DNA from: Mycobacterium botniense
GTDB lineage: Bacteria; Actinomycetota; Actinomycetes; Mycobacteriales; Mycobacteriaceae
Length of the DNA: 64,000 bases
Assembly (NCBI RefSeq): GCF_010723305.1
Contig: NZ_BLKW01000004.1
Location: 496,001-560,000 of the forward strand
Direction of reading: 5' to 3'
Part shown: in pieces, positions 1 to 64,000 of the stretch
Position numbering within the stretch: position 1 is the stretch's first letter
Layout of the letters: every line of letters begins with the position of its first letter
The notes under the pieces: generated by a model
The model's database searches: none
The model's input: only the letters and a program-made list of their open reading frames with translations
What the model was told of the DNA's origin: nothing
Translations under genes and position numbers: made by a program

Positions 1-1269
1 ATCGATCACACACCGCGACAGCATCGCGGTCGAAGGAGCGTCAACACGAATGTCTCCAGATCGGATTCCTTCGGACAACAGCGATTTCAGCTGCCGCATG
101 CGGGTGGCGAAGGCCAGGCCCGGGTTGGGGGTGTTGGGCGGAGACTGTCGCATCCAGGCCAGCTGAATCTTCCACTCGTCGCGAAAGCGGTCCAAGGCAT
201 TGATGTCGATCCAGCTCAACGCATCCAGCTTCTCGATCGACGTCGAATCCGAGCGCAGCACGCTGACGAATCCCGCCCCGACCTTCTCGCCGAAGGATCG
301 CATGATCGATGCGAGCAGCTCCTCCTTGGAGCCGATCAGCCGGTAAACCGTACCGGTGCCCAGCCCTGCAGCGGCCGCGATATCCCTGATGGTGGTGACT
401 TCGTAGCCCCGGCGGCCGAATTCGGCGCGTGCCACCGCCCGAACATGGGCTGCCTTGTCGTCCGGGTCGGCTTGGTGTTCGTCAGGCCACGTGTCGATAA
501 CGGCGTTGGCGGCGGCGAGGGCATTGGAGCGGTCCAGTTTCGCGTCGGAGGGCGAGCGACTGGCCAGACCCCCCAAAATGATCTGGCACATCAACGTGGC
601 CACCTGGTCGGCGGGGGCGTTTTGCCGGATGACATCAAGACCGATGTGCAACATGGACTGACAGATCCGGTCGGCCAGCGTCGAAAGGTCGATGTCGGAT
701 CTGATGTAGCCACTCCAGCGGCCGGCCCGCAGTGTTTGTAGCATCGCCTGGTGGATGGCGGTCGGGGGACGCTGCACCAGCTGCATCAGCTCCGGGTTGG
801 CGCTGGGTGCCTCGTGAAACGACATCGCGAGTGCGGCACTGTGCCGAACGGCGCATTTCGCGATGGCCGATCCCAGCTGCACGATCTTCTCAGACACCGG
901 GCGTGAGTCGGCGTCGTCCAGCCGCTGCTGGGCGGCTTCACCGATGCGATCCAGGTCGGCGTGATAGCGCTGCAGCAACTCGACGAGGATCGCCTCTTTG
1001 GATTCGAAATGGTGGTAGAGGCTTCCCGGCAGGATTCCCGCAGCGTCGGCGATCTCCTGCAGCGAGGTGCGCAGACCGGAGGACGCGAACAGCGAAGCCG
1101 CAGTCTGAAGTATCTCCGATCGGCGCGTGCCGTCTGCTTCCCGGTAGGGAGACGACTGGGCGGCCGCTCCGATGTCGGGTGCGTTCAGACGCGCGGATTC
1201 GTGGGAGCCTGAAGCCTCAGGTGGATGTTGAAGCGCCACAACACCTCCATGGCTATCGACTCCTGTCAT
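1..1269 (-). CDS. tandem TetR-family regulator with two HTH domains (3' end outside window)
   Basis: The minus strand is open from 1269 down to base 1 with no stop, about 423 codons. Two complete TetR N-terminal HTH domains lie in one frame. The first is near residues 50-95 (TRRSEILQTAASLFA, then GILPGSLYHHFESKEA). The second is near residues 280-325 (FGRRGYEVTTIRDIAAAAGL, then GTVYRLIGSKEELL). Each is followed by a helical ligand-domain-like stretch. Ordinary TetR proteins are about 200 aa, so this is a head-to-tail fusion or duplication. The first HTH resembles the KstR2 type. ATG 1269 is used; GTG 1239 just after a GGAGGT is an alternative. A copy of the regulon motif (1278-1297) lies immediately upstream, suggesting autoregulation. 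The regulator role is family knowledge; the ligand is unknown. Confidence 0.85.
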   Translation of the reverse strand, partial: MTGVDSHGGVVALQHPPEASGSHESARLNAPDIGAAAQSSPYREADGTRRSEILQTAASLFASSGLRTSLQEIADAAGILPGSLYHHFESKEAILVELLQRYHADLDRIGEAAQQRLDDADSRPVSEKIVQLGSAIAKCAVRHSAALAMSFHEAPSANPELMQLVQRPPTAIHQAMLQTLRAGRWSGYIRSDIDLSTLADRICQSMLHIGLDVIRQNAPADQVATLMCQIILGGLASRSPSDAKLDRSNALAAANAVIDTWPDEHQADPDDKAAHVRAVARAEFGRRGYEVTTIRDIAAAAGLGTGTVYRLIGSKEELLASIMRSFGEKVGAGFVSVLRSDSTSIEKLDALSWIDINALDRFRDEWKIQLAWMRQSPPNTPNPGLAFATRMRQLKSLLSEGIRSGDIRVDAPSTAMLSRCVID

Positions 1270-1277
1270 CGGCGGCG

Positions 1278-1297
1278 TAACCGAACATTTGTTAACG
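1278..1297 (-). promoter_or_regulatory. regulon motif copy A, upstream of the tandem TetR gene
   Basis: Read on the minus strand this is TTAACAAATGTTCGGTTA, directly after a possible -10 hexamer TAGCGT (1295-1300 on the plus strand). It matches AACAAATGTTAGGTTA at 7409-7424 at all but one base. The core AACA-N2-TGTT is an inverted repeat, as expected for a TetR-type operator. No good -35 is visible. That the tandem TetR protein binds here is inferred from position. Confidence 0.6.
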
Positions 1298-1375
1298 CTA
1301 CCAGACCGGGCGGGTCATCCCGGTAAGTTGAAGCGACCGACCAGCCGGCGGACGGTCGCCGTCTCTGCTGCCGTT

Positions 1376-2023
1376 CTACAGGGCTGGGCCATCCCAGCGG
1401 TCGAGGGCGACCACTTCGCTGAGGGGTCGCCGACTCGCCGGCTGGAAGCGCGTACCGTGACGCAGACGGCCGATCGGGAGCAGGCATCCCTGCACGTAAC
1501 TGGCCGGGATGCCAAGCAGCTCGCGGACGGTGTTTTCGTGATGAAGGTGCAGCGTTGTCACACAAGTCCCATAACCGCGGGTGTGCAAAGCGAGCTGGAA
1601 GTTCCACACCGCGGGGAAGATCGACCCGTACAGCGTCGCCCGGTAAAACGACTCGTCGCCCTCGATGCGAGGCAGATAGGGCTCATAACAAGGGATCACG
1701 AGCGTCGGCACCTTCGCCATGTTCTCGACGAGCCACTCGGTCGACGACATCAGACGTCTGCCGGGAGTATCGGCCGGCAACAAGTTGGCGACCAGCTGCC
1801 CGCCTACTCTGCGCAGGTATGCCTGTCGGTACAGCGCGGCGATCTTCTCCCGCAGCGCCGGGTCAAAGATGACCAGCCACCGCCAGGACTGCTGATTGGA
1901 GCCGTTGGCGGCTTGCAAACCGATGCGCAGGCACTCGCGGATGTCACCACGGTCAACTGGCGCGTCGAGGTCGAGCGACGTACGCGCCGATCGGGTGGCG
2001 CGCAGCAGATACTCGACGTCCAC
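1376..2023 (-). CDS. nitroreductase-family FMN oxidoreductase
   Basis: The product is 215 aa, the usual size for the nitroreductase fold. The N-terminus has the family's FMN-phosphate region (TRSARTSLD) and the SNQQSWRW segment near residue 42. The C-terminal half has GYGTCVTTLHL, followed by LLGIPASY and LLPIGRL, which match the typical end of the fold. Such enzymes use FMN and NAD(P)H to reduce nitro groups, quinones or enones in the cytosol. The GTG start at 2023 lies 6 bases after the stop of the upstream amidohydrolase, so both are probably cotranscribed. The substrate is unknown. Confidence 0.85.
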   Translation of the reverse strand: MDVEYLLRATRSARTSLDLDAPVDRGDIRECLRIGLQAANGSNQQSWRWLVIFDPALREKIAALYRQAYLRRVGGQLVANLLPADTPGRRLMSSTEWLVENMAKVPTLVIPCYEPYLPRIEGDESFYRATLYGSIFPAVWNFQLALHTRGYGTCVTTLHLHHENTVRELLGIPASYVQGCLLPIGRLRHGTRFQPASRRPLSEVVALDRWDGPAL

Positions 2024-2029
2024 GATCGC

Positions 2030-3316
2030 TTAGCCCGACGACGGTAGCTTGCTCGCCAAATCCAGCACCGTCACGATATCGGTGCCGATCTTCTTCAGCC
2101 GCGCCGAGGATCGGTAGCCCAGGTCGACATCGGTGGCTTGGGCGCGCAACGCTTTGACGGTGGCCTGCTCCCTGGGGATGTGCTGGAACAGGTCGAACGA
2201 AAAGAGGCGCATCGCGTTCAGGTGGGTGATCTTGTCGATCTCGTCGTCGGGCACGCCGTCGAGATAGACGGCCAGTGTTTCGGGCGCGACCGGCCATGTC
2301 GAGTCCGAGTGCGGGTAGTCACACTCCCAGGTGATCATGTCCAGGTTGAGCTTGTGGCGGTTCTCGATCCCGAACATGTCGTCGATAAAGCAGGTCACGA
2401 TGCGCTCCTTGAACACCTGGCTGGGCAACTTGTCACCGAAGTTCTGATGTGTCCACGCGCGGTGCATCGTGTAGACGCGGTCGATGCGTTCCAGGAAGTA
2501 GGGGATCCATCCGATACCCCCCTCGGACAGGGCGAAGATGAGATCAGGAAACTTGCGCAGCGTCGGCGACCACACCAGATCGGCCGCCGCGTTGACGATG
2601 CTCATCGGCTGCAGCGTGATCATGGTGTCGACGGGGGCGTCCACCGAGGTGATCACCACTGATGAGGACGAGCCGATGTGCAGGCACACGACGGTGTTCT
2701 CGTCGCTGCAGGCGGCCCAGAACGGATCCCAGTGTGGATCGTGTAGTGACGGGTAGCCGAGCTTGGTGGGGTTTTCGGAGAACGTGACGGCGTGGCAACC
2801 TTTCTTGGCCACCCGGCGCACCTCCTCGGCCATCAGGTGCGGATCCCAGATCGGTGGCAGCGCCAGCGGGATCATGCGGCCCGGGTAGGTGCCGCACCAC
2901 TCGTCGATGTGCCAGTCGTTGTACGCGCGCAGCACCGCCAGCGCGAGATCCTTGTCGCGAGCGCGGGCGAAGTACTGCCCGCAGAACTGCGGGTACGACG
3001 GGAAGTTCATCGCCGCGACGACGCCGTTGGCGTTCATGTCGCGGATACGCTGGTGGATGTTGTAGCAGCCTTCGCGAATCTCACTGAGTTTGGTTGGCTC
3101 GGCACCGTATTCGTCGGGTGGACGGCCCGCGACCGCATTCAGCCCGACGTTGGTGGCTTCTTGTCCCTCGAACACCCAGGCATCGGTGCCGTCCTCTCTC
3201 TTGACCAGTTTGGGCACGTCGTCCTTGTACTTGGCGGGGATGTGGCCTTTGAACATGTCGGGCGGCTCGACGAGGTGGTCGTCGACGGAGACCAGGACGA
3301 AATCATCCATTTTCAT
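2030..3316 (-). CDS. amidohydrolase-2 family metal-dependent hydrolase/decarboxylase
   Basis: A 428-aa TIM-barrel amidohydrolase (ACMSD/amidohydrolase-2 type). The N-terminal metal motif appears as SVDDHLVEPPD near residue 9. Further conserved pieces are VVCLHIGSSS in the middle and WECDYPHSDSTWP near residue 325, whose Asp is the usual metal ligand. The ATG at 3316 follows AAGGAG and is preferred to a longer ATG at 3361. Family members hydrolyse C-N bonds or decarboxylate aromatic or enol acids; which applies here is not visible. The gene begins a short minus-strand operon with the nitroreductase and is divergent from the AveC-like operon across motif copy B. Confidence 0.85.
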   Translation of the reverse strand: MKMDDFVLVSVDDHLVEPPDMFKGHIPAKYKDDVPKLVKREDGTDAWVFEGQEATNVGLNAVAGRPPDEYGAEPTKLSEIREGCYNIHQRIRDMNANGVVAAMNFPSYPQFCGQYFARARDKDLALAVLRAYNDWHIDEWCGTYPGRMIPLALPPIWDPHLMAEEVRRVAKKGCHAVTFSENPTKLGYPSLHDPHWDPFWAACSDENTVVCLHIGSSSSVVITSVDAPVDTMITLQPMSIVNAAADLVWSPTLRKFPDLIFALSEGGIGWIPYFLERIDRVYTMHRAWTHQNFGDKLPSQVFKERIVTCFIDDMFGIENRHKLNLDMITWECDYPHSDSTWPVAPETLAVYLDGVPDDEIDKITHLNAMRLFSFDLFQHIPREQATVKALRAQATDVDLGYRSSARLKKIGTDIVTVLDLASKLPSSG

Positions 3317-3404
3317 GGTGTGCTCCTTGTGTTTTCGGTGGAAGCCCCATGCACGCCTCAACCACCCACCTGCAGCAGACCCGTTCCCCGCCCAGCCGAA
3401 CTCA

Positions 3405-3455
3405 TTGACTGCAGTACAAGCCGCACTTTACTGTGGAACAGATATTTGGTCAACG
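3405..3455 (+). promoter_or_regulatory. promoter plus regulon motif copy B, for the first AveC-like operon
   Basis: A -35 TTGACT (3405-3410), 18-base spacer and -10 TACTGT (3429-3434) are followed one base later by GAACAGATATTTGGTCAACG (3436-3455). The arrangement and most bases are repeated at 13178-13227, 9.8 kb away. A repressor bound here would cover the likely transcription start. Confidence 0.65.
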
Positions 3456-3503
3456 GGTCGTGGACTAAGCGATGGGACGCGCGCGCACGTCGGGACGGGG
3501 ATC

Positions 3504-3623
3504 ATGGGTGCAGTCATCATGCTGGGCACACTTCTCAGCCTGATTGTTCTCATCGTTGGTCTGGTGGTTCGGTTTGACCCGCAAGCACGCGGTCCTTCCA
3601 TCCGCAAGGGCGACGGCGCATGA
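3504..3623 (+). CDS. 39-aa single-span membrane protein preceding the AveC-like gene
   Basis: The small ORF begins MGAVIMLGTLLSLIVLIVGL and ends in a charged, polar tail, so almost its whole first half is one hydrophobic helix. Its TGA overlaps the ATG of the next gene (ATGA at 3620-3623), which suggests translational coupling. It lies just downstream of motif copy B. The family is not recognised; a helper subunit of the AveC-like protein is an inference from coupling alone. Confidence 0.5.
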   Translation: MGAVIMLGTLLSLIVLIVGLVVRFDPQARGPSIRKGDGA

Positions 3624-4402
3624 GCACCCTGACTCCCCTCATGAAGGCAAGTATCGCGTTCGCCTATATCGGCGGGTTCACGTTCGTAGCCTTGGGTGTG
3701 TACCGCAGTTATCGCCGGCGTCGCCTGGATCCGCTTTTACTCGTGTGCATCTCGGCGATTTCGATCTCGTGGATCGAGGCGCCGTACGACTGGGCGGTGT
3801 ACGCGCAGTTCCCGCCTGCCATCCCTCGCATGCCGTCCTGGTGGCCGTTGAACATGACGTGGGGTGGCCTGCCGGCAGCGGTCCCTCCCGGGTACATTTC
3901 CTACTTCGTTCTTCCTGCCGTGATCGCAGCATTCGTCGGGCGCCGGCTGAGCTTGAGGTTCCAGTGGCGCAGGCCGGTGACGTTATTGGGTGCCGGACTG
4001 ATCATCGGCTTCCTGTGGGCGTTTCTGTTCAACGCGATCCTGGGGGCCCGGCTCGGCATGTTCTACTACGGCCGCGTGATCGGCGGACTCGCGTTGTGGG
4101 AGGGCACGAAGCACCAGTACCCGCTCTATGACGCGCTTGCGATGGGTGTCGTAGTGATGGTGTTCGCCTACATCCTTGGGCGAACCGATCCACAAGGACG
4201 CACGATCATCGACCAGTGGGCTGATTCACGGTCGACGGGCCGTCTGCAGTCGGCATTGCTGTCGGTTGTCGCCTTCGTCGTCATCGGGCACGTCGTCTAC
4301 GGCGCGGTCTTCGCCCCGCACCTCGTCACCAAACTGGCCGGCCTGGTGAGTGCTGGGCCCACCGAGCAGTTATTCGGCGGGGTGCCAAACCAACCGCAGT
4401 AA
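3620..4402 (+). CDS. AveC-like (spirocyclase AveC family) membrane protein, first copy
   Basis: A 260-aa polytopic membrane protein with about six or seven hydrophobic segments. It shares a pattern with the 379-aa protein at 16985-18124: a WxxxPxxxW..Y stretch (SWIEAPYDWAVYAQFPP), a PxWWPLN segment, a YISYFVLP helix and a late DPQGRTIIDQ motif corresponding to DDTGRTVAEK there. AveC of Streptomyces acts on a polyketide spiroketal (dehydration and spirocyclisation); mycobacterial relatives have no role I can name. It overlaps the small ORF by 4 bases and lies in the common regulon. The family call is from memory of the pattern, so moderate confidence. Confidence 0.6.
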   Translation: MSTLTPLMKASIAFAYIGGFTFVALGVYRSYRRRRLDPLLLVCISAISISWIEAPYDWAVYAQFPPAIPRMPSWWPLNMTWGGLPAAVPPGYISYFVLPAVIAAFVGRRLSLRFQWRRPVTLLGAGLIIGFLWAFLFNAILGARLGMFYYGRVIGGLALWEGTKHQYPLYDALAMGVVVMVFAYILGRTDPQGRTIIDQWADSRSTGRLQSALLSVVAFVVIGHVVYGAVFAPHLVTKLAGLVSAGPTEQLFGGVPNQPQ

Positions 4403-4518
4403 AGAACCGACAATCAAGGCCCGCAGATGAGCGAGGTATCAGGACGACGAGCCGGAATCTGGTTACTCGGTCTGCTCCGGTGTCACGAGTTAAGTCGAGT
4501 TAAACTGCCGTCACTGCG

Positions 4519-5160
4519 ATGAGGAGAAAGCCTGACGCCGAGCAGCGGCGCCGCGATCTGTGCGATGCCGCGATCGAGTTGTTGGCCGAGGATGGGGCGC
4601 GGGGACTGACCCACCTGCGTGTTGACCGGCGCGCAGGGGTCGCCGACGGGACGACGTCGTTCTATTTCCAGACAAGAGCTGCTCTGCTGCGCGGGGCTAC
4701 TGACCGGGTGGTGCAGCTCGACGTGGAGGACTTCACCGCCGCGATGAGCGCGATCAGTGCCTCCGGCGGCGATCGAGTCGACTCTCTTCTGTCTCGACTG
4801 GCCGAGCAGGCAATGAGGACCGCGGTCGAACCCGAACGATCACGTGCGCGTGCGCGTTTTGAGCTGCTGATGATCGCAGCGCGCGATCCGGAACTGGGTG
4901 CGGTGTTCCAGGGCCTCATGGATCGATTCGTCGCGATTAGCGAAGAGGCGGTGGCTCAAGTGCAGCCCGCCGGTGTGGTACCTGATCGAGAGCTGATCAA
5001 TGAGCAGGCATTCGCTGTGGTCACGTTCCTCGGCGGATTTCTCTTCCGGTTGGCCAACGGTCTGGCCCGGCTTGACGACGCCAAGCAACTCGAGGGGTAC
5101 CTCCATGCCGTAATTACTGGCGTCGCCGCCGAACACACACGAATCCGGGCGGCGGGTTGA
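4519..5160 (+). CDS. TetR-family transcriptional regulator
   Basis: The 213-aa product has a single N-terminal HTH: RRRDLCDAAIELLAEDGARG, then LRVDRRAGVADGTTSFYFQTRAALL (residues 10-55). The rest is a helical ligand-binding domain without recognisable specificity. Upstream, two GAGTTAA half-repeats lie at about 4487-4505 and could form its own operator; the GAACARAT motif is absent here. It is convergent with the alcohol dehydrogenase at 5178. Whether it controls the AveC-like operon upstream or only itself is not visible. Confidence 0.85.
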   Translation: MRRKPDAEQRRRDLCDAAIELLAEDGARGLTHLRVDRRAGVADGTTSFYFQTRAALLRGATDRVVQLDVEDFTAAMSAISASGGDRVDSLLSRLAEQAMRTAVEPERSRARARFELLMIAARDPELGAVFQGLMDRFVAISEEAVAQVQPAGVVPDRELINEQAFAVVTFLGGFLFRLANGLARLDDAKQLEGYLHAVITGVAAEHTRIRAAG

Positions 5161-5177
5161 CTCGCGTTGCGGGAGCG

Positions 5178-6200
5178 CTATCGCGCACGCCGAATACTCT
5201 TGTGCCGCTGGAGGGTTGTGTCGGCAGTGACGAGAACACGTCCATGCACACCGGCGTTGCGGACGAGATCGAAGGCGTCGGCGATCCGGTTCAGATCGAG
5301 TTGCGGCCCCATCATGGGGGCCGGCTCGATGTCTCCACTGCTGAAGGCGGCGATCACCTCGCGAAACTCGTCAGGCCGATAGCAGACAGAGAACCGGATA
5401 GTGAGCTCCTTGAGCAGCGCACCGACGGGTTCGATCGGCACCGCCTCGGCGCAGGCCCCCGAGATAACGATGCGACCAAGCGGGCGCACGGCCGTCTGGC
5501 ATGCCTGGAGAAGCTCGGGACGCCCGACACACTCGAACGCCGCGTCATACGCACCAGCGGTGCACTCGGTGACCGAGCCCACCACATCGGTTGCGCCCAT
5601 GACGCTGGCCAACTTACGGCGCTCGGGGTCAGGGTCGGCCGCCGTGATCCGCGCGGCTCTTTTCGCCGACAACCAGGCGATCGTGGTAAGACCAACACCA
5701 CCCGCGCCGATAACCAGCACCTCATCACCCGACCGGATCTCAGCCGTGTGGACACCGTGCAGTCCCACCGCGAACGGCTCAACCAAGGCCGCGCAAGTGC
5801 CAGTCAAATCATTGGGCAGGGCGAACGCATGCCGGGCGGGGACGACAGCGAGCTCGGCGAACCCGCCCCGATCTGGCCCCATACCGATGTAACGGGTCTG
5901 AGCGCAGTGCGCGACTACGCCGGCCACGCAGTAGCTGCAGGCGCCACAGCAAACAACCGGCAGCACAGCAACATTGGTGCCCGTGCGCCAGTTGCCGGCC
6001 TCCGATCCCACGGAGACGATCTCGCCACCCAATTCATGGCCCATGACGATGCCCGCAGGCATGAACGGCTGCGCTTTGACGTCCGAGCCGCAAACTCCGC
6101 ATGCCGCAACCCGGATCACCAACTCATCGGGACCCGGTACCGGATCGGGTAGTTCGACGATCTCGAATCCGTGGGCCTCCGTCGTGACGGCCGCCCTCAC
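5178..6200 (-). CDS. zinc-dependent medium-chain alcohol dehydrogenase
   Basis: A 340-aa MDR-superfamily dehydrogenase. Visible motifs are the catalytic-zinc CGVCGSDVK near residue 37, the GHE motif (VMGHELGGE), the structural-zinc cluster CCGACSYCVAGVVAHC near residue 90, and the Rossmann turn VIGAGGVGL near residue 170. It would oxidise an alcohol or reduce an aldehyde or ketone with NAD(P). The start is the GTG at 6200, whose GTGA overlaps the stop of the upstream sulfotransferase; the longer frame reading into that gene is spurious. It therefore forms a two-gene operon with the sulfotransferase. Confidence 0.88.
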   Translation of the reverse strand: MRAAVTTEAHGFEIVELPDPVPGPDELVIRVAACGVCGSDVKAQPFMPAGIVMGHELGGEIVSVGSEAGNWRTGTNVAVLPVVCCGACSYCVAGVVAHCAQTRYIGMGPDRGGFAELAVVPARHAFALPNDLTGTCAALVEPFAVGLHGVHTAEIRSGDEVLVIGAGGVGLTTIAWLSAKRAARITAADPDPERRKLASVMGATDVVGSVTECTAGAYDAAFECVGRPELLQACQTAVRPLGRIVISGACAEAVPIEPVGALLKELTIRFSVCYRPDEFREVIAAFSSGDIEPAPMMGPQLDLNRIADAFDLVRNAGVHGRVLVTADTTLQRHKSIRRAR

Positions 6201-7381
6201 GAGGTTCCTTCCATCTCGATCTCGAACGCCGACAGGTATGGGTCGAAGACCCGTTCCAGGTCGGCAATGGTGACGCCGGAGCCGTCGAGCGAATAGGGCT
6301 GAACGCCAAAGCGGTCCTGCGGATGTCGTTCCAACCACGTGAGCATGGCGGCCTCGGTAGACGCCGTGAGCTCGTCGCCCGCCCACTCGTACAGCGAACG
6401 CATCACGCCGATCGGATCGCGCATAAGCGCGGCGTAGTGCAAATCAAAGAACCGTTCGTCGCCGATGCGCCGGCGCGCTTGCAGCGGTCGGGCGACATGT
6501 GCCTGCAACTGGCGAAGCACGTTGGACACCACGTCGTCAACGTCGATGTCAGCACCCAGCACTGCGCGCGACAGATAATTCAACCGCAGGAACGATGCGG
6601 TGGCCTTGAACGGATCGCGGTGAGCCCAGACGATGCGCACATCAGGGAACGTCGAAAGCAGCGTTTCGATGTGCACGGCGTGGGATGGCATCTTGAGCGA
6701 CCACACACCCGGCGCCCGCGACTGCAGCATCTGCAACACCGACCGCTCGTAGGCATAGGTACTCGTCATGTCGGCCTCGAGCAGCCAGTCCGCGTAGGCG
6801 CTGGTCGGCATGAACGCCTCCCACAGGTAGGCCTTGAAATCCTGGCTTTGCACGAACACGCACTCGGTGGGCCCGTCGGCCTCATCCCAATGCACCATCG
6901 GGATGTTCGCTGCCTTCAACCCCTCAGCCATCATGTCCAGCTCGGCCTTCTTCTTCAGGCAGCGCGGATCGGTGCGTAATGTTTCAGGCGATGCTGGCGG
7001 GACGGAGTTCTCCGCTTCCCACGTCAATAGCGACCGCCGGTTGGGGTCCTGATCTAGCAGATAGCTCGCCAACGATGTACCGGTCCGCGGCAAGCCAAGA
7101 ACCACCAGCGGACGTTCGATGCGTTCCGCACCGACCTCGGGATGCCGCTTGAGGTAATCGACGACGCGCAGTCGGTTCCACAGGGCGTCGACGAACCGGC
7201 CGTAGACGTAGTCGCGTCCCCCGGCGGTCACACCGGGCGCGGATTCGACGGTCTGCACCAGAATTGTCAGACCCTCGCGCCACGAATCACTACCGAAGTC
7301 GTCGAGGCCGGCGCGCTCGCACGCGCGGGCGACCAGGTGCTCGACTTCCGGAGTGTTCTGGGTGCTTCGCAAGGTCGCCAT
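6197..7381 (-). CDS. sulfotransferase-family protein
   Basis: A 394-aa protein of the bacterial sulfotransferase family. The PAPS-binding P-loop is RPLVVLGLPRTGTSLASYLL (near residue 90), and the 3'-phosphate region appears later as IVWAHRDPFKATASFLRL. This would transfer sulfate from PAPS to a hydroxyl; mycobacteria have many such genes of unknown substrate. ATG 7381 is preferred because a TATAGT -10 lies about 9-14 bases upstream on the minus strand, giving a nearly leaderless message; ATG 7441 lies upstream of that box. The operator copy D is between it and the divergent sulfatase-like gene. Confidence 0.8.
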   Translation of the reverse strand: MATLRSTQNTPEVEHLVARACERAGLDDFGSDSWREGLTILVQTVESAPGVTAGGRDYVYGRFVDALWNRLRVVDYLKRHPEVGAERIERPLVVLGLPRTGTSLASYLLDQDPNRRSLLTWEAENSVPPASPETLRTDPRCLKKKAELDMMAEGLKAANIPMVHWDEADGPTECVFVQSQDFKAYLWEAFMPTSAYADWLLEADMTSTYAYERSVLQMLQSRAPGVWSLKMPSHAVHIETLLSTFPDVRIVWAHRDPFKATASFLRLNYLSRAVLGADIDVDDVVSNVLRQLQAHVARPLQARRRIGDERFFDLHYAALMRDPIGVMRSLYEWAGDELTASTEAAMLTWLERHPQDRFGVQPYSLDGSGVTIADLERVFDPYLSAFEIEMEGTS

Positions 7382-7389
7382 GCGACCAG

Positions 7390-7424
7390 AGACTATACGA
7401 TCGTAGAGAACAAATGTTAGGTTA
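7390..7424. promoter_or_regulatory. divergent promoter with regulon motif copy D
   Basis: The motif GAACAAATGTTAGGTTA is at 7408-7424. Rightwards it is preceded by TACGAT (7396-7401), a possible -10 for the sulfatase-like gene. Leftwards TATAGT (7390-7395 on the minus strand) is a possible -10 for the sulfotransferase. The motif would overlap promoter elements in both directions, so one regulator could control both genes. Confidence 0.55.
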
Positions 7425-7457
7425 GGCAGCGGACGCGGCATGGGAGGTTGACTGCTG

Positions 7458-8684
7458 GTGCCATCGCTGGACTCGCTGGTGAAACAAGGCGAGGGCGATC
7501 AGGACGCCGTCGATGTTGGCGACGGCATATTTATGTCCAGAAACATCGCCAACAGCTACCTGGTGACGACGGCCGACGGCGACGTGCTGATCAACACCGG
7601 CACCGACTTCGAAGCCGCCCGAATCAAGGCGCGTTTTGACCGGGTGAGCAGCGGGCCGCTTCGAGTCATCGTCTTCACCCAGGGCCATCCGGACCATGTG
7701 GGTGGGTGGAGCCTCTTCCACGGGCCCGGTGTTGAGACCATCGCTCAGGCGAACCACACTGATGTCCGGGAGTACTGGCGGCGCCTGCACCCGTTTTACT
7801 CGCGGCGCATCATGAGGCTGTGGGGCGCATTCGTGGATGTCGACGCGGCGTCGCTGAAACTACCGCCGGAACCAGCGCTCACCACCACGTTCATCGACAG
7901 CCATGCGTTCGAGCTCGCAGGCCGCCGGTTCGAGCTTTACTCCACCCCGGGCGGTGAGACCACCGACGCCCTTGTCGTCTGGATGCCTGAGCACCGGACC
8001 GCCTTCATCGGTAACCTGATGGGGCCGTTCTTCGGTCATGTGCCAAATCTGTACACCTTGCGCGGGGACAAGATCCGCAGCGCGATGGCATTCATCCACT
8101 CGGTGGACCGGGTAATCGCACTCGGGCCCGAGACGCTCATCAACGGTCACGATGTCTTTCGCGGTGCCGACGAGATACGGCACACGATGACCACAGTCCG
8201 AGACGCCACGGCTTATCTGCGCGACCGGACCATCGAGGGGATGAACGCGGGCACCGACCTGTGGACCCTGATGCATGAAATCAGGCTGCCGGCCGATCTT
8301 GCGCTACCCGAGGTGCACGGCAAGGTGCCATGGATCGTGCGGGCAATCTGGGAAGAACACGTCGGCTGGTTTCGGTACGAGTCGACCACCGAGCTCTACG
8401 ACGTACCGCCGTCGGCGGTATGGCCCGACATCGTCGATCTGGCCGGCGGCGTCGCCGCTCTCACCGAGCGCGCCCATACTCACGTCGAACAGGGACGTGC
8501 CCTGCAGGCGCTGCACCTGACCGATATCGTCCTTGGCCACTCACCCAGTGACCCCGGCGCATTACGGGTGAAGCGTGCTGCCCTCGAACAGCTCCTAGCC
8601 GCCTCCGGACGGGAGAACTTCAGCGAGACGCAATGGCTGGAGCAGGAAATCAAGAAGACCACCGACGATACGGAGTGCGAATGA
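7458..8684 (+). CDS. metallo-beta-lactamase-fold hydrolase, alkylsulfatase-like
   Basis: A 408-aa protein with the MBL fold (residues 20-240) followed by a helical domain like the dimerisation part of SdsA/BDS1-type alkylsulfatases. The metal motif reads TQGHPDHVGG (residues 74-83): Gln75 stands where the first His of HxHxDH is expected, while His77, Asp79 and His80 are kept. Later ligand-like residues are STPGGETTDALV and LINGHDVF. The pairing with a sulfotransferase across a shared operator suggests sulfate-ester turnover, which is inference. Translation begins at a codon giving MPSLDSLVKQG. Confidence 0.75.
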   Translation: MPSLDSLVKQGEGDQDAVDVGDGIFMSRNIANSYLVTTADGDVLINTGTDFEAARIKARFDRVSSGPLRVIVFTQGHPDHVGGWSLFHGPGVETIAQANHTDVREYWRRLHPFYSRRIMRLWGAFVDVDAASLKLPPEPALTTTFIDSHAFELAGRRFELYSTPGGETTDALVVWMPEHRTAFIGNLMGPFFGHVPNLYTLRGDKIRSAMAFIHSVDRVIALGPETLINGHDVFRGADEIRHTMTTVRDATAYLRDRTIEGMNAGTDLWTLMHEIRLPADLALPEVHGKVPWIVRAIWEEHVGWFRYESTTELYDVPPSAVWPDIVDLAGGVAALTERAHTHVEQGRALQALHLTDIVLGHSPSDPGALRVKRAALEQLLAASGRENFSETQWLEQEIKKTTDDTECE

Positions 8685-9151
8685 AGCCCGAGGACCTCTA
8701 CCACACCGGCATCGTGGTCGACGACTTCGATGAAACCCTGGATTGGTTCATCAAAGTCGCCGGCTACCGGTGGACCGACGTGGTCGAGGTCGACCAGGTC
8801 GCCCAGACGCCGGACGGTGAGATCACCATTCCCATGCGAATGGCGTACTCGGGGAGAGACCCTCGGGTGGAGCTTCTGCAGACAGTTCCCGGAACGATCT
8901 GGGTCCCTGCGGATTCGGGCGTGCATCATCTCGGCTACTGGTCCGACGACGTGGAGTCAGATCTTGCGACACTCGAGGCGACCGGCATGCGATACGAGGT
9001 GAAGGCATTCAACCCGGATGGGTCCGGGGAACTTCTGTGGGCGTACTGCAAAGGCCCGGCCGGACCGCGTATTGAGCTTGTCAGCCGGGCTATGGAACCG
9101 TTCATCCACTACTGGTTCGCCACTGCCGACACCGCCTCGCAATCAGGCTGA
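8681..9151 (+). CDS. VOC-family (glyoxalase/dioxygenase-fold) protein
   Basis: The 156-aa protein carries one VOC fold: LYHTGIVVDDFDETLDWF at the start, GVHHLGYWSDD in the middle and LLWAYCKGPAGPRIELVSR at the end. The HTGIV and HHLGYW histidines and a late Glu would form the metal site. Members include epimerases, lyases, dioxygenases and isomerases acting on CoA esters or aromatic diols. The ATG overlaps the stop of the sulfatase-like gene (ATGA at 8681-8684), so they are one operon. Confidence 0.8.
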   Translation: MKPEDLYHTGIVVDDFDETLDWFIKVAGYRWTDVVEVDQVAQTPDGEITIPMRMAYSGRDPRVELLQTVPGTIWVPADSGVHHLGYWSDDVESDLATLEATGMRYEVKAFNPDGSGELLWAYCKGPAGPRIELVSRAMEPFIHYWFATADTASQSG

Positions 9152-9187
9152 CATGACCGTCACGTCACGAACGCATTTGCGCCATGG

Positions 9188-9965
9188 TTGCTTCGGCCCA
9201 TCCGGTTCGGGCTAATCGCGGCAGCCGCAGATGCCAGCGAACTCATCCAAACAGCACAGGCGGCCGACGGGGCAGGCTATTCAACGATCGGACTCAATGA
9301 TCACTTCAACTCAACCGTCGCACCGTTAGTCGGTCTCCAAGCGATGGCAGGCGCCACGTCGCGCCTACGACTCTCGACAGCGGCGCTCAATCAAGACCTG
9401 CGACATCCCCGGTGCTGGCCAAGGAAGTGGCTACCCTCGACGTCTTCTCTGGCGGACGGGTGGAGCTTGGCCTAGGCGCAGGATGGGTGCGCGCCGACTA
9501 CGTGCAATCTGGCATCGCGTTCGAACCGGCATCCCGGCGGATCGTCCGGCTGGAGGAAATCATCGACATCGTCAAGCAGCTATTAGCCCAGGGGACATGC
9601 AATTTCGCCGGCAAGCACTTCACCATCGCCGACCTCGAAAGCAATCCGCCGCCGATGCAACGCGGCGGACCTCCGATCCTGGTCGGACGTGGAGGGCGAA
9701 GAATCTTGTCTATGGCCGCGCGGTACGAAGCCGCAGGACCTGGTGCCGATCGTCGATCGGCTGGCGGGTATCTAATCCGTTGATTTCACGCAGGCCTTGC
9801 GAGAACTCGGAGGTCTTCTCTATCAGCGAAAGCAAACCTGAACCGTGCCGCTTCTTTTTGTGAAATTCTCGCCGAGCGCCGGATCTGTTCGATCGCGATT
9901 TCACCACCGCCGCGCCCAACCGCGAGTGGGTCACCGGCTTCGTCGTTACGGTGCCATGGAGCTAG
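9188..9965 (+). pseudogene. broken luciferase-like (F420-type) oxidoreductase gene
   Basis: The N-terminal part of a luciferase-like monooxygenase is clear (RFGLIAAAADASELIQTA, GYSTIGLNDHF). At about 9408, after ALNQDLRHP, the frame is lost; one missing base restores AKEVATLDVFSGGRVELGLG in another frame. This second piece runs to about 9725 and breaks again. A further family-like fragment (DFTQALRELGGLLYQRK) is at about 9783-9840. With at least two frameshifts the gene is very unlikely to be functional. Relatives use F420 and often sit beside VOC and hydrolase genes, as here. Confidence 0.8.
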
Positions 9966-10891
9966 GTGCTAATGCCAAGCCGATCGCAGACCGCGAAGAC
10001 TTCGTCGAAGATCGAGCCGGGAACGGTGAACGGTTCTGTGGCCGACACCTCGGACAGATGGGCCGCGATGTCGTCGGCGGTCGGGTTGCTGCCCTTTTCC
10101 GCGAGCCAGCCCTGGCCGAGGCCGACGAAGACCCGCGCGAAGCGCCCGGCGCAGGCGGAATAGTTGTGATGGGTGAAACCGCAGGACCGGCTGGCCAGGA
10201 ACACGACGATGGGCACCACCAGTTCAGGCTGGATTACTTTCAGAAAGCCTGTCTCCTCAAGGACTTTCGGGTCGCCAACGGTTTCGGTGACCATTCGCGA
10301 GAAACCGAACGGCAATACAGTGTTGGCCAGGATGCCGTGCTGCGCGCCCTCGATGGCGATGACGTTGGCCAACCCGACCAGGCCCGCCTTGGCCGCCGCG
10401 TAATGGGCCTCCAGCGGCTGCCCGAACACGCCCGCCGAGGAGGTGATGAACACGAATCGGCCGTAGCCCTGCGATTTCATCACCCTATATGCGGGCTGGC
10501 TCAAATAAAACCCGCCGTCCAGGTGTACGCGCAGCATGCGCCGCCAGTCGTCGCGCGACAGTTCGTCGAAGGCAACGCTGTTGAAGATCCCGGCATTGCT
10601 CACCACCGCGTCCAGGCGGCCGAACCGTTCGACCGCGGCCCCCACGATCGCCTCTCCGCCCTCTGGGCTGTCGACGGAGTCGTGTGATGCCACCGCTACA
10701 CCGCCGGCGCTTTCGATTTCCGCGACGACCTTGTCGGCGACGCCGGGATCCGCACCCTCGCCGTGCATGGATCCGCCCAGATCGTTGACCACCACCGACG
10801 CGCCGCGTCGCGCAAACTCAAGCGCGTAGAGCCGGCCGAGGCCCCGACCCGCTCCGGTTACGATGACAACCTGACCGCTGAAGTCGATCAC
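9962..10891 (-). CDS. short-chain dehydrogenase, (3R)-hydroxyacyl-CoA/MFE type
   Basis: A 309-aa SDR. It has the cofactor motif VTGAGRGLGRLYALEFARRG (near residue 11), NDLGGS, which is typical of the MFE-2/HSD17B4 group and NAD preference, then NAG at VVSNAGIF, the catalytic Ser in FITSSAGVFG and Tyr/Lys in HYAAAKAG. The extended C-terminus (about 50 aa beyond a minimal SDR) also fits that group. It probably oxidises a 3-hydroxyacyl-CoA. Its ATG overlaps the stop of the FadE gene upstream (10888-10891). Confidence 0.88.
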   Translation of the reverse strand: MIDFSGQVVIVTGAGRGLGRLYALEFARRGASVVVNDLGGSMHGEGADPGVADKVVAEIESAGGVAVASHDSVDSPEGGEAIVGAAVERFGRLDAVVSNAGIFNSVAFDELSRDDWRRMLRVHLDGGFYLSQPAYRVMKSQGYGRFVFITSSAGVFGQPLEAHYAAAKAGLVGLANVIAIEGAQHGILANTVLPFGFSRMVTETVGDPKVLEETGFLKVIQPELVVPIVVFLASRSCGFTHHNYSACAGRFARVFVGLGQGWLAEKGSNPTADDIAAHLSEVSATEPFTVPGSIFDEVFAVCDRLGIST

Positions 10892-11997
10892 GGCGAGCTG
10901 CTCCTTCGTTGTCGGATAGACTGTGCCAGTTGGGCGCCCACGTGCATGAGGTAGTGATCGGGTCCGCCGGTGAATTCGTTCCAGCTCAGCAGCCGCTTGA
11001 GGTAGAGGTGCGCGTCGTGCTCCCAGGTGTAGCCGATGCCGGCGAACACCTGAATCGCGGTATCACCGACGGCGGCGAGCCGCCCCGCGAACGCCTTGGC
11101 CCGCACCGCCGCCAGGTGACGCTCGTCGGTACCGGCGGCGTCGGCCGCCCACAGCGCGTGGATCACACCGCTGCGGGCCAGCTCCACGGTCTCATACATG
11201 TCGACACACAGGTGCTGCACCGCCTGAAACGACCCGATAGGGTGGCCGAACTGACGGCGCACCTTCGCGTAGTCGACGGCGAGATCCAGGACCGCCCGTG
11301 CGGCGCCCAGCGCGTCGGCGGCGCGCGTGACCAGGATGTCGTCGGCGAGCGCCTGAACCGCTTCCGGTGAGGCGTCGGCAAGACGTTGCGCCGGCGCGTC
11401 ATCGAGGGTGACACGAAACTGTTTGCGGGTCTGGTCGATACCATGCTCGGGTGCCACCACAACGCCAGATGACGCTGAATCCACAGCGAAAAGTCCTGCG
11501 CCGTCCGGACCGTCAGCAAGCACAAGCAGGACATCGGCCGCGGCGGCATCTGCTACAGCGTCGATCTCGCCTCGCAGCACAGCACCGTCGCCCCGCTCGA
11601 TAGCCGCCGGCCGGGCGCCGCCAAGGGCGCCGACCGTCGCGATCACGGTGCCGTCGCTGATGGCCGTCAAAAGTGCGGCGGCCTCGGCGCCGAACCGCGC
11701 GAGGGCACGCGGCGCGGCGACCGCCGTTGACAGCCACGGTCCGGGGTGCAGTGCGGCGCCGAGCTCTTCGGCGACGATGCCGGCTTCCACCATGGTCATA
11801 CCGGCACCGCCGCACTCCTGCGGTACCAGCAGACCCGTGGCGCCCAGCTCGGCCAGGCCCCGCCAGACCACATGCGTGGTGCCGGTGAGATCCTCGAGCA
11901 TCGGACGCACATGCCCGGAAGTCGTCGCCTTCTCGGCGAGAAAGCGCCGCACGGTATCGCGCAGTGCCGCCTGTTCGTCGGTGAGCTCGAGGTTCAT
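10888..11997 (-). CDS. acyl-CoA dehydrogenase, one half of a FadE pair
   Basis: The 369-aa product begins MNLELTDEQAALRDTVRRFL, then GLLVPQECGGAGMTMVEAG, a degenerate middle domain, and a C-terminal domain with YAKVRRQFGHPIGSFQAVQH and AKAFAG. The late region reads QVFAGIGYTWEHDAHLYLKR. The ATG at 11997 overlaps the previous gene's stop. Adjacent FadE genes of this kind in mycobacteria often encode the two halves of an alpha2beta2 heterotetramer acting on bulky (for example steroid side-chain) CoA esters; the partner here is 11994-13151. Confidence 0.85.
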   Translation of the reverse strand: MNLELTDEQAALRDTVRRFLAEKATTSGHVRPMLEDLTGTTHVVWRGLAELGATGLLVPQECGGAGMTMVEAGIVAEELGAALHPGPWLSTAVAAPRALARFGAEAAALLTAISDGTVIATVGALGGARPAAIERGDGAVLRGEIDAVADAAAADVLLVLADGPDGAGLFAVDSASSGVVVAPEHGIDQTRKQFRVTLDDAPAQRLADASPEAVQALADDILVTRAADALGAARAVLDLAVDYAKVRRQFGHPIGSFQAVQHLCVDMYETVELARSGVIHALWAADAAGTDERHLAAVRAKAFAGRLAAVGDTAIQVFAGIGYTWEHDAHLYLKRLLSWNEFTGGPDHYLMHVGAQLAQSIRQRRSSSP

Positions 11998-13151
11998 TGG
12001 CGCGGGAACCCGAGGACGCGCTGCGCGGTGATGTTCTTGTTGATTTGGGTTGTGCCGCCCGCGATGGTGAGCGAACGCGACGTCAGGCGGTAGTCGGCCC
12101 ACCGACCGTTGGCACTGCGCGAGCCGAGCACATCGAAGGCCAAAGCGGCGATGTCCTGGCCGATTTCAGCCCAGATCGTCTTCGCGAGGCTGGCCGAACC
12201 CAGCGGGTCGCCGCCGTGCAGCATGGCCGAGATCGAGCGCTTACACAGCACTTCGAGGTATTTGATGCGCACGGCGATCTCGCCGAGGCGCCGCAGCGTC
12301 ACCGGGTCGTCGAGTGGGCTCTGACCATCGAGTTCAACCTCGCCAAGATCGGCGACCAGATCCTCCAGCCGCAGCTGCATCTCGGTGTAAAGGCGCGCGG
12401 CTCCGGAGCGCTCGTGGCTCAGTGTGGTGGTGGCGATCCGCCAGCCTTCGTTGACCGGCCCGAGCAGGGCCTCTACCGGTACCCGCACCCCGGTAAAGAA
12501 CATCTCCGCGAAATCCGTGTCGCCGTTGAGCGTGACGAGCGGCCGGACCTCGATACCCGGTAACGACATGTCGACGATCAGACAGGAGATGCCCTGGTGT
12601 TTAGGCGCATCCGGATCGGTGCGCACATACAGCTGACACCAGTCGGCGCGGTGCCCCAGCGAGGTCCAGATCTTCTGGCCGTCGACCACGAAGTGGTCGC
12701 CCTCGCGCACGGCGCGGGTCCGCAGCGAGGCGAGGTCGGAGCCGGCTTCGGGCTCGGACATGCCCTGACACCAGATATCGTCCGCGCGGACCATACGGGG
12801 GAGCAGCGTGTGTTTCTGGGCCTCGGTTCCGTACTGCATGATCGCCGGCGCGATATTGTTGATCCCAATCACGTTGAGCGGGAGCGGCGCCCGGGCGCGT
12901 GTAGTTTCCTCGGCGTAGACGAGCTGCTCGAGCATCGTCGCTCCGCGGCCGCCGTACTCGCGCGGCCAGGACACCGCGGCCCAGCCCGCGTCGGCCATCC
13001 TGCGATCCCAGGCGCGAAGCGTCTCGAACGCGGCATCGTCCGCGCCCGCCCGGCGGCGGGCCGCCACCACCTCATCGGTCAAGTTCGCGGCCAGCCACGT
13101 TCGCAGCTCCTCGCGGAACTGTTCCACCTCCGCCGGGTATGCGAAATCCAC
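11994..13151 (-). CDS. acyl-CoA dehydrogenase, partner half of the FadE pair
   Basis: A 385-aa acyl-CoA dehydrogenase starting MDFAYPAEVEQFREELRTWL. FAD/substrate motifs are WCQGMSEPEAGSDLASLRT (near residue 130), VDGQKIWTSLGHRADWCQLY and VPVEALLGPVNEGW. Where classical enzymes have the EGTxEI loop, it reads IAGGTTQINKNI, so the Glu base is missing, as is common in one partner of heteromeric FadE enzymes. It is the first gene of the minus-strand operon FadE-FadE-SDR and diverges from the VWA gene across motif copy E. Confidence 0.88.
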   Translation of the reverse strand: MDFAYPAEVEQFREELRTWLAANLTDEVVAARRRAGADDAAFETLRAWDRRMADAGWAAVSWPREYGGRGATMLEQLVYAEETTRARAPLPLNVIGINNIAPAIMQYGTEAQKHTLLPRMVRADDIWCQGMSEPEAGSDLASLRTRAVREGDHFVVDGQKIWTSLGHRADWCQLYVRTDPDAPKHQGISCLIVDMSLPGIEVRPLVTLNGDTDFAEMFFTGVRVPVEALLGPVNEGWRIATTTLSHERSGAARLYTEMQLRLEDLVADLGEVELDGQSPLDDPVTLRRLGEIAVRIKYLEVLCKRSISAMLHGGDPLGSASLAKTIWAEIGQDIAALAFDVLGSRSANGRWADYRLTSRSLTIAGGTTQINKNITAQRVLGFPRQ

Positions 13152-13177
13152 GTTGCCCTTTACCGAACCTCACGCGA

Positions 13178-13227
13178 TTGACTGCAGCCAATGCCGGACT
13201 CTACGGTGGAACAGATATTTGGTCAAC
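13178..13227 (+). promoter_or_regulatory. promoter plus regulon motif copy E, for the VWA/AAA+ operon
   Basis: TTGACT (13178-13183), an 18-base spacer, TACGGT (13202-13207) and then GAACAGATATTTGGTCAAC (13209-13227). Apart from a few spacer bases this is a copy of 3405-3454, including the ATTGACTGCAG start. It also lies between divergent genes, so it may influence the FadE operon on the other strand. Confidence 0.65.
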
Positions 13228-13247
13228 TAGGGCATAGGCGTTGAATT

Positions 13248-14972
13248 TTGGCGAACGACGACGTCATTGCTGAGCGTGTGCAGCGACTGAACCTGCTTGC
13301 GTCAGCACTGTCCGGCTACGCGCTGCGGGTGGCGCCGGTCGAACCGGGCACGCCGGCGTGGACGGATGGCCGCACCGTATTTCTCGACTCCGAGGCCAGC
13401 ACCCGCAGCCAGGTCGAGGCACTTGCCGTGCAGGCGTCGCTGCTCGCGGCCGGAAGTCTGGAACCGAACGTACTCCGCAGGCTCGTCCGCCGTCGCACAT
13501 TAGCCAGGCGCTATCTTGCCGTCGAAGCCCACCGGGCATTGGCGGCGAACGAGCACGTGCTGCCGCCACGGGTGCGCTCGCTCATCGACCGCGACATGGC
13601 CGCTCGCAGCGATTCACCTGCCGCGTCCCTGGAAGTGGCGTTGAGCCGGCAACCGATTGCCGACCCGCCGGAGGTCTTCGGCGTCATCCGGGCCCGAAAT
13701 GTGTTGGTTGGAAAAAACCGCGCATCGCCGACGGAGCCGAACCGGCGCCTCGAGCAGCGGAGGCAAAGTCGGGCGCGGGCCGAGCTGGACGACGACGCTG
13801 GTGGCGTCGACACCTTCTCCAGCCCGGTAGGCGGCGGGGGCGCGCTCGGCCGATTGCTCCAGAAGATGCTGCGAGTGGTGCGCCGGCTCGACGAGGGCGG
13901 CCCTCCCGGCGTGGACGCGCCGACGCGTCGGACGCGCTCGGGTACACGCCGCGGCGGCAACGCGGTGGTCTCGGCCGCTGAAGCGGGCGCGTTCGAGGAA
14001 AGCCCGCGCACAGGGACCGCAACGAAATATCCGGAGTGGGACGTTCATCGACGGCGGTATCGGCTGAACTGGTGCACAGTCCGGGAGGTGACGCCGGACC
14101 CGAAGGACGGCACTTCGCCGCAGTTGTCGGATGCGCGGTTGGGCCGAGCGCTTGCCCGTCTGAGGATGGGCCTGGATCGGTGCCACCGGGAGGTTCAGGG
14201 CGATGATATCGACATCGACGCTGCGGTTGAGGCACGCGTGGAAGCGATGGCCGGGTCGGCCCCCGACGACGCGGTCTACCTGGACAACCTACGTCGCCTG
14301 CGTGACCTTTCGGTGCTGGTCCTGCTCGACGTTTCCGGCTCGGTCGCCGAGGCCGGCACAATCGGCCAGACCGTGCACCAGCAGCAACGGGCGGCCGCCG
14401 CAGCGTTAGTCTTCGCGTTGCACCATCTGGGGGATCGGGTGGCGCTGTACGCATTTCATTCGCAGGGCCGGTCCGCTGTTCACCTGATGCCGGTGAAACG
14501 TTTCGATGACAAGCTTGACGCCTTGGTGATGCGGCGTCTCAGCGGCCTCATGCCCGGCGCGTACTCCAGACTCGGCGCGGCGATCCGTCATAGCGCGACG
14601 GTGTTGGACCGCCAGGGCGGCACCACGCGGCGATTGCTTGTGGTGTTGTCCGATGGGTTGGCTTACGACCATGGCTACGAACGCGTCTACGGCGCGGCCG
14701 ATGCGCGCCGAGCGCTTGCCGAGGCTCGTCACCGGGGCATCGGCTGCCTGTGTCTGACTATCGGCGCCGGCACCGATGTGGAGGATCTGCAGCGCGTGTT
14801 CGGCAGTGCGGCCCATGCCACGATTCCGCGGCTTGAGCAGCTGGGCCAGCTGATCGGTCCGCTGTTCCGATCCGCGCTGCGCTCGGCGGAGGTTCGCCGG
14901 CGGGTGTCATCAAGTCGGCTGACAGCGGCCCATGCCTGGTCCGATAGCACGGCGGGCGCGGGGAAAGGATAA
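13248..14972 (+). CDS. VWA-domain protein of NorD/CbbO type
   Basis: A 574-aa protein. Residues 1-140 form a helical domain; residues 150-260 are Arg- and Gly-rich and probably disordered; residues 355-560 are a von Willebrand A domain with the MIDAS motif LLDVSGSVAE (Asp361), a Thr-containing loop and LLVVLSDGLAYD. Proteins of this kind (NorD, CbbO) work with a MoxR-class AAA+ ATPase to remodel or activate an enzyme, often by metal insertion or inhibitor removal. The ATPase is the next gene, 2 bases downstream. The TTG start at 13248 is uncertain; GTG 13278 is possible. No Rubisco, nitric-oxide reductase or methanol dehydrogenase gene is nearby, so the client is unknown. Confidence 0.75.
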   Translation: MANDDVIAERVQRLNLLASALSGYALRVAPVEPGTPAWTDGRTVFLDSEASTRSQVEALAVQASLLAAGSLEPNVLRRLVRRRTLARRYLAVEAHRALAANEHVLPPRVRSLIDRDMAARSDSPAASLEVALSRQPIADPPEVFGVIRARNVLVGKNRASPTEPNRRLEQRRQSRARAELDDDAGGVDTFSSPVGGGGALGRLLQKMLRVVRRLDEGGPPGVDAPTRRTRSGTRRGGNAVVSAAEAGAFEESPRTGTATKYPEWDVHRRRYRLNWCTVREVTPDPKDGTSPQLSDARLGRALARLRMGLDRCHREVQGDDIDIDAAVEARVEAMAGSAPDDAVYLDNLRRLRDLSVLVLLDVSGSVAEAGTIGQTVHQQQRAAAAALVFALHHLGDRVALYAFHSQGRSAVHLMPVKRFDDKLDALVMRRLSGLMPGAYSRLGAAIRHSATVLDRQGGTTRRLLVVLSDGLAYDHGYERVYGAADARRALAEARHRGIGCLCLTIGAGTDVEDLQRVFGSAAHATIPRLEQLGQLIGPLFRSALRSAEVRRRVSSSRLTAAHAWSDSTAGAGKG

Positions 14973-14974
14973 CG

Positions 14975-15781
14975 ATGCCGGGTTCAGAGGTCCGTCCGTA
15001 TTACGTGCCGGTCGGTAACGAGGAGCATGTGTTCAAAGCGGCTTTCCGGCAAGGATTGTCGGTTGTGCTCAAGGGTCCCACCGGATGTGGAAAGACACGC
15101 TTCGTCGAGGCGATGGCCTATGACCTCAAACGCCCGCTCATCACCGTGGCCTGTCACGACGACCTGAGCACTGCTGATCTGGTGGGACGGTTCCTGCTGC
15201 GCGGTGGTGACACGGAGTGGGTCGACGGACCGCTGACCCGCGCGGTGCGCGAAGGCGCGATCTGCTACCTGGATGAGGTCGTGGAAGCCCGCCAGGACAC
15301 CACAGTCGTGCTTCACCCGCTAACTGACCATCGCCGCCAGCTTCCGATCGAGCGCCTGGGCGTAACCCTTGACGCAGCCCCGGGTTTCTGCCTGGTGGTC
15401 TCCTACAACCCCGGATACCAAAGTGTTCTCAAGGATCTCAAGGACTCGACGCGCCAACGGATGGTCGCCATCGAACTCGGATTCCCGGCGGCAGACGTCG
15501 AGGAGAAAATCGTCGCCGTGGAAGCCGGGATCGACCACGACGTGGCGGCCCAGCTGGTGAGGGTCGGCCAGGCGATCCGTCGCCTCGAGAATGTGGGGCT
15601 GCGCGAGGTGGCGTCGACTCGGGTGCTGATTGCGGCCGGGCGGCTCATCGGCGCAGGGCTCAGCCCGCGCGAGGCGGCCCGCGCCGCCATTGTCGGGCCG
15701 CTCACCGACGACGCGACTGTGACCGCGGGGCTGGTGGAGCTGATGGATGCGTACCTGGCCGACACGAGCAGCCCTGATTGA
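14975..15781 (+). CDS. MoxR-class AAA+ ATPase, CbbQ/NirQ/NorQ type
   Basis: The 268-aa ATPase has Walker A GPTGCGKT (residues 34-41), Walker B AICYLDEVVEA (95-105), a sensor-like SYNPGYQ segment (about 143-149) and the small C-terminal helical domain of the CbbQ/NorQ group. It would form a hexamer and act with the VWA protein encoded just upstream. The spacing of 2 bases between stop and ATG supports cotranslation. The end of the gene overlaps the -35 element of the next promoter (TTGACC at 15778-15783). Confidence 0.85.
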   Translation: MPGSEVRPYYVPVGNEEHVFKAAFRQGLSVVLKGPTGCGKTRFVEAMAYDLKRPLITVACHDDLSTADLVGRFLLRGGDTEWVDGPLTRAVREGAICYLDEVVEARQDTTVVLHPLTDHRRQLPIERLGVTLDAAPGFCLVVSYNPGYQSVLKDLKDSTRQRMVAIELGFPAADVEEKIVAVEAGIDHDVAAQLVRVGQAIRRLENVGLREVASTRVLIAAGRLIGAGLSPREAARAAIVGPLTDDATVTAGLVELMDAYLADTSSPD

Positions 15782-15826
15782 CCATCACGGCACGCGACGC
15801 TAGTGTCTGAACAAATATTAGGTTTA
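15778..15826 (+). promoter_or_regulatory. internal promoter plus regulon motif copy C
   Basis: TTGACC (15778-15783) overlaps the ATPase stop codon; a 17-base spacer leads to TAGTGT (15801-15806), and GAACAAATATTAGGTTTA (15809-15826) follows two bases later. This is the same layout as at 3.4 and 13.2 kb, so the downstream SBP-AveC-SDR-ALDH-P450 genes can be transcribed independently but under the same control. Confidence 0.65.
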
Positions 15827-15869
15827 TCGATGGCGGGGCCGGGCGGGCAGCCGTTCCAGTGGAGGTGAG

Positions 15870-16982
15870 ATGTCCTACGAGAGCGCCGCGGAGCCGATCA
15901 AAATCGGTTATCTCTTCGACTTTTTGCTGCCAGAAGGCTATCCGCGGGAGATGCGAGACGACCTCACCCAGCCATTCGATCTGGTGTTCAGCGAAGGGGT
16001 GAAACAGGGGATTATCGACCGCTCGGTCCAGATCGTATACCGGGAGGTCGAAGGGCTTCCGAAGGGAACGGTCAAGGCGGTGATCGACGCCTTCGGTGAA
16101 CTGGTCGACGAGGGCTGCCTGGTGGTCTTCGGCCCGCACATCAGCGAGAACGCCGTGCCGACGCGTGAAGCGATCGAGGAGCGCTTCCGGGTTCCCGCGA
16201 TCAATGTATGCGGTAGTGACGAGTGGTTGGGCGAGTGGACCTTCGCGTTCCCGCAAGGGTCGTTCACCGACGAACCGATCTTCTGGGCCGATCTGCTGGC
16301 CAAGGGCGGTCATAGTGAGGTCGGTGTATTGACCGAGCGGTCGCTGGTCGGTGAAAGCTACCTGAGGAACTTCCGAAACGCGTGTGAGCGCAAGGGCATT
16401 CGGATTGTGGCAGAAGCGTCGATCGCGCAGACGGCACAAGATGTCAACGAAGCGGTGCGCAGCTTGCACGAAGCCAAGGCGCAAGCGATTGTGCACTGCG
16501 GTTTCGGTTTCGGGATCGTCTTTATCAATCCGGCGTTGCAAGAGCTGAACTGGGATCCGCCGCGATACACCAGCACCGCGTTTCAGAACGCGTGGATCAA
16601 CCCGGTGCTGTGGAACGCCTTTCTGGGCTGGATCGGCATCGACCAGTACGACGAGGGCAACCTGGTCGGGCAGCGCTTCTTGGACCAATACCAGGCGGCT
16701 TATGGCCGGCGGCCGCAGTATTGCGTGCCGGTGGTGAACCGCGATGTGGCTGCGACCCTGCTGCGTGCCTTCGCAGACGCCCACCCGTTGAGCCCGCGCG
16801 GCGTGAAGGAAGCTTTGGAACGGGTGAAAATGTTGCCGGCTGCGGCGGGTGCGCCCGGTACCAGGGTTTCCTTCGGAAAGTGGACCCGCCGGGCGTGGAT
16901 GGGCGCCGGCTACCTGGTGGCGCGCCGCCTGGATCCGGACGGCGTCAACTCCCATCTCGTCGACCGCTTCGGTGAGGAATAA
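15870..16982 (+). CDS. Leu/Ile/Val-binding-protein-like protein without signal peptide
   Basis: The 370-aa protein has the periplasmic-binding type I fold of branched-chain amino-acid/amide ABC receptors: IKIGYLFDF at the start, VVFGPHISENAV near residue 90, SEVGVLTERSLVGESYLRNF and QYQAAYGRRPQYC. The start is fixed by GGAGGTGAG directly before ATG 15870, and the N-terminus (MSYESAAEPIKIGYLF) has neither signal peptide nor lipobox. No ABC permease or ATPase is near. It may therefore be a cytosolic ligand-binding protein. It heads an operon with the second AveC-like gene 2 bases downstream. Confidence 0.78.
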   Translation: MSYESAAEPIKIGYLFDFLLPEGYPREMRDDLTQPFDLVFSEGVKQGIIDRSVQIVYREVEGLPKGTVKAVIDAFGELVDEGCLVVFGPHISENAVPTREAIEERFRVPAINVCGSDEWLGEWTFAFPQGSFTDEPIFWADLLAKGGHSEVGVLTERSLVGESYLRNFRNACERKGIRIVAEASIAQTAQDVNEAVRSLHEAKAQAIVHCGFGFGIVFINPALQELNWDPPRYTSTAFQNAWINPVLWNAFLGWIGIDQYDEGNLVGQRFLDQYQAAYGRRPQYCVPVVNRDVAATLLRAFADAHPLSPRGVKEALERVKMLPAAAGAPGTRVSFGKWTRRAWMGAGYLVARRLDPDGVNSHLVDRFGEE

Positions 16983-16984
16983 CG

Positions 16985-18124
16985 ATGACCGCGGAACAGA
17001 CCCAGCCGTCGTCGAAGCCGTCTACCGCCGGCCCGGTCGCCGAATCGATGAAGCGACCATTCCTGACCGCACTGGGAATCCTCGTCGCACTCGCCGTGTT
17101 GGGCGTCATCGCCTACTACGCGCGCACCGGCGCGGTCTCCGACCGTATCCGCAACCCGGATGTTATCGGCGCCCCCCGCCCGGTGAGACCGCTGTTTGGT
17201 TATAGCCATTGGCTGGGGCTCTTGCAGATCTACACGATCGTCGTAATGGCCGCCATCGTCGTCGCGTTCGTGATCGCCTGGCGGCGCCACCCCCGCCACC
17301 CCATTCTGCTGATGGCCATCGTGACGACGGTGATCGTCTGGCAAGACCCCATCATGAACTGGGCCCCCTACGCCGTCTATAACCCGCAACTGTGGCACTT
17401 CCCCGAAGACTGGCCTTTGGTGTCGCTGTCGCCGACGGTCGAGCCGTTCCTGGTCATCGGCTATGTGACGTTCTATTTGCTGCCCTACTTCCCGGCCATC
17501 TGGATTCTGCGCCGCATTCAGGCCCGTCGGCCGGTGGACTCGTTCGTCTGGCGCCATCCGCTGATCAGCCTGGCGGCACTGATCGTCGTCATCGGGTTCA
17601 TCGTCGACGCGATCATGGAGATCACGCTGGTTCGCACCGGCATGTATATCTATTCCCAAGTGATTCCGTGGCTTTCGGTTTTTTCGGGCAAGCCGTGGCA
17701 ATTCCCGTTGATCTACGAGTCCGCCCTCGTCACGTTGGTGATGGTGCCTGCCGGCGTGTTGCTCTACCGCGACGACACCGGCCGCACGGTGGCCGAAAAA
17801 CTCGCGCAACGGGTCCGGGTTTTCGCCAATCGCCCGACCCTGGGCATGTTCGTGGTGATGCTTGTCATCGTCAACGTCGCCTACTTCGGATACGGGCTGA
17901 GTTTCGCGATTGTCAAATGGACCAGAACCGCCACCTCCGTGGCCTGCCCGTGGCCGTACCCGGAGGCCAAGGTGTATGACCCCCAGGGCTTTTACGAAAA
18001 GAACGGCCAGCCCGGCCCGTATTCGGTGGGCATCTGGTCGACGTGGATGAGCGCCCAGCCCCACGGGCGGCCGCACGTGCAGCCACCGGCCGATGGGGGA
18101 CGCTGCGGGGCGGCCCATGGGTGA
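16985..18124 (+). CDS. AveC-like (spirocyclase AveC family) membrane protein, second copy
   Basis: The 379-aa protein has a polar N-terminal 25 residues and about seven hydrophobic helices, then a hydrophilic C-terminus (from about residue 315). Shared with the protein at 3620-4402 are IVWQDPIMNWAPYAVYNP, the WP-x-VEP segment, YVTFYLLP and DDTGRTVAEK. The two are paralogues of different length. Conserved Asp and aromatic residues in the first part could be catalytic, but this is inference. The stop region overlaps the start of the following SDR by 8 bases. Confidence 0.6.
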   Translation: MTAEQTQPSSKPSTAGPVAESMKRPFLTALGILVALAVLGVIAYYARTGAVSDRIRNPDVIGAPRPVRPLFGYSHWLGLLQIYTIVVMAAIVVAFVIAWRRHPRHPILLMAIVTTVIVWQDPIMNWAPYAVYNPQLWHFPEDWPLVSLSPTVEPFLVIGYVTFYLLPYFPAIWILRRIQARRPVDSFVWRHPLISLAALIVVIGFIVDAIMEITLVRTGMYIYSQVIPWLSVFSGKPWQFPLIYESALVTLVMVPAGVLLYRDDTGRTVAEKLAQRVRVFANRPTLGMFVVMLVIVNVAYFGYGLSFAIVKWTRTATSVACPWPYPEAKVYDPQGFYEKNGQPGPYSVGIWSTWMSAQPHGRPHVQPPADGGRCGAAHG

Positions 18125-19016
18125 GCCGCGCAGCATCGTCATCACCGGCGCTTCCCGCGGACTGGGTCTGGCGTCGGCCGCCCATATGCACCGACTGGGA
18201 TGGCGCGTCGTGGCCGCCATGCGCTCACCCGACACCGGCCTGGAAAAGCTGCGGGCCAAGACCGGCGCCGACGTCGACGATCCCCGGCTGATCGCCATCC
18301 CGTTGGACCTCACCGATTCCGCGTCGGTCACGGCTGCCGCCAAAGCAATCGAAGACGCGGTCGGGGCCCCGCACGTGCTGGTGCACAATGCGGGGATCTC
18401 CGCGGCCGGGATGGTCGAGGAGACACCGATCGACCTGTGGGACCGGATGTTCGCGACGCACGTTTTCGGCCCGGTGTTGCTGACCAAAGCGCTGTTGCCG
18501 TCGATGCGGGCCGCGGGGCGAGGACGAATTGTCGTGATCTCGAGTCAGGGCGGTGTGCGGGGCATGCCCGAAATCGCGGCGTACTCTGCGGCCAAGGGCG
18601 CACTGGAACGCTGGGCCGAATCATTGGCCGGCGAGGTGGCGCCGTTCGGGCTCGGTGTCACGGTCGTGGTGACCGGCATGTTCGATACCGACATCATCAC
18701 CGACGCGGGAACCTCGGACCACCGCGACTTCAGCGGACCGTATGCCGCGCTGCACCGCAAAATCGATCGGCGGGGCCGTTTCGCGATGCGGTTCGCGCGC
18801 CCGCCCCGGCGGTTCGCCCAAGGGCTCGCCAAGGCGGTCGATGACCCCGCGCCGTTTGCCCGGCATGCCGTCGGCGTCGACGCCCGGATGTTGCTGGTTG
18901 CCAATCGGCTGCTTTCCAGTAAGGCTCTCCATAGAGTTACCCGTCTGGCGATGGGCCTCCCCCGTCCCGGCGCTCTGTGGAACGCCCCGTCTGAAGAGAG
19001 CGAGAACCATGACTGA
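18117..19016 (+). CDS. short-chain dehydrogenase/reductase
   Basis: A 299-aa classical SDR: IVITGASRGLGLASAAHMHR (cofactor turn), LDLTDSASV, HNAGISAAG (NAG motif), VVISSQGG (Ser) and YSAAKGALERW (Tyr/Lys). The basic residue pattern RSPDTG after strand 2 hints at NADP(H). The 3' third (residues 195-299) is longer than in minimal SDRs and Arg-rich. ATG 18117 is chosen because it overlaps the AveC-like gene by 8 bases and removes an unconserved extension. It lies in the operon SBP-AveC-SDR-ALDH-P450. Confidence 0.83.
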   Translation: MGEPRSIVITGASRGLGLASAAHMHRLGWRVVAAMRSPDTGLEKLRAKTGADVDDPRLIAIPLDLTDSASVTAAAKAIEDAVGAPHVLVHNAGISAAGMVEETPIDLWDRMFATHVFGPVLLTKALLPSMRAAGRGRIVVISSQGGVRGMPEIAAYSAAKGALERWAESLAGEVAPFGLGVTVVVTGMFDTDIITDAGTSDHRDFSGPYAALHRKIDRRGRFAMRFARPPRRFAQGLAKAVDDPAPFARHAVGVDARMLLVANRLLSSKALHRVTRLAMGLPRPGALWNAPSEESENHD

Positions 19017-20493
19017 GACCCAGAAGGTTCGGTTCGAGTCCAAGATGCTGATCGACGGCAAGCTCGTCGACGGGCAGGCCGGCACCTTCACCAACATCAA
19101 CCCGGCCACCGAAGAGGTGCTGGGCGAGGTCGCCGATGCGTCGAAGGCCGATATGCACCGGGCCATCGACGCCGCACGGCGCGCCTTCGACGAGACCGAC
19201 TGGTCGACTAATCGGCGCTTCCGCAGAGCGTGCCTCGAGCAGTTCCAGGAAGCACTGGAAGCCGAGAAGGAGGCGCTGCGCGAAGAGCTCATCGCCGAAG
19301 CCGGGTGTCCGCGCGCGATCACCTACGGGCCCCAGCTGGATGCGCCGCTGGCCGACGCACTGAAATACCCGATCAAGCTGATCGACGAATACCCGTGGGA
19401 GACAGACCTTGGCACCACTATGGTCTCGCTCACCGGCCAAATGACCGCCCGCAAGGTGTGGCGCGAACCGGTGGGCGTGGTCGGGGCGATCGTGCCGTGG
19501 AACTTCCCGTTCGAGGTCAGCATCCACAAGCTGGCTCAGGCCCTGGCCACCGGCAACACCGTGGTGCTCAAACCGGCGCCGGACACCCCCTTCAACGCGA
19601 CCCGGCTCGGGCGCCTGATCACCGAGTGCACCGATATCCCGGCCGGGGTTGTCAACGTGGTCACCGCATCCGACCACCTGGTGGGCGAGGAACTGACGCT
19701 TTCGCCGAAAGTGGATTTGATCTCCTTTACCGGCTCGACCGCGGTCGGCAAGCGGATCATGGAGAAGGGCGCGGCGACGATGAAGCGGCTGTTCCTCGAG
19801 CTGGGCGGCAAATCGGCCACCATTGTCTTGGAAGACGCCGATTTCGCCGCCGCGTGTGCGATCGGCATCGCGCCGTGCATGCACGCCGGCCAGGGCTGCG
19901 CCAATCCAACCCGCCTGCTGTTGCCCCGCTCTCGCTACGACGAAGGGGTAGCGATTCTCAAAGGAATGTACGAGAACGTTGCCCCTGGTGACCCGCAGGA
20001 TCGGGCGACGCTGTGCGGACCGGTGATCTCGGACAAACAGCGTCAGCGGGTGCTGGGTTACATCGAGAAGGGTATCGAGGAAGGAGCCACCTGTCTGGTC
20101 GGCGGGACCGAGCCCCCAGCCGGCTTTGACAAAGGATTTTGGGTACGGCCAACACTGTTCGTCGATGTCGACAACACGATGACCATCGCCCAAGAGGAAA
20201 TCTTCGGCCCGGTGCTCGCCGTCATCCCCTACGACGGCGAGGAAGACGCCATCCGAATCGCCAACGACAGTGCCTACGGGCTGGCGGGCAATGTGATGTC
20301 GGGCTCGCTGGAGCACTCCTTGGCGGTGGCGCGGCGTCTGCGTGCCGGCTTCATCGGTGTCCAGGGCGCCGCACCCTACGGCGCCGACACGCCATTCGGC
20401 GGCTACAAGGCCAGCGGGGTGGGCCGCCAGAACGGTGTCGCCGGGTTCGACCAATACACCGAGATCAAATCGGTGGGCTATCCCGCCGGCTGA
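19009..20493 (+). CDS. NAD(P)-dependent aldehyde dehydrogenase
   Basis: A full-length 494-aa aldehyde dehydrogenase. It shows PWNFPFEVSIHKLAQALATG, the nucleotide-site SFTGSTAVGKRI, the general base in LFLELGGKSA and the catalytic Cys in HAGQGCANPTRL. The C-terminal PFGGYKASGVGRQNG is also typical. It converts an aldehyde to a carboxylic acid in the cytosol, presumably after the P450 or an alcohol dehydrogenase. The ATG at 19009 overlaps the SDR stop by 8 bases; longer readings into the SDR are spurious. Confidence 0.92.
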   Translation: MTETQKVRFESKMLIDGKLVDGQAGTFTNINPATEEVLGEVADASKADMHRAIDAARRAFDETDWSTNRRFRRACLEQFQEALEAEKEALREELIAEAGCPRAITYGPQLDAPLADALKYPIKLIDEYPWETDLGTTMVSLTGQMTARKVWREPVGVVGAIVPWNFPFEVSIHKLAQALATGNTVVLKPAPDTPFNATRLGRLITECTDIPAGVVNVVTASDHLVGEELTLSPKVDLISFTGSTAVGKRIMEKGAATMKRLFLELGGKSATIVLEDADFAAACAIGIAPCMHAGQGCANPTRLLLPRSRYDEGVAILKGMYENVAPGDPQDRATLCGPVISDKQRQRVLGYIEKGIEEGATCLVGGTEPPAGFDKGFWVRPTLFVDVDNTMTIAQEEIFGPVLAVIPYDGEEDAIRIANDSAYGLAGNVMSGSLEHSLAVARRLRAGFIGVQGAAPYGADTPFGGYKASGVGRQNGVAGFDQYTEIKSVGYPAG

Positions 20494-20508
20494 AGGAGAA
20501 ATACCGGA

Positions 20509-21729
20509 GTGGACCTGTTTGACGATCTTGAGGACTTCGGCAAGTTCGACGATGTGGTGTCCGGTGATGTCCGGGACCCCTATAGCGGGCTCGCCGCGAT
20601 GCGGCGGGAACAACCCGTGCAACGCCTGGACACCTCGACCATGCCGCACGAAGAGTCCAAGCCCGTCTTCATGGTCTACCGCCACGAAGAGGTCCAGCAG
20701 ATGCTGCGGGACAACCAGACGTTCTCCTCCGCGATCGTCATCGACGCATTCGGGGACGCGCTGGGCAAACACGTCATGCTCGGGATGGACGAACCCGAGC
20801 ACGGGCGCCACCGCGCACTGGTTTCCAAGGCCTTTTCACAAAAGGCTTTGGCCCGTTGGGAGCACGAGCTCATCGGGCAGGTGGCTAACCAGCTGATCGA
20901 CCGGTTCGCCCACCGGGGGCGCGCCGATCTGAGAAGCGAATTCACCTTCCCGTACCCCACTCAGATCATCGCCGGCCTGCTCGGTTTGCCACGCGAGGAC
21001 TACCCGCAGTTTCAGCGCTGGTCGGTTGCGCTGTTGAGCATTCTGTTCAACCGTGAGCGGGGACTGGCCGCGTCAGAGGCGTTGCGGGAGTACTTCATCC
21101 CGATCCTGGCTGCTCGGCGCGAACAGCCGCGTGACGATCTGATCAGTGGGCTCGCGCAGGCTGAGATCGACGGTGAGAAGCTGTCCGACGAGGAGATTTT
21201 CTCCTTCCTGCGGCTGCTGCTTCCCGCCGGTGTCGAAACCACCTACCGGTCGCTGGGGAACCTGTTGTTCGGGCTGCTGTCCAACCCCGATCAGCTCGAC
21301 GCGGTCCGGAGCGATCGGTCGCTCATTCCCCAAGCGATCGAAGAGGCGATCCGCTGGGAGCCGCCGCTGCTCACCATCACCCGGGTGGCCACCCGGGACA
21401 CCGAGCTAGCCGGGGTGCCGATCCCGGCCGGCTCGGCGGTCATGCCGGTGCTGGGTGCGGCCAACCGGCAAGAAGATCGCTACCCGGATCCGGACCGCTT
21501 CGACATCTTCCGCCCGGCAAAGGCCCACATAGGGTTCGGTCACGGGGTGCATATCTGCCTCGGAATGCATCTGGCGCGCCTCGAGATGCGCGTTGCGCTC
21601 AATCTGCTCTTCGACCGGCTGCCCGGCCTGCGCCTTGATCCCGACGGCGACGACCCGCACATCCGGGGCCAGGTGTTTAGGTCACCGACTTCGCTGCCGG
21701 TGCTTTTCGGCTCGTCGTCGGCCAAGTAA
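20509..21729 (+). CDS. cytochrome P450
   Basis: A 406-aa class I bacterial P450. Visible are the C-helix HGRHR segment, the I-helix LLLPAGVETTYRS (AGxET in place of AGxDT), the K-helix ExxR (EEAIRWEPP region) and the heme loop FGHGVHICLG with Cys350. It resembles the P450 at 58986 (same LLLPAG-ETTYRS and F-x-x-G-x-H-x-CLGMHLARLE wording), so the two are close relatives. No ferredoxin or reductase gene is adjacent. It is the last gene of the regulated rightward operon; the GTG start lies 16 bases after the aldehyde dehydrogenase. Confidence 0.92.
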   Translation: MDLFDDLEDFGKFDDVVSGDVRDPYSGLAAMRREQPVQRLDTSTMPHEESKPVFMVYRHEEVQQMLRDNQTFSSAIVIDAFGDALGKHVMLGMDEPEHGRHRALVSKAFSQKALARWEHELIGQVANQLIDRFAHRGRADLRSEFTFPYPTQIIAGLLGLPREDYPQFQRWSVALLSILFNRERGLAASEALREYFIPILAARREQPRDDLISGLAQAEIDGEKLSDEEIFSFLRLLLPAGVETTYRSLGNLLFGLLSNPDQLDAVRSDRSLIPQAIEEAIRWEPPLLTITRVATRDTELAGVPIPAGSAVMPVLGAANRQEDRYPDPDRFDIFRPAKAHIGFGHGVHICLGMHLARLEMRVALNLLFDRLPGLRLDPDGDDPHIRGQVFRSPTSLPVLFGSSSAK

Positions 21730-21818
21730 CCCCTCGCGCCCGCCTCTGTCGCCGACAGCCCGCAACGGGGGGCGGGAATTCGGGAGGTCCAGCTCGCACA
21801 CTCGGTTAGCGTGTTCCC

Positions 21819-23384
21819 GTGACCAAGCCGCGGTGGCGTCGCGGGTTTCGGGTCGGCCGACGGTATAGCGCGGCGGTCCGGCCCGTCAGAGGCTCTCGGG
21901 CGGCTGCTCGCCGGTTGTTGGTTCACTACGCGATGGGGCTCACCTGCGCCCACGTGTCTGGCCTGATCGCGGCCGCGGTTATCTTGATCCCGCTCAACGG
22001 CCACACGGGCCGGCCAGTACATGATTTTTTCGCCGGAAAGAACCTGCTCACCATCGTCGTCCTGGTCGTGCTGGGCGGAGTAGCCGTCTGGGTCGGCGGC
22101 GTTCTCAATCTCGCTCCGGCGCTGCGCTGGTTTAGTCTTGGGCAGGAGCCGGATCCCCAACAACGCCGTACGGCAACGAAGCTGGCTGGCCGGCAGTCGC
22201 TGATCCTGGTTATGACGTGGGCGGCCAGCGGCATGGCCTTCATCCTGCTGAATCGTGATGCGGGGTCCGCTGTTGCGGTCCCGGCTCTGCTGGGTGTGGC
22301 GTTCGGTGCCGCTGCCGCGGTGAGCACCAGCCTGTTGCTCACCCAGCGCCCCCTGCGGGCGATCCTGGCCGTCGCTGCGCGGGATTCAGAAGGCATTGTG
22401 ATGGTGCCGGGCGTGCTGGCGCGCCTGGTGCTGATGTGGCTCCTCTGCAGCGCACTTCCGTGCGGTGCGATCGCCAGTCTCATGTTCATCAAAGCCAACG
22501 GCTGGATCCTCGAAAAGACCGCGGCCGTGGAGATTGCGATTGTGGTGGTGTCGCTTGCGGCGGTGCTTCTGGGGCTGCCGGTGATGATCCTGACGTCCCG
22601 GTCGATTTCGGATCCGATCCACGAGGTCATCGAGGCGATGGCAGCGGTTGAACGCGGCCGAACCAGCACCTCCGTCGCCGTCTACGAACGCTCGGAAATC
22701 GGTCGGCTGCAAAGCGGATTCAATCGCATGGTCGCCGGCATCGCCGAACGTGAGCGGCTACGGGACTTGTTCGGTCGCCACGTCGGAGCTGATGTGGCTC
22801 GCCGTGCCCTGCAGGAGGGTGTATCGCTCTCTGGAGACGTCCGAGAAGCCGCGATCCTTTTCATTGACTTGGTGGGCTCGACCAACCTTGCTGCGAACCG
22901 GCCACCGCAAGAGGTGGCTCAGGTGCTCAACAACTTTTTCCAGATCGTTGTCCACGCTGTTGACCGGCGACACGGGTTGATCAACAAGTTCCAAGGTGAT
23001 GCTGTACTGGCCGTTTTCGGGGCACCGCTCAGCGTCCCCGGAGCCGCGTCCGCGGCGTTGGCGACCGCACGTCTTCTGCGCGACCAGCTGCGCCAGCTGC
23101 CGCTCGTGGACTTCGGGATAGGCGTCTCAGCCGGATCCGTCTTCGCCGGAAACATCGGTGCGGAGAATCGCTACGAATACACGGTGATCGGCGATGCTGT
23201 CAACGAGGCTGCGCGGCTGGCTGATGTGGCGAAGACCTTCGCAGGAAGGGTTGTGTGTTCGGCAGCCGCCATTGATCGTGCCGACCAGGCCGAACGCCAA
23301 CACTGGGCCTCGCGCGGCGACACGGTCCTGCGTGGACGCACCACACCCACACACGTTTTCGTACCGACGGGCACGTCGGCCTGA
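21819..23384 (+). CDS. membrane-anchored class III adenylate cyclase with HAMP domain
   Basis: The 521-aa protein has about six transmembrane helices (residues 30-265), a HAMP linker (residues 250-305, SRSISDPIHEVIEAMAAVERG) and a C-terminal class III cyclase domain. The catalytic residues are all present: Asp in FIDLVGST, Lys and Asp in NKFQGDAVLAVFGAP, Asp/Asn/Arg in VIGDAVNEAARL. The architecture matches the Mycobacterium tuberculosis Rv1318c/Rv1319c/Rv1320c/Rv3645 group, which makes cAMP. It stands alone after the P450 operon and is convergent with the FadE gene at 23484. Confidence 0.92.
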   Translation: MTKPRWRRGFRVGRRYSAAVRPVRGSRAAARRLLVHYAMGLTCAHVSGLIAAAVILIPLNGHTGRPVHDFFAGKNLLTIVVLVVLGGVAVWVGGVLNLAPALRWFSLGQEPDPQQRRTATKLAGRQSLILVMTWAASGMAFILLNRDAGSAVAVPALLGVAFGAAAAVSTSLLLTQRPLRAILAVAARDSEGIVMVPGVLARLVLMWLLCSALPCGAIASLMFIKANGWILEKTAAVEIAIVVVSLAAVLLGLPVMILTSRSISDPIHEVIEAMAAVERGRTSTSVAVYERSEIGRLQSGFNRMVAGIAERERLRDLFGRHVGADVARRALQEGVSLSGDVREAAILFIDLVGSTNLAANRPPQEVAQVLNNFFQIVVHAVDRRHGLINKFQGDAVLAVFGAPLSVPGAASAALATARLLRDQLRQLPLVDFGIGVSAGSVFAGNIGAENRYEYTVIGDAVNEAARLADVAKTFAGRVVCSAAAIDRADQAERQHWASRGDTVLRGRTTPTHVFVPTGTSA

Positions 23385-23483
23385 AAGAGGCGCTCTCGCA
23401 ACCAGCCCGGCACCAGACTGCCCGGCCGGATGACCACTGGCGCACTACAGCCGCAATACGGCAATGGGCGGCCAATGCGATGG

Positions 23484-24647
23484 TTACTGCCGGCGTTGGG
23501 CTGCCTTGACCAGATTCGACCCGATGATCAGGCGCTGAATTTCGCTGGTCCCCTCGTAGAGCCGCAACAGCCGCACATCCCGGTAAATGCGTTCCACGGG
23601 AACCTCGCGCATATAACCGCTGCCGCCGTGAATCTGCACGGCCAGATCGGCGACTTTGTTAGCCATTTCGGTGCAGAACAGCTTAGCCACCGACGGGGCG
23701 ATGCGGCGATCCTGATTATGCTCCCATTGGCGGGCGGTGTCGCGGACGAGTGCGCGCCCGGCCAGCACCCCGGTCTGCTGGTCGGCGATCATCGCCTGCA
23801 CCAATTGGAAGTTGCCGATCGGTGTGCCGCCCTGCGTGGCAGTGGCCGCGTATGCCACCGATTCGTCGAGTGCGCGCTGCGCGGTTCCCACCGCAGCGGC
23901 GGCGATATGGATACGTCCGCGCGCGAGCGAGGTCATCGCCGCCCGATAGCCGATGTCTTCGCTACCGCCGACCAGGGCATCGGCCCCCACGCGCACGTCG
24001 GTAAAGCTGACGTCGGCGGTCCAGGCTCCTTCCTGCCCCATCTTGGCGTCCTTGGGGCCGACCGCGACCCCGGCGGTGTCCGCGGGCACCAGGAACACCG
24101 CGATCCCCGGGCCGTGCTCGTCGGCGGGCCGGGTACGCGCGAAGACCACGAACAAATCGGCGACGGGCGCGTTGGTAATGAATCGTTTCTGCCCGGAGAT
24201 CACCCAATCATCACCGTCGCGAACCGCTTTCGTGCGCAGTCCGGCCGGGTTCGACCCCGCACCCGGCTCGGTGAGCGCGAACGAGGCGACGACGTCGCCG
24301 GCCGCCATCGGCCCCAACCAGCGGCTCTTCTGGTTATCGGTGCCGAACCCGACGAGCACCTGGCCAGCGATGCCGTTGTTGGTGCCGAACATCGACCGCA
24401 GCGCCAGCGAGGTGTATCCCAACTCCATCGCCAGTTCGACCTCTTGGATCAGGTTCAGACCCAGACCACCCCACTTTTGCGGTATCGCGTACCCGAACAG
24501 GCCCATCCGCTTGGCTTGGTCGCGCAGGTCGGTGGGCACGTTGTCGTGGGCCATGATCTCCTGCTCGCGCGGGACCACGGCGCTGCGCACGAAACGGCGG
24601 GTCTGCGCCAAGATCTCCTGGAAATCCTCGTCGCTGACTTCGCTCAT
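23484..24647 (-). CDS. acyl-CoA dehydrogenase (FadE)
   Basis: A 387-aa complete acyl-CoA dehydrogenase. FAD and substrate motifs are FALTEPGAGSNPAGLRT, WVISGQKRFITNAPVADLFV and the C-terminal LLRLYEGTSEIQRLI, which carries the catalytic Glu. It would introduce the 2,3 double bond of an acyl-CoA and pass electrons to ETF. The start at 24647 (MSEVSDEDFQEIL) follows AAGGAG at good distance; the much longer frame into the intergenic region is not credible. It diverges from the FabG-like gene over 166-169 bp containing CTATATGAAATATGATG (about 24739-24755), probably promoter sequence. Confidence 0.92.
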   Translation of the reverse strand: MSEVSDEDFQEILAQTRRFVRSAVVPREQEIMAHDNVPTDLRDQAKRMGLFGYAIPQKWGGLGLNLIQEVELAMELGYTSLALRSMFGTNNGIAGQVLVGFGTDNQKSRWLGPMAAGDVVASFALTEPGAGSNPAGLRTKAVRDGDDWVISGQKRFITNAPVADLFVVFARTRPADEHGPGIAVFLVPADTAGVAVGPKDAKMGQEGAWTADVSFTDVRVGADALVGGSEDIGYRAAMTSLARGRIHIAAAAVGTAQRALDESVAYAATATQGGTPIGNFQLVQAMIADQQTGVLAGRALVRDTARQWEHNQDRRIAPSVAKLFCTEMANKVADLAVQIHGGSGYMREVPVERIYRDVRLLRLYEGTSEIQRLIIGSNLVKAAQRRQ

Positions 24648-24816
24648 CGACAAATGCTCCTTTTCGGCCGGTGGTGCGCGCGTCTTGCCACCGCGGGCAG
24701 AGCATTGCGCTGGGCGCGCCCGCGGCGGTGGGCAGATCCTATATGAAATATGATGTTGGCCGTCTGTCGGCCCTGTGTGGCCGGCTCCTGTCCAGCGATG
24801 TGAGGGTGGTGATGTG

Positions 24817-25554
24817 GTGTCGTTACTGGCCGACCGAACCGCGGTGGTCACCGGCGGTGCGCAAGGGCTGGGGTTCGCAATATCGGAACGGTTCATCGCC
24901 GAGGGGGCACGAGTGGTGCTCGGCGATGTGAACCTCGACGCGGCCAAGACCGCGGCGAAACAGCTTGGCGACGATGTCGCTGCCGCCGTGCGCTGCGATG
25001 TGACACTCGCCTCCGACGTCGACGCCCTGGTGGGAACTGCCCTCGAGCGCTTCGGCGGTCTGGACATCATGGTCAACAATGCCGGCATCACCCGTGACGC
25101 GACGATGCGCAAGATGACCGAGGAACAATTCGACGAAGTCATCGCCGTGCACCTGAAAGGAACCTGGAATGGCACTCGGAAGGCGGCGGCGATCATGCGG
25201 GAGAACAAGCGTGGCGCGATCGTGAACATGTCGTCGCTGTCGGGCAAGGTCGGCCTGGTCGGGCAGACCAACTATTCGGCGGCCAAAGCCGGCATCGTAG
25301 GCATGACCAAGGCTGCCGCCAAGGAGCTCGCCCATGTCGGCGTGCGAGTGAATGCGATTGCGCCCGGCTTGATCCGCTCAGCGATGACCGAAGCTATGCC
25401 GCAACGTATTTGGGACGAGAAGGTTGCGGAGGTTCCGATGGGTCGGGCCGGTGAGCCCAGCGAGGTCGCCAGCGTCGCGCTGTTTTTGGCTTCCGACATG
25501 TCCTCGTACATGACCGGCACGGTGATCGAGGTCACCGGGGGGCGATTCATGTGA
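24817..25554 (+). CDS. FabG-like short-chain dehydrogenase (3-hydroxyacyl/3-oxoacyl)
   Basis: The 245-aa SDR shows [28 protein letters not shown] (Asp after strand 2, NAD-type), [21 protein letters not shown] and [15 protein letters not shown], the full classical set. Its FabG-like C-terminus is [20 protein letters not shown]. In this operon it most likely acts as the 3-hydroxyacyl-CoA dehydrogenase between hydration and thiolysis. Either of two consecutive GTG codons (24814, 24817) could start it. Confidence 0.87.
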
Positions 25555-26774
25555 GGATCCGCCAAACCGTGATCTGCGAACCCGTGCGGACCCCCATCGG
25601 TCGCTACGGCGGGATGTTCAAGGCGCAGAGCGCTGTCGACCTCGGTGTCGCCGCCTTGCAGGGGTTGCTCGAGCGAACCGGAATCCCACCCGAATCGGTC
25701 GAAGACGTCATCCTCGGTCACTGCTATCCCAGCAGTGAGGCGCCGGCGATCGGACGGGTAGTCGCGTTGGATGCCGGCCTGCCAGTGACGGTGCCGGGTA
25801 TGCAGATCGACCGCCGCTGCGGGTCCGGGTTGCAGGCGGTGATTCACGCGTGCCTTCAAGTCGCCAGCGGCGACGCCGATCTCGTCGTCGCCGGCGGAAC
25901 CGAGAGCATGAGCAACGTCGTCTTCTATTCCACCGACATGCGCTGGGGTGGTGCCCGCACCGGAATCCGGGTGCACGACGGTCTGGTTCGGGGCCGCACC
26001 ACCGCGGGTGGACGCCACCACCCGGTGCCGGGCGGGATGTTGGAAACCGCCGAGAACCTGCGCCGCCAATACGGAATCTCGCGGGTCGAGCAGGACGAGA
26101 TTGCGGTGACGTCACACCGGCGTGCAGTCGCCGCGCAGCAGAACGGTATATTCGCCGAGGAGATCATCCCGGTTGCGGTACGGACCCGCGCGGGCGAGCA
26201 ACTCATCGATACCGATGAGCACCCTCGTGCTGATACCTCGCTGGAATCACTGGGCAAGCTCAAACCCGTTCTGCTCGATGACGATCCGGAAGCAACCGTC
26301 ACCGCGGGCAATGCCAGCGGGCAAAACGACGCCGCTGCCATGTGTGTGGTGACAACACCGGAGAAAGCCGCTGAACTCGGGTTGACGCCGCTGGTGCGGC
26401 TGGTGTCATGGGCTGTCGCCGGCGTGCCGCCCGGCATCATGGGGATCGGACCGGTGCCTGCCACCGAGGCGGCGCTGGCCAAAGCCGGTCTGCGGCTAAG
26501 TGATATCGACCTGATCGAATTGAACGAAGCTTTTGCCGCCCAAGTGTTGGCGGTGATGCGAGAGTGGAAGTTCACCGCCGCCGACCGGGAACGAACCAAC
26601 GTGCACGGCTCGGGGATTTCGCTGGGACACCCGGTGGGTGCGACCGGGGCCAGGATGCTGGCGACGCTGGCGCGCGAACTGCATCGCCGCCAAGCCCGCT
26701 ACGGGCTGGAGACCATGTGCATCGGCGGGGGACAGGGGCTTGCCGCCGTGTTTGAGCGGGTCACCGCCGAATGA
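25551..26774 (+). CDS. thiolase (acetyl-CoA C-acetyltransferase, FadA type)
   Basis: A 407-aa thiolase. The nucleophile Cys is in [11 protein letters not shown] (near residue 89), the Asn-Glu motif in [15 protein letters not shown], the active-site His in [17 protein letters not shown] and the second Cys in [10 protein letters not shown]. It would cleave a 3-oxoacyl-CoA with CoA. The GTG start overlaps the stop of the SDR (GTGA, 25551-25554), and the next gene overlaps its stop in turn, so the five genes 24817-29894 form a tight operon. Confidence 0.92.
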
Positions 26775-27988
26775 GCATGCCGTTGACCGGAGTCAGGATT
26801 GTCGAGGTGTCCAGCTTCGTCGCCGCACCGTTATGCGGGATGACCTTGAGCCAGCTTGGGGCTGAGGTGATCCGGGTGGACCCGATCGGCGGGGCATCCG
26901 ATATCCACCGCTGGCCGCTGGCAAAAAGCGGCAGGTCGATTTACTGGACCGGTCTGAACAAGGGAAAACGGTCGGCGACAATCGATTTACGATCGCCGGA
27001 GGGCCAACAGTTGGTGCAGCGGCTGATCGTCGACGGCGACGGTATCGTGGTGACCAACACCGGCTTGTCCTGGCTGTCCCACGAGCAGCTTGCCGGGCTG
27101 CGTCCCGATGTGATCCACGTGCAATTGCTCGGCCGCGGCGATGGGTCTACAGCCGTCGATTACACCGTCAACGCCGGGATCGGGTATCCGCTCGTTACCG
27201 GCCCGGCAACCCACGCCGGTCCGATCAACCATGTGTTGCCCGCCTGGGACGTGTGTTGCGGCCTTTATGCCGCCCTGGCCGTCGTGGCCGCCATCCGCCG
27301 TCGTGACCAGACCGGGAAAGGTGCGCGCATCAGCGTGGCTTTGGAAGACGTGGCGCTGGCCACCGCCGGAAACCTGGGGCTTTTGACCGAGCCTCAGGTA
27401 TCCGGCACCGAACGGCAGCGCCTCGGCAATGCCATTTACGGCCAGTACGGCCAGGATTTCACCAGTCGCGACGGCGTCGCATTCATGGTCGTCACGTTGA
27501 CGGGCAGGCATTTTCGCGAACTGGTCCAGGTCACCGGCACCGGGGCGACTATCACAGCGCTTGCCGAAGCCTTGGGCGCAGACTTCAACGAGGAAGGGGA
27601 CCGGTACCGATACCGCGATGTGCTGACCGGTCTGTTCACCCCCTGGTTCGCCGAGCACACCGCCGAGGAGATCAGCGCAGCGCTGTCGACCACCACGGTG
27701 CTGTTCGAGCGCTATCGGACTTTCGGCGAAGTCGTTGCGGAGCAACGGGTGACGTCGAATCCAGTGTTTACTCGGCTGCACCAGGAAGGTATCGGCGAGT
27801 ATCTGGCCCCCGGCATGCCTGCCGCCTTCGATGGCGTGCACCCGGCGAGCCGGGCCGCGCCCGCGCTGGGCCAGGACACCGCGGCGATCTTGGCCGAGCA
27901 TCTGGGGTTGAGCGCAGCCGACATCGCGCGTCTGGCAGAAGCAAAGACGATCGACTGTGCCCCCGGGAGAAGGGAAGCCGACCAATGA
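26771..27988 (+). CDS. CaiB/BaiF (class III) CoA-transferase
   Basis: The 405-aa protein starts LTGVRIVEVSSFVAAPLCGM and has the family's LGAEVIRVDPIGGASDIHRW segment. The conserved Asp that forms the aspartyl-CoA intermediate appears in LPAWDVCCGLYAALAVVAA (near residue 160). It would move CoA between carboxylates, activating a substrate for the neighbouring FadE/FabG/FadA enzymes without ATP. ATGA overlaps exist at both ends. The substrate is unknown. Confidence 0.88.
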   Translation: MSMPLTGVRIVEVSSFVAAPLCGMTLSQLGAEVIRVDPIGGASDIHRWPLAKSGRSIYWTGLNKGKRSATIDLRSPEGQQLVQRLIVDGDGIVVTNTGLSWLSHEQLAGLRPDVIHVQLLGRGDGSTAVDYTVNAGIGYPLVTGPATHAGPINHVLPAWDVCCGLYAALAVVAAIRRRDQTGKGARISVALEDVALATAGNLGLLTEPQVSGTERQRLGNAIYGQYGQDFTSRDGVAFMVVTLTGRHFRELVQVTGTGATITALAEALGADFNEEGDRYRYRDVLTGLFTPWFAEHTAEEISAALSTTTVLFERYRTFGEVVAEQRVTSNPVFTRLHQEGIGEYLAPGMPAAFDGVHPASRAAPALGQDTAAILAEHLGLSAADIARLAEAKTIDCAPGRREADQ

Positions 27989-29178
27989 CCAAACTCGCGC
28001 AGACGCTTGGCCTTACCGATTTTCAGACTGAGATCCTTTCGACGGTGCGGCAATTCGTCGAGAAAGAGATCATCCCTAACGCGGCCGAACTCGAGCGTAC
28101 CGACACCTATCCTCAAGACATCGTCGAGCGGATGCGCGGCATGGGTTTGTTCGGGCTGATGATCCCGCAGGAGTATGGCGGGCTGGGCGAGTCGCTGCTG
28201 ACCTACGCGCTCTGCGTCGAGGAACTCGCCCGCGGCTGGATGAGCATCTCCGGGGTGATCAACACCCACTTCATCGTTGCCTACATGTTGCTCCGGCACG
28301 GCACCGACGCGCAAAAGCAGCGGTTTTTGCCGCGGATGGCAACGGGGGAGACCCGCGGCGCGTTTTCCATGTCAGAACCGGAGCTGGGCTCAGATGTCGC
28401 CGCGATCCGCACCCGTGCCCAACGCAATCCTGATGGCAGCTACACGATTGACGGGCAGAAGATGTGGCTGACCAACGGCGCCAGCTCGACATTGATCGCG
28501 GTATTGGTGCGAACGGATGAGGGCGCGGAGAGCCCGCATCGCAACCTGACCACTTTCCTCGTTGAAAAGCCAACTGGTTACGGTGAAGTGGCTCCGGGAC
28601 TGGTGATCCCGGGCAAGATCGACAAACTGGGTTACAAAGGCGTCGACACCACAGAGCTGGTTTTCGACGGCTACCGCGCGAGCGGTGAGGACATCCTGGG
28701 CGGCACGCCCGGGCAGGGGTTCTTCCACATGATGGACGGCATCGAAGTCGGGCGGGTCAACGTTGCGGCGAGAGCGTGCGGTGTCGGGATCCGCGCTTTC
28801 GAACTGGCCGTGCGTTATGCTCAGCAACGCCGCACGTTCGGCAAGCCGATCGCCGAGCATCAGGCCATCGCGTTCCAGCTGGCCGAGATGGCAACCAAGA
28901 TCGAGGCCGCGCACCTGATGATGGTCAACGCCGCCCGGCTAAAAGATTCGGGGGAGCGCAACGACCTGGCGGCGGGCATGGCCAAATACTTGGCAAGCGA
29001 GTTCTGTTCGGAGGTCACCCAGCAGAGCTTTCGCATCCACGGCGGCTACGGTTACTCCAAGGAGTACGAGATCGAGCGGTTGATGCGCGACGCACCGTTT
29101 CTGCTCATCGGCGAGGGAACCAGCGAAATCCAGAAGTCCATCATCAGCAAGCGGCTGCTTGCCGAGTACCGGATGTGA
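27985..29178 (+). CDS. acyl-CoA dehydrogenase (FadE)
   Basis: A 397-aa acyl-CoA dehydrogenase: LFGLMIPQEYGGLGESLLTY, AFSMSEPELGSDVAAIRTRA, YTIDGQKMWLTNGASSTLIA, YAQQRRTFGKPIAEHQAIAF and LLIGEGTSEIQKSIISKRL with the catalytic Glu. Together with the FadE at 23484 it gives the locus two dehydrogenases that could act on successive substrates. ATG overlaps the CoA-transferase stop by 4 bases. Confidence 0.92.
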   Translation: MTKLAQTLGLTDFQTEILSTVRQFVEKEIIPNAAELERTDTYPQDIVERMRGMGLFGLMIPQEYGGLGESLLTYALCVEELARGWMSISGVINTHFIVAYMLLRHGTDAQKQRFLPRMATGETRGAFSMSEPELGSDVAAIRTRAQRNPDGSYTIDGQKMWLTNGASSTLIAVLVRTDEGAESPHRNLTTFLVEKPTGYGEVAPGLVIPGKIDKLGYKGVDTTELVFDGYRASGEDILGGTPGQGFFHMMDGIEVGRVNVAARACGVGIRAFELAVRYAQQRRTFGKPIAEHQAIAFQLAEMATKIEAAHLMMVNAARLKDSGERNDLAAGMAKYLASEFCSEVTQQSFRIHGGYGYSKEYEIERLMRDAPFLLIGEGTSEIQKSIISKRLLAEYRM

Positions 29179-29180
29179 CC

Positions 29181-29894
29181 ATGATGGTTCCGGAATTCGC
29201 TGCCCGGCCCCAGCTTTCCGAGGATGTGGCGCGCTTCGTTCGCCAGCGGATCTTCGACGGCACCTATACCGCAGGTGAGTATGTTCGGCTGGACCAATTG
29301 GCCGCCGAATTGGGTATCAGTGTCACACCGGTACGCGAAGCGCTTTTTGAACTGCGCGCCGAAGGATTACTCGCGCAGCAGCCCCGGCGGGGATTTGTGG
29401 TGCTGCCGGTGACTGCCCGAGATCTCACCGACGTCGCCAACGTCCAGGCTTATGTCGGTGGTGAACTGGCGGCCAGGGCCGCAATTAACATCGGTGAAGA
29501 GCAATTACGCGATCTTAAGGCGATCCAGGTCGCACTGGAGGACGCCTATGCCCGTGGCGACGACCAAGGTGCGGTGCGGCTCAACCACGAATTCCATCGC
29601 GCCATCAACGTGGCTGCCGACTCGCCCAAACTTGCGCAAATGATGTCGCAGATCACCCGCTACGCACCGGAATCGGTGTTCCCGAGCATTGCGGGCTGGC
29701 CGGGGCAGTCGATGAAGCACCATCGGCGGGTGCTGGCTGCGCTGGAAAAACACGATGACAAGCTCGCCCGCCATGCCATGTCGGATCACCTGTCCGCCGG
29801 CGCGGTGCCGTTGATCGAGCACCTCATCGAGCGGGGCGTTGTCGAGCAGGGGAGTGGCGTGACATCCCGGCGACGGGGCCGTCGACAGAACTGA
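29181..29894 (+). CDS. GntR-family regulator with FCD domain
   Basis: A 237-aa regulator: winged HTH in residues 8-75 (ISVTPVREALFELRAEGLLA, PRRGFVVLPVT) and an FCD ligand domain with metal-type His residues (LNHEFHRAINVAA, MKHHRRVLAALEKHDD, HAMSDHL). ATG 29181 follows the FadE stop; GTG 29175, overlapping that stop by 4 bases, is an alternative. It closes the beta-oxidation operon and is likely its local repressor, with an acyl-CoA or carboxylate ligand (inference from FadR/VanR-like relatives). Confidence 0.87.
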   Translation: MMVPEFAARPQLSEDVARFVRQRIFDGTYTAGEYVRLDQLAAELGISVTPVREALFELRAEGLLAQQPRRGFVVLPVTARDLTDVANVQAYVGGELAARAAINIGEEQLRDLKAIQVALEDAYARGDDQGAVRLNHEFHRAINVAADSPKLAQMMSQITRYAPESVFPSIAGWPGQSMKHHRRVLAALEKHDDKLARHAMSDHLSAGAVPLIEHLIERGVVEQGSGVTSRRRGRRQN

Positions 29895-30039
29895 TTGACT
29901 TATCCTGCCGCCCTCAGCGGGTCGGTAAGGGTGCCCAGAACGTCGGGGCCAGCAAGTCTCTGAGGCCGCAGTTCTGGTGGCCGAGCACCGCTTATGCATA
30001 CCAGGTTTCCTGGGCCCGACGTGTAGGCGAAACGCTCGG

Positions 30040-30330
30040 GGAGGAGTTTCGAGACGTGTCCGCGGGGTGTGGTTGTTCGATGGCCAACTGCCGCCTGCGG
30101 CGACGAAAAAGCTGAATTGACCGGCGAGCGTCCGGTTGTGCCCTTAGCGCCAGGTGGAAAAGGGGTACAACGATGTGGGATTGGCACGCAGATTGCCGAT
30201 TCATCCACAAAGATGGTGTCATCGCGGACATCGATACCGCGCTGCCCGACCAGCCCCAACCGTGAATGGGGGCAGATCCAGCTTCGCGGCAAGTGCCGCA
30301 ACACTTTTCACGGGGCATCGGGCCAGTGTG
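30040..30330 (+). pseudogene. remnant of an LppA-like lipoprotein gene
   Basis: Between 30040 and 30330, pieces in different frames match the lipoprotein at 34345-34929. The fragment RFIHKDGVIADID corresponds to GRVIHKDGVVAVAT there, and QIQLRGKCRNTFH corresponds to AIRVSGECRNMTNH, while EEFRDVSAG resembles DLQDVSGGF. Stops and frame changes separate the pieces. No other coding potential is convincing in 29895-30449. The remnant suggests that the DUF1023/lipoprotein set was once duplicated or rearranged around 30-35 kb. Confidence 0.6.
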
Positions 30331-30449
30331 ATAGAGAAGTCACGGCTGCTCATGATGGCCATGTATTGGTGAAGGGTGTAAAGGCCGGAAGCGGACTATC
30401 ATAGGCTGGTTCCAGGCGCTGGGCCGCGAACATCGGGCGGGAGGATGCG

Positions 30450-31409
30450 ATGGCACCACGCGATGTGCTTAAGGCCGACATTCCCGGATATGTGCAGGGT
30501 GGCGCGGCGAACACGCCCCCGCCGCCGATTAGTCCGGCCCCGGTGCCGCCACCGGCCTCGCCGATGGATGCTTTGTTGGGGTTGGTTCCCTTGGCTGCCA
30601 ACACGAGCGTCCCTGCGGACAACACCGCAGCACAGGCCGGGTATGCGGATCGCGAGCTGAAGGTCGGTGACGCGCTCACAAAGTTTCCGGCCAATGAGGA
30701 GGAGTCAGCCGCCAAGCTGTCCGCCGTTGGCAGTGACCCTAATCAGATGCTGCAGATGGCCCAGCAGTTGCCGCAGATGGCCACCGGGGTCGCCCAGTCG
30801 GTTGCTGGCGCTATCGGCGGTTTGATTAACCCACTCGCCCAGATTCCGCAGCAGGCCGCCCAGGTGGGCCAGCAGGCCCTGCAGGCGGGCATGGGTGCCC
30901 TCCAGCAGAGCGCGGGCGGTGGGGCTGCGGCTGCTGAGGGCATACCCGCTGAGCTGCTGGGCGCCGAGGGCGCACTCGGCGCTGGTGAGGGAGGGCTCGG
31001 TGCTGCTGGCACTGGCGCGGCTGGTTTGGCGGACACCGCACCGGCCGCAATGCTTGGGCCGCCGCCGGCACCGTCGGCCGCAACCGTGCCGATGTCCGCG
31101 CCGAGCACACCGCCGGTGCCGCCCACCACACCCGAGCCGACGGCCGGCCCGAGGGGTGGGATGGGCGCGATGCCGATGGTGCCGCCGGGCGCGGTGCACG
31201 GCGGTGGGCCAGGCAGCGACGTCAAACCTGACACCAAACGGGTGGTCCCGCCGACGGTGAAAAACGGTGGTCCGGTGCAGGGGCGGATCATCACGCCCCC
31301 AGCTACACCCGAAGTGACAAAGCGCGTGGAGGGTAAGCCGGTCGCCAGTCGGCGCATCCTTTTGCCCGAACACGGCTCTGAAGACGACGGGGCTGATCAA
31401 ACCCGGTGA
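30450..31409 (+). CDS. Pro/Ala-rich protein of the DUF2563/DUF1023 neighbourhood
   Basis: The 319-aa protein begins MAPRDVLKADIPGYVQGG, followed by a Pro-rich linker, a helical part (residues 70-160) with WXG100-like heptads (ADRELKVGDALTKFPANEEE), Gln-rich and Ala/Gly-rich repeats (residues 120-215), Pro-rich repeats and a basic C-terminus (VVPPTVKNGG, RRILLPEHGS). GGGAGG before ATG 30450 supports the start. Similar low-complexity proteins precede DUF2563 and DUF1023 genes in mycobacteria and may be ESX (type VII) substrates. No catalytic motif is visible and the function is not recognised. Confidence 0.7.
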   Translation: MAPRDVLKADIPGYVQGGAANTPPPPISPAPVPPPASPMDALLGLVPLAANTSVPADNTAAQAGYADRELKVGDALTKFPANEEESAAKLSAVGSDPNQMLQMAQQLPQMATGVAQSVAGAIGGLINPLAQIPQQAAQVGQQALQAGMGALQQSAGGGAAAAEGIPAELLGAEGALGAGEGGLGAAGTGAAGLADTAPAAMLGPPPAPSAATVPMSAPSTPPVPPTTPEPTAGPRGGMGAMPMVPPGAVHGGGPGSDVKPDTKRVVPPTVKNGGPVQGRIITPPATPEVTKRVEGKPVASRRILLPEHGSEDDGADQTR

Positions 31410-31690
31410 TGCTTTTGTGGCCGAGACTCCATCCGCGGGGTCTCGAGCCGGTGGGCGGCAGCTTCCTGGCTGCAGGGCCGATGTTCACTACTGGGTGGCG
31501 GCGGTGAGCTGCGACCGTGCACCTGCGAGACATCACCACCGCGGCGTTGATCGTCGCTGCCGGCGGCGACACGTGTGCCATCGACGACAGCCGACGAAGT
31601 GGCCGGCCCGCCCGGATCACCTTGAGGCCCCGATGGTCTGTGCCCTAACCATCCACGTCACCGGGGCGCTGGCTCGGGTCAGGATGTCGG

Positions 31691-32100
31691 TCAGGATGCG
31701 TTGGTGTCCGCGGCAGCGGGCTTTTCGCCCGCCCCGGGGATGGGCCGAGTGAGGTGGCTGATTTTGCGTGCTACCTCTGGCCGGTAGGACCGGTAATCGG
31801 CCTGCCAGGCCGGATCGCGTTGGCGGGCTTTGGCGTGTTGCAGGGCGGCTTCATGGGGGTGGATGCTGATCATTCGTCCCCGACGCGCTTTGGTGCACTC
31901 GGCGTGCAACCGCCAGGTTCGCCTCATCGCGGCCGATCGCGCGTACTTGGCGTTTTTGGCGATCCTGCCGTGGGACGGTGACGGTGGTGGGCGGCTCTGC
32001 CGCGGGGTAGTGCGCCTTTGCCGGCGTGCCGGGTGCCCGACGGAAGTGATTTGACCGCTATGGCTGCGGTGGTAGCTTTACCTGGCAGCTCGGGAAGGGG
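31691..32100 (-). mobile_element. IS1182-family transposase remnant
   Basis: The minus strand encodes ISIHPHEAALQHAKARQRDPAWQADYRSYRP and RKISHL, wording typical of the C-terminal zinc-like and DDE end of IS1182-type transposases (in families the pattern is HPHDALL..RAARA..YRRHRPMVERSIAWL). Upstream pieces in other frames (ECTKARRGRM; AKYARSAA) extend the match to about 32075. Frameshifts and the lack of the N-terminal half mean it is dead. No terminal inverted repeats could be identified. The 280 bases before it (31410-31690) hold nothing I recognise. Confidence 0.6.
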
Positions 32101-32106
32101 TCGGTG

Positions 32107-32421
32107 ATGGCCGGTGACGCCGGGTTGCTGCGGTGTGGGGGGACCGATTGGCGCTGCGGCGCACAGCACGTCTATCAGGGTGCGAGTCACCTGTCGCGGG
32201 TGTCGTTGGACTCGACCCTGCTCGGCTCGTTCGCAGTCGCTGAGGCAGCTTACGACGGCCCAAGCGTCGCTCGTCCCGACCACGTCAAAACCTTGCGGGC
32301 CCACCAAGAGGTCCTCGGTGACGTTGGGGGCGAAGCGGATCAGGCGGTGTCGTCGTTCACCGTGATGGAAGAGCGCAGCGCCGTGACGTTGGTGGTGGTG
32401 CGGTGCAGCTTCGGCACATAA
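32107..32421 (+). CDS. DUF2563-like small protein
   Basis: The 104-aa protein reads MAGDAGLLRCGGTDWRCGAQ, then GASHLSRVSLDSTLLGSFAVAEAAYD and HVKTLRAHQEVLGDVGGEAD, matching the DUF2563 pattern of mycobacteria: a small WXG100-like helical hairpin. GAAGGGG precedes ATG 32107. Its last 19 bases overlap the start of the DUF1023 gene, so the two are coupled. Such proteins usually precede DUF1023 hydrolases (compare Rv2542-lppA region of M. tuberculosis) and are thought to be related to ESX-type secretion, but their role is unproven. Confidence 0.7.
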   Translation: MAGDAGLLRCGGTDWRCGAQHVYQGASHLSRVSLDSTLLGSFAVAEAAYDGPSVARPDHVKTLRAHQEVLGDVGGEADQAVSSFTVMEERSAVTLVVVRCSFGT

Positions 32422-34361
32422 GCAAGGGCCTGCTGGTCATGTTCGCCGGTGGTGATCCGTGGAGGGTCAACCAAAGCCTCCAAAGTGGCCGGCCGGCGGA
32501 GATTTCCGATCTGGCGCAAGCATTTTATGACGCCGGTGAATCCACAAAAGAGGCTAAGAGCGCCTTCGGTCAAGCACGGGAGTGTTTCGAGAAGGCCTGG
32601 AATCGGGAGACCGGCGAGCATCCCATCAACGACTCCCCCGGGGTGCGGCGGGCCACCGCATCGTTGGGTGTGCAGGCTTCCCAATTGCCCGAGATCGCCG
32701 TCGATCTGGAAACCGTCGCGGCCGCTCTGGCCGAGGCGCAGCGCTTCGCAGGCGCGCAGATCGCCTCGCTCGAGAACGAGCTGCAGCAGATCGATGACGA
32801 GCTCGGCGAAGCCCTCGAACTGGAAAGAAACGGGCACCTGTCCGGGCTGGAAAAATCCGTCCTCGATCAACACATCACCGAGCTCGAATAGCAAGCCATC
32901 GATGACACCGCCGCAACCCTGCAGCGGGTCGAGCACGTCCGCGACGGTTACGCCGCCGCGTTGCAGAAGGCGCAGGCCAAGCTGCGCACCGATGGGTATG
33001 ACCCGGCGCTGGTCCAGGGCCTCGACGCGCCGCTTTCCCCGCCGAAACCGGAACAACCGGCGATCCCGATTCCGCCCCCGGATACCAGCGCTGAAGATGT
33101 CAAAAAGTGGTGGGATTCGCTCAGCCAGCAGCAAAAGGATCAGCTGATTACCCAACACCCGCCAGAGTTGGGCAACCTCAATGGTATTGACGCCGCCGTC
33201 CGCGACATGGTCAACCAGGCGGTGATGAACGATGATCTCAACCGGGTTTTGGATGTAGCTAAGGGGCACGGGGTGTCTCCGGAGGAGGTGGTGCGCAGTC
33301 CGGCACTCTACGGGCTCTCGGCCACGGACATCACCCGGTATCAAAACGCGGTGAGAACGCGTGACGGACTGAAGTACGACAGAGGACCCGACCCCAAAAA
33401 CCCCAGGCCCGTCATGCTGTGGGCTTATGACCCGTTGGCCTTTAAAGGTCAGGGCAAGGCCGCGATCGCAATCGGTAATCCGGATTGGGCACGAAATACC
33501 GCGGTGATTGTGCCCGGTACCGGAAGCAGCGTGGCGCAGGGTTGGCTGGTCGGGCACGATGATGCGATCAACCTGTATGACCAGTCCCTGGCGGCCGATC
33601 CCGATCATCGCTACACCTCGGTCATGGCGTGGATGGGATATGACGCACCCGATGGATTCACCGACATTCGGGTCAGCCAGCCATGGCTGGCCCGGCAAGG
33701 GGGCGATCTGCTGGCCGGAGATGTCAACGCTCTGGCGGTTACCCACAACGGGCTGGCCCCCGAGCACATCACGGTCATCGGGCACTCCTATGGGGCCACG
33801 ACCGTCGCCGACGCGTTCGCTCACAGCGGCATGCGCGCCAACGACGCGGTGTTGCTCGGGTGTCCCGGCACCGATCTGGCCCATAGCGCCGCCGATTTCC
33901 ACCTCGGTGGCGGACACGTCTACGTGGGCTCGGCGTCCAGCGACCCGATCAGCTGGATCGGCAATTCCGACGGCGTGCCGCGCGAGATGCTCAAGGACTA
34001 CCTCAGGGAACACCACATCCCCGTCCCGGCAGCCGCCGGGTTGGGCTTCGATCCGGCCGGCAGCGGATTCGGCTCGATCCGATTCCACGCTGAAGTGCCC
34101 GGCCATGGGTCTCTCAACGAACACGACCATTCGCACTACTACGTACGGGGCAGCGAGGCGCTGCGCAGCATCACCGACGTCGCCAGCGGCCATCCCGATC
34201 GACTGGCAACCGACGGCATGCTCGCAGAGGGCAGGCGCCAACCGCACATCGGCCCCCTCCGAATACCGGGCATACCGGCCTTCATCGACCCGGAAGCCAA
34301 CCGCCCACCGGATACCATCCACGATGATCACGCATACCGCACAGATGAATCTCCGCGGTGA
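32403..34361 (+). pseudogene. DUF1023 alpha/beta hydrolase gene interrupted by one in-frame TAG
   Basis: One frame of 653 codons is open except for TAG at 32889-32891 (codon 163). The sequence before (ITELE) and after it (QAIDDTAATLQRVEHVRDGY) continues one coiled-coil region, so a Gln CAG or similar has become TAG. The N-terminal part (residues 1-230) is helical, with VNQSLQSGRPAEISDLAQAF. The C-terminal DUF1023 alpha/beta-hydrolase domain has the nucleophile elbow VIGHSYGATTVADAF near base 33785 and a HYYVRGSEAL region. A start further in could still make a 466-aa product (from about 32961) holding the whole hydrolase domain. Read-through or re-initiation cannot be excluded. Confidence 0.8.
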
Positions 34362-34929
34362 CCGTCGGGGCCGCTGCTGGTCTGCGCTGCCGGTGTTGGC
34401 GGTGTTGGCCGTGCCGCTCATGATGGGAGGATGTGCGCTGATGTTCCCCAACCGCCACGACATCGACCACCCAGCAAACCCGATGTCGGATCAACAAGCC
34501 ATGGCCCAGGTCATCGAGCCCGCAAAGCACATCGTGAAAGACGCCGACCTGCAGGACGTCTCAGGAGGTTTCCGCTGGGAGTCGTGCAATGACCAAGGCG
34601 ATCCGCCCTATCGGGGACTAGTGGAGATGAGCTTCAAGTGGCCTATGGACGACGCCAAGGGTTACCCCACCGAGGTCGAGCCCAACGCCTATTTCGAAAA
34701 GCTCGCCGCGACAATGGTCGCCCACGGCTGGAGTGACGGGCCCCCACCCGGCTGGCACTCATACGGAAGGGTCATCCACAAAGACGGGGTGGTGGCGGTC
34801 GCGACCCAGGACCCGACCAGTGGTAGGGGGGCTATCCGGGTCTCCGGTGAATGCCGCAACATGACCAACCATCGCCGTGACGGCACAATGCTGGGCTTCG
34901 AGATCACCGACCAATTACGTGACCGTTGA
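34345..34929 (+). CDS. LppA-like lipoprotein
   Basis: A 194-aa lipoprotein: a basic start (MNLRGDRRGR), hydrophobic core (LPVLAVLAVPLMM) and lipobox LMMGGC with the acylated Cys at residue 30. The mature part has no catalytic motif but two Cys (WESCNDQ and SGECRNM) that may form a disulfide. It lies 17 bases inside the end of the DUF1023 gene, the usual order in mycobacteria (DUF1023 hydrolase, then LppA/LppV-type lipoprotein). The role in the envelope is unknown. An older frameshifted copy lies at about 30040-30330. Confidence 0.8.
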   Translation: MNLRGDRRGRCWSALPVLAVLAVPLMMGGCALMFPNRHDIDHPANPMSDQQAMAQVIEPAKHIVKDADLQDVSGGFRWESCNDQGDPPYRGLVEMSFKWPMDDAKGYPTEVEPNAYFEKLAATMVAHGWSDGPPPGWHSYGRVIHKDGVVAVATQDPTSGRGAIRVSGECRNMTNHRRDGTMLGFEITDQLRDR

Positions 34930-35167
34930 TTGCCGGTGGGATCGCGGCGGCCTGCCCTATCGACGGCCCGGGTGGGTGCTCGCTGATTTTCGCCCAGCCA
35001 CGACGATAACCACTTGTCAACTGGCTTCGACAAGCAGGCACCGACTGCGCTGGTTGTGCAGATACGTGTGATCTACTTGCTGCACAACACTTTTTGCCAC
35101 TTTTTGCCACGGATGCACGGACTGGTTCCCGAACCCGCGACACGCGGCCCTGCCTGGAGCGCCTGAG

Positions 35168-35576
35168 GTGGCGCTGCGGGTGGCCCGCGCTGCACAATCG
35201 CCCGCCGACCATCGAACCTACACCGCTGCCCTCTGCTTTTGGCGCGTCGCGCACCGAGCAACTAAAGCGCTTTTGCTGGCGGCAAATCAGGGCGCCGACG
35301 CGGACAACGCGAAGATACTGGCCGCCTGGGAAGGCCGGAATCGCACGCTAACAGCGGCGATCAATGAAGCGGTCCAGCAAGAGAAGCCCCGTGACGTCCT
35401 AGCGACCGCTGGCCGCGATCCTCGATTTCACCCAACCTGGTTACGCCAAAGCGGAACTGACTGCGGCCGGGTTTGTCGAGTGGATTGTCGCAGTCCGGTA
35501 TGGCGAGTTTCCGAGGATCAGCCGCATAGAAGCGCTCGCAACGGACGACATCGCGCAGGTTAACAAGAGCAGCTAA
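35168..35576 (+). pseudogene. frameshifted hypothetical gene
   Basis: Two helical fragments in different frames lie end to end: SPADHRTYTAALCFWRVAHR up to QQEKPRD (about 35168-35400), then LAAILDFTQPGYAKAELTAA up to DDIAQVNKSS with TAA at 35574-35576. A frame change near 35400 would join them. The family is not recognised. In the leading stretch 34930-35167 I see only a 10-base tandem duplication (TTTTTGCCAC twice, 35091-35110). Confidence 0.35.
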
Positions 35577-35655
35577 TTTACTGGCGTCAATAAGTTGCGG
35601 AGCCGCGCTTGCATGGTGACTACCGTGATAGCGAGGCAGCAATACGATAAAGCCC

Positions 35656-36222
35656 ATGCCGCAGTTGTCTCCCCCGCCGCCTCCGGGGCCGCCCACAGCC
35701 TCTCCGCCGTGGCCGCCGACAGCGCGGCCAACGCCGAGGCGGCCATCACAGTGGCTGACGCGCATCTTGCTCATCACTGCGCTGGCGGTAATAGCCGGCA
35801 TCGCGATCGGCGCCTGGTTCCGGCCCCTGCCAAACAACAAGGCTTCCACCGCCTCGCCCCCGCCCACTTACACCGACCGGCAAGTCGCTGACGCGAAGTC
35901 GAAGGTGTGCGCCGCGTTTGAAAAAGTCCATCAGGCCGTTCGCCGGAATTTCGCCCGAGATCAGGGAGCCGACCCCATGCAGCAATTCGCTGTCACGGTT
36001 TCCGTGGAACAGGCGCTTCTTGCCGGCAGCGTCTACCTCACGACTACACTTGCTGATCAGCCGGCGACGCCGCGGGATCTGGCGACGGCAGTTCGAAAGC
36101 TCGTCAATGTTTTTCAGGAACTTACCATCGACTACCTGAATGGACAGGGTAATCCCGAATTAGAGCCGACGCTGCGTGCTGGTGACGATGCGACATCAAC
36201 GATCCAAGGGTTGTGCAAGTGA
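35656..36222 (+). CDS. Pro-rich single-span membrane protein
   Basis: The 188-aa protein has a Pro-rich cytoplasmic N-terminus (LSPPPPPGPPTASPP), one transmembrane helix (residues 37-54, ILLITALAVIAGIAIGAW) and an extracytoplasmic helical domain (residues 75-188) with Cys residues near both ends (KVCAAFEK and GLCK) that may pair. Proteins of this layout are common and unnamed in mycobacteria, often beside ESX-related genes. The stop overlaps the GTG of the EspK-like gene (GTGA at 36219-36222), so the two are coupled and may form one unit. Confidence 0.75.
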   Translation: MPQLSPPPPPGPPTASPPWPPTARPTPRRPSQWLTRILLITALAVIAGIAIGAWFRPLPNNKASTASPPPTYTDRQVADAKSKVCAAFEKVHQAVRRNFARDQGADPMQQFAVTVSVEQALLAGSVYLTTTLADQPATPRDLATAVRKLVNVFQELTIDYLNGQGNPELEPTLRAGDDATSTIQGLCK

Positions 36223-38435
36223 GCTTTCCACCGGGTGAATGGTCCTTTATTCTTGTCGGTGATAAATGGCCGACTGACCCGGCAATGGCTGCTCTTTGTG
36301 ATGGTATAGCTCATTGGGGGGCTCTCGAAGCCAATTATTACGATCGTGAAAACCAACTCCTGCAAGCTATCGCGGCTCCACTGTCCGAGGACGAACAGCA
36401 GGGTAGGACTGCCGATGACATCCGTCAATCCTACCGTCAAGGTGCCGAGCAAGACCGGCAGCTGGCCGAGAAATTCGGCATCTATAAAAACGCGTGTAGC
36501 ACCGCCTACGATAGCATGGAGACCCTTCGGCAGGAACTGGCGAGTTTAGCCGAGGAAGGCAACAAAGAACTCAACGATATTCGAAACTCCAAAGAGCCCG
36601 AGGAAATCAAGGTGACACAAATTGTCGCCACAATAAATCAGTATCGAGCATTGGCCAACCTCGCCGCGGCGAAATACGGCGACAACGTACTCGGCTCAGT
36701 GCAGTCGATCCTGGACTCGCAGGGAAGCGGGCAGTCGGCTCGTGAGTTCGCCCAAGCCCACGGTGCCAATCTCAGCCAGATGTACCGACAGTCCGACGAT
36801 CAAGAGGCCTTGGGGGATCAGGTACGAGGCATGCTAAACAAGCTGCCCGGCTCGACGATGGGCATAACATCAGGCGTCAACTCCACGGCAGAGCCACCTG
36901 CCGCACCGCCAGAAACTCCACCGGCTCCCGCTGGTTCTGGCGCAATGGGTGCTCCTGTCGGGTTCAGGCCAGCAGCACCGCCCGCCCCACCGTCGGCAGC
37001 TCCCGCTGGGTCTGGTTCGATGGGCGCTCCCGCCGGCTTCAGGCCAGCAGGACCCCCTACAGGTTCCGGAACGCTTCCCGCGCCAGCGCCGGGTTCCGCA
37101 CACGCCCCTAGCGCTCCCTCGGTCTCGACCCCGGGGTTGCCTGCCTCCAGTGCGCCGTCGATGCCGGGGGCTGGAGTGCCGTCGCTGCCGGGTGCTCCAA
37201 CACCGCCACTCTCGAGTGCTCCGCTTGCTTCGCCGAGCGGCCCCGCACAAGGTGTGACCCCGGCTGGCCTGATGCAGGGTTTCAACGCTGGGCTGCAGTC
37301 GGCTACACCGCTCTCGGCGGCTGCGGGCGCGGTGCCACCGTCAAGTCCGATAGATGCGCCGGTATCGCAGGTGCCGCCTTCGGCGCCGACGGTGCCGATG
37401 GCAGGTGCGGGAACACCCGCGCACGCGCCGGTGGTTGAAACGCCTGCGCCGGTGGAACATCCGGGGCCGCCGCCCGCACCGCCAGTTACGCCAGCGCCCG
37501 TCGCATCGAGTGCTCCGGCGGCGCCGTCCGCGCCGGTGGGCCCGCTGCCGGCCTACGGCGCCGACCTGCGACCCCCGACCCCCGCAGCCCCGACACCGCC
37601 TGTTCCTCCAGCCGCGCCGCCAACGTCGTCAGCGCCGGGTTCGGTACCGGTGCATCCGGCAGCCGGGCAGACCAGCGTGAGCCAACCCGCAATGGTGCGG
37701 CAACCGGCCGCGGCTACACCCCCGCCGTCGTCGTCGGGCATCGGCACCCAGGCGGTGGCCGCTACCGCCGGGGGAGCGGTTGCCGGTCTGGCGTCAGCCG
37801 ACGTGACGGCGCGGGCGCGTTTGCAGCGTCTGGTCGACTTCGTGGCGCGCCAGGAACCGGAGCTGGCCTGGGCGGCCGGGGATCGACCCGACGGCGCCAC
37901 CGTGTTGGTGACCGACCTGGCCAGCGGCTGGATCCCGCCCCGGATTGATCTGCCGGCCGTGGTCACGCTGCTCGAACCGGGACTCCGCCGCGGTGAGCTG
38001 GAATCGCTGCTGGGTGAGGTCAGCGTGGTCGCACGCTATTCCCCGATCCACCAGGTGCCCGACGAGGATGACGAGCCGGTGCCCACCTCGCCGCGACCGC
38101 GTCGGGCCGCCGAAGTCGAAGATCTGGGCTGGGAACTCAACCGGGCCACCCACTACCGCGACGGGCTGCCCCGGTTGGCCCACACCCTGGCGATCGCCGC
38201 CTTTCGGGGTACCGGGGTGCTCGACAAAGAAGTCGAGTTGCTGCACGAAGAACTCAGCAAGATCCGGGAGAAGGTGCTCGAGTCCTATCCGGGTAATGTC
38301 GATGCCGCACTCGTGGGCAATTGGCAGCTGCTGGCAGCGATCAATGCGCTCGTCGAGGCCGACAAGACCGCCGCGAACTACCACTTGGCCTGGTTTCAGG
38401 CGCTCAGCAAAACACAAGCAGGATCCCGGTCATAA
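36219..38435 (+). CDS. EspK-like Pro/Ala-rich protein
   Basis: A 738-aa protein in three parts: a helical N-terminus (residues 1-220, ending AREFAQAHGANLSQMYRQSD), a long Pro/Ala/Ser/Gly-rich middle (about 225-525) with repeated GSGAMGAPVGFRP-like units, and a folded C-terminus (about 535-738). The C-terminus starts ARARLQRLVDFVARQEPELA and includes a LASGWIPPRIDLP segment. The layout, size and C-terminal character resemble ESX-1 secretion-associated EspK (Rv3879c; DUF5632/DUF5631-type), but no ESX core gene is in the window. GTG 36219 overlaps the previous stop. Role as an ESX substrate chaperone or secreted protein is inferred. Confidence 0.6.
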   Translation: MSFPPGEWSFILVGDKWPTDPAMAALCDGIAHWGALEANYYDRENQLLQAIAAPLSEDEQQGRTADDIRQSYRQGAEQDRQLAEKFGIYKNACSTAYDSMETLRQELASLAEEGNKELNDIRNSKEPEEIKVTQIVATINQYRALANLAAAKYGDNVLGSVQSILDSQGSGQSAREFAQAHGANLSQMYRQSDDQEALGDQVRGMLNKLPGSTMGITSGVNSTAEPPAAPPETPPAPAGSGAMGAPVGFRPAAPPAPPSAAPAGSGSMGAPAGFRPAGPPTGSGTLPAPAPGSAHAPSAPSVSTPGLPASSAPSMPGAGVPSLPGAPTPPLSSAPLASPSGPAQGVTPAGLMQGFNAGLQSATPLSAAAGAVPPSSPIDAPVSQVPPSAPTVPMAGAGTPAHAPVVETPAPVEHPGPPPAPPVTPAPVASSAPAAPSAPVGPLPAYGADLRPPTPAAPTPPVPPAAPPTSSAPGSVPVHPAAGQTSVSQPAMVRQPAAATPPPSSSGIGTQAVAATAGGAVAGLASADVTARARLQRLVDFVARQEPELAWAAGDRPDGATVLVTDLASGWIPPRIDLPAVVTLLEPGLRRGELESLLGEVSVVARYSPIHQVPDEDDEPVPTSPRPRRAAEVEDLGWELNRATHYRDGLPRLAHTLAIAAFRGTGVLDKEVELLHEELSKIREKVLESYPGNVDAALVGNWQLLAAINALVEADKTAANYHLAWFQALSKTQAGSRS

Positions 38436-38651
38436 CCGGTGAGATCGAAGTGATCGGCGAAGCACGCGACAAATCCGCCTCCTCGGCAGCTGCGCACCGA
38501 TTTCCGGGCTGGCCACCGCGTGGCCGCTCCATAGCATCAGGAAAACCGGTCCTATCGCGACGGCAGCGAGAATCCTGTTCCCGCAGATGTTTCGGTGGGA
38601 TGAGCGATCCGAACGGCCCCTTCGAGTTTTCGGCTGGGCCGTTTGCACCAT

Positions 38652-38741
38652 GTCGTTCCCGCGCCGCGCGAGGAGAGGCTTGCAAATGGGGCTCGTAGGT
38701 GACCCGTGTGTGGTCGTTCCCGCGCCACGCGAGGAGCGGCT
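38652..38741. CRISPR. two-copy CRISPR-like direct repeat (29-bp repeats, 32-bp spacer)
   Basis: GTCGTTCCCGCGCC at 38652 and again at 38713 begin two 29-base repeats (38652-38680, 38713-38741) differing at two positions. The intervening 32 bases are unique. The repeats contain an inverted element CGCG-CCA-CGCG, with mismatched outer stem bases. Sizes match type I-E arrays exactly, but only two copies are seen, the positions 61 bases to either side have no copy, and no cas gene is present. It could be a relic of an array or a chance duplication. The rest of 38436-39277 contains nothing I recognise. Confidence 0.35.
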
Positions 38742-39277
38742 GCTGGCAGCTTCGGTTATACGAACAGATTGGCCCGCACTGGCTGCCGGAGGTGACGATG
38801 GTGGTCAGCAGATCACTGGGTGTGACCGTTGAGGCGAGTTCATCCACGATCGCTGAATGGCTCGCGGTGACTTGCGCCAACTGTTTGTCAGGCCGGATGT
38901 GGCGCAGCGTTGGGAGTGTGGTGTAATACAACGCCCCGTCACCGGGGCGCGTGCACATCGACTTTGCCCCTCGCCAGTATCGGCAACTCTGGGCGCGCAA
39001 CGCGGCGAACCTTCTGGAGATCTTGGAGGCCGGCAGCTCCGCCTTCAGGCGTGTGCGATGCGCCACGAACCGATCTTGATCGTCGACGACCACGACCGCG
39101 GCCGCGATCTGCCCGCCTCCGTATCGGGGAGACCGAGATCAAAACGCGCGCACAGTATGGAACCAAAGAAGCATTCCGGTTGCGAGACGAACACTTTGAC
39201 GTACCTGAGCCGAAGACACGATAACGGCAAGGCGATTTCGGAACCCGGTTTCGTCGTCTCGCTGCGTGCGCAAAATG

Positions 39278-40126
39278 CTACGAACGGGCCGACTTGGCCC
39301 GCCCGCGGGCTGTGACCGGATTGGCTGATTTTCGTTGTGGCCGCGAAGCCGGCTTGTGTGCTTGACGTTGCGCCCCGGTTGCGGTGGCCGGCTTACGTTG
39401 CGATGCGGCTGGCTTGTTGTGCTTGGTCCTCTGCTCGATGAGCCGGGCCGCATGGTCGAGAATGCATTCAAGGCCGTATTCGAAATTGGCCTCGTCGGCC
39501 GCCCCGATGTGGTGGCCCTTCGCGGTCATTTGAGCGAGCAGCGGCGCGGAATGGGGATCGATGACCATGGCTTCCTCGAATGTGCGCGCTCCGTTCTCGG
39601 TTGCCCTGTTCTTTTCCTGGAGCCGGTGCAGCACCACCGATCCCCGGACATGAACCGATATCGCCGAATAGGTGTCGAAAGCTTCTTCCGGCGACAACCC
39701 CGCTTCTACCAGGCCGGTGATCGCCTTCTCGATCTCCTGCGCTCCCACCCGGGCGGCTTTCGGGCTGAGCGCGGAACGAATCAGAATCAGGTCACACAGT
39801 ATTGGGTTGCCCAGAAACGTCTTGCGCATCGATCGGGCGTGATTTCGCAGCGTCTCGCGCCAGTTGCTGGCTTCAACGTAGGGCGTGTCGAACACGTACT
39901 TGCGCAAAGCCCGATCCGTCATTGCGTTGAGTAGGTCGTCCTTCTTGCGGAAGTACCAGTAGATGCTGGTGACGCCCACTCCGAGGTGTTTACCGAGCAG
40001 CGGCATGCTCAGGTTGTCTATCGATACCTGCTCGGCGAGCTCGAACGCGCCGCTGATAATGTCGTCGGGATTGATGGACCCGCGTTCGCGTCGCTGACGC
40101 TTGTCGACGGTAGCCTGCCTTGCCAC
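39278..40126 (-). CDS. TetR-family regulator with Lys/Arg-rich C-terminal tail
   Basis: The 282-aa protein has an N-terminal TetR HTH (PDDIISGAFELAEQVSIDNL, GVTSIYWYFRKKDDLLNAM), a ligand domain (residues 80-225) and an unusual 45-residue tail rich in Lys, Arg, Ala, Pro and Gln (KPAASQRKPATATG, then RGRAKSARS). The tail resembles histone-like tails and may bind DNA non-specifically. The GTG at 40126 is preferred because GGAGG lies 8 bases upstream; ATG 40141 is possible. It is divergent from the SDR at 40320. Confidence 0.8.
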   Translation of the reverse strand: MARQATVDKRQRRERGSINPDDIISGAFELAEQVSIDNLSMPLLGKHLGVGVTSIYWYFRKKDDLLNAMTDRALRKYVFDTPYVEASNWRETLRNHARSMRKTFLGNPILCDLILIRSALSPKAARVGAQEIEKAITGLVEAGLSPEEAFDTYSAISVHVRGSVVLHRLQEKNRATENGARTFEEAMVIDPHSAPLLAQMTAKGHHIGAADEANFEYGLECILDHAARLIEQRTKHNKPAASQRKPATATGAQRQAHKPASRPQRKSANPVTARGRAKSARS

Positions 40127-40251
40127 TACGGGCACCTCCATCACGATCAACACCACGCATACAGTCCGCGTTGCGCGGCCAGGAAACCGAATGTACCGGC
40201 AGCTGCCGCCTGAACTGCTGCTACGCAGACGTATCGCCGCCGCGCTTCTGC

Positions 40252-40274
40252 TACTGTAATGCCTATCGTAGGGT
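40252..40274. promoter_or_regulatory. candidate operator with CCTATCG core (copy 1)
   Basis: The divergent region between the TetR and SDR genes contains TACTGTAATGCCTATCGTAG. Its CCTATCG core recurs, inverted, in the palindrome before the hydratase gene (42305-42324). TetR proteins usually bind their own divergent promoter, so this is a candidate site for the TetR at 39278. Only two copies exist in the window, so support is limited. Confidence 0.3.
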
Positions 40275-40319
40275 TTTTGGTAGCTCACGGGCCGGCCGAA
40301 GCGTAACTGGGCGCACACC

Positions 40320-41117
40320 ATGGATCTTGGACTGAGTAACGCCACCGCGGCGGTGGTCGGCGGCGGACGCGGCATGGGGTTAGCCACCGCACGCTGCCTG
40401 GCCGAAGACGGTGCCCGAGTCGCCATTGTCGCCCGCTCCCGGTCCGATGTCGACCGCGCCGCCGACGAGTTGGTCCGCCGCGGCAGCCCGGACGCGATCG
40501 GACTTGTCGCCGATATCTGCGATGGCGCACAGGTCGACAGGGTGTTTGCTGAGCTCCATGAGCGATGGGACGGCGAACTCAACGTGCTGATCAACGCCGT
40601 TGGGCCCGGTGTGGTGGGTAGTTTCGAGGACTTGACCGATGACCAGTGGCGCCGAGCCTTCGACGAAGGTGTGATGGGTATGGTGCGCTGCGTCAGGTCG
40701 GCACTGCCGCTGCTGCGCAAGGCGGCGTGGGCGCGGATCGTCAACTTCTCGGCGCACTCGACGCAGCGGCAAAGTACGGTGCTGCCCGCCTACACCGCCG
40801 CCAAGGCGGCGTTGACCAGCATCTCCAAAAATCTCTCGTTGCTGCTCGCCAAGGACGAGATCCTGGTGAATGTGGTGTCGCCGGGCAGCATCGCATCCGA
40901 GTCGCTGATCGGCTGGGCCAAGTCGGTCGGCGTCGACGGCGAGGACCCCTATCAGCTGATGGGTGCCATCACCAAACACTTCGGGCACCCGGCTCATCTG
41001 CCCCGGGCGGGACTACCAGACGAAATCGGGCCCGTTGTCGCGTTTCTGGCGTCGCGGCGAAACTCATATATGACCGGGGCGAACGTCAACGTCGACGGCG
41101 GTTCGGATTTCACGTGA
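40320..41117 (+). CDS. short-chain dehydrogenase/reductase
   Basis: A 265-aa SDR: the cofactor turn VVGGGRGMGLATARCLAEDG (a Gly-Gly-Gly variant of TGxxxGxG), ARSRSDVDRAADEL (Arg/Ser after strand 2, NADP type), VLINAVGPGVVGS (NAV instead of NAG), NFSAHSTQRQS (Ser) and YTAAKAALTSISK (Tyr/Lys), and a C-terminal NVDGGSDFT. A start at ATG 40320 is assumed. It is divergent from the TetR and is followed after 82 bases by the DapA-like gene. Substrate unknown. Confidence 0.83.
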   Translation: MDLGLSNATAAVVGGGRGMGLATARCLAEDGARVAIVARSRSDVDRAADELVRRGSPDAIGLVADICDGAQVDRVFAELHERWDGELNVLINAVGPGVVGSFEDLTDDQWRRAFDEGVMGMVRCVRSALPLLRKAAWARIVNFSAHSTQRQSTVLPAYTAAKAALTSISKNLSLLLAKDEILVNVVSPGSIASESLIGWAKSVGVDGEDPYQLMGAITKHFGHPAHLPRAGLPDEIGPVVAFLASRRNSYMTGANVNVDGGSDFT

Positions 41118-41199
41118 CCCCGCCTGCGGCGACCCTGCCGGCCGCAACCGCATGGGCAAGCAGACGGACACATGACCCTCAGGGCTTGGGAAGGAGTGG

Positions 41200-42210
41200 A
41201 TGGTGGCGACGGCACGGGAGGCGCGTGAGTGGGCCCGCAACGCGCTGCGGGGAATCGGTGACTCGCTCTATACACCGTTTTGCGGTATGGACGGTGACGA
41301 CATCGATTGGGACGCCTACCGAACGTTGGTGCGCTATTGCGTCGGCGATCTGGGGCACCCGATGTTGTGGTGTACCAGTGGGATTGGGGAGTTCTGGTCA
41401 TTGACGCTCGACGAACGCAAGCGCCTGCTGGAGGTGGCGATCGAGGAAGCACGCGCGGTCAACCCGGGCGTCGTGGTGCAGGCCTGCACGGCAGCCATGT
41501 CGGCCAAGGACTGCCTGGAGTTGACCCTGCACGCCCAGCAGGCCGGTGCTGACATCGCCTACATCCAGACGCCGATGATGGAAACACACGGCGGCGAGGG
41601 TGTGCTGCGGTTTTTCCGGTACATCGCCGACCGTACCGACATTGCTCTGGGAATGTTCAATTCACCGTCTTCCGGCTATGTGTTGACCCCGGAAGAAAGC
41701 GCGCGGATCTACGACGAGGTGCCTGCGGTCTGCGCCACCAAGGAGGGCGCCTTCCGGCCTGCCAGCAGCCGTCTCCTGCATGACATGGCGCCGGGCCTGG
41801 TGATCTGGGAATGTGACACAACGGTGTATCGCGCCGGATGGTTGCGCGCCGGCATAGTCTGTCCGGCACAGCTCGGCACCGCCGGATACCTTTACGAAAC
41901 CCCGCAGCGGCGTTTGCTGACCGAATACTGGGATTTGGTGTTGCGCGACAAACTAGTTGAGGCCATGGACTATGGACGCGATTCGGGTCTGGACCAATTC
42001 GACATCGACCTGGGGTCGTGCTTCACCTGCTATCCCGCTCGGCCCGACTATTTCACGCACTGGGGCGGTGCGTTCAAATACGCCGCGTCGTTACTTGGTC
42101 TGCCGGTGGGTGCCTATCCGCATTCTCGGCCTCCTCAAGCCGAGCTACCCGCTGCGACCAGAGATCGGATCAAACAGGCATATCACCGCCTCGGGCTCAT
42201 CGAGGCCTAG
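41200..42210 (+). CDS. dihydrodipicolinate-synthase-family (DapA/NAL-type) aldolase
   Basis: The 336-aa protein is a class I aldolase barrel of the DapA/N-acetylneuraminate-lyase family. Schiff-base Lys is in VCATKEGAFRPA (near residue 180). The usual GTTGE loop reads SGIGEFWSLT, and the usual YNxP motif reads MFNSPSSGYVL, so the catalytic Tyr is Phe. AAGGAG precedes ATG 41200. Family members cleave or join pyruvate-type units; catabolic members split aldol intermediates of aromatic or steroid pathways. The Tyr-to-Phe change argues against lysine biosynthesis. Confidence 0.78.
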   Translation: MVATAREAREWARNALRGIGDSLYTPFCGMDGDDIDWDAYRTLVRYCVGDLGHPMLWCTSGIGEFWSLTLDERKRLLEVAIEEARAVNPGVVVQACTAAMSAKDCLELTLHAQQAGADIAYIQTPMMETHGGEGVLRFFRYIADRTDIALGMFNSPSSGYVLTPEESARIYDEVPAVCATKEGAFRPASSRLLHDMAPGLVIWECDTTVYRAGWLRAGIVCPAQLGTAGYLYETPQRRLLTEYWDLVLRDKLVEAMDYGRDSGLDQFDIDLGSCFTCYPARPDYFTHWGGAFKYAASLLGLPVGAYPHSRPPQAELPAATRDRIKQAYHRLGLIEA

Positions 42211-42304
42211 CCGGGCCGGGAAGGCCTGGGTAACCATCACGCCGGTGGCGGGTTTAGCCTGCTCTTAGCGGGTTCCGAGAGGCTGCGACGACAGTTGCGG
42301 AATG

Positions 42305-42324
42305 CTGTACCGATAGGTATACAG
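42305..42324. promoter_or_regulatory. palindrome upstream of the enoyl-CoA hydratase operon (copy 2 of CCTATCG core)
   Basis: CTGTACCGATAGGTATACAG is an imperfect 20-base palindrome containing TACC-GATA-GGTA. Its inverted core CCTATCG is shared with 40262-40268. The site overlaps a TATACA-like -10 region and lies 50-70 bases before ATG 42377. It is a candidate TetR operator for the six-gene run that follows. Confidence 0.4.
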
Positions 42325-42376
42325 TATGGAACCGGAGATGCTGGAATCAGCGGCCAGCCACGAGGAGGACCCTCCG

Positions 42377-43222
42377 ATGAGCACCGCCGGCGCGGCTGAG
42401 TCGAACGCAGGTCAAGACGACGCGGTGCTCGTTGAGACCACGGCCAGTGGCGTCGCGGTGCTCACGTTGAATCGACCGGAACGCCTCAACACGTGGGGCG
42501 GCGATGTTGCCGGTGCCTTTTACTCGAGCCTTGAGCGCGCCGACGCAGACCCGGCGGTTCGGGTGATCGTGGTGACCGGTCGCGGCAAGGCATTTTGCGC
42601 CGGTGCTCAGCTGGGCGCCATGGCGGCAGTCGGCGAATCGCTGGACAACATCGAGCAGCGGAATCTGAGCGAACTGGTCGGCGACCGGCAACCCCATTTT
42701 CTGACCACGCTGCGCAAACCGGTGATCGCGGCTATCAACGGGGCGTGTGTGGGTATCGGCCTGACCGTGGCGTTGATGTGTGACGTTCGATTCGCCGCCG
42801 CCGGTGCTAAGTTCGCTGCGTCATTCGCGCGCCGCGGGCTGGTCGCCGAATACGGGGTTTCATGGATACTACCGCGCTTGACGGGCTGGGGTGTTGCGCT
42901 CGATTTGCTGCTGAGCGGCCGCACTTTCCTTGCCGACGAAGCCCTACAGCTGGGACTGATCAAGGAAGTCGTTGCGCCCGAACAACTTTTGCAGCGTACC
43001 CTGGACTACGCGGAAGACATTGCACGCAATTGCTCGCCCGCGTCCCTGGCCGTTATCAAGTGCCAAGCATATGGTGACGCCCGTCGCACCGTGGAGGAAG
43101 CCACTGCGCTCGCCGAGACGCTGCTGCAGCAGTCACTGCAGCGACCTGACGTCATCGAGGGCATCACGAGCTTCCTCGAAAAACGCGCGCCGAATTTCCC
43201 GGAGCTGACGGCGCCGGACTAA
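42377..43222 (+). CDS. enoyl-CoA hydratase/isomerase
   Basis: A 281-aa crotonase-fold protein. VTGRGKAFCAGAQLGAM gives the first oxyanion-hole segment, and AINGACVGIGLTVALMCDVRFAA the second (Gly-Ile-Gly motif). In the active-site region where hydratases often carry two Glu it reads FARRGLVAEYGVSWILPRL, with one Glu. GGAGG lies before ATG 42377; a longer ATG at 42326 is less likely. It opens the operon hydratase-amidohydrolase-FadD-amidohydrolase-FadE-FadE, so hydration of a 2-enoyl-CoA is likely. Confidence 0.88.
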   Translation: MSTAGAAESNAGQDDAVLVETTASGVAVLTLNRPERLNTWGGDVAGAFYSSLERADADPAVRVIVVTGRGKAFCAGAQLGAMAAVGESLDNIEQRNLSELVGDRQPHFLTTLRKPVIAAINGACVGIGLTVALMCDVRFAAAGAKFAASFARRGLVAEYGVSWILPRLTGWGVALDLLLSGRTFLADEALQLGLIKEVVAPEQLLQRTLDYAEDIARNCSPASLAVIKCQAYGDARRTVEEATALAETLLQQSLQRPDVIEGITSFLEKRAPNFPELTAPD

Positions 43223-43260
43223 CGAACCGGCAGCAGCTTGCGGTACCGGAAGGGATGATC

Positions 43261-44466
43261 ATGGCCAATTTGAGCTACAAGGCGATTGACGTCGACAACC
43301 ACTACTACGAGCCGCTCGATGCCTTCACCCGCCATCTGGACAAGAAGTTCAAACGGCGCGGTGTGCAGATGGTCAGCGACGGAAAGCACACTCTGGCGAT
43401 CATCGGAGACCGTGTCAATCGTTTCATCCCCAATCCCACCTTCGATCCGATCATCGTGCCGGGCTGTCTGGACTTACTGTTTCGCGGCGCGGTTCCCGAG
43501 GGTGTGGACCCGGCGTCGCTGATGAAGGTCGAGCGGCTCGAGAAGCATCCCGAATACCAGAATCGGGACGCCCGCATCACGGTGATGGACACCCAGGGTA
43601 TCGAGATGGTCTTGATGTTGCCTACTTTCGCCTGCGGGGTCGAAGAAGCACTCAAACGCGATATCGAGGCCACAATGGCGTCGCTGCACGCGTTCAACCT
43701 GTGGCTCGATGAGGATTGGGGCTTCGACCGGCCCGATCACCGGATTATCGCCGCACCGGTCATCTCGCTGGCCGACCCGGAGAAGGCCCTCGAGGAGGTC
43801 GAGTTCGTATTGGCGCGCGGAGCGAAGCTCGTGTTGGTACGCCCTGCGCCGGTGCCCGGCGTGGTCAAGCCGCGTTCGCTGGGCGATCCCGTCCATGATC
43901 CGATATGGGCTAGGTTGGCAGAAGCCGGGGTTCCGGTGGGTTTCCACTTAAGCGATAGCGGCTATTTACAACTGGCCGCGATGTGGGGCGGTAAATCCAC
44001 GTTCGAGCCGTTCGGGTCCAAGCCCGACCCGTTGGACCAGATTCTCGTCGACGACCGCGCGATTCACGACACCATGGCCTCGATGATCGTGCATGGGGTG
44101 TTCACCCGCCATCCGCGCCTGAAGGTGGTCAGCATTGAGAACGGCTCTTACTTCGTATACCGGTTGATCAAACGGCTAAAGAAGGCGGCCAACAATCATC
44201 CGCACCTATTCCCCGAAGATCCGGTAGAGCAGCTGCGTAACAACGTGTGGATCGCTCCCTATTACGAGGATGACTTGTCGGCTCTGGCTGACGTCATCGG
44301 CGTCGACAAAATTGTGTTCGGATCGGACTGGCCACATGGCGAAGGTCTCGAAGATCCGCTGTCATTCACCGACGAACTAGTTGGATTCAGCGACGAAGAC
44401 ATTCGAAAAATCATGCGCGACAATGCATTGAACTTGTTAGGTGTCAAGGTCGCGTCGGCGGCCTGA
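43261..44466 (+). CDS. amidohydrolase-2 family protein
   Basis: The 401-aa metal-dependent amidohydrolase starts MANLSYKAIDVDNHYYEP, where DxDNH is the first metal motif. GVPVGFHLSDSG and KIVFGSDWPHGEG follow, the last containing the conserved Asp. It belongs to the same broad family as the proteins at 2030 and 46104. The start at 43261 follows GGAAGGG. In mycobacterial catabolic clusters such enzymes are thought to hydrolyse or decarboxylate ring-derived intermediates. The stop lies only 4 bases before the FadD start. Confidence 0.85.
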   Translation: MANLSYKAIDVDNHYYEPLDAFTRHLDKKFKRRGVQMVSDGKHTLAIIGDRVNRFIPNPTFDPIIVPGCLDLLFRGAVPEGVDPASLMKVERLEKHPEYQNRDARITVMDTQGIEMVLMLPTFACGVEEALKRDIEATMASLHAFNLWLDEDWGFDRPDHRIIAAPVISLADPEKALEEVEFVLARGAKLVLVRPAPVPGVVKPRSLGDPVHDPIWARLAEAGVPVGFHLSDSGYLQLAAMWGGKSTFEPFGSKPDPLDQILVDDRAIHDTMASMIVHGVFTRHPRLKVVSIENGSYFVYRLIKRLKKAANNHPHLFPEDPVEQLRNNVWIAPYYEDDLSALADVIGVDKIVFGSDWPHGEGLEDPLSFTDELVGFSDEDIRKIMRDNALNLLGVKVASAA

Positions 44467-44470
44467 GATC

Positions 44471-46114
44471 ATGCCCGAATGGACGATCGGCGCGGTGCTC
44501 GATGCCATCGCGGACGTCGTTCCCGACCGCCTCATGACGGTGTGCGGTGACCGCCGAAGCACTTTCGCCGAAACAGCGGAGCGGACCAGCCGGCTTGCGA
44601 GTTTCCTGAGCCGGCAAGGGTTTGGTGTCCATCGTCCGCGCGAGGAGCTGGACCGCTGGGAATGCGGGCAGGACCGGGTGGCGCTCATCATGTACAACGA
44701 CCTTTACCCGGACATGGTGATAGCCTGCCTGAAGGCCCGCGTGGTCCCGGTTAATGTCAACCACCACTACTCGCCACGCGAGGTCCACGAGTTGCTTGAC
44801 TATCTGCGGCCGCGGGGCATCATCTATCACCGGTCGCTGGGCAACCGTTTCGCGGAGGTGCTGCCACCTGCTGGCGCCGACGTGCTGGTGTCAATTGAGG
44901 ATGGCAGTAGCGCCCCCCGTCTGCCAGGCGCTGTGTCGCTGGATGACGCGGTTTCCCAAGGGGATACCGACTATCTACCAGGTTCACCAGACGACCTGAT
45001 CATGATGTGCACCGGCGGCACGACCGGCCGTCCAAGGGGGGTGTTATGGCGCCAAAGCGATATGTACGTCGCGTCGATGACTGGAGCTGACCACGCGAGC
45101 GTCGACGAGATCCACCAGAAGGTGCGCAACGAAGGCCGGCCGTGGTTCGCGGTCTCACCTCTCATGCATGCGGCCGGCATGTGGACGGCGTTCTCGGCCG
45201 TCCTCAACGGTTTGACGGTGGTGCTCTACGACGACCGGGATGGGTTCGAGGCGAAGTCGGTGTGGAAAACCGCGGAGCGCGAAAAGGTGGGCATGCTCAC
45301 CATGGTCGGTGACGCCTACGCGAGTCCGCTGGTGGCGGAACTTCAGCGAGGTTCCTACGACCTGTCGTCGCTGTCTGCCATCGGCACCGGAGGCGCGGCC
45401 ACCAACCCGAAGTACAAGCGCGCACTGATGGAGTGCTTGCCGAAGATTACCGTCATCGACGGATACGGCTCCTCGGAGTCCGGCAATGCGGGGTTCGGGC
45501 ACAGTCGGTGTGGGACCGTCAGCGATACGTTCGCACTCAGACCCGGAGGGGCCGTCGTCTCGGCGGACCGAAGCCGGTTCCTGCATCCCGGTGAGCCTGA
45601 GATCGGTTGGGTGGCCAGAACCGGGCGTATTCCACTCGGCTACTTCGACGACCCCGAGGCCACCGAACGAACCTTTCCAGAAATCGCGGGTCAGCGCGTG
45701 GTGATTCCCGGCGACCGGGCATCCCTCGAGAAAGACGGCACAATTCGCCTGTACGGTCGCGATTCCCAGGTTGTAAACACCGGTGGCGAGAAGGTCTTCG
45801 CCGAGGAAGTCGAGGAGGTGCTGCGCGCACATCCCGGCGTAGCCGACGCGCTGGTGGTCGGCCGCCCCAGTGAGCGGTGGGGCCAAGAAGTCGTTGCCCT
45901 GGTGGCGCGGCATCCGGGTGCCGACGTCGACGACACCGCGCTCCGTGCGGTGTGCATGTCGCAGCTGGCCCGTTTCAAAACACCCAAGGCTTTTTTGTTC
46001 GTCGACGAAGTTCGGCGCCTGGGCAACGGCAAACCTGACTACCGCTGGGCAAAACAGGCTGCTAGTCAACAGATACCGAATTCGACTGTACTCGAGGGAC
46101 CGTATGACTCATAG
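44471..46114 (+). CDS. AMP-forming acyl-CoA synthetase (FadD family)
   Basis: A 547-aa ANL-superfamily ligase. Motifs: MMCTGGTTGRPRGVLWRQSD (P-loop, residues 178-197), DGYGSSESGNAGFGHS, GYFDDPEATERTF, NTGGEKVFAEEVEEVL and RLGNGKPDYRWAK with the catalytic Lys near the C-terminus. The LWRQ wording places it with the FadD17/FadD19 type ligases that activate bulky, cyclic or branched acids. Starting at ATG 44471 (MPEWTIGAVLDAIAD). It overlaps the next gene by 11 bases. Confidence 0.9.
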   Translation: MPEWTIGAVLDAIADVVPDRLMTVCGDRRSTFAETAERTSRLASFLSRQGFGVHRPREELDRWECGQDRVALIMYNDLYPDMVIACLKARVVPVNVNHHYSPREVHELLDYLRPRGIIYHRSLGNRFAEVLPPAGADVLVSIEDGSSAPRLPGAVSLDDAVSQGDTDYLPGSPDDLIMMCTGGTTGRPRGVLWRQSDMYVASMTGADHASVDEIHQKVRNEGRPWFAVSPLMHAAGMWTAFSAVLNGLTVVLYDDRDGFEAKSVWKTAEREKVGMLTMVGDAYASPLVAELQRGSYDLSSLSAIGTGGAATNPKYKRALMECLPKITVIDGYGSSESGNAGFGHSRCGTVSDTFALRPGGAVVSADRSRFLHPGEPEIGWVARTGRIPLGYFDDPEATERTFPEIAGQRVVIPGDRASLEKDGTIRLYGRDSQVVNTGGEKVFAEEVEEVLRAHPGVADALVVGRPSERWGQEVVALVARHPGADVDDTALRAVCMSQLARFKTPKAFLFVDEVRRLGNGKPDYRWAKQAASQQIPNSTVLEGPYDS

Positions 46115-46952
46115 GGTGATTGACTGTCTGGTCAATGTGCACTTCGGGGAATCCGACGCGCAGCCGACATGGATGCTCAAGGTCAGGGACGACTACTTCA
46201 AAGGCCCCGAGTCGATGTTCGCGCCGGTCGAGTTGACCGCCCTTCTCGACGAGATGGACGAACAAGGCGTGCAGAAGGCCATTCTCATGGATTCGCTCAG
46301 CACGCCCTCTACTACTGCGCGCAAGTTCGCTGACGCCAAGCCGGAGCGTTTCGCGCTGGCGATGGGCGGTATCAACCTGCTGCGCCCGATGCCGTCGCTG
46401 CGGGAACTCAACGCCGTCGCCAATGATCTTCCGGTCGTGTACGCCGTGGTGGGACCGAGCTTTTGGGGTGACGGCCAGTATCCCCCCAGCGATGCCGTTT
46501 ACTATCCGCTGTACACCAAATGCGCCGAGCTTGACCTGCCGTTGTGTGTCAACACCGGTATCCCGGGTCCACCCATACCTGGCGACGTGCAGCACCCGAT
46601 GCATCTGGACCGGGTGTGCGTGCGCTTTCCCGAACTTCGGCTGTGCATGATTCACGGGGCCGATCCGTGGTGGGATGTCGCGATCCGGCTGCTGATCAAG
46701 TACGACAACCTACGGCTGATGACGTCAGCCTGGTCACCGAAGCGGCTGCCTGAAAGTCTGCTGCACTACATGCGGACTCGCGGCCCCGGCAAAGTGATCT
46801 TCGCGTCGGACTGGCCGGTGCTGCGGATGCGGCGGGTGGTGCCCGAAGCCTGTGCGCTCGATTTACCGCCCGAAATCCTGGAGAACTACCTCTACAACAA
46901 TGCCCACCGATTCTTCTTCGGTGACGATCGCGGCCAGGAACAGGAGCATTGA
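46104..46952 (+). CDS. amidohydrolase-2 family protein, short
   Basis: The 282-aa protein has the amidohydrolase-2 barrel: VIDCLVNVHFGE at the start in place of the usual DxH motif, AILMDSLSTPSTTARKFADA, LCMIHGADPWWDV and VIFASDWPVLRMRRVV. The N-terminal metal-binding Asp and His are replaced (DCLVNVH keeps one His three residues later than usual), so metal binding may be altered. ATG 46104 overlaps the FadD end by 11 bases, so it is cotranslated. It lies just before a FadE pair. Confidence 0.82.
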   Translation: MTHRVIDCLVNVHFGESDAQPTWMLKVRDDYFKGPESMFAPVELTALLDEMDEQGVQKAILMDSLSTPSTTARKFADAKPERFALAMGGINLLRPMPSLRELNAVANDLPVVYAVVGPSFWGDGQYPPSDAVYYPLYTKCAELDLPLCVNTGIPGPPIPGDVQHPMHLDRVCVRFPELRLCMIHGADPWWDVAIRLLIKYDNLRLMTSAWSPKRLPESLLHYMRTRGPGKVIFASDWPVLRMRRVVPEACALDLPPEILENYLYNNAHRFFFGDDRGQEQEH

Positions 46953-46954
46953 CG

Positions 46955-48022
46955 ATGGACCGCTACGAGTTGCGCAGGCTCGACTATAGCTTGTCCGAGG
47001 ACCATGTGGCTTTGCAGACCACATACAGACAGTTTTTCAAAACCCACTGCCCCATCGAAACCGTCCGTGCCGCCGAGCCTTCCGGCTTCGACAAGAACCT
47101 GTGGGAGCGGTTGTGCGCAATGGGCGCGACGACGATGGCGCTGCCGGAGTCCTGCGGCGGAGATGAAGCGACGCTGGTCGACCTGACCCTGGTGGCCGAG
47201 GAGATCGGCCGGTCGCTGGCCCCGGTTCCGTGGATCGACCATGTGTGTGCCACTCGGCTGCTCGCGCGGCTGGGGGCACTGCGGGCAAACGCCGACGACC
47301 TGGTGCACGGAACGCAACTTGCCGCGCTGGACCCGCACATCGAACCAGGTGACGGGCCCAGGCTTATCCCGACCGGCTCGATCGCCGATCACGTCATCAT
47401 GCGCGACGGTGATGCGATCATACGCCTGACGTTTGCCTCCCGACCGGCCAAGGTCGACAATGTCGGCCGGCTGCCGATGGCATGGGTCGACCCGGCTGCC
47501 GCGGACACCCGTACCGTCGTGGCCGGCGGGACCGGCGCGTTGACGAATTACCGGCGGGCGCTTGATGAGTGGCGCCTGCTCACCGCGGCTGCGCTGGTCG
47601 GCCTGGTCGAGGAGGCCATGACCATCGCCGCGGAGTTCGCTAAGACGCGGTACACGCTGGGCGTGCCCATCTCGACGTTGCAGGCCATCTCGCATCCGCT
47701 GGCGAATATGGCGATCACCGTCCAGAGCGGACGCAACCTCGTCCACCGCGCCGCATGGTTCCTCGACAACGAACCCGATGAGCGCCCCGAGTTGGCGCTG
47801 TCGGCGTTCCTGTTCATGGCCGAGGAGGCCGCCAAAGCCGCCACCATGGCGGTGCACATTCAGGGCGGTCTGGGCGTGTCAGCGGAGGCGGCTGCAACAG
47901 CCTACCTGGTGCGCGCCAGGGGATGGCCGCTGGCTGGTGGGGATCCGGCCGCCAGCGCAAAACAGATCGCGGAAATCGTTGCGGCTCGCGAAATCAATTC
48001 GCCAGCGGCGAACCAATGCTAG
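46955..48022 (+). CDS. acyl-CoA dehydrogenase-like protein, small half of a FadE pair
   Basis: A 355-aa protein of the acyl-CoA dehydrogenase superfamily: LSEDHVALQTTYRQFF, TMALPESCGGDEATLVDLTL, and a C-terminal domain with KTRYTLGVPISTLQAISHPL and MAVHIQGGLGVSAEAAATAY. The middle domain is short and lacks SEPxxGSD, as in the non-catalytic partners of heteromeric FadE enzymes. AGGAG precedes ATG 46955. It is followed 17 bases later by the other FadE half. Confidence 0.82.
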   Translation: MDRYELRRLDYSLSEDHVALQTTYRQFFKTHCPIETVRAAEPSGFDKNLWERLCAMGATTMALPESCGGDEATLVDLTLVAEEIGRSLAPVPWIDHVCATRLLARLGALRANADDLVHGTQLAALDPHIEPGDGPRLIPTGSIADHVIMRDGDAIIRLTFASRPAKVDNVGRLPMAWVDPAAADTRTVVAGGTGALTNYRRALDEWRLLTAAALVGLVEEAMTIAAEFAKTRYTLGVPISTLQAISHPLANMAITVQSGRNLVHRAAWFLDNEPDERPELALSAFLFMAEEAAKAATMAVHIQGGLGVSAEAAATAYLVRARGWPLAGGDPAASAKQIAEIVAAREINSPAANQC

Positions 48023-48039
48023 AACGGAGAACCACACCG

Positions 48040-49227
48040 ATGGACTTCTCACGGGTCGAACTGTCCGATGCGGACAAGGCTTTCCTGGACGAGGCACGGG
48101 CGTTCCTGGCGACGCATGTCACCGATGAGGTCAGACGCCGTGATCGTGAAACGGGGGACAACTTCGACGAAGGTGTGCACTTGGCGATGGGCGCCGCGGG
48201 ATATCTGGCCGCCGAGTGGAAGCCGGAGTCTCAAGGTGGTTTCAGCCGGGTGCGGCGCCGTATCTGGGAACTGGAGAAGCGCCGGTTTCATGCGCCGTGG
48301 GTAACCTGGGGCACCACCGCCATGGTGGCCCGGTCGGTGGCGAAGTTCGGTTCGCGCGAACTGCAAGACGAGGTGTTGCCCGGGGTCTTCACCGGCCACA
48401 TCCGGATGTGTCTGGGCTATACCGAACCCGAAGGCGGGTCTGACGTGGCCACCTGTAAGACCCGGGCAGTGCGTGACGGTGAGGACTGGATTATCAACGG
48501 GTCCAAGATGTTCACCACCGGCGCGCACAACTGTCAGTACGTCTTCCTCATCACCAACACCAACCCGGATGCGCCGAAACACAAGAGCCTGACCATGTTT
48601 CTGGTTCCGCTCAACTCAGCGGGCATCGACATCCAGGGCATCCGCACTGTGGACGGTGATCGCACCAACATCGTCTATTACAGCGATGTGCGCGTTCCCG
48701 ACAAATATCGGCTGGGCGAGGTGAATGCGGGCTGGACGGTGTTACGCGAGCCGCTCAACGTCGAGCATGGCGCGGTTGCGGCCGCTCCCGACGGGCTGCA
48801 GGACACGTCGATCATGATGCACCAGGCCGGGTACCTGGCCGAGGCTGTTGACAGGGCCGCGGCGCAGGTGGCGCAGCCCGATGCCGGCGGCCGGCGTCTG
48901 CTCGATGACGAGTCGGTGGCGTATCGGCTTGGCCGCAGCATCGCCCGGATGGAGGCGGCGCTGTCCACTCCGGGCATTTTCGGGCGTGTCGCCATCGCGC
49001 AGACGATGCGCGATATTTCGCCTGACCTGATGGACCTGCTGGGCGCCGCGTCGGCCTTACCGAAGGGAACCGAGGGCGCCGTCGATGACGGAAGCGCCGA
49101 ATACTGCTACCGGTTCGCGCCGCTCGTCGGCATCTACGGCGGCACGCTGGAAGTGTTTCGCAACATGATCGCCCAGCACGTGCTCGGGCTGGGAAAGCCG
49201 GCGTACGCGCCCCCGAAAACATCCTGA
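48040..49227 (+). CDS. acyl-CoA dehydrogenase, partner half of a FadE pair
   Basis: The 395-aa protein begins MDFSRVELSDADKAFLDEAR and has CLGYTEPEGGSDVATCKTRA, WIINGSKMFTTGAHNCQYVF and VPDKYRLGEVNAGW, typical of FAD-binding FadE proteins. The late loop reads GIYGGTLEVFRNMIAQ (Gly where classical enzymes have Glu in EGTxEI). It ends an operon and is convergent with the FadD at 49325 (about 97 bases between). ATG 48016, overlapping the previous stop, is an alternative start. Confidence 0.87.
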   Translation: MDFSRVELSDADKAFLDEARAFLATHVTDEVRRRDRETGDNFDEGVHLAMGAAGYLAAEWKPESQGGFSRVRRRIWELEKRRFHAPWVTWGTTAMVARSVAKFGSRELQDEVLPGVFTGHIRMCLGYTEPEGGSDVATCKTRAVRDGEDWIINGSKMFTTGAHNCQYVFLITNTNPDAPKHKSLTMFLVPLNSAGIDIQGIRTVDGDRTNIVYYSDVRVPDKYRLGEVNAGWTVLREPLNVEHGAVAAAPDGLQDTSIMMHQAGYLAEAVDRAAAQVAQPDAGGRRLLDDESVAYRLGRSIARMEAALSTPGIFGRVAIAQTMRDISPDLMDLLGAASALPKGTEGAVDDGSAEYCYRFAPLVGIYGGTLEVFRNMIAQHVLGLGKPAYAPPKTS

Positions 49228-49324
49228 ACGTCGAACGTGCATCTGCGGCAGCCCTTCTCGGCGTGTCGGCGCCGTAATTGCACGCTCGGCGAGCTCAGGC
49301 CCACAAGACGCAGCGGTTAGCGGG

Positions 49325-51007
49325 TCAGCCCTCGCTGAGCACCTGTTCACGAGCCCACCGGTAGTCAGCCTTACCAGACGGGCTGCGCTCGATCACCGGG
49401 CGAAACACGATCGCCTTGGGTAGTTTGTAGCGCGCGATGGAACCGGCGGCGTGCTCGATCAATTCGCGCTCGCTGGCCTGAGCGCCATCGGCTAGCGCGA
49501 CGACGGCGACGACCTCCTGGCCCCACCGCTCACTGGGCCGCGCGGCCACGACCACGTCGGCCACTGCGGGATGCGACGCGATCGCGGCTTCCACCTCTTC
49601 GGCAAAGATCTTCTCGCCACCGGAGTTGATCGTCACCGAGTCGCGGCCAAGCAACTCGATGCTGCCGTCGGCGAGATGGCGCGCGCGGTCGCCGGGTATC
49701 GCGTAGCGCACGTTGTCGATGAGGGGGAAGGTTGCAGCGGTTTTCGCTGCATCCCCCTTGTAGCCGAGTGGCACGTAGCCGCGTTGGGCCAGCCAGCCAA
49801 CGCCCTCGTGGCCCGGTTCGAGGACATGACTAAGGTCTTCTGCGATCACGCAAGTGTCTGGTCCGGGGGCGAACGTGCCGCTCGACGCCGCTCCCGGGGT
49901 GGAGAAGTGGTGCATCTGGGCGCCGGACTCCGAGGCGCCCACGGCGTCGAAGACGACAAGGCCGGGACGCGCTTGAATCAGGCGTTCCTTGACGTGGGGA
50001 GTCAACACTGCGCCGCCATTGGCCACCACCGTCAACGACGACACATCGGCTATGCGCTTGTCGATTGCTGCCACGAGGGGTCGGGCCATCGCGTCGCCGA
50101 CGACGGTGACGGCTGACACCTTCTCCCGCTCGATCGTGCGGACGGCGTCATCGGCATCCAGGTGGTCGACCACGCTGGGAAAGACAACCGACTGCCCGGT
50201 TGTCATGGCGGTCATAACGGTCCACTGGGCGGCACCGTGTATCAGCGGTGGCAGAATCATGACCTTGGTTGCCGGTACGGCGGCTGCCCGTGCCGCGATC
50301 TCCTCGTAGGAGCCCACCGGCTGGCCGGTGTAGAGATTGCGGCCACCGAAAGACGTCATGAAAATGTCGTGCTGGCGCCACAGCACACCCTTCGGCATTC
50401 CGGTTGTTCCACCCGTGTAGAGGACATACACGTCGTCGGGGGAAGGCTCTACCGGCGGTGGTGTCGGCGAACTGGACGCGATGACGCTTTCGTAGTCCAC
50501 CGCCCCGTAGATCAGGTCATTGCCCGAATCGTCGGCGATCTGGATGAGAACGCGGAGCTGGGGAAGCTCCGGCAGGACCTCAGCTACTCGCGGCGCGAAA
50601 GCCGCGTGGTAGATCAGCGCGCTCGCGCCCGCGTCGGCAAGCAAATAGCGCAGTTCGTTTTTGACGTAACGGAAGTTGACGTTGAACGGCGCGACCCGCG
50701 CCCAGAAGGCGCCAAGCAGCGCCTCGACAAATTCGTTTCCGTTGTAGGCGTAGATGCCCAGTAAATCCTGGCCCACTTCATGGCCGGCGAGCTTGGACCG
50801 CTCGGTGTGACAGCCGAGCCCGCGGGAGTGCAGGTACCCGGCCAGCCGTTTGGAACGCTCGACGATCTGTGCGTAGGTATATCGCCGTTCACCCTGGATA
50901 ACGAATTCTCGATCGGGAAGCGCGGCGGCAACGGCGTCGGCGACGGCCGGAACTGTGAATTGGGTTGCAGCGGTGGGTGTCGCTGCCTCGTCGAGAGTTT
51001 CCGACAT
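49325..51007 (-). CDS. AMP-forming acyl-CoA synthetase (FadD family)
   Basis: A 560-aa ANL ligase: VYVLYTGGTTGMPKGVLWRQ (P-loop), FDAVGASESGAQMHHF, VPLGYKGDAAKTAATF, INSGGEKIFAEEVEAAI and RSPSGKADYRWARE with the catalytic Lys. It is similar to the FadD at 44471, so the two probably activate related, bulky acids. GGAGAGGGG precedes the ATG at 51007. The 266 bases up to the next gene (51008-51273) show no clear gene. Confidence 0.9.
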   Translation of the reverse strand: MSETLDEAATPTAATQFTVPAVADAVAAALPDREFVIQGERRYTYAQIVERSKRLAGYLHSRGLGCHTERSKLAGHEVGQDLLGIYAYNGNEFVEALLGAFWARVAPFNVNFRYVKNELRYLLADAGASALIYHAAFAPRVAEVLPELPQLRVLIQIADDSGNDLIYGAVDYESVIASSSPTPPPVEPSPDDVYVLYTGGTTGMPKGVLWRQHDIFMTSFGGRNLYTGQPVGSYEEIAARAAAVPATKVMILPPLIHGAAQWTVMTAMTTGQSVVFPSVVDHLDADDAVRTIEREKVSAVTVVGDAMARPLVAAIDKRIADVSSLTVVANGGAVLTPHVKERLIQARPGLVVFDAVGASESGAQMHHFSTPGAASSGTFAPGPDTCVIAEDLSHVLEPGHEGVGWLAQRGYVPLGYKGDAAKTAATFPLIDNVRYAIPGDRARHLADGSIELLGRDSVTINSGGEKIFAEEVEAAIASHPAVADVVVAARPSERWGQEVVAVVALADGAQASERELIEHAAGSIARYKLPKAIVFRPVIERSPSGKADYRWAREQVLSEG

Positions 51008-51273
51008 CCCCTCTCCAGTGGTGGTGAGCTCAATCAGCTCATGGCTGGTGCGAAAATAATCGAATCATGAACCCGGGGGCTGTGGTGAGCTGGGTGCCGT
51101 CGAAGCCCGCCATTGTGGCTGAAACAAATGTGGAGGCGGTGTCGGTATGGCTGTTTCCGACGCTGAGCAGCTCATCGGTCGTCGTGATGGCCGCCAGCAG
51201 GGCGCGAGCGTGCACAGAATGACGCGTCATGCCGGCGTGTCGTGTGCGAACACGCACGCTCGCGGTGGAAACG

Positions 51274-52770
51274 TCACGGCACGATCGCCGTACGCGTCAC
51301 CGGCTTCGGTGCGGCTTGGCGGCTGTGCAGGCCGCGTTGCAGCGCACCAAGCAGCGCGTCACGTGTCTCGCGGGGATCGATGAGCTCGTCGAAGCCCATA
51401 TGCTCGGCCGACCGATACGAGGCCTGCAGTTCGGCATTGCGCAGCCTGACGGAAAGGTCTTCACCGGCGTGCGACGCGCGGCTCAACGCAGCAGCGCTCA
51501 TCGCGCCCATCGTCGCGCCCGGGTAGGCGAAAGTGGCCACTTGGTTGTCGAACCCGATCAATGACATCACCATCGAACCGAACCCGTAGGCCTTGCGCAG
51601 CGTGAGGTGCAGTTTGAGGGTCGTCGCCACCGTCTGCGCGGCGAACATTCGCGCGCCGGCACGCAGCACACCGTGGCGCTCGGAGCGGCTGCCGGGCAGC
51701 ATGCCCGGGTTGTCGGCGAGGAAGACGATCGGCAGGTGAAACGAGTCGGCCACCATGATGAAATGTGCTGCCTTGTCGGCGGCGTCGGCATCGATGGAGC
51801 CCGCCAGCACCTTGGGCTGGTTAGCGATCACCGCCACCGGGTGGCCACCGAGATGGGCGAGCGCGCATATGATCGCCGGACCGAACTTGGGCTGAACCTC
51901 GAACCAGTCGGGACGGTCGAACACGACGTCGAGCACGGCGCGCATGTCGTAGATGCGACGGTTATCGCGCGAGACGATGTCGAGCAATTCCGGCGTCGGC
52001 CGTGGTCCGGCAGCTTCGCCGGCCGGCAGCGACGGCGGATACGACCACGCGCTGGGCGGAAAATACGCCAGATAGCGCCGGATCGCGGCGAGCACCGCTT
52101 CGTCGTCGTCGGCGACATTGTGCACCACCCCGCTGGCCAGCGCGACGTCCGGCCCGCCCAGGTCTTCCTTGGAGACGTCTTCGCCGGTCGACTCTTTGAC
52201 GACGGGCGGGCCCGCGGTGAAGATGGCGCCCCGGTGGCTCATGATCCGGAAGTCGCACACCGGAGCGACGAGTGCCCCATGCCCGGCGGAAGGCCCGAGG
52301 ACCGCCGCCACGGTCGGAACCCGGCCCGAACACTGTGTCTGGGCGAGCAGGTCGGTCGGAGTACGCCCATAGTGCGCGCCGGTGGGGCGGAAGCCGGCCC
52401 CGTCCAGCAGCATCACCAGCGGAATCTTGTCGCGCAACGCCAATTCGGCGATGCGGTAGCGTTTGGAGTTGCCGCCCGGGCCGATGCTGCCCGCCATCGT
52501 GGTGAAGTCCTCGGCGCCCACCATCACCGGTGATCCGTTGATACGCCCAGAGCCGGCCACGATCGCGTCGGCCGCAACCTCGCCCCCGACCAGGGTGCCC
52601 AGCTCACGGAAGGTGCCGGGGTCCAGGAGCCGGTCGATGCGTGCGCGGGCGTCGAGCTTGCCCTGTTCGCGGTGCTTGGCCAGCCGCTCCGGGCCCCCCA
52701 TCGCGCGCGCGTGTTCACGGCGACGGTGCAGGTCGTCGAGCGTTGCCTCCCAGTCCTGGGCGTTGGTCAT
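51274..52770 (-). CDS. acyl-CoA carboxylase beta (carboxyltransferase) subunit
   Basis: A 498-aa carboxyltransferase of the AccD/PCCB/MCCB group. It has LDPGTFRELGTLVG, VMVGAEDFTTMAGSIG, VPTVAAVLGPSAGHGALVAP, VIANQPKVLAGSIDADAADK and FLADNPGMLPGSRSERHG, the two carboxyltransferase subdomains with their oxyanion-hole Gly motifs. It would transfer carboxyl from biotin to an acyl-CoA. No alpha (biotin carboxylase/carrier) subunit is in the window, so it must use one encoded elsewhere. ATG 52770 is preferred to GTG/ATG 52794. Confidence 0.9.
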   Translation of the reverse strand: MTNAQDWEATLDDLHRRREHARAMGGPERLAKHREQGKLDARARIDRLLDPGTFRELGTLVGGEVAADAIVAGSGRINGSPVMVGAEDFTTMAGSIGPGGNSKRYRIAELALRDKIPLVMLLDGAGFRPTGAHYGRTPTDLLAQTQCSGRVPTVAAVLGPSAGHGALVAPVCDFRIMSHRGAIFTAGPPVVKESTGEDVSKEDLGGPDVALASGVVHNVADDDEAVLAAIRRYLAYFPPSAWSYPPSLPAGEAAGPRPTPELLDIVSRDNRRIYDMRAVLDVVFDRPDWFEVQPKFGPAIICALAHLGGHPVAVIANQPKVLAGSIDADAADKAAHFIMVADSFHLPIVFLADNPGMLPGSRSERHGVLRAGARMFAAQTVATTLKLHLTLRKAYGFGSMVMSLIGFDNQVATFAYPGATMGAMSAAALSRASHAGEDLSVRLRNAELQASYRSAEHMGFDELIDPRETRDALLGALQRGLHSRQAAPKPVTRTAIVP

Positions 52771-52811
52771 GCTCTCGTCCTTACTCGTCACCATCAGGTT
52801 GGGAGCCTAAA

Positions 52812-52836
52812 GTACTGAACTGCTTACTGTAGCGTC
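52812..52836. promoter_or_regulatory. promoter region with GCTTACTGTAGC element (copy 1)
   Basis: Between the carboxyltransferase and PPOX genes the bases AACTGCTTACTGTAGCGTC contain TACTGT, a possible -10 for the rightward gene. The 12-mer GCTTACTGTAGC recurs at 53376-53387. No clear -35 is seen at either place, so a regulator may be needed, or the repeat may simply reflect a related promoter. Confidence 0.35.
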
Positions 52837-52890
52837 TGCGGCAAGGTGTCCGGTCATCGGCCGCAGGAGCACACCGGAGAAGGGAGCGCT

Positions 52891-53349
52891 GTGACGATCC
52901 GCTTGACGACCGACCAGGCCTGGGAAGTGGTCGCGGATGCACACACCGGAATTCTGACCACCCTGCGTCGCGACGGGATGCCGATCAGCTTGCCGGTGTG
53001 GTTCGTGGCCGAGCACCGCACGATCGCATTGATGACACCGGCCGGCACCAAGAAGATCGCGCGGATCCGCCATGATCCCCGGGCGTCGTTTCTGGTCGAA
53101 TCGGGTAAGCGTTGGGCCGAGCTGCGCGGTGTTCATTTCACCGGGCGTGTCGAGGTTGTCGACGATCCCGATGCCAAGTCCCGCATCGACGACGCGCTCA
53201 CTGCCAAGTACGCCGCGTTTCGTCCCCAACTCGACAAACTGCCTTCAGCCACCCGGGCCTACTACGCCGACGAAGTGTTTCTGCGTTTCGTACCCGACGA
53301 GCGCATCCTGACATGGGACAACGCCCGGATCACCATGGGGCGGACATGA
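52891..53349 (+). CDS. PPOX-class (flavin/F420 split-barrel) protein
   Basis: The 152-aa protein has the pyridoxamine-phosphate-oxidase-like barrel: GILTTLRRDGMPISLPVWFV, MTPAGTKKIARIRHDPRASF and GVHFTGRVEVVDD. It lacks recognisable pyridoxal features and is of the size of mycobacterial F420-dependent reductases of this fold. A GGAG-type site precedes the GTG at 52891. The following gene is a luciferase-like oxidoreductase, which also suggests F420 use. Substrate unknown. Confidence 0.78.
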   Translation: MTIRLTTDQAWEVVADAHTGILTTLRRDGMPISLPVWFVAEHRTIALMTPAGTKKIARIRHDPRASFLVESGKRWAELRGVHFTGRVEVVDDPDAKSRIDDALTAKYAAFRPQLDKLPSATRAYYADEVFLRFVPDERILTWDNARITMGRT

Positions 53350-53375
53350 TCCGAACACGTTGACCCTACCGAATC

Positions 53376-53387
53376 GCTTACTGTAGC
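53376..53387 (+). promoter_or_regulatory. GCTTACTGTAGC element (copy 2) before the leader ORF
   Basis: The 12-base element GCTTACTGTAGC is identical to the one at about 52819. Its TACTGT is a possible -10, and ATG 53397 lies about 13 bases after the TACTGT end, as expected for a leaderless or nearly leaderless transcript. Confidence 0.4.
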
Positions 53388-53396
53388 TTCCCTCAT

Positions 53397-53429
53397 ATGA
53401 GTGATGTGCCGGGGGGCGCCGGCGAATGA
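53397..53429 (+). CDS. 10-codon leader peptide, coupled to the luciferase-like gene
   Basis: ATG 53397 opens a 10-codon ORF reading MSDVPGGAGE, whose TGA overlaps ATG 53426 of the next gene in ATGA. It lies directly downstream of a possible -10. Such short leaderless ORFs coupled to the main gene are common in mycobacteria and ensure ribosome delivery. The Gly codons are partly rare-looking GGG/GGC runs. Its role is inferred from position only. Confidence 0.4.
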   Translation: MSDVPGGAGE

Positions 53430-54466
53430 GCGCCACGGCGATGTCGAACCTCAAGGTCGACGCAGGAATTTCCAGCCACCTGGCTCGCGTGCCACAGGCC
53501 GCGGCCAGGCTGGAGCGGCAGGGTTATGACGGTTGCTGGACGGCTGAAGTCAACCACGATCCGTTCCTGCCGCTGGTGCTGGCCGCCGAGCACACCTCCA
53601 CAATCGAGCTCGGAACCAGTATCGCCGTCGCATTCGCCCGCAATCCGATGACTGTGGCCCACATCGGCTGGGACCTGCAGGCCTACTCGGGGGGCCGGTT
53701 CATTCTCGGCCTCGGGTCGCAGATACAGGCGCACGTCGAGAAACGGTTCAGCATGCCGTGGAGTCATCCGGTGCGCCGGATGCGTGAGTTCATCGGCGCA
53801 CTGCAGGCAATCTGGTCGGCCTGGCGGGACGGCACACCATTGCGTTTCGAGGGTGAGTTCTACACCCACAAGCTGATGACGCCGATGTTCACCCCGGAGC
53901 CACAGCCCTACGGGTTTCCGAGAGTTTTCGTCGCCGCGGTCGGCGAAGCGATGACCGAGATGTGCGGTGAGGTCGCCGACGGCATGCTGGCTCACGCGTT
54001 CACCACCAAGCGCTACCTGGACGAGGTGACGATGCCGGCCCTACAGCGCGGAATGCGGCGCGCCGATCGCGACCGCAGCGAGTTTCAGCTCAGCTGCCCA
54101 CTTTTCGTGGTTACCGGCACCAACGACGCCGAGTCGCAGGCCGCCGCCGACGGCACCCGCAAACAGATCGCCTTCTACGGATCAACGCCCGCCTACCGCA
54201 AGGTTCTCGAACTGCATGGGTGGGGCGACCTGCAAACCGAGCTGCATGAACTGTCGCTGCGCGGCCAGTGGGAGACCATGGGTTCGCTGATCGACGATGA
54301 GATGCTGGAGGCGTTCGCGGTCGTGGCTGATCTCGGTGAGCTGGCCGCCAAGATCAGAGATCGCTGCGATGGTGTCATCGACCGCGTTCTGCCGAGCCTT
54401 CCCGCCCAGCTCTCCGAGACCGCTGTCAGCGCCGTGCTGCACGAGTTGCGGGCACAACCGAGGTGA
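53426..54466 (+). CDS. luciferase-like F420-dependent oxidoreductase
   Basis: The 346-aa protein has the luciferase-like barrel: GYDGCWTAEVNHDPFLPLVL, IELGTSIAVAFARNPMTVAH, YSGGRFILGLGSQIQAHVEK and VFVAAVGEAMTEMCGEVADG. The length and wording fit the actinobacterial TIGR03617 group of probable F420-dependent enzymes. It may reduce or oxidise a ketone, enone or alcohol with F420. It is followed 10 bases later by a P450 with GAGGAG in between, so the run PPOX-LLM-P450 may act on one substrate. Confidence 0.85.
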   Translation: MSATAMSNLKVDAGISSHLARVPQAAARLERQGYDGCWTAEVNHDPFLPLVLAAEHTSTIELGTSIAVAFARNPMTVAHIGWDLQAYSGGRFILGLGSQIQAHVEKRFSMPWSHPVRRMREFIGALQAIWSAWRDGTPLRFEGEFYTHKLMTPMFTPEPQPYGFPRVFVAAVGEAMTEMCGEVADGMLAHAFTTKRYLDEVTMPALQRGMRRADRDRSEFQLSCPLFVVTGTNDAESQAAADGTRKQIAFYGSTPAYRKVLELHGWGDLQTELHELSLRGQWETMGSLIDDEMLEAFAVVADLGELAAKIRDRCDGVIDRVLPSLPAQLSETAVSAVLHELRAQPR

Positions 54467-54476
54467 GGAGCCGCCC

Positions 54477-55712
54477 GTGAGTACTCGTACGATGGATGAG
54501 GCCGCCAAGCTGCTGGCCGATCCCATGGCGTATACCGACGAGCCGAAACTGCATGCGGGGCTGGCTCATTTGCGTGCCCACGCGCCGGTGTCGTGGGTCG
54601 AGGTACCGAACTATCGGCCGTTCTGGGCGATCACCAAACACGCCGACATCCTCGACATCGAACGCGACAACATGCTGTTCACCAACTGGCCGCGCCCGGT
54701 GCTGACGACCGCTGAGGGCGATGAGCTGCAGGCTGCCTCCGGGGTGCGCACGCTGATCCACATGGACGACCCGCAGCACCGGGTGGTGCGGGCGATCGGG
54801 GCGGACTGGTTCCGCCCCAAGGCCATGCGGGCACTCAAGGTGCGTGTCGACGAGCTGGCCGCGATCTACGTCGACAAGATGATGGCCGCCGGGCCGGAAT
54901 GCGATTTCGCGCAGGAGATCGCGGTGAACTATCCGCTCTACGTCATCATGTCGCTGCTGGGGTTGCCGGAATCGGACTTCCCGCGGATGCTCACACTCAC
55001 CCAGGAACTGTTCGGCAGCGACGACGCTGAGTTCAAACGCGGCACCAGCAATGAGGACCAGCTGCCGGCGCTGCTCGATATGTTTCAGTACTTCAACGGC
55101 GTCACCGCCGCACGGCGCCAACACCCCACCGAGGATCTGGCGTCGGCGATCGCCAACGCTCGTGTCGACGGCCAGCCGCTGTCCGATATCGACACGGTGT
55201 CGTACTACCTCATCGTCGCCACCGCCGGACACGACACCACCAGCGCAACCATTTCCGGCGGGTTGTTGGCGCTCATCGAAAACCGCGATCAGCTAGGGCG
55301 TTTGCGCGAGGATCCGAGTCTGATGCCGTTGGCGACCGAGGAAATGATCCGCTGGGTCACTCCGGTCAAGGCGTTCATGCGCACCGCCGCCGCGGACACC
55401 ACCGTGCGGGGGGTGCCGATCGCGGCCGGAGAATCGGTGCTGCTGTCATATGTGTCCGCCAACCGCGACGAGGACGTCTTCGGCGACCCGTTCCGCTTCG
55501 ACGTCGGCCGCGACCCCAACAAGCACCTGGCGTTCGGTTACGGTGTGCATTTTTGTCTCGGTGCCGCGCTGGCCCGAATGGAGGTCACCAGCTTTTTCAC
55601 CGAGCTACTGCCCCGGCTGAAATCCATTGAGCTGGCCGGTGACCCGCAATTCGTCGCCACCACGTTCGTCGGCGGTCTCAAGCATTTGCCGGTTCGCTAC
55701 TCGCTCGTATAA
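54477..55712 (+). CDS. cytochrome P450
   Basis: A 411-aa P450 with I-helix IVATAGHDTTSATISGG (canonical AGxDT), ExxR (TEEMIRWVTP region) and heme loop FGYGVHFCLGAALAR with Cys360. It belongs to another group than the two P450s with AGxETTYRS (20509, 58986). GTG 54477 follows GAGGAG; ATG 54492 is possible. It would hydroxylate a hydrophobic substrate. No redox partner gene adjoins it. Confidence 0.92.
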   Translation: MSTRTMDEAAKLLADPMAYTDEPKLHAGLAHLRAHAPVSWVEVPNYRPFWAITKHADILDIERDNMLFTNWPRPVLTTAEGDELQAASGVRTLIHMDDPQHRVVRAIGADWFRPKAMRALKVRVDELAAIYVDKMMAAGPECDFAQEIAVNYPLYVIMSLLGLPESDFPRMLTLTQELFGSDDAEFKRGTSNEDQLPALLDMFQYFNGVTAARRQHPTEDLASAIANARVDGQPLSDIDTVSYYLIVATAGHDTTSATISGGLLALIENRDQLGRLREDPSLMPLATEEMIRWVTPVKAFMRTAAADTTVRGVPIAAGESVLLSYVSANRDEDVFGDPFRFDVGRDPNKHLAFGYGVHFCLGAALARMEVTSFFTELLPRLKSIELAGDPQFVATTFVGGLKHLPVRYSLV

Positions 55713-55771
55713 CCGGACGACACGCATTGCAAGCCCACGCAGCGCCTGCCGGACCAGTCACGTCATCCGCG

Positions 55772-56575
55772 CTATCGGCGGGCTTGTCTGGCCGACCGCG
55801 CTCGCCCGGCCAGCCGGCAGCGCTCGATGAGGATCGTGGCCAGCAGAGCCGGTTCGCTGATCATCAGATCGTGGCAGGTGTCGACGGGAATCAGCGTGCG
55901 CACACCCCCCAGCGCAGCGATGCTGCGATACTGCGCACGCACAGACAGCGGACGGTCGCGCAAGGTCATGATCCACGTCCGCGGGATATCGTCGGGCAGG
56001 TCGCTGCGATCGGCAGGTTCGACAATGACCGACGGCGACTCGGGGTGAATCCTCGACAACGCGAATCGCCGCTGCGCGCGGGTCATGCCGTTGCAGAACA
56101 ACCAGGCGGCAACCAGGTTCGGCGTCGTGGCCGGGGGCTTTCCAAGCCGGACGGCCCGCCGTACATACCAGGCCAACGGCCCGCTGAGCGTGTCGACGAT
56201 CGCCCGTCCCTGCACGGGAACCGAGCATGCTGCGAAAATCATCTCCCGTACGCGCGGCGAACCCAGCGTGGCTGCCACGCCTGGAACGGTCAGCCCGGCC
56301 AGTGAGTGACCGACCAGGATTACCTCATCGAGGCCGGCAGCCTCGATCTGTGCCACCGTCGACCGCACCCAATCGGCGACGGTGACGGTGGCCAGCTCCC
56401 CGGGGGTTGCACCGTGGCCGGGCAGATCCACCGCCAACACCGGTAATCCCGGTGCCTGCCGGTGCAATTCGGCGACAGTCAGATCCCAGCAGTCGGCTGA
56501 GTGCTCACCCCCATGAATGAGAACCAGCGCGGGCAGCACAGGACTCTTCTCCCCACCTCTACCCAAAATCCTCAA
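55772..56575 (-). CDS. alpha/beta-hydrolase
   Basis: A 267-aa alpha/beta hydrolase: oxyanion segment LVLIHGGEHSADCW, LAVDLPGHGATPG, nucleophile elbow LVGHSLAGLTVPG (Ser) and late DTCHDLMISEPALLA with the catalytic His. It is of the esterase/C-C hydrolase-like size. The start is uncertain; a TTG at 56575 is taken, with no good ribosome site. It lies alone on the minus strand, with VOC and SDR genes divergent from it. Confidence 0.8.
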   Translation of the reverse strand: MRILGRGGEKSPVLPALVLIHGGEHSADCWDLTVAELHRQAPGLPVLAVDLPGHGATPGELATVTVADWVRSTVAQIEAAGLDEVILVGHSLAGLTVPGVAATLGSPRVREMIFAACSVPVQGRAIVDTLSGPLAWYVRRAVRLGKPPATTPNLVAAWLFCNGMTRAQRRFALSRIHPESPSVIVEPADRSDLPDDIPRTWIMTLRDRPLSVRAQYRSIAALGGVRTLIPVDTCHDLMISEPALLATILIERCRLAGRARSARQARR

Positions 56576-56673
56576 ACTGCAACATTATAAAGATGCACCG
56601 CTCGTGGTCGAGCGATGCTGCTCCGGCGCGGCGACTGACCGTGCGGGTCGACACACGGAAGACGAGGAAACGC

Positions 56674-57114
56674 GTGCGAGGTGTTCATCACGCGGCGATA
56701 TGCACCGCCGATGTCGACCGGTCGATAAGGTTTTGGCGCGACGGTCTGGGACTGACCGAACTGTTCGACCAGACCTTCACCGGCGATTGGCCGGAATTGT
56801 TCGGCGCCAAGACCGATCGGCTGCGATCGATCTTTCTGGGTGATCCGCAGACCCCGGACACCGGCATCGTCGAACTGGTGGTCTTCGACCGCGCCGGCCA
56901 CGCGCCGGCCCCATCGGCGGAACCGCGGCACGGATTTTTCCTGCTGTCTTTGCAGCGCGACGTAGACGCGACACTGTCGACCCTGGCCGCCTTGGGGTTC
57001 ACCGACGGTGTTCGCCGCATCAGCATGCCGACCCCAGATGGCAAAGCGGTGCCGATGGCGGTCATCACCGCGCCCGACGGGGTATTGGTCGAGCTGATCG
57101 GACCACCCGCATGA
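56674..57114 (+). CDS. VOC-family protein
   Basis: The 146-aa protein begins VRGVHHAAICTADVDRSIRF and has DGLGLTELFDQT, GIVELVVFDRAG and DGVLVELIGPP, a complete VOC fold with the expected first His and last Glu metal ligands. GAGG lies 6 bases before GTG 56674. The stop overlaps the ATG of the SDR (57111-57114). It may act as a lyase, epimerase or dioxygenase on the same pathway; the substrate is unknown. Confidence 0.82.
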   Translation: MRGVHHAAICTADVDRSIRFWRDGLGLTELFDQTFTGDWPELFGAKTDRLRSIFLGDPQTPDTGIVELVVFDRAGHAPAPSAEPRHGFFLLSLQRDVDATLSTLAALGFTDGVRRISMPTPDGKAVPMAVITAPDGVLVELIGPPA

Positions 57115-57854
57115 GCGCGGTGGTGACCGGCGGCGCATCCGGAATCGGTCGCGAAGTCGCCGCCCGGTTGCGCAGCAGCGGGCATGACGTCGTGGTGTGG
57201 GATCAAGCCGGCGGCGATATTGAGTGCGATATCAGCGATCCCGAGGCAGTGGCGGCAGCCATCGATCGGACCGTGCGCGAGCACGGGGTGCCCACCCGGA
57301 TGGTGGCATGCGCCGGCATCGGCGCCTCGGGGCTGCTGCTGGAGCACTCACCTGAGCAGTGGAATCGGGTGCTGGCGGTGAACCTCACCGGCACCTGGCT
57401 GACCATGCGGGCCGCCGCGCAGACCATGGTCGATGCCGGGGTCGGCGGGTCGATTGTCGCGGTCTCCAGTATCAGCGGCAGGCTTGCCGACCGGGATATG
57501 GGCGCCTACTGCGTGTCTAAAGCCGGGGTGGACATGCTGGTCAAGGTCGCCGCCGCGGAGTGGGGCGGCTACGGCATCCGGGTCAACGCCGTCGGCCCTG
57601 GTGTCACCCGGACCCCGATGTTGGCAGACGTGGAAAGGCTTCCCGGCTGGGTGGACGGACTGTGCGAGCGGACCGCGCTGGGACGGCTGGGGGAAGCCGC
57701 CGACGTGGCCGACGCCATTGTCGGTATCCTCGAACTATCTTGGGTGACAGGTCAAGTCGTGCACGCCGACGGGGGTTTGGCACTGCACAGCCCGATTGAC
57801 GCGTACGGCCAGATGCAGCGACTGCGCCAGCCTAACCGGTACCGAAATCGATGA
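57111..57854 (+). CDS. short-chain dehydrogenase/reductase
   Basis: A 247-aa SDR with VVTGGASGIGREVAARL, DIECDISDPEAV (Asp after strand 2), CAGIGASGLLL (CAG in place of NAG), VSSISGRLADRD (Ser) and YCVSKAGVDMLVKVA (Tyr/Lys). A further FabG-like end HADGGLAL is present. Its 3' end overlaps the 3' end of the convergent alcohol dehydrogenase by 23 bases. It is coupled to the VOC gene upstream by an ATGA overlap. Confidence 0.86.
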   Translation: MSAVVTGGASGIGREVAARLRSSGHDVVVWDQAGGDIECDISDPEAVAAAIDRTVREHGVPTRMVACAGIGASGLLLEHSPEQWNRVLAVNLTGTWLTMRAAAQTMVDAGVGGSIVAVSSISGRLADRDMGAYCVSKAGVDMLVKVAAAEWGGYGIRVNAVGPGVTRTPMLADVERLPGWVDGLCERTALGRLGEAADVADAIVGILELSWVTGQVVHADGGLALHSPIDAYGQMQRLRQPNRYRNR

Positions 57855-58989
57855 CGCCCCGAATGATTGCGCCGCTGCGCAGATCATGGTAGGCGTCGTT
57901 GATGTCGTCGAGGCGATAACGTTTGGTGATCATCTCGTCGAGCAGCAACTGACCGGTTTCGTAGAGTTTGGCCAGCCGGGAGATATCCGCGCGGGGGTTG
58001 CACGAGCCGAACACGGTGCCCGCCAGAGTCTTGTTCATCAGGATGAAGTCCTGCAGATCGACCGTGATCGACCGGGTGGTCTGCGCGGTCATGCCGGTGA
58101 GCACACAGGTGCCACCTTTGCGGGTGAGCTGCAGCGCGCTGCGGACGTCGTCGGCGCCGATCAGCGAGGGTGATACCACGACGGCGTCGGCCATCACCCC
58201 GTAGGTCAGGCCAGATACCAGGTCCAGGGCCTCGGAAACCGTTGCGACGCTGTGTGTAGCACCGAACTGCAGCGCCGATTTCTGTTTGAACTCCACCGGG
58301 TCGACAGCGACGATCCGCGCGGCGCCGTTGATCCGCGCGCCCTGGATCGCGGCGGTGCCGATGCCGCCGGCGCCGATGACGACGACGACATCGCCGCCGC
58401 GCACACCGGCTCGATGTGCAACCGAACCGTACCCGGTGGGAATGGCGCACGACAGCAGCGCACTTGGCACCAGCGGAAGATGCGGCTCGATCTTGACAAG
58501 CGAATTCGCAGCCACCACAGTGTGTTCGGCGAAAGCACCGATCTTGGAGAGATGGCCGAGCGGTCGGCCATCGACGGTGTGGTGACGAAATGTCCCGTCG
58601 GTGGGCATCCCCGGGGTCAGGGTGCCGATACCCGCGTCACAGAGGTACTCCATACCGGTTGCGCACCATCGGCAATGGCCGCAGACGGCCACGAACGACG
58701 TCACCACGTGATCACCTGTTTCGAAATCGGTGACGCCGGCGCCGACTTGCAGGACTGTTCCCGAGCCCTCGTGGCCGCCGATCGTGGGGAACATGGTTGG
58801 CAGTCCCAACGATCGCAGGACCGCGTTGGGCGCCGACAGATCGCCCGTCAGGATGTGTTCGTCGGAGTGACACAACCCGGCCGCGGCCATTTCGACCAGC
58901 ACTTCGCCGGCGCGGGGTGGATCCAGCTCGAATTCCTCGACCGACCACGGCCCGCCGACATCGTGCAGGATGGCGGCCCGGCTTTTCAT
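57832..58989 (-). CDS. zinc alcohol dehydrogenase, mycobacterial NDMA-dependent/AdhD type
   Basis: A 385-aa MDR enzyme: AAAGLCHSDEHILTGDL, GHEGSGTVLQVG, the four-Cys structural-zinc region CGHCRWCATGMEYLCDAG, and VIGAGGIGTAAIQGARINGA. The wording AAILHDVGGPWSVEEFELDP is typical of the mycobacterial NDMA-type class. The start is ATG 58989, overlapping the P450 stop by 4 bases. With the P450 it would oxidise a hydroxylated product to an aldehyde or ketone. Confidence 0.9.
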   Translation of the reverse strand: MKSRAAILHDVGGPWSVEEFELDPPRAGEVLVEMAAAGLCHSDEHILTGDLSAPNAVLRSLGLPTMFPTIGGHEGSGTVLQVGAGVTDFETGDHVVTSFVAVCGHCRWCATGMEYLCDAGIGTLTPGMPTDGTFRHHTVDGRPLGHLSKIGAFAEHTVVAANSLVKIEPHLPLVPSALLSCAIPTGYGSVAHRAGVRGGDVVVVIGAGGIGTAAIQGARINGAARIVAVDPVEFKQKSALQFGATHSVATVSEALDLVSGLTYGVMADAVVVSPSLIGADDVRSALQLTRKGGTCVLTGMTAQTTRSITVDLQDFILMNKTLAGTVFGSCNPRADISRLAKLYETGQLLLDEMITKRYRLDDINDAYHDLRSGAIIRGVIDFGTG

Positions 58990-60200
58990 GACGCAGGGGT
59001 GAAGGTAACCGGAAGTTTGGTGGGGGAGCGGAAGGTGAGTCCGATGATACGGGCGTCGTTGTCGGGCACCAGTGCCAGGTTGGTAACCCGGTCGAACAGG
59101 CTGTTGAGCATCACCCGGGTTTCCAGCCGTGCCAGGTGCATACCCAGGCACATGTGGATCCCGCCGGCGAATGCGATATGTGCTTGGCGCGGCCGGAAGA
59201 TGTCGAACGTGTCGGGGTCGGTCCAACGGGTTTCATCGTGATTCGCCGAGCCCATGCACAAATCGACCTGCGCCCCAGACGGTATCGTCTTGCCCCCGAT
59301 TTCAACGTCCTGGGTGGTGGTCCGTATCACCGTGGTGAGCGGTGTCTCGCACCGCAGGCCTTCTTCGATCGCGGCGGGTATCAAGGTGCGGTCCTGATAG
59401 ACCATCGCCAGCTGTTCGGGATGGGTGAGCAGCAGATACAGCAGATTGCCTGACGAGCGGTAGGTGGTTTCCAGGCCGGCCGGCAGCAGCAGCCGCAAGA
59501 ACGAGATGATGGCCTCGTCGCTGAGCTTTTCGCCGTCGATCTCGGCGCTGACCAGATCGCCGATGATGTCGTCGGTGGTTTTGCGACGCCGCTGCTCAAC
59601 CTGCTCGAGGAAGTAATCGTGCAGTTCGGCCGATGCGCGCAAACCCGCCTCGATATCGACCTGGATGGAGATGAGGTCAAAAGACAGCCGCCGGAACAGA
59701 TCGAGGTCATCGCGGGGAAGTCCGAGCAGTGTTGCGATGATCCGGGTGGGGAATTCGAATGTCACCGCCTTGACCAGGTCGGCCGACCCGTCATTTTTGA
59801 TCTCGTCGATCAGCTGATCACAGATCGGTCCGATCACCGACGGTTCCCAACGTTCGAGCGCGGTGGCGCGGAAGGCCTTGGCCACCAGGTTGCGGTGGTC
59901 GTGATGCTCCTTACCGCCCATTGCCAGGATGGTGTGCCCGATGACCAGCCCGATGGTCTGGTCGTAGGCGTGTGAACTGAACACCTGGTCGTCGCGGAAG
60001 GCCCGGAACACGTCGTCGTAGCCGAACAGCACCCATTCGTCGTCGGGCATCAGCTCCGGCGGCAACTGCGACTGGTCGGTGAGAGAGCCGTGCCAAACCG
60101 GCTCAGTGCGCCGCTTGTAGTTGAAGAACGGATACGGGCTGGTTTGGCCCGCGAAATCGAGTGTGACGGCTTGACCGTCCGGATCGGTGCTGATCGACAT
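58986..60200 (-). CDS. cytochrome P450
   Basis: A 404-aa P450 with I-helix LLLPAGLETTYRS, ExxR region (EEGLRCETP) and heme loop FAGGIHMCLGMHLAR with Cys351. It is a close relative of the P450 at 20509, sharing SAEIDGEKLSDE and the I-helix. AGGAGG precedes ATG 60200; the longer frame to 60314 reads through the promoter. An imperfect palindrome (60283-60302) lies upstream. Coupled to the alcohol dehydrogenase. Confidence 0.92.
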   Translation of the reverse strand: MSISTDPDGQAVTLDFAGQTSPYPFFNYKRRTEPVWHGSLTDQSQLPPELMPDDEWVLFGYDDVFRAFRDDQVFSSHAYDQTIGLVIGHTILAMGGKEHHDHRNLVAKAFRATALERWEPSVIGPICDQLIDEIKNDGSADLVKAVTFEFPTRIIATLLGLPRDDLDLFRRLSFDLISIQVDIEAGLRASAELHDYFLEQVEQRRRKTTDDIIGDLVSAEIDGEKLSDEAIISFLRLLLPAGLETTYRSSGNLLYLLLTHPEQLAMVYQDRTLIPAAIEEGLRCETPLTTVIRTTTQDVEIGGKTIPSGAQVDLCMGSANHDETRWTDPDTFDIFRPRQAHIAFAGGIHMCLGMHLARLETRVMLNSLFDRVTNLALVPDNDARIIGLTFRSPTKLPVTFTPAS

Positions 60201-60282
60201 CAGAGTCCTCCTGAACACCCGTAGTGGCAGTCGTGCAGCCCGATCCCGCGGTCTGGGCAGCGAACTGTCCGAGCCGAACATC

Positions 60283-60302
60283 GCTATCATAATATAAATA
60301 GC
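60283..60302 (-). promoter_or_regulatory. AT-rich palindrome before the P450-ADH operon
   Basis: GCTATCATAATATAAATAGC has arms GCTAT/ATAGC and includes a TATGAT-type -10 on the minus strand. In so GC-rich a genome this AT-rich island is probably the promoter with an operator. The 256 bases from 60315 to 60570 have no gene that I can support. Confidence 0.45.
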
Positions 60303-60570
60303 AACGAATCCCAACGGGTGGTGGCCTTTACCGTAATGGAAACAGTATCGGCGTTTCGGGGTGCGGCCCTGTGCCGAAATGCCGATTCGGGTGCGTCCCG
60401 CCGAGTTGTAACGAGGCGCGATGAGGCTGCTCGACGACGGGCCCGGCGTGCAACGATGGCTCTACCGCCTGCCGTAGTCAGGGCGACTCACAGTCGGCGG
60501 CGACTTGGTTGTCAGAATTGCAGGGTGATTCCAAAGACGCGCAACGAGCCCGTGTGGAGGATGAAAAGCT

Positions 60571-61533
60571 ATGGTAACCGACACGAATCTCGCTCGGCCG
60601 CAAGGTCTTGGCCGCATCGACCCGGCGTTGCGTGATGTTGCTGCCGGCCTGGAGATCGCCGAATTCCGCCTTGAGACGCTGCCGGCTGAGCGTGATCGTG
60701 TCGACCGAAAGGCTGCTGAGCGCGCCGCGGCCGTCGATACCGCCGGTGTCGTGGTCGAGTCACAGTCCATCACCGGTCCGGGCGGCCAACGGCTGGATCT
60801 TCGTCTTTACCGTGGCTGCAGTGGTGCGGCTGCACCGCTGGTGATCTACGCCCACGGCGGCGCGTTCGTGACCGGCAACCTCGATACCGACCATGCCCAG
60901 TGCGTGGAGCTCGCCCGCGGTGCAGCCTGCCTGGTCGTGTCGGTTGATTACCGGCTTGCGCCGGAACACCCGTGCCCCGCGGCTCTCGAGGACGTCGAAG
61001 CGGCCTTCCGCTACGCCGTCGAAAACTGCGCCGCTCTCGACGCGGACACGAGCCGTATCGCGGTGATGGGCCGGGACGCGGGTGCTGCATTGGCCGCCGG
61101 GTTGGCGCAGCGCGTCTTCGACCAAGAGGGACCGCCGATCCTGGTTCAGATCCTGCACCAGCCCATGCTCGATTGCGATTCCACACCGTCACGACGGGAG
61201 TTTCAGCGCACGCCGGGTCTTAATGGTCCTGCTGTGAGCCGGGCGTGGGGACATTATTTGGGCCATAACGCAGGAACCGCTCACCATGTTCCTGCGCACC
61301 GGGCGAATTTGGAGGGGCTGGCGCCGACTTTTATCAGCTGCGCCGAGATCGATCCGAGCCGCGACGAGGCGATCGACTATGCCAATCGGCTTTTGCACGC
61401 CTATGTCCACACCGAACTGCACGTATTCGCAGCGACATTTCACGGTTTTGACTCAATCGTGCCGGATTGGGTTGTCTCCCAAGAAAACCGTGCCTTGCAC
61501 ACTCAAGTTTTGTGCCGGGCGTTCGCGATATGA
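60571..61533 (+). CDS. esterase-like alpha/beta hydrolase lacking the catalytic Ser
   Basis: The 320-aa protein has the hormone-sensitive-lipase/acetyl-esterase fold: the oxyanion motif VIYAHGGAFVTGN (HGGA variant of HGGG), YRLAPEHPCPAALEDV, CAEIDPSRDEAID with the acid and ATFHGFDSI with the His. The nucleophile elbow, normally GDSAGG, reads GRDAGA, with Asp169 in place of Ser. Ordinary Ser-esterase activity therefore seems unlikely. It may be a non-catalytic or altered enzyme. GGAGG lies about 10 bases before ATG 60571. Confidence 0.82.
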   Translation: MVTDTNLARPQGLGRIDPALRDVAAGLEIAEFRLETLPAERDRVDRKAAERAAAVDTAGVVVESQSITGPGGQRLDLRLYRGCSGAAAPLVIYAHGGAFVTGNLDTDHAQCVELARGAACLVVSVDYRLAPEHPCPAALEDVEAAFRYAVENCAALDADTSRIAVMGRDAGAALAAGLAQRVFDQEGPPILVQILHQPMLDCDSTPSRREFQRTPGLNGPAVSRAWGHYLGHNAGTAHHVPAHRANLEGLAPTFISCAEIDPSRDEAIDYANRLLHAYVHTELHVFAATFHGFDSIVPDWVVSQENRALHTQVLCRAFAI

Positions 61534-61626
61534 AAACCTTGGCAGAACCGGGAATCGTCGCGAAAGTGCAACCGCTGCAACGACATCAGTTTAGGAGTAA
61601 ATGCGATCCAGCTGTGCCAGGGAAGC

Positions 61627-62253
61627 TTATACCGGGTCGAACTTGGTGATCAGCCAGGAACCGTTGATCTTGGTCAGGGTGACAAGCACGCTGCTCGCCG
61701 CCATCGACGGATCGGGATTGTCTTTGCTGGTGGTGCTCTGGTCGACGAAAACCAAAACGACCGCCGAGTTCGGGTGCAACTCAGCCACTGCGGCCCGCAT
61801 GACGTGAGCGGTAGTTTTCAGCGACTTCTGTTTGGCCGCCGGAGCGACGATCTGCTGGGTGAACTGGTCGTAATAGGACAGGAAATCGCCGGTCAGATGG
61901 GATTTCGCGGTGGCAAAGTCGCGGTCGAGACTCTCAGGTGCGTAAGACAGCAGCGCGACGGTTCCGTCGGACGCGGCACGGCACACCGCCCGGGCAACAC
62001 TCTGATCGGTCTGGCGGTCGGGCCGGTATTCGTGGAAGTAGAGCCAGGTTGCCAGTCCAGCGGAGACCGCCAGCAACAGGATCAGAACGACGGGGCTAAT
62101 TTTCACACGGCGCAGCCGGCGTACCACGCTATCTATCGGCCGGGATCGCTCAGCCTGCGCTGTGGCGGTGGACACGTCGGTGACTTCGGTTGTCACAGTG
62201 CCGGTCTCGGCGCTGCTGCCGGTGGGCTGGTCGGTCTTGTCGTTAATGGTCAT
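61627..62253 (-). CDS. Mce-associated membrane protein (orphan, OmamA/Mam type)
   Basis: A 208-aa protein: acidic/polar N-terminus (residues 1-50), one transmembrane helix ([19 protein letters not shown]) and an extracytoplasmic domain of Mce-associated (Mam) proteins with [23 protein letters not shown] and [13 protein letters not shown]. Such proteins help stabilise or assemble Mce lipid importers. No Mce operon lies in the window. ATG 62253 overlaps the previous gene's stop (ATGA). Confidence 0.83.
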
Positions 62254-63089
62254 GGCACGAACTCGACTTTCGACATCTTCATCTGCCCGCCTTCGTCGGC
62301 TACCGTGACCCGAAGCCGCCACTCCCGCGGTTCCTCTTTGGCGCCGGTGACATTGGTGACATGCGATGTCGCCGACACCAAGACGACGGCCGAATCCTTA
62401 CCCATTGATTCGACGGCCGCTGAGTTCACTTTCCCTTCAGTGACCACCTTGGACTGTTCGACCACTGTCGTGAAATCGTTGGCCCGTTGTTGGAAATCGT
62501 CTTTGAATTCGCCGGTGGAGCTGTCGAGCACCCGTTGGACATCTTGCTTGGCGTGCTTGAAATCGAAGGAGGTCAGGTTGATCACGCCTTGTCGGGCTGC
62601 GGCTGCGAACGCTGCGGTTCGCTGCTGGCGCTCGATGGTGTCGTTGTGATACCACAGCATATAGCCGCTCACCGCGAGGAAACCGAGAATGGCGATGAGC
62701 GTTGCCGTTTTGGCGAGCGCAGACACCGACGGCCGGGGTAACCAGCGTCGCCACCCGGACCGCTCGAGCGCAGACGGCGCAGCCCCGGCCTCGATTTCGG
62801 CGCTGTCCTCAATGTGAGCGGCTTTGGTGACATCATCGGACTCAGAGGGTTCGGTGGCCGCCGTGACGTCGCCGGTCTGCGCCGGGTTCTCGACCGCGGT
62901 GGCGTTGGACTTTTCGACTGCGGCTTGTGCCTCCGCCTCACGCCGGAGCCGCAGAGCGCGCGCACGGGCGCGCGCCGCGGCGGCCACCGCTTCGGCTTCC
63001 GCGGCTTCGGCCTCGGCTAGCTCGGCCAAAGCTAGCGCCTCGGCCCTTGCCCTAGCAGAATCAGCCGGGCGCTCGTCGCGCTCAGCCAT
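62250..63089 (-). CDS. Mce-associated membrane protein with Ala/Glu/Arg-rich N-terminal helix
   Basis: The 279-aa protein has a 65-residue N-terminal region rich in Ala, Glu and Arg ([20 protein letters not shown]), predicted as a long charged helix, then a transmembrane helix (residues 125-150, [20 protein letters not shown]) and a Mam-type domain ([31 protein letters not shown]). It is paired with 61627-62253. Pairs of this sort in M. tuberculosis (Rv0199/Rv0200, OmamA/OmamB) support Mce transport systems; this pair is a candidate for the same work. Confidence 0.83.
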
Positions 63090-63267
63090 GGTGCTCAGTT
63101 GTCAGCATCATTATCGACTGGACTCCGGTATCTCTTACGGTATTGCTCATTGCTACCATCGGAAACGCCAGCGCACTCCGACGAGGACCGATCAGGCGGA
63201 TGATCAGCCACACCCCCTCTCACCCATACTGCACACGTCACGGTGAAGGAAGGTCCGGGCCGGCCTC

Positions 63268-64000
63268 ATGACCGCTGTCGACTCACCCGAAAAGATACTC
63301 TTTGCCTCCACCAGCCAAGCGTTTCTGCACAAAGAGGCACCGCTGACCTACGTGCGCGAACTGCATGCTGCGGGACTTTCGTTCGATCCGGCCTGGTGGC
63401 GGCGCGCCGCCGAGCTGGGATGGACGGGCTTGCTGGTTCCCGAGGAGCTGGGCGGCGGCAGCGTCTCGGAAAGCGGTCTGGCCGACCTGGCCATGGTCGC
63501 CGAACAGATCGGCAAGACCGTCGCACCCGGGCCGCTGTACCCGGTCAGCACCGTGCTCGCCGGGCTGGTCGACTGTGCGCAGCGCCAAACCCACACCGCC
63601 CTGATCGGATCGCTGGTCGCCGGTGAAACCGTGGCGTCGTGGGCCGTGTACGAGCCAGGCGCGGGTTGGGCGCCGCACCAACCGTCAGTTACCGTCACAC
63701 CAACCGATTCCGGCTACCGCATCGACGGTGTCAAAGACCGGGTCGAGGCCGGCGCACAAAGTGGTGTGCTCCTGGTGGTGGCTCGCGGTGACGGGGGGGT
63801 GCGACAGTTTTTGGTCCCGACGGACGCGCCGGGTGTCCGGATCGAACCTCAAGAGTCGGTGGACCTGGTCAAGCAATACGCGCGGGTCAGCTTCGACGGT
63901 GTCAGGGTGGAGCCGTCGGCGGCCGTCGGCACGGTGGACGAGAGCGCTGCGCTGATCGATCGGCAGAGCCAAATCGCACAGGTGCTGCAGTGCGCTGAGG
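63268..64000 (+). CDS. acyl-CoA dehydrogenase (3' end outside window)
   Basis: The open frame from ATG 63268 to the window end (244 codons) has WWRRAAELGWTGLLVPEELG, DLAMVAEQIGKTVAPG, ASWAVYEPGAGWAP and GVRIEPQESVDLVKQYARVS. These fit the N-terminal two domains of a FadE with a degenerate FAD loop, as in the small half of FadE pairs, so a partner gene may follow. The 178 bases before it contain no gene that I can support. Confidence 0.8.
   Translation, partial: MTAVDSPEKILFASTSQAFLHKEAPLTYVRELHAAGLSFDPAWWRRAAELGWTGLLVPEELGGGSVSESGLADLAMVAEQIGKTVAPGPLYPVSTVLAGLVDCAQRQTHTALIGSLVAGETVASWAVYEPGAGWAPHQPSVTVTPTDSGYRIDGVKDRVEAGAQSGVLLVVARGDGGVRQFLVPTDAPGVRIEPQESVDLVKQYARVSFDGVRVEPSAAVGTVDESAALIDRQSQIAQVLQCAE

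Follow-up and report, generated by a model that had tools for sequence, protein, structure and literature searches.

The window, a 64,000-nucleotide stretch of Mycobacterium botniense DNA, opens on the minus strand with the gene of a tandem TetR protein (in-window part 1..1269), whose 457-amino-acid reading frame runs from -104 to 1269, negative positions lying to the left of the window. The likelier beginning is a GTG codon at 1239, which GGAGG precedes and which yields 447 amino acids as in P0002. Next to it on the same strand are a nitroreductase-family gene (1376..2023, PF00881), a neighbour in the proposed regulon, and an amidohydrolase gene (2030..3316, PF04909), and these are followed on the plus strand by an AveC-like membrane protein gene (3620..4402, PF17198) and by the gene of a single TetR (4519..5160), which we reject below as the binder. 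Further on lie a sulfotransferase-family gene (6197..7381, minus, PF13469), a metallo-beta-lactamase/alkylsulfatase-like gene (7458..8684, plus, PF00753 and PF14863), a minus-strand series of one SDR and two acyl-CoA dehydrogenase genes (9962..13151), plus-strand genes for a VWA-domain protein and a CbbQ/NorQ-type AAA ATPase (13248..15781), and a likely plus-strand operon encoding a substrate-binding-type protein (PF13458), an AveC-like protein, an SDR, an aldehyde dehydrogenase and a cytochrome P450 (15870..21729).

A 16-base motif, GAACARATRTTNGGTY, recurs among these genes. All five copies claimed in the initial annotation are present, four of them exact: the plus-strand copies at 3436-3451, 7408-7423, 13209-13224 and 15809-15824, here termed the 3.4-, 7.4-, 13.2- and 15.8-kb sites. 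The fifth, on the minus strand at 1279-1294 (the 1.3-kb site), differs by one mismatch (TAAC for GAAC) and lies at the tandem TetR promoter as a candidate autoregulation site. First-order Markov simulations of the window (n = 40) gave a mean of 0.025 matches at up to one mismatch, with 1 match as the highest count in any single run, against 5 observed. Across the 4.335-Mb genome, all six copies with at most one mismatch fall inside 16.1 kb; the cluster extends to the left of the window through a copy of this quality at -283 and through two-mismatch copies at -3457 and -3538. The random genome-wide scatter that had been named beforehand as evidence against a local regulon was not seen, the near-perfect copies being all local, and the statement that the window holds no copy beyond 16 kb stands at up to two mismatches of the 16-mer. 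A regulon scattered over the genome was rejected on a scan of 16 distant two-mismatch matches, none of which had the full promoter layout and one of which had a TANNNT; the location of distant matches inside open frames of more than 100 codons is uninformative, because in a mechanical test seven of the eight cluster sites lie in such frames as well. A looser search, with a 15-mer and three mismatches, returns four window copies past 16 kb.

The promoter sequences described earlier at the five sites were correct in every case. At the 3.4-kb site the forward promoter TTGACT-18-TACTGT (3405-3434, plus) is followed one base on by the motif, and the same holds for TTGACT-18-TACGGT (13178-13207, plus) at the 13.2-kb site; the reported near-identity of these two sites amounts to 44 of 52 bases. 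What had been overlooked is that both also carry a second, opposite promoter, the -35 of which (TTGACC) lies mostly within the motif, read as GGTCAA at 3448-3453 and 13221-13226, respectively, with minus-strand -10 sequences TAAAGT (3425-3430) and TAGAGT (13198-13203), each 17 bases away. The reverse promoter of the 3.4-kb site is predicted to drive the amidohydrolase gene and that of the 13.2-kb site the SDR and acyl-CoA dehydrogenase genes, whereas the forward promoter of the 3.4-kb site has the AveC-like gene on its 3' side. The 15.8-kb site has a forward promoter only, TTGACC-17-TAGTGT (15778-15806, plus), with the motif two bases on, as have 52 of its 54 equivalents in relatives. At the 1.3-kb site, the tandem TetR gene's own promoter, a -10 (TAGCGT, 1295-1300) abuts the motif and no TTGA -35 is present. 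The 7.4-kb site, from which the sulfotransferase-family gene diverges and downstream of which the metallo-beta-lactamase/alkylsulfatase-like gene lies, fails a strict promoter rule: like the site at -3457 it has just a -10 (here TACGAT) six bases off, upstream of the motif. The site at -3538 shows the full layout solely when a gap of 5 is permitted.

To place these sites in a wider context, we used 80 loci picked through the tandem TetR protein, all of which contain the regulator by construction because they were selected on it. They hold 312 motif matches with up to two mismatches, against 0 for the reversed control; together with the genome-wide confinement and the window simulations, this rules out chance repeats. 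In 66 of the 80 loci the regulator gene has a motif site at its upstream end, in 42 a nitroreductase-family homologue occurs, and in rearranged loci the motif keeps to the promoters of the same genes. Among 100 genomes, 37 have the regulator and 36 of these hold an exact copy, as does 1 of the 63 that lack it; such counts overstate certainty because relatives are not independent. The substrate-binding protein is present in 36 genomes, and only G005, which is 84% complete, has it without the regulator. Formally, another factor with the distribution of the tandem TetR could be the binder, because the regulator and its core target are present or absent almost in step.

G053 has the regulator and no exact motif, with one two-mismatch site near the regulator's upstream end and, among the regulon genes tested, a 33%-identical SDR alone nearby. 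In G083 a distant PF13458 protein adjoins one of three motif sites; there and around the 46% copy in G092, a TANNNT stands within 6 bases at four of six sites, and the full layout at none. The distant exact motif copies scanned in G029 and G031 have neither promoter layout.

The sites follow a polar grammar: they have the GAAC half placed after a -10, the GGT end serving as the -35 of a promoter on the other strand, or the two features together. The GAAC half abuts a -10 in 103 of 107 testable forward sites, the GGT end supplies the -35 in 82 of 95 testable reverse sites, and none of the 312 matches in the 80 loci has the full layout flipped; in related loci, the reverse layout is seen at all five sites of the class that lies next to the amidohydrolase gene. 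The two half-sites (A/C) are unequal in 233 of 410 matches of a symmetric pattern, and in 170 of the 209 of these matches with a TANNNT at either edge. That this asymmetry is a by-product of an overlapping -35 is ruled out, because forward-only sites retain it (100/107). Sites upstream of CbbQ are nearer to symmetric (GAACAGATGTTTGTTT), and the asymmetry is weak there.

In the regulator itself, a single polypeptide of 457 amino acids holds two TetR_N domains (two PF00440 stretches). Its predicted structure (pLDDT 79.3, built from 42 sequences), compared as a whole chain with Foldseek and VIA-align, aligns with Mce3R (9b7y) over almost the entire length, with 18% identity. By sequence, the match to Mce3R is confined to one stretch (residues 37-171, E 1.4e-11), and the protein would not be classed as an Mce3R orthologue. 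The tandem TetRs of loci L140 and L141 (24% identical), considered as possible Mce3R orthologues, were uninformative about the Mce3R operator; neither locus has the motif at up to two mismatches, and for the L140 protein Mce3R is one of many TetR matches in the PDB.

The local copies, the co-occurrence of regulator and motif and the promoters kept in rearranged loci support the earlier proposal that the tandem TetR governs a local regulon. We put the probability at roughly 0.8 that the tandem TetR (-104..1269) has the motif as its operator and is an autoregulated, Mce3R-like repressor controlling a local catabolic regulon. The sequences show the sites, the grammar and polarity of their promoters, their asymmetry and conservation, and their co-occurrence with the regulator; binding, repression, ligand and pathway we infer. 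Like Mce3R, the protein is probably a single chain in which a pseudo-dimeric core bears two dissimilar HTHs, and each HTH would read one of two related, unequal half-sites (GAAC.. and ACC..); the observed asymmetry would be fitting for two such unequal HTHs. The bound protein probably blocks RNA polymerase by covering the start site just past the -10 or, alternatively, by masking the -35 and the spacer that belong to the oppositely directed promoter; where two promoters diverge, a single bound unit should shut down the pair. Copies present both at the promoter of the regulator gene and at flanking operons would make this an autoregulated local regulon, the role of which may be the oxidative breakdown of a probably hydrophobic substrate, with some metabolite lifting repression.

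TetR-family homodimers usually read palindromes of roughly operator size, and the single TetR belongs to this family, is encoded within the cluster between the 3.4- and 7.4-kb sites and has relatives below E 1e-40 in 129 of 297 genomes of the genus. However, none of the 80 site-keeping loci has a homologue of it (E ≤ 1e-20, flanks of up to 10 kb), and an orthologue of at least 73% occurs in just 5 of 297 genomes, the next best being 52%, whereas the motif is widespread; a homodimer would also be expected to read equal half-sites, not the unequal ones observed. The single TetR is rejected as the binder on this non-conservation, and binding by it as an ordinary homodimer seems very improbable. 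Harder still to credit is a promoter element for RNA polymerase or an alternative sigma factor in place of an operator: most sites do touch -10 or -35 sequences, but this reading is rejected because the motif takes two positions relative to the start site, past the -10 and over the opposite -35 and spacer. Furthermore, the adjacent promoters are otherwise ordinary (TTGA/TANNNT), and 62 of 63 regulator-free genomes lack an exact copy.

That the tandem TetR binds the motif and activates, or mixes activation with repression so that reverse-type sites could differ from start-covering ones, is unlikely, if less so than either of these. The two distinct placements would suit it, and the mycobacterial TetR-like GplR1 has been proposed to be both activator and repressor (PMC12455991). 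Against it, core promoter positions are overlapped in both placements, and Mce3R, to which the predicted structure corresponds, is reported to act as a repressor (PMC11667970).

The preferred reading, repression by a two-headed chain, can be set beside known systems. According to its authors, no double TetR had its structure solved before Mce3R (Rv1963c) of Mycobacterium tuberculosis (PMC11667970), the operator of which is complicated. Mce3R is described there as using a pair of non-palindromic 25-bp sites with 53 bp between them; compared with that description, the operator here is a compact 16-base quasi-palindrome per promoter, with milder asymmetry, and the regulon genes annotated here include no mce genes, unlike those of Mce3R. 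KstR2 is likewise of the TetR family and resembles the halves of the tandem protein, but is described as functioning in the form of a homodimer built from single units (PMC11667970); KstR and KstR2, repressors of cholesterol catabolism, are reported to bind palindromic motifs (PMC4482099). Four spellings of the operator were not found in a text search of 5.39 million papers, most subscription journals lying outside its coverage. For mycobacterial AveC-like proteins and CbbQ/P450 operons, no paper among the matches listed concerned this gene set by title or abstract, and a search for double or tandem TetR proteins gave unrelated work among the matches listed.

More tentatively, and with the odds somewhat against it, the polar operator may be a portable promoter cassette: the two-headed, one-chain repressor would fix the orientation of the site, a single bound chain would silence two overlapping promoters, and genes could have been shuffled around such cassettes in mycobacterial evolution while staying in the regulon. 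In this family, some 300 compact operators occur naturally in a strict layout relative to their promoters, and natural variants exist for both recognition helices of the tandem TetR; the reading of DNA by two unequal HTHs in one chain is therefore directly testable. The set would also define an uncharacterised catabolic regulon in many mycobacteria, with an acyl-CoA dehydrogenase pair, a P450, an aldehyde dehydrogenase, a CbbQ/VWA pair and AveC-like proteins. The 3.4- and 13.2-kb sites have -10 hexamers that overlap between the strands, a feature shared with the bidirectional bacterial promoters described by the Grainger laboratory (PMC10268837, PMC12825309). Unlike in that class, one operator here lies directly against the promoter pair and provides the -35 of the opposite promoter, and the predicted start sites are about 23 bp apart, compared with the usual 18.

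The initial annotation described five copies of one operator motif across this region, and all five are present in the sequence at the places it gave. The motif is a 16-base quasi-palindrome with unequal ends, a GAAC half on the left and a GGT end on the right; its 16-mer form, GAACARATRTTNGGTY, is exact at 3436, 7408, 13209 and 15809 (plus strand) and has one mismatch at 1279-1294 (minus strand). The genome search that had been proposed as a check returned six matches with at most one mismatch in 4,335,050 bases, all of them local, within the 16.1 kb of C4:495717-C4:511824. With up to two mismatches there are 24 matches, including C4:492462 and 492543 just left of that stretch; since both show promoter features, the cluster begins some 3.5 kb to the left of the window. 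The genome has a mycobacterial look: a gene of the Mycobacterium 19-kDa lipoprotein family stands near the cluster, and almost all of the named relatives belong to the mycobacteria.

Using as query the tandem TetR, a predicted regulator with two TetR_N domains (-104..1269, minus strand; negative positions lie left of the window), we obtained 426 candidate loci and kept the 80 best, every one of which except L038 is labelled as mycobacterial in the broad sense. Their 1,562,297 bases contain 114 exact motifs, 78 with one mismatch and 120 with two, and no match to the reversed control pattern at 0, 1 or 2 mismatches. At least one site with no more than one mismatch occurs in 74 of the 80 loci; L039, L049, L052, L071, L080 and L086, which are shorter, cut loci, have two-mismatch sites only. 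L038, a 6.2-kb MAG contig labelled Deltaproteobacteria UBA9160, carries tandem TetR, VWA, CbbQ and AveC-like genes plus an exact operator, and is probably a mis-binned mycobacterial contig; its regulator was omitted from the alignment for a stop codon in the requested stretch.

These 312 sites follow a directional promoter grammar when sorted by neighbouring genes with homologues among 28 genes of our region. The forward layout has a TANNNT that ends 0-4 bases ahead of the motif and is itself preceded, at 16-19 bases, by TTGA; the reverse layout, read on the opposite strand, has TTGA at the right end of the motif, followed after 16-19 bases by TANNNT. Where a gene is found only in the motif direction (107 sites), TANNNT is present at 103, the full forward layout at 53 and the reverse at none, the low full-forward count arising mainly at the regulator's own promoter, where the largest class of such sites has the -10 in 36/36 cases and the TTGA -35 in 0/36. 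Genes in the opposite direction only (95 sites) give 82 reverse layouts, one full forward layout and 10 TANNNT, divergent genes (67 sites) give 61 forward and 59 reverse, and the 43 sites without an assigned neighbour give 5 and 17, against 0.0-0.1 per site group with shuffled flanks. Complete flipped versions of the layouts occur at 0 of the 312 sites; 9 of the 312 have an isolated TANNNT beside the GGT end. Within our cluster, both layouts are found at 3436 and 13209 and the forward one at 15809; 1279 shows just the forward -10, and -283 just the reverse layout. The sites at 7408, -3457 and -3538 fall outside the strict promoter rule; when gaps of up to 6 are permitted, -3538 gains the full forward layout, and 7408 and -3457 each gain a -10. 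At all eight cluster sites there is at least the reverse layout or a TANNNT no more than 6 bases away, whereas the genome scan found the full layout at none of the 16 distant two-mismatch matches and TANNNT at one. Open-frame position does not separate the groups, since mechanical open frames of more than 100 codons contain 16/16 distant matches and 7/8 cluster sites.

Each site is most likely bound by the tandem TetR with its two unequal heads, and the half-sites are themselves unequal. In the 192 sites that have no more than one mismatch, position 3 is A in 95% and its mirror position C in 82%. As that search was itself asymmetric, it was redone with a pattern that reads the same on both strands, which gave 410 matches against 75 for the reversed control: 233 A/C, 47 A/A, 30 C/G and 28 C/C. 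The 209 with TANNNT 0-6 bases from either edge, a filter biased toward forward-type sites, comprise 170 A/C, 19 C/C, 18 C/G, one A/A and one G/G. An overlapping -35 might have imposed the asymmetry, but forward-only sites, which lack it, are still A/C in 100 of 107, and this explanation is ruled out. Of the 95 backward-only sites, 41 are A/C and 39 A/A; the sites preceding CbbQ belong to the A/A type.

Because the 80 loci had been picked by the regulator, 100 whole genomes were also tested. The regulator (best E below 1e-100) is present in 37, namely 35 of the 60 from the genus, a set that includes our own, and 2 of the 40 from the rest of the order. The exact motif occurs in 36 of these 37 versus 1 of the 63 others (Fisher p 7e-25, overstated as the genomes are related). 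One mismatch allowed, 65 of 100 genomes match, so lone one-mismatch matches are often chance. Of the two exceptions, G005 (motif without regulator) is an assembly 84% complete in 720 contigs; G053 (regulator without exact motif) has a two-mismatch site near the regulator's upstream end, and of the tested genes only an SDR (33% identical) in the surroundings, with no substrate-binding protein in the genome at E<=1e-90. This core target occurs at that threshold in 36 genomes, 35 of them with the regulator, which lacks it only in G053 and G083; given such constant company, co-occurrence alone cannot tell regulator from targets.

Two order-level relatives help a little, as a small sample of sequences, to separate them. 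The tandem TetR of G083 is 47% identical and has three sites within 8 kb, one exact and two with a single mismatch; one of the three lies at a Rieske-oxygenase gene, and another adjoins the gene of a distant PF13458 protein. A 46% copy in G092 also has three within 12 kb, two of them exact and the third with one mismatch. Recognition helix 1 is conserved in both proteins, and helix 2 nearly so; TANNNT lies within 6 bases at four of the six sites, the full layout at none. In the second G092 copy, 57% identical overall, the recognition helices have diverged; its two adjoining operators each differ from the motif at two positions, yet have the layouts. The single TetR of the window (4519-5160, plus strand) was rejected as the binder, with homologues in 0/80 loci (E<=1e-20); its relatives occur in 129 of 297 genus genomes at E<=1e-40, and in only 5 of 297 at >=73% identity, the next best being 52%. 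Second tandem TetRs, 59-63% identical to the query, were seen in G004, G007, G012, G018, G024 and G043 (which has a third, 52%), with motif copies adjoining the gene in G004, G007 and G018. Another, 24% identical (L140 and L141, from G018 and G039; a 461-aa ORF in L140), adjoins acyl-CoA dehydrogenase-like genes where the motif is absent, and is possibly a further, separate branch in mycobacteria.

The bound tandem TetR would most likely hide the start site, or else the spacer together with the -35. The 3.4- and 13.2-kb sites each have a forward and a reverse -10 hexamer that share two bases, which places the predicted starts roughly 23 bp from each other. This spacing falls in the 7-25 bp range that defines bidirectional promoters in the part of PMC10268837 consulted; at these two sites, a single bound repressor would shut both directions. 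The kind of system proposed here, a tandem-TetR repressor that controls its own gene and a lipid-type regulon, is already known from Mce3R of Mycobacterium tuberculosis; among the papers listed by the literature searches, and in the portions consulted of PMC4482099, PMC10843139 and PMC12455991, there was no earlier description of this operator, its grammar or its gene set.

Regulon families, assigned by Pfam, were counted in the 80 partly cut loci, as lower bounds: three SDRs (at least 57, 48 and 51), two acyl-CoA dehydrogenases (at least 61 and 60), VWA protein (at least 61), CbbQ-type ATPase (at least 58), substrate-binding-type protein (at least 57), AveC-like protein (at least 55) and nitroreductase (at least 42). 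Less frequent are P450 (at least 25), aldehyde dehydrogenase (at least 21), two DAP-dehydrogenase-like proteins (at least 8 each), LLM oxidoreductase and amidohydrolase (at least 6 each). Gene order varies among 17 loci examined, in which the VWA, acyl-CoA dehydrogenase, substrate-binding protein, LLM and amidohydrolase units mostly retain a site. The gene set resembles a pathway that oxidizes an alcohol or aldehyde to the acid and then dehydrogenates the CoA ester; this pathway, the ligand and the direction of regulation we infer.

Elsewhere in the window, a 488-aa ORF (39278-40744, minus strand) has one TetR_N domain beginning only at residue 229, so that its true start is probably downstream, or its N-terminal part unusual, and a 740-aa protein (36213-38435, plus strand) has C-terminal DUF5632 and DUF5631. 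A 39-codon ORF (3505-3622, plus strand), whose sequence on inspection resembles one membrane span, extends into the AveC-like gene start (ATGA at 3620); its product may be a small partner whose translation is coupled to that of the AveC-like protein.
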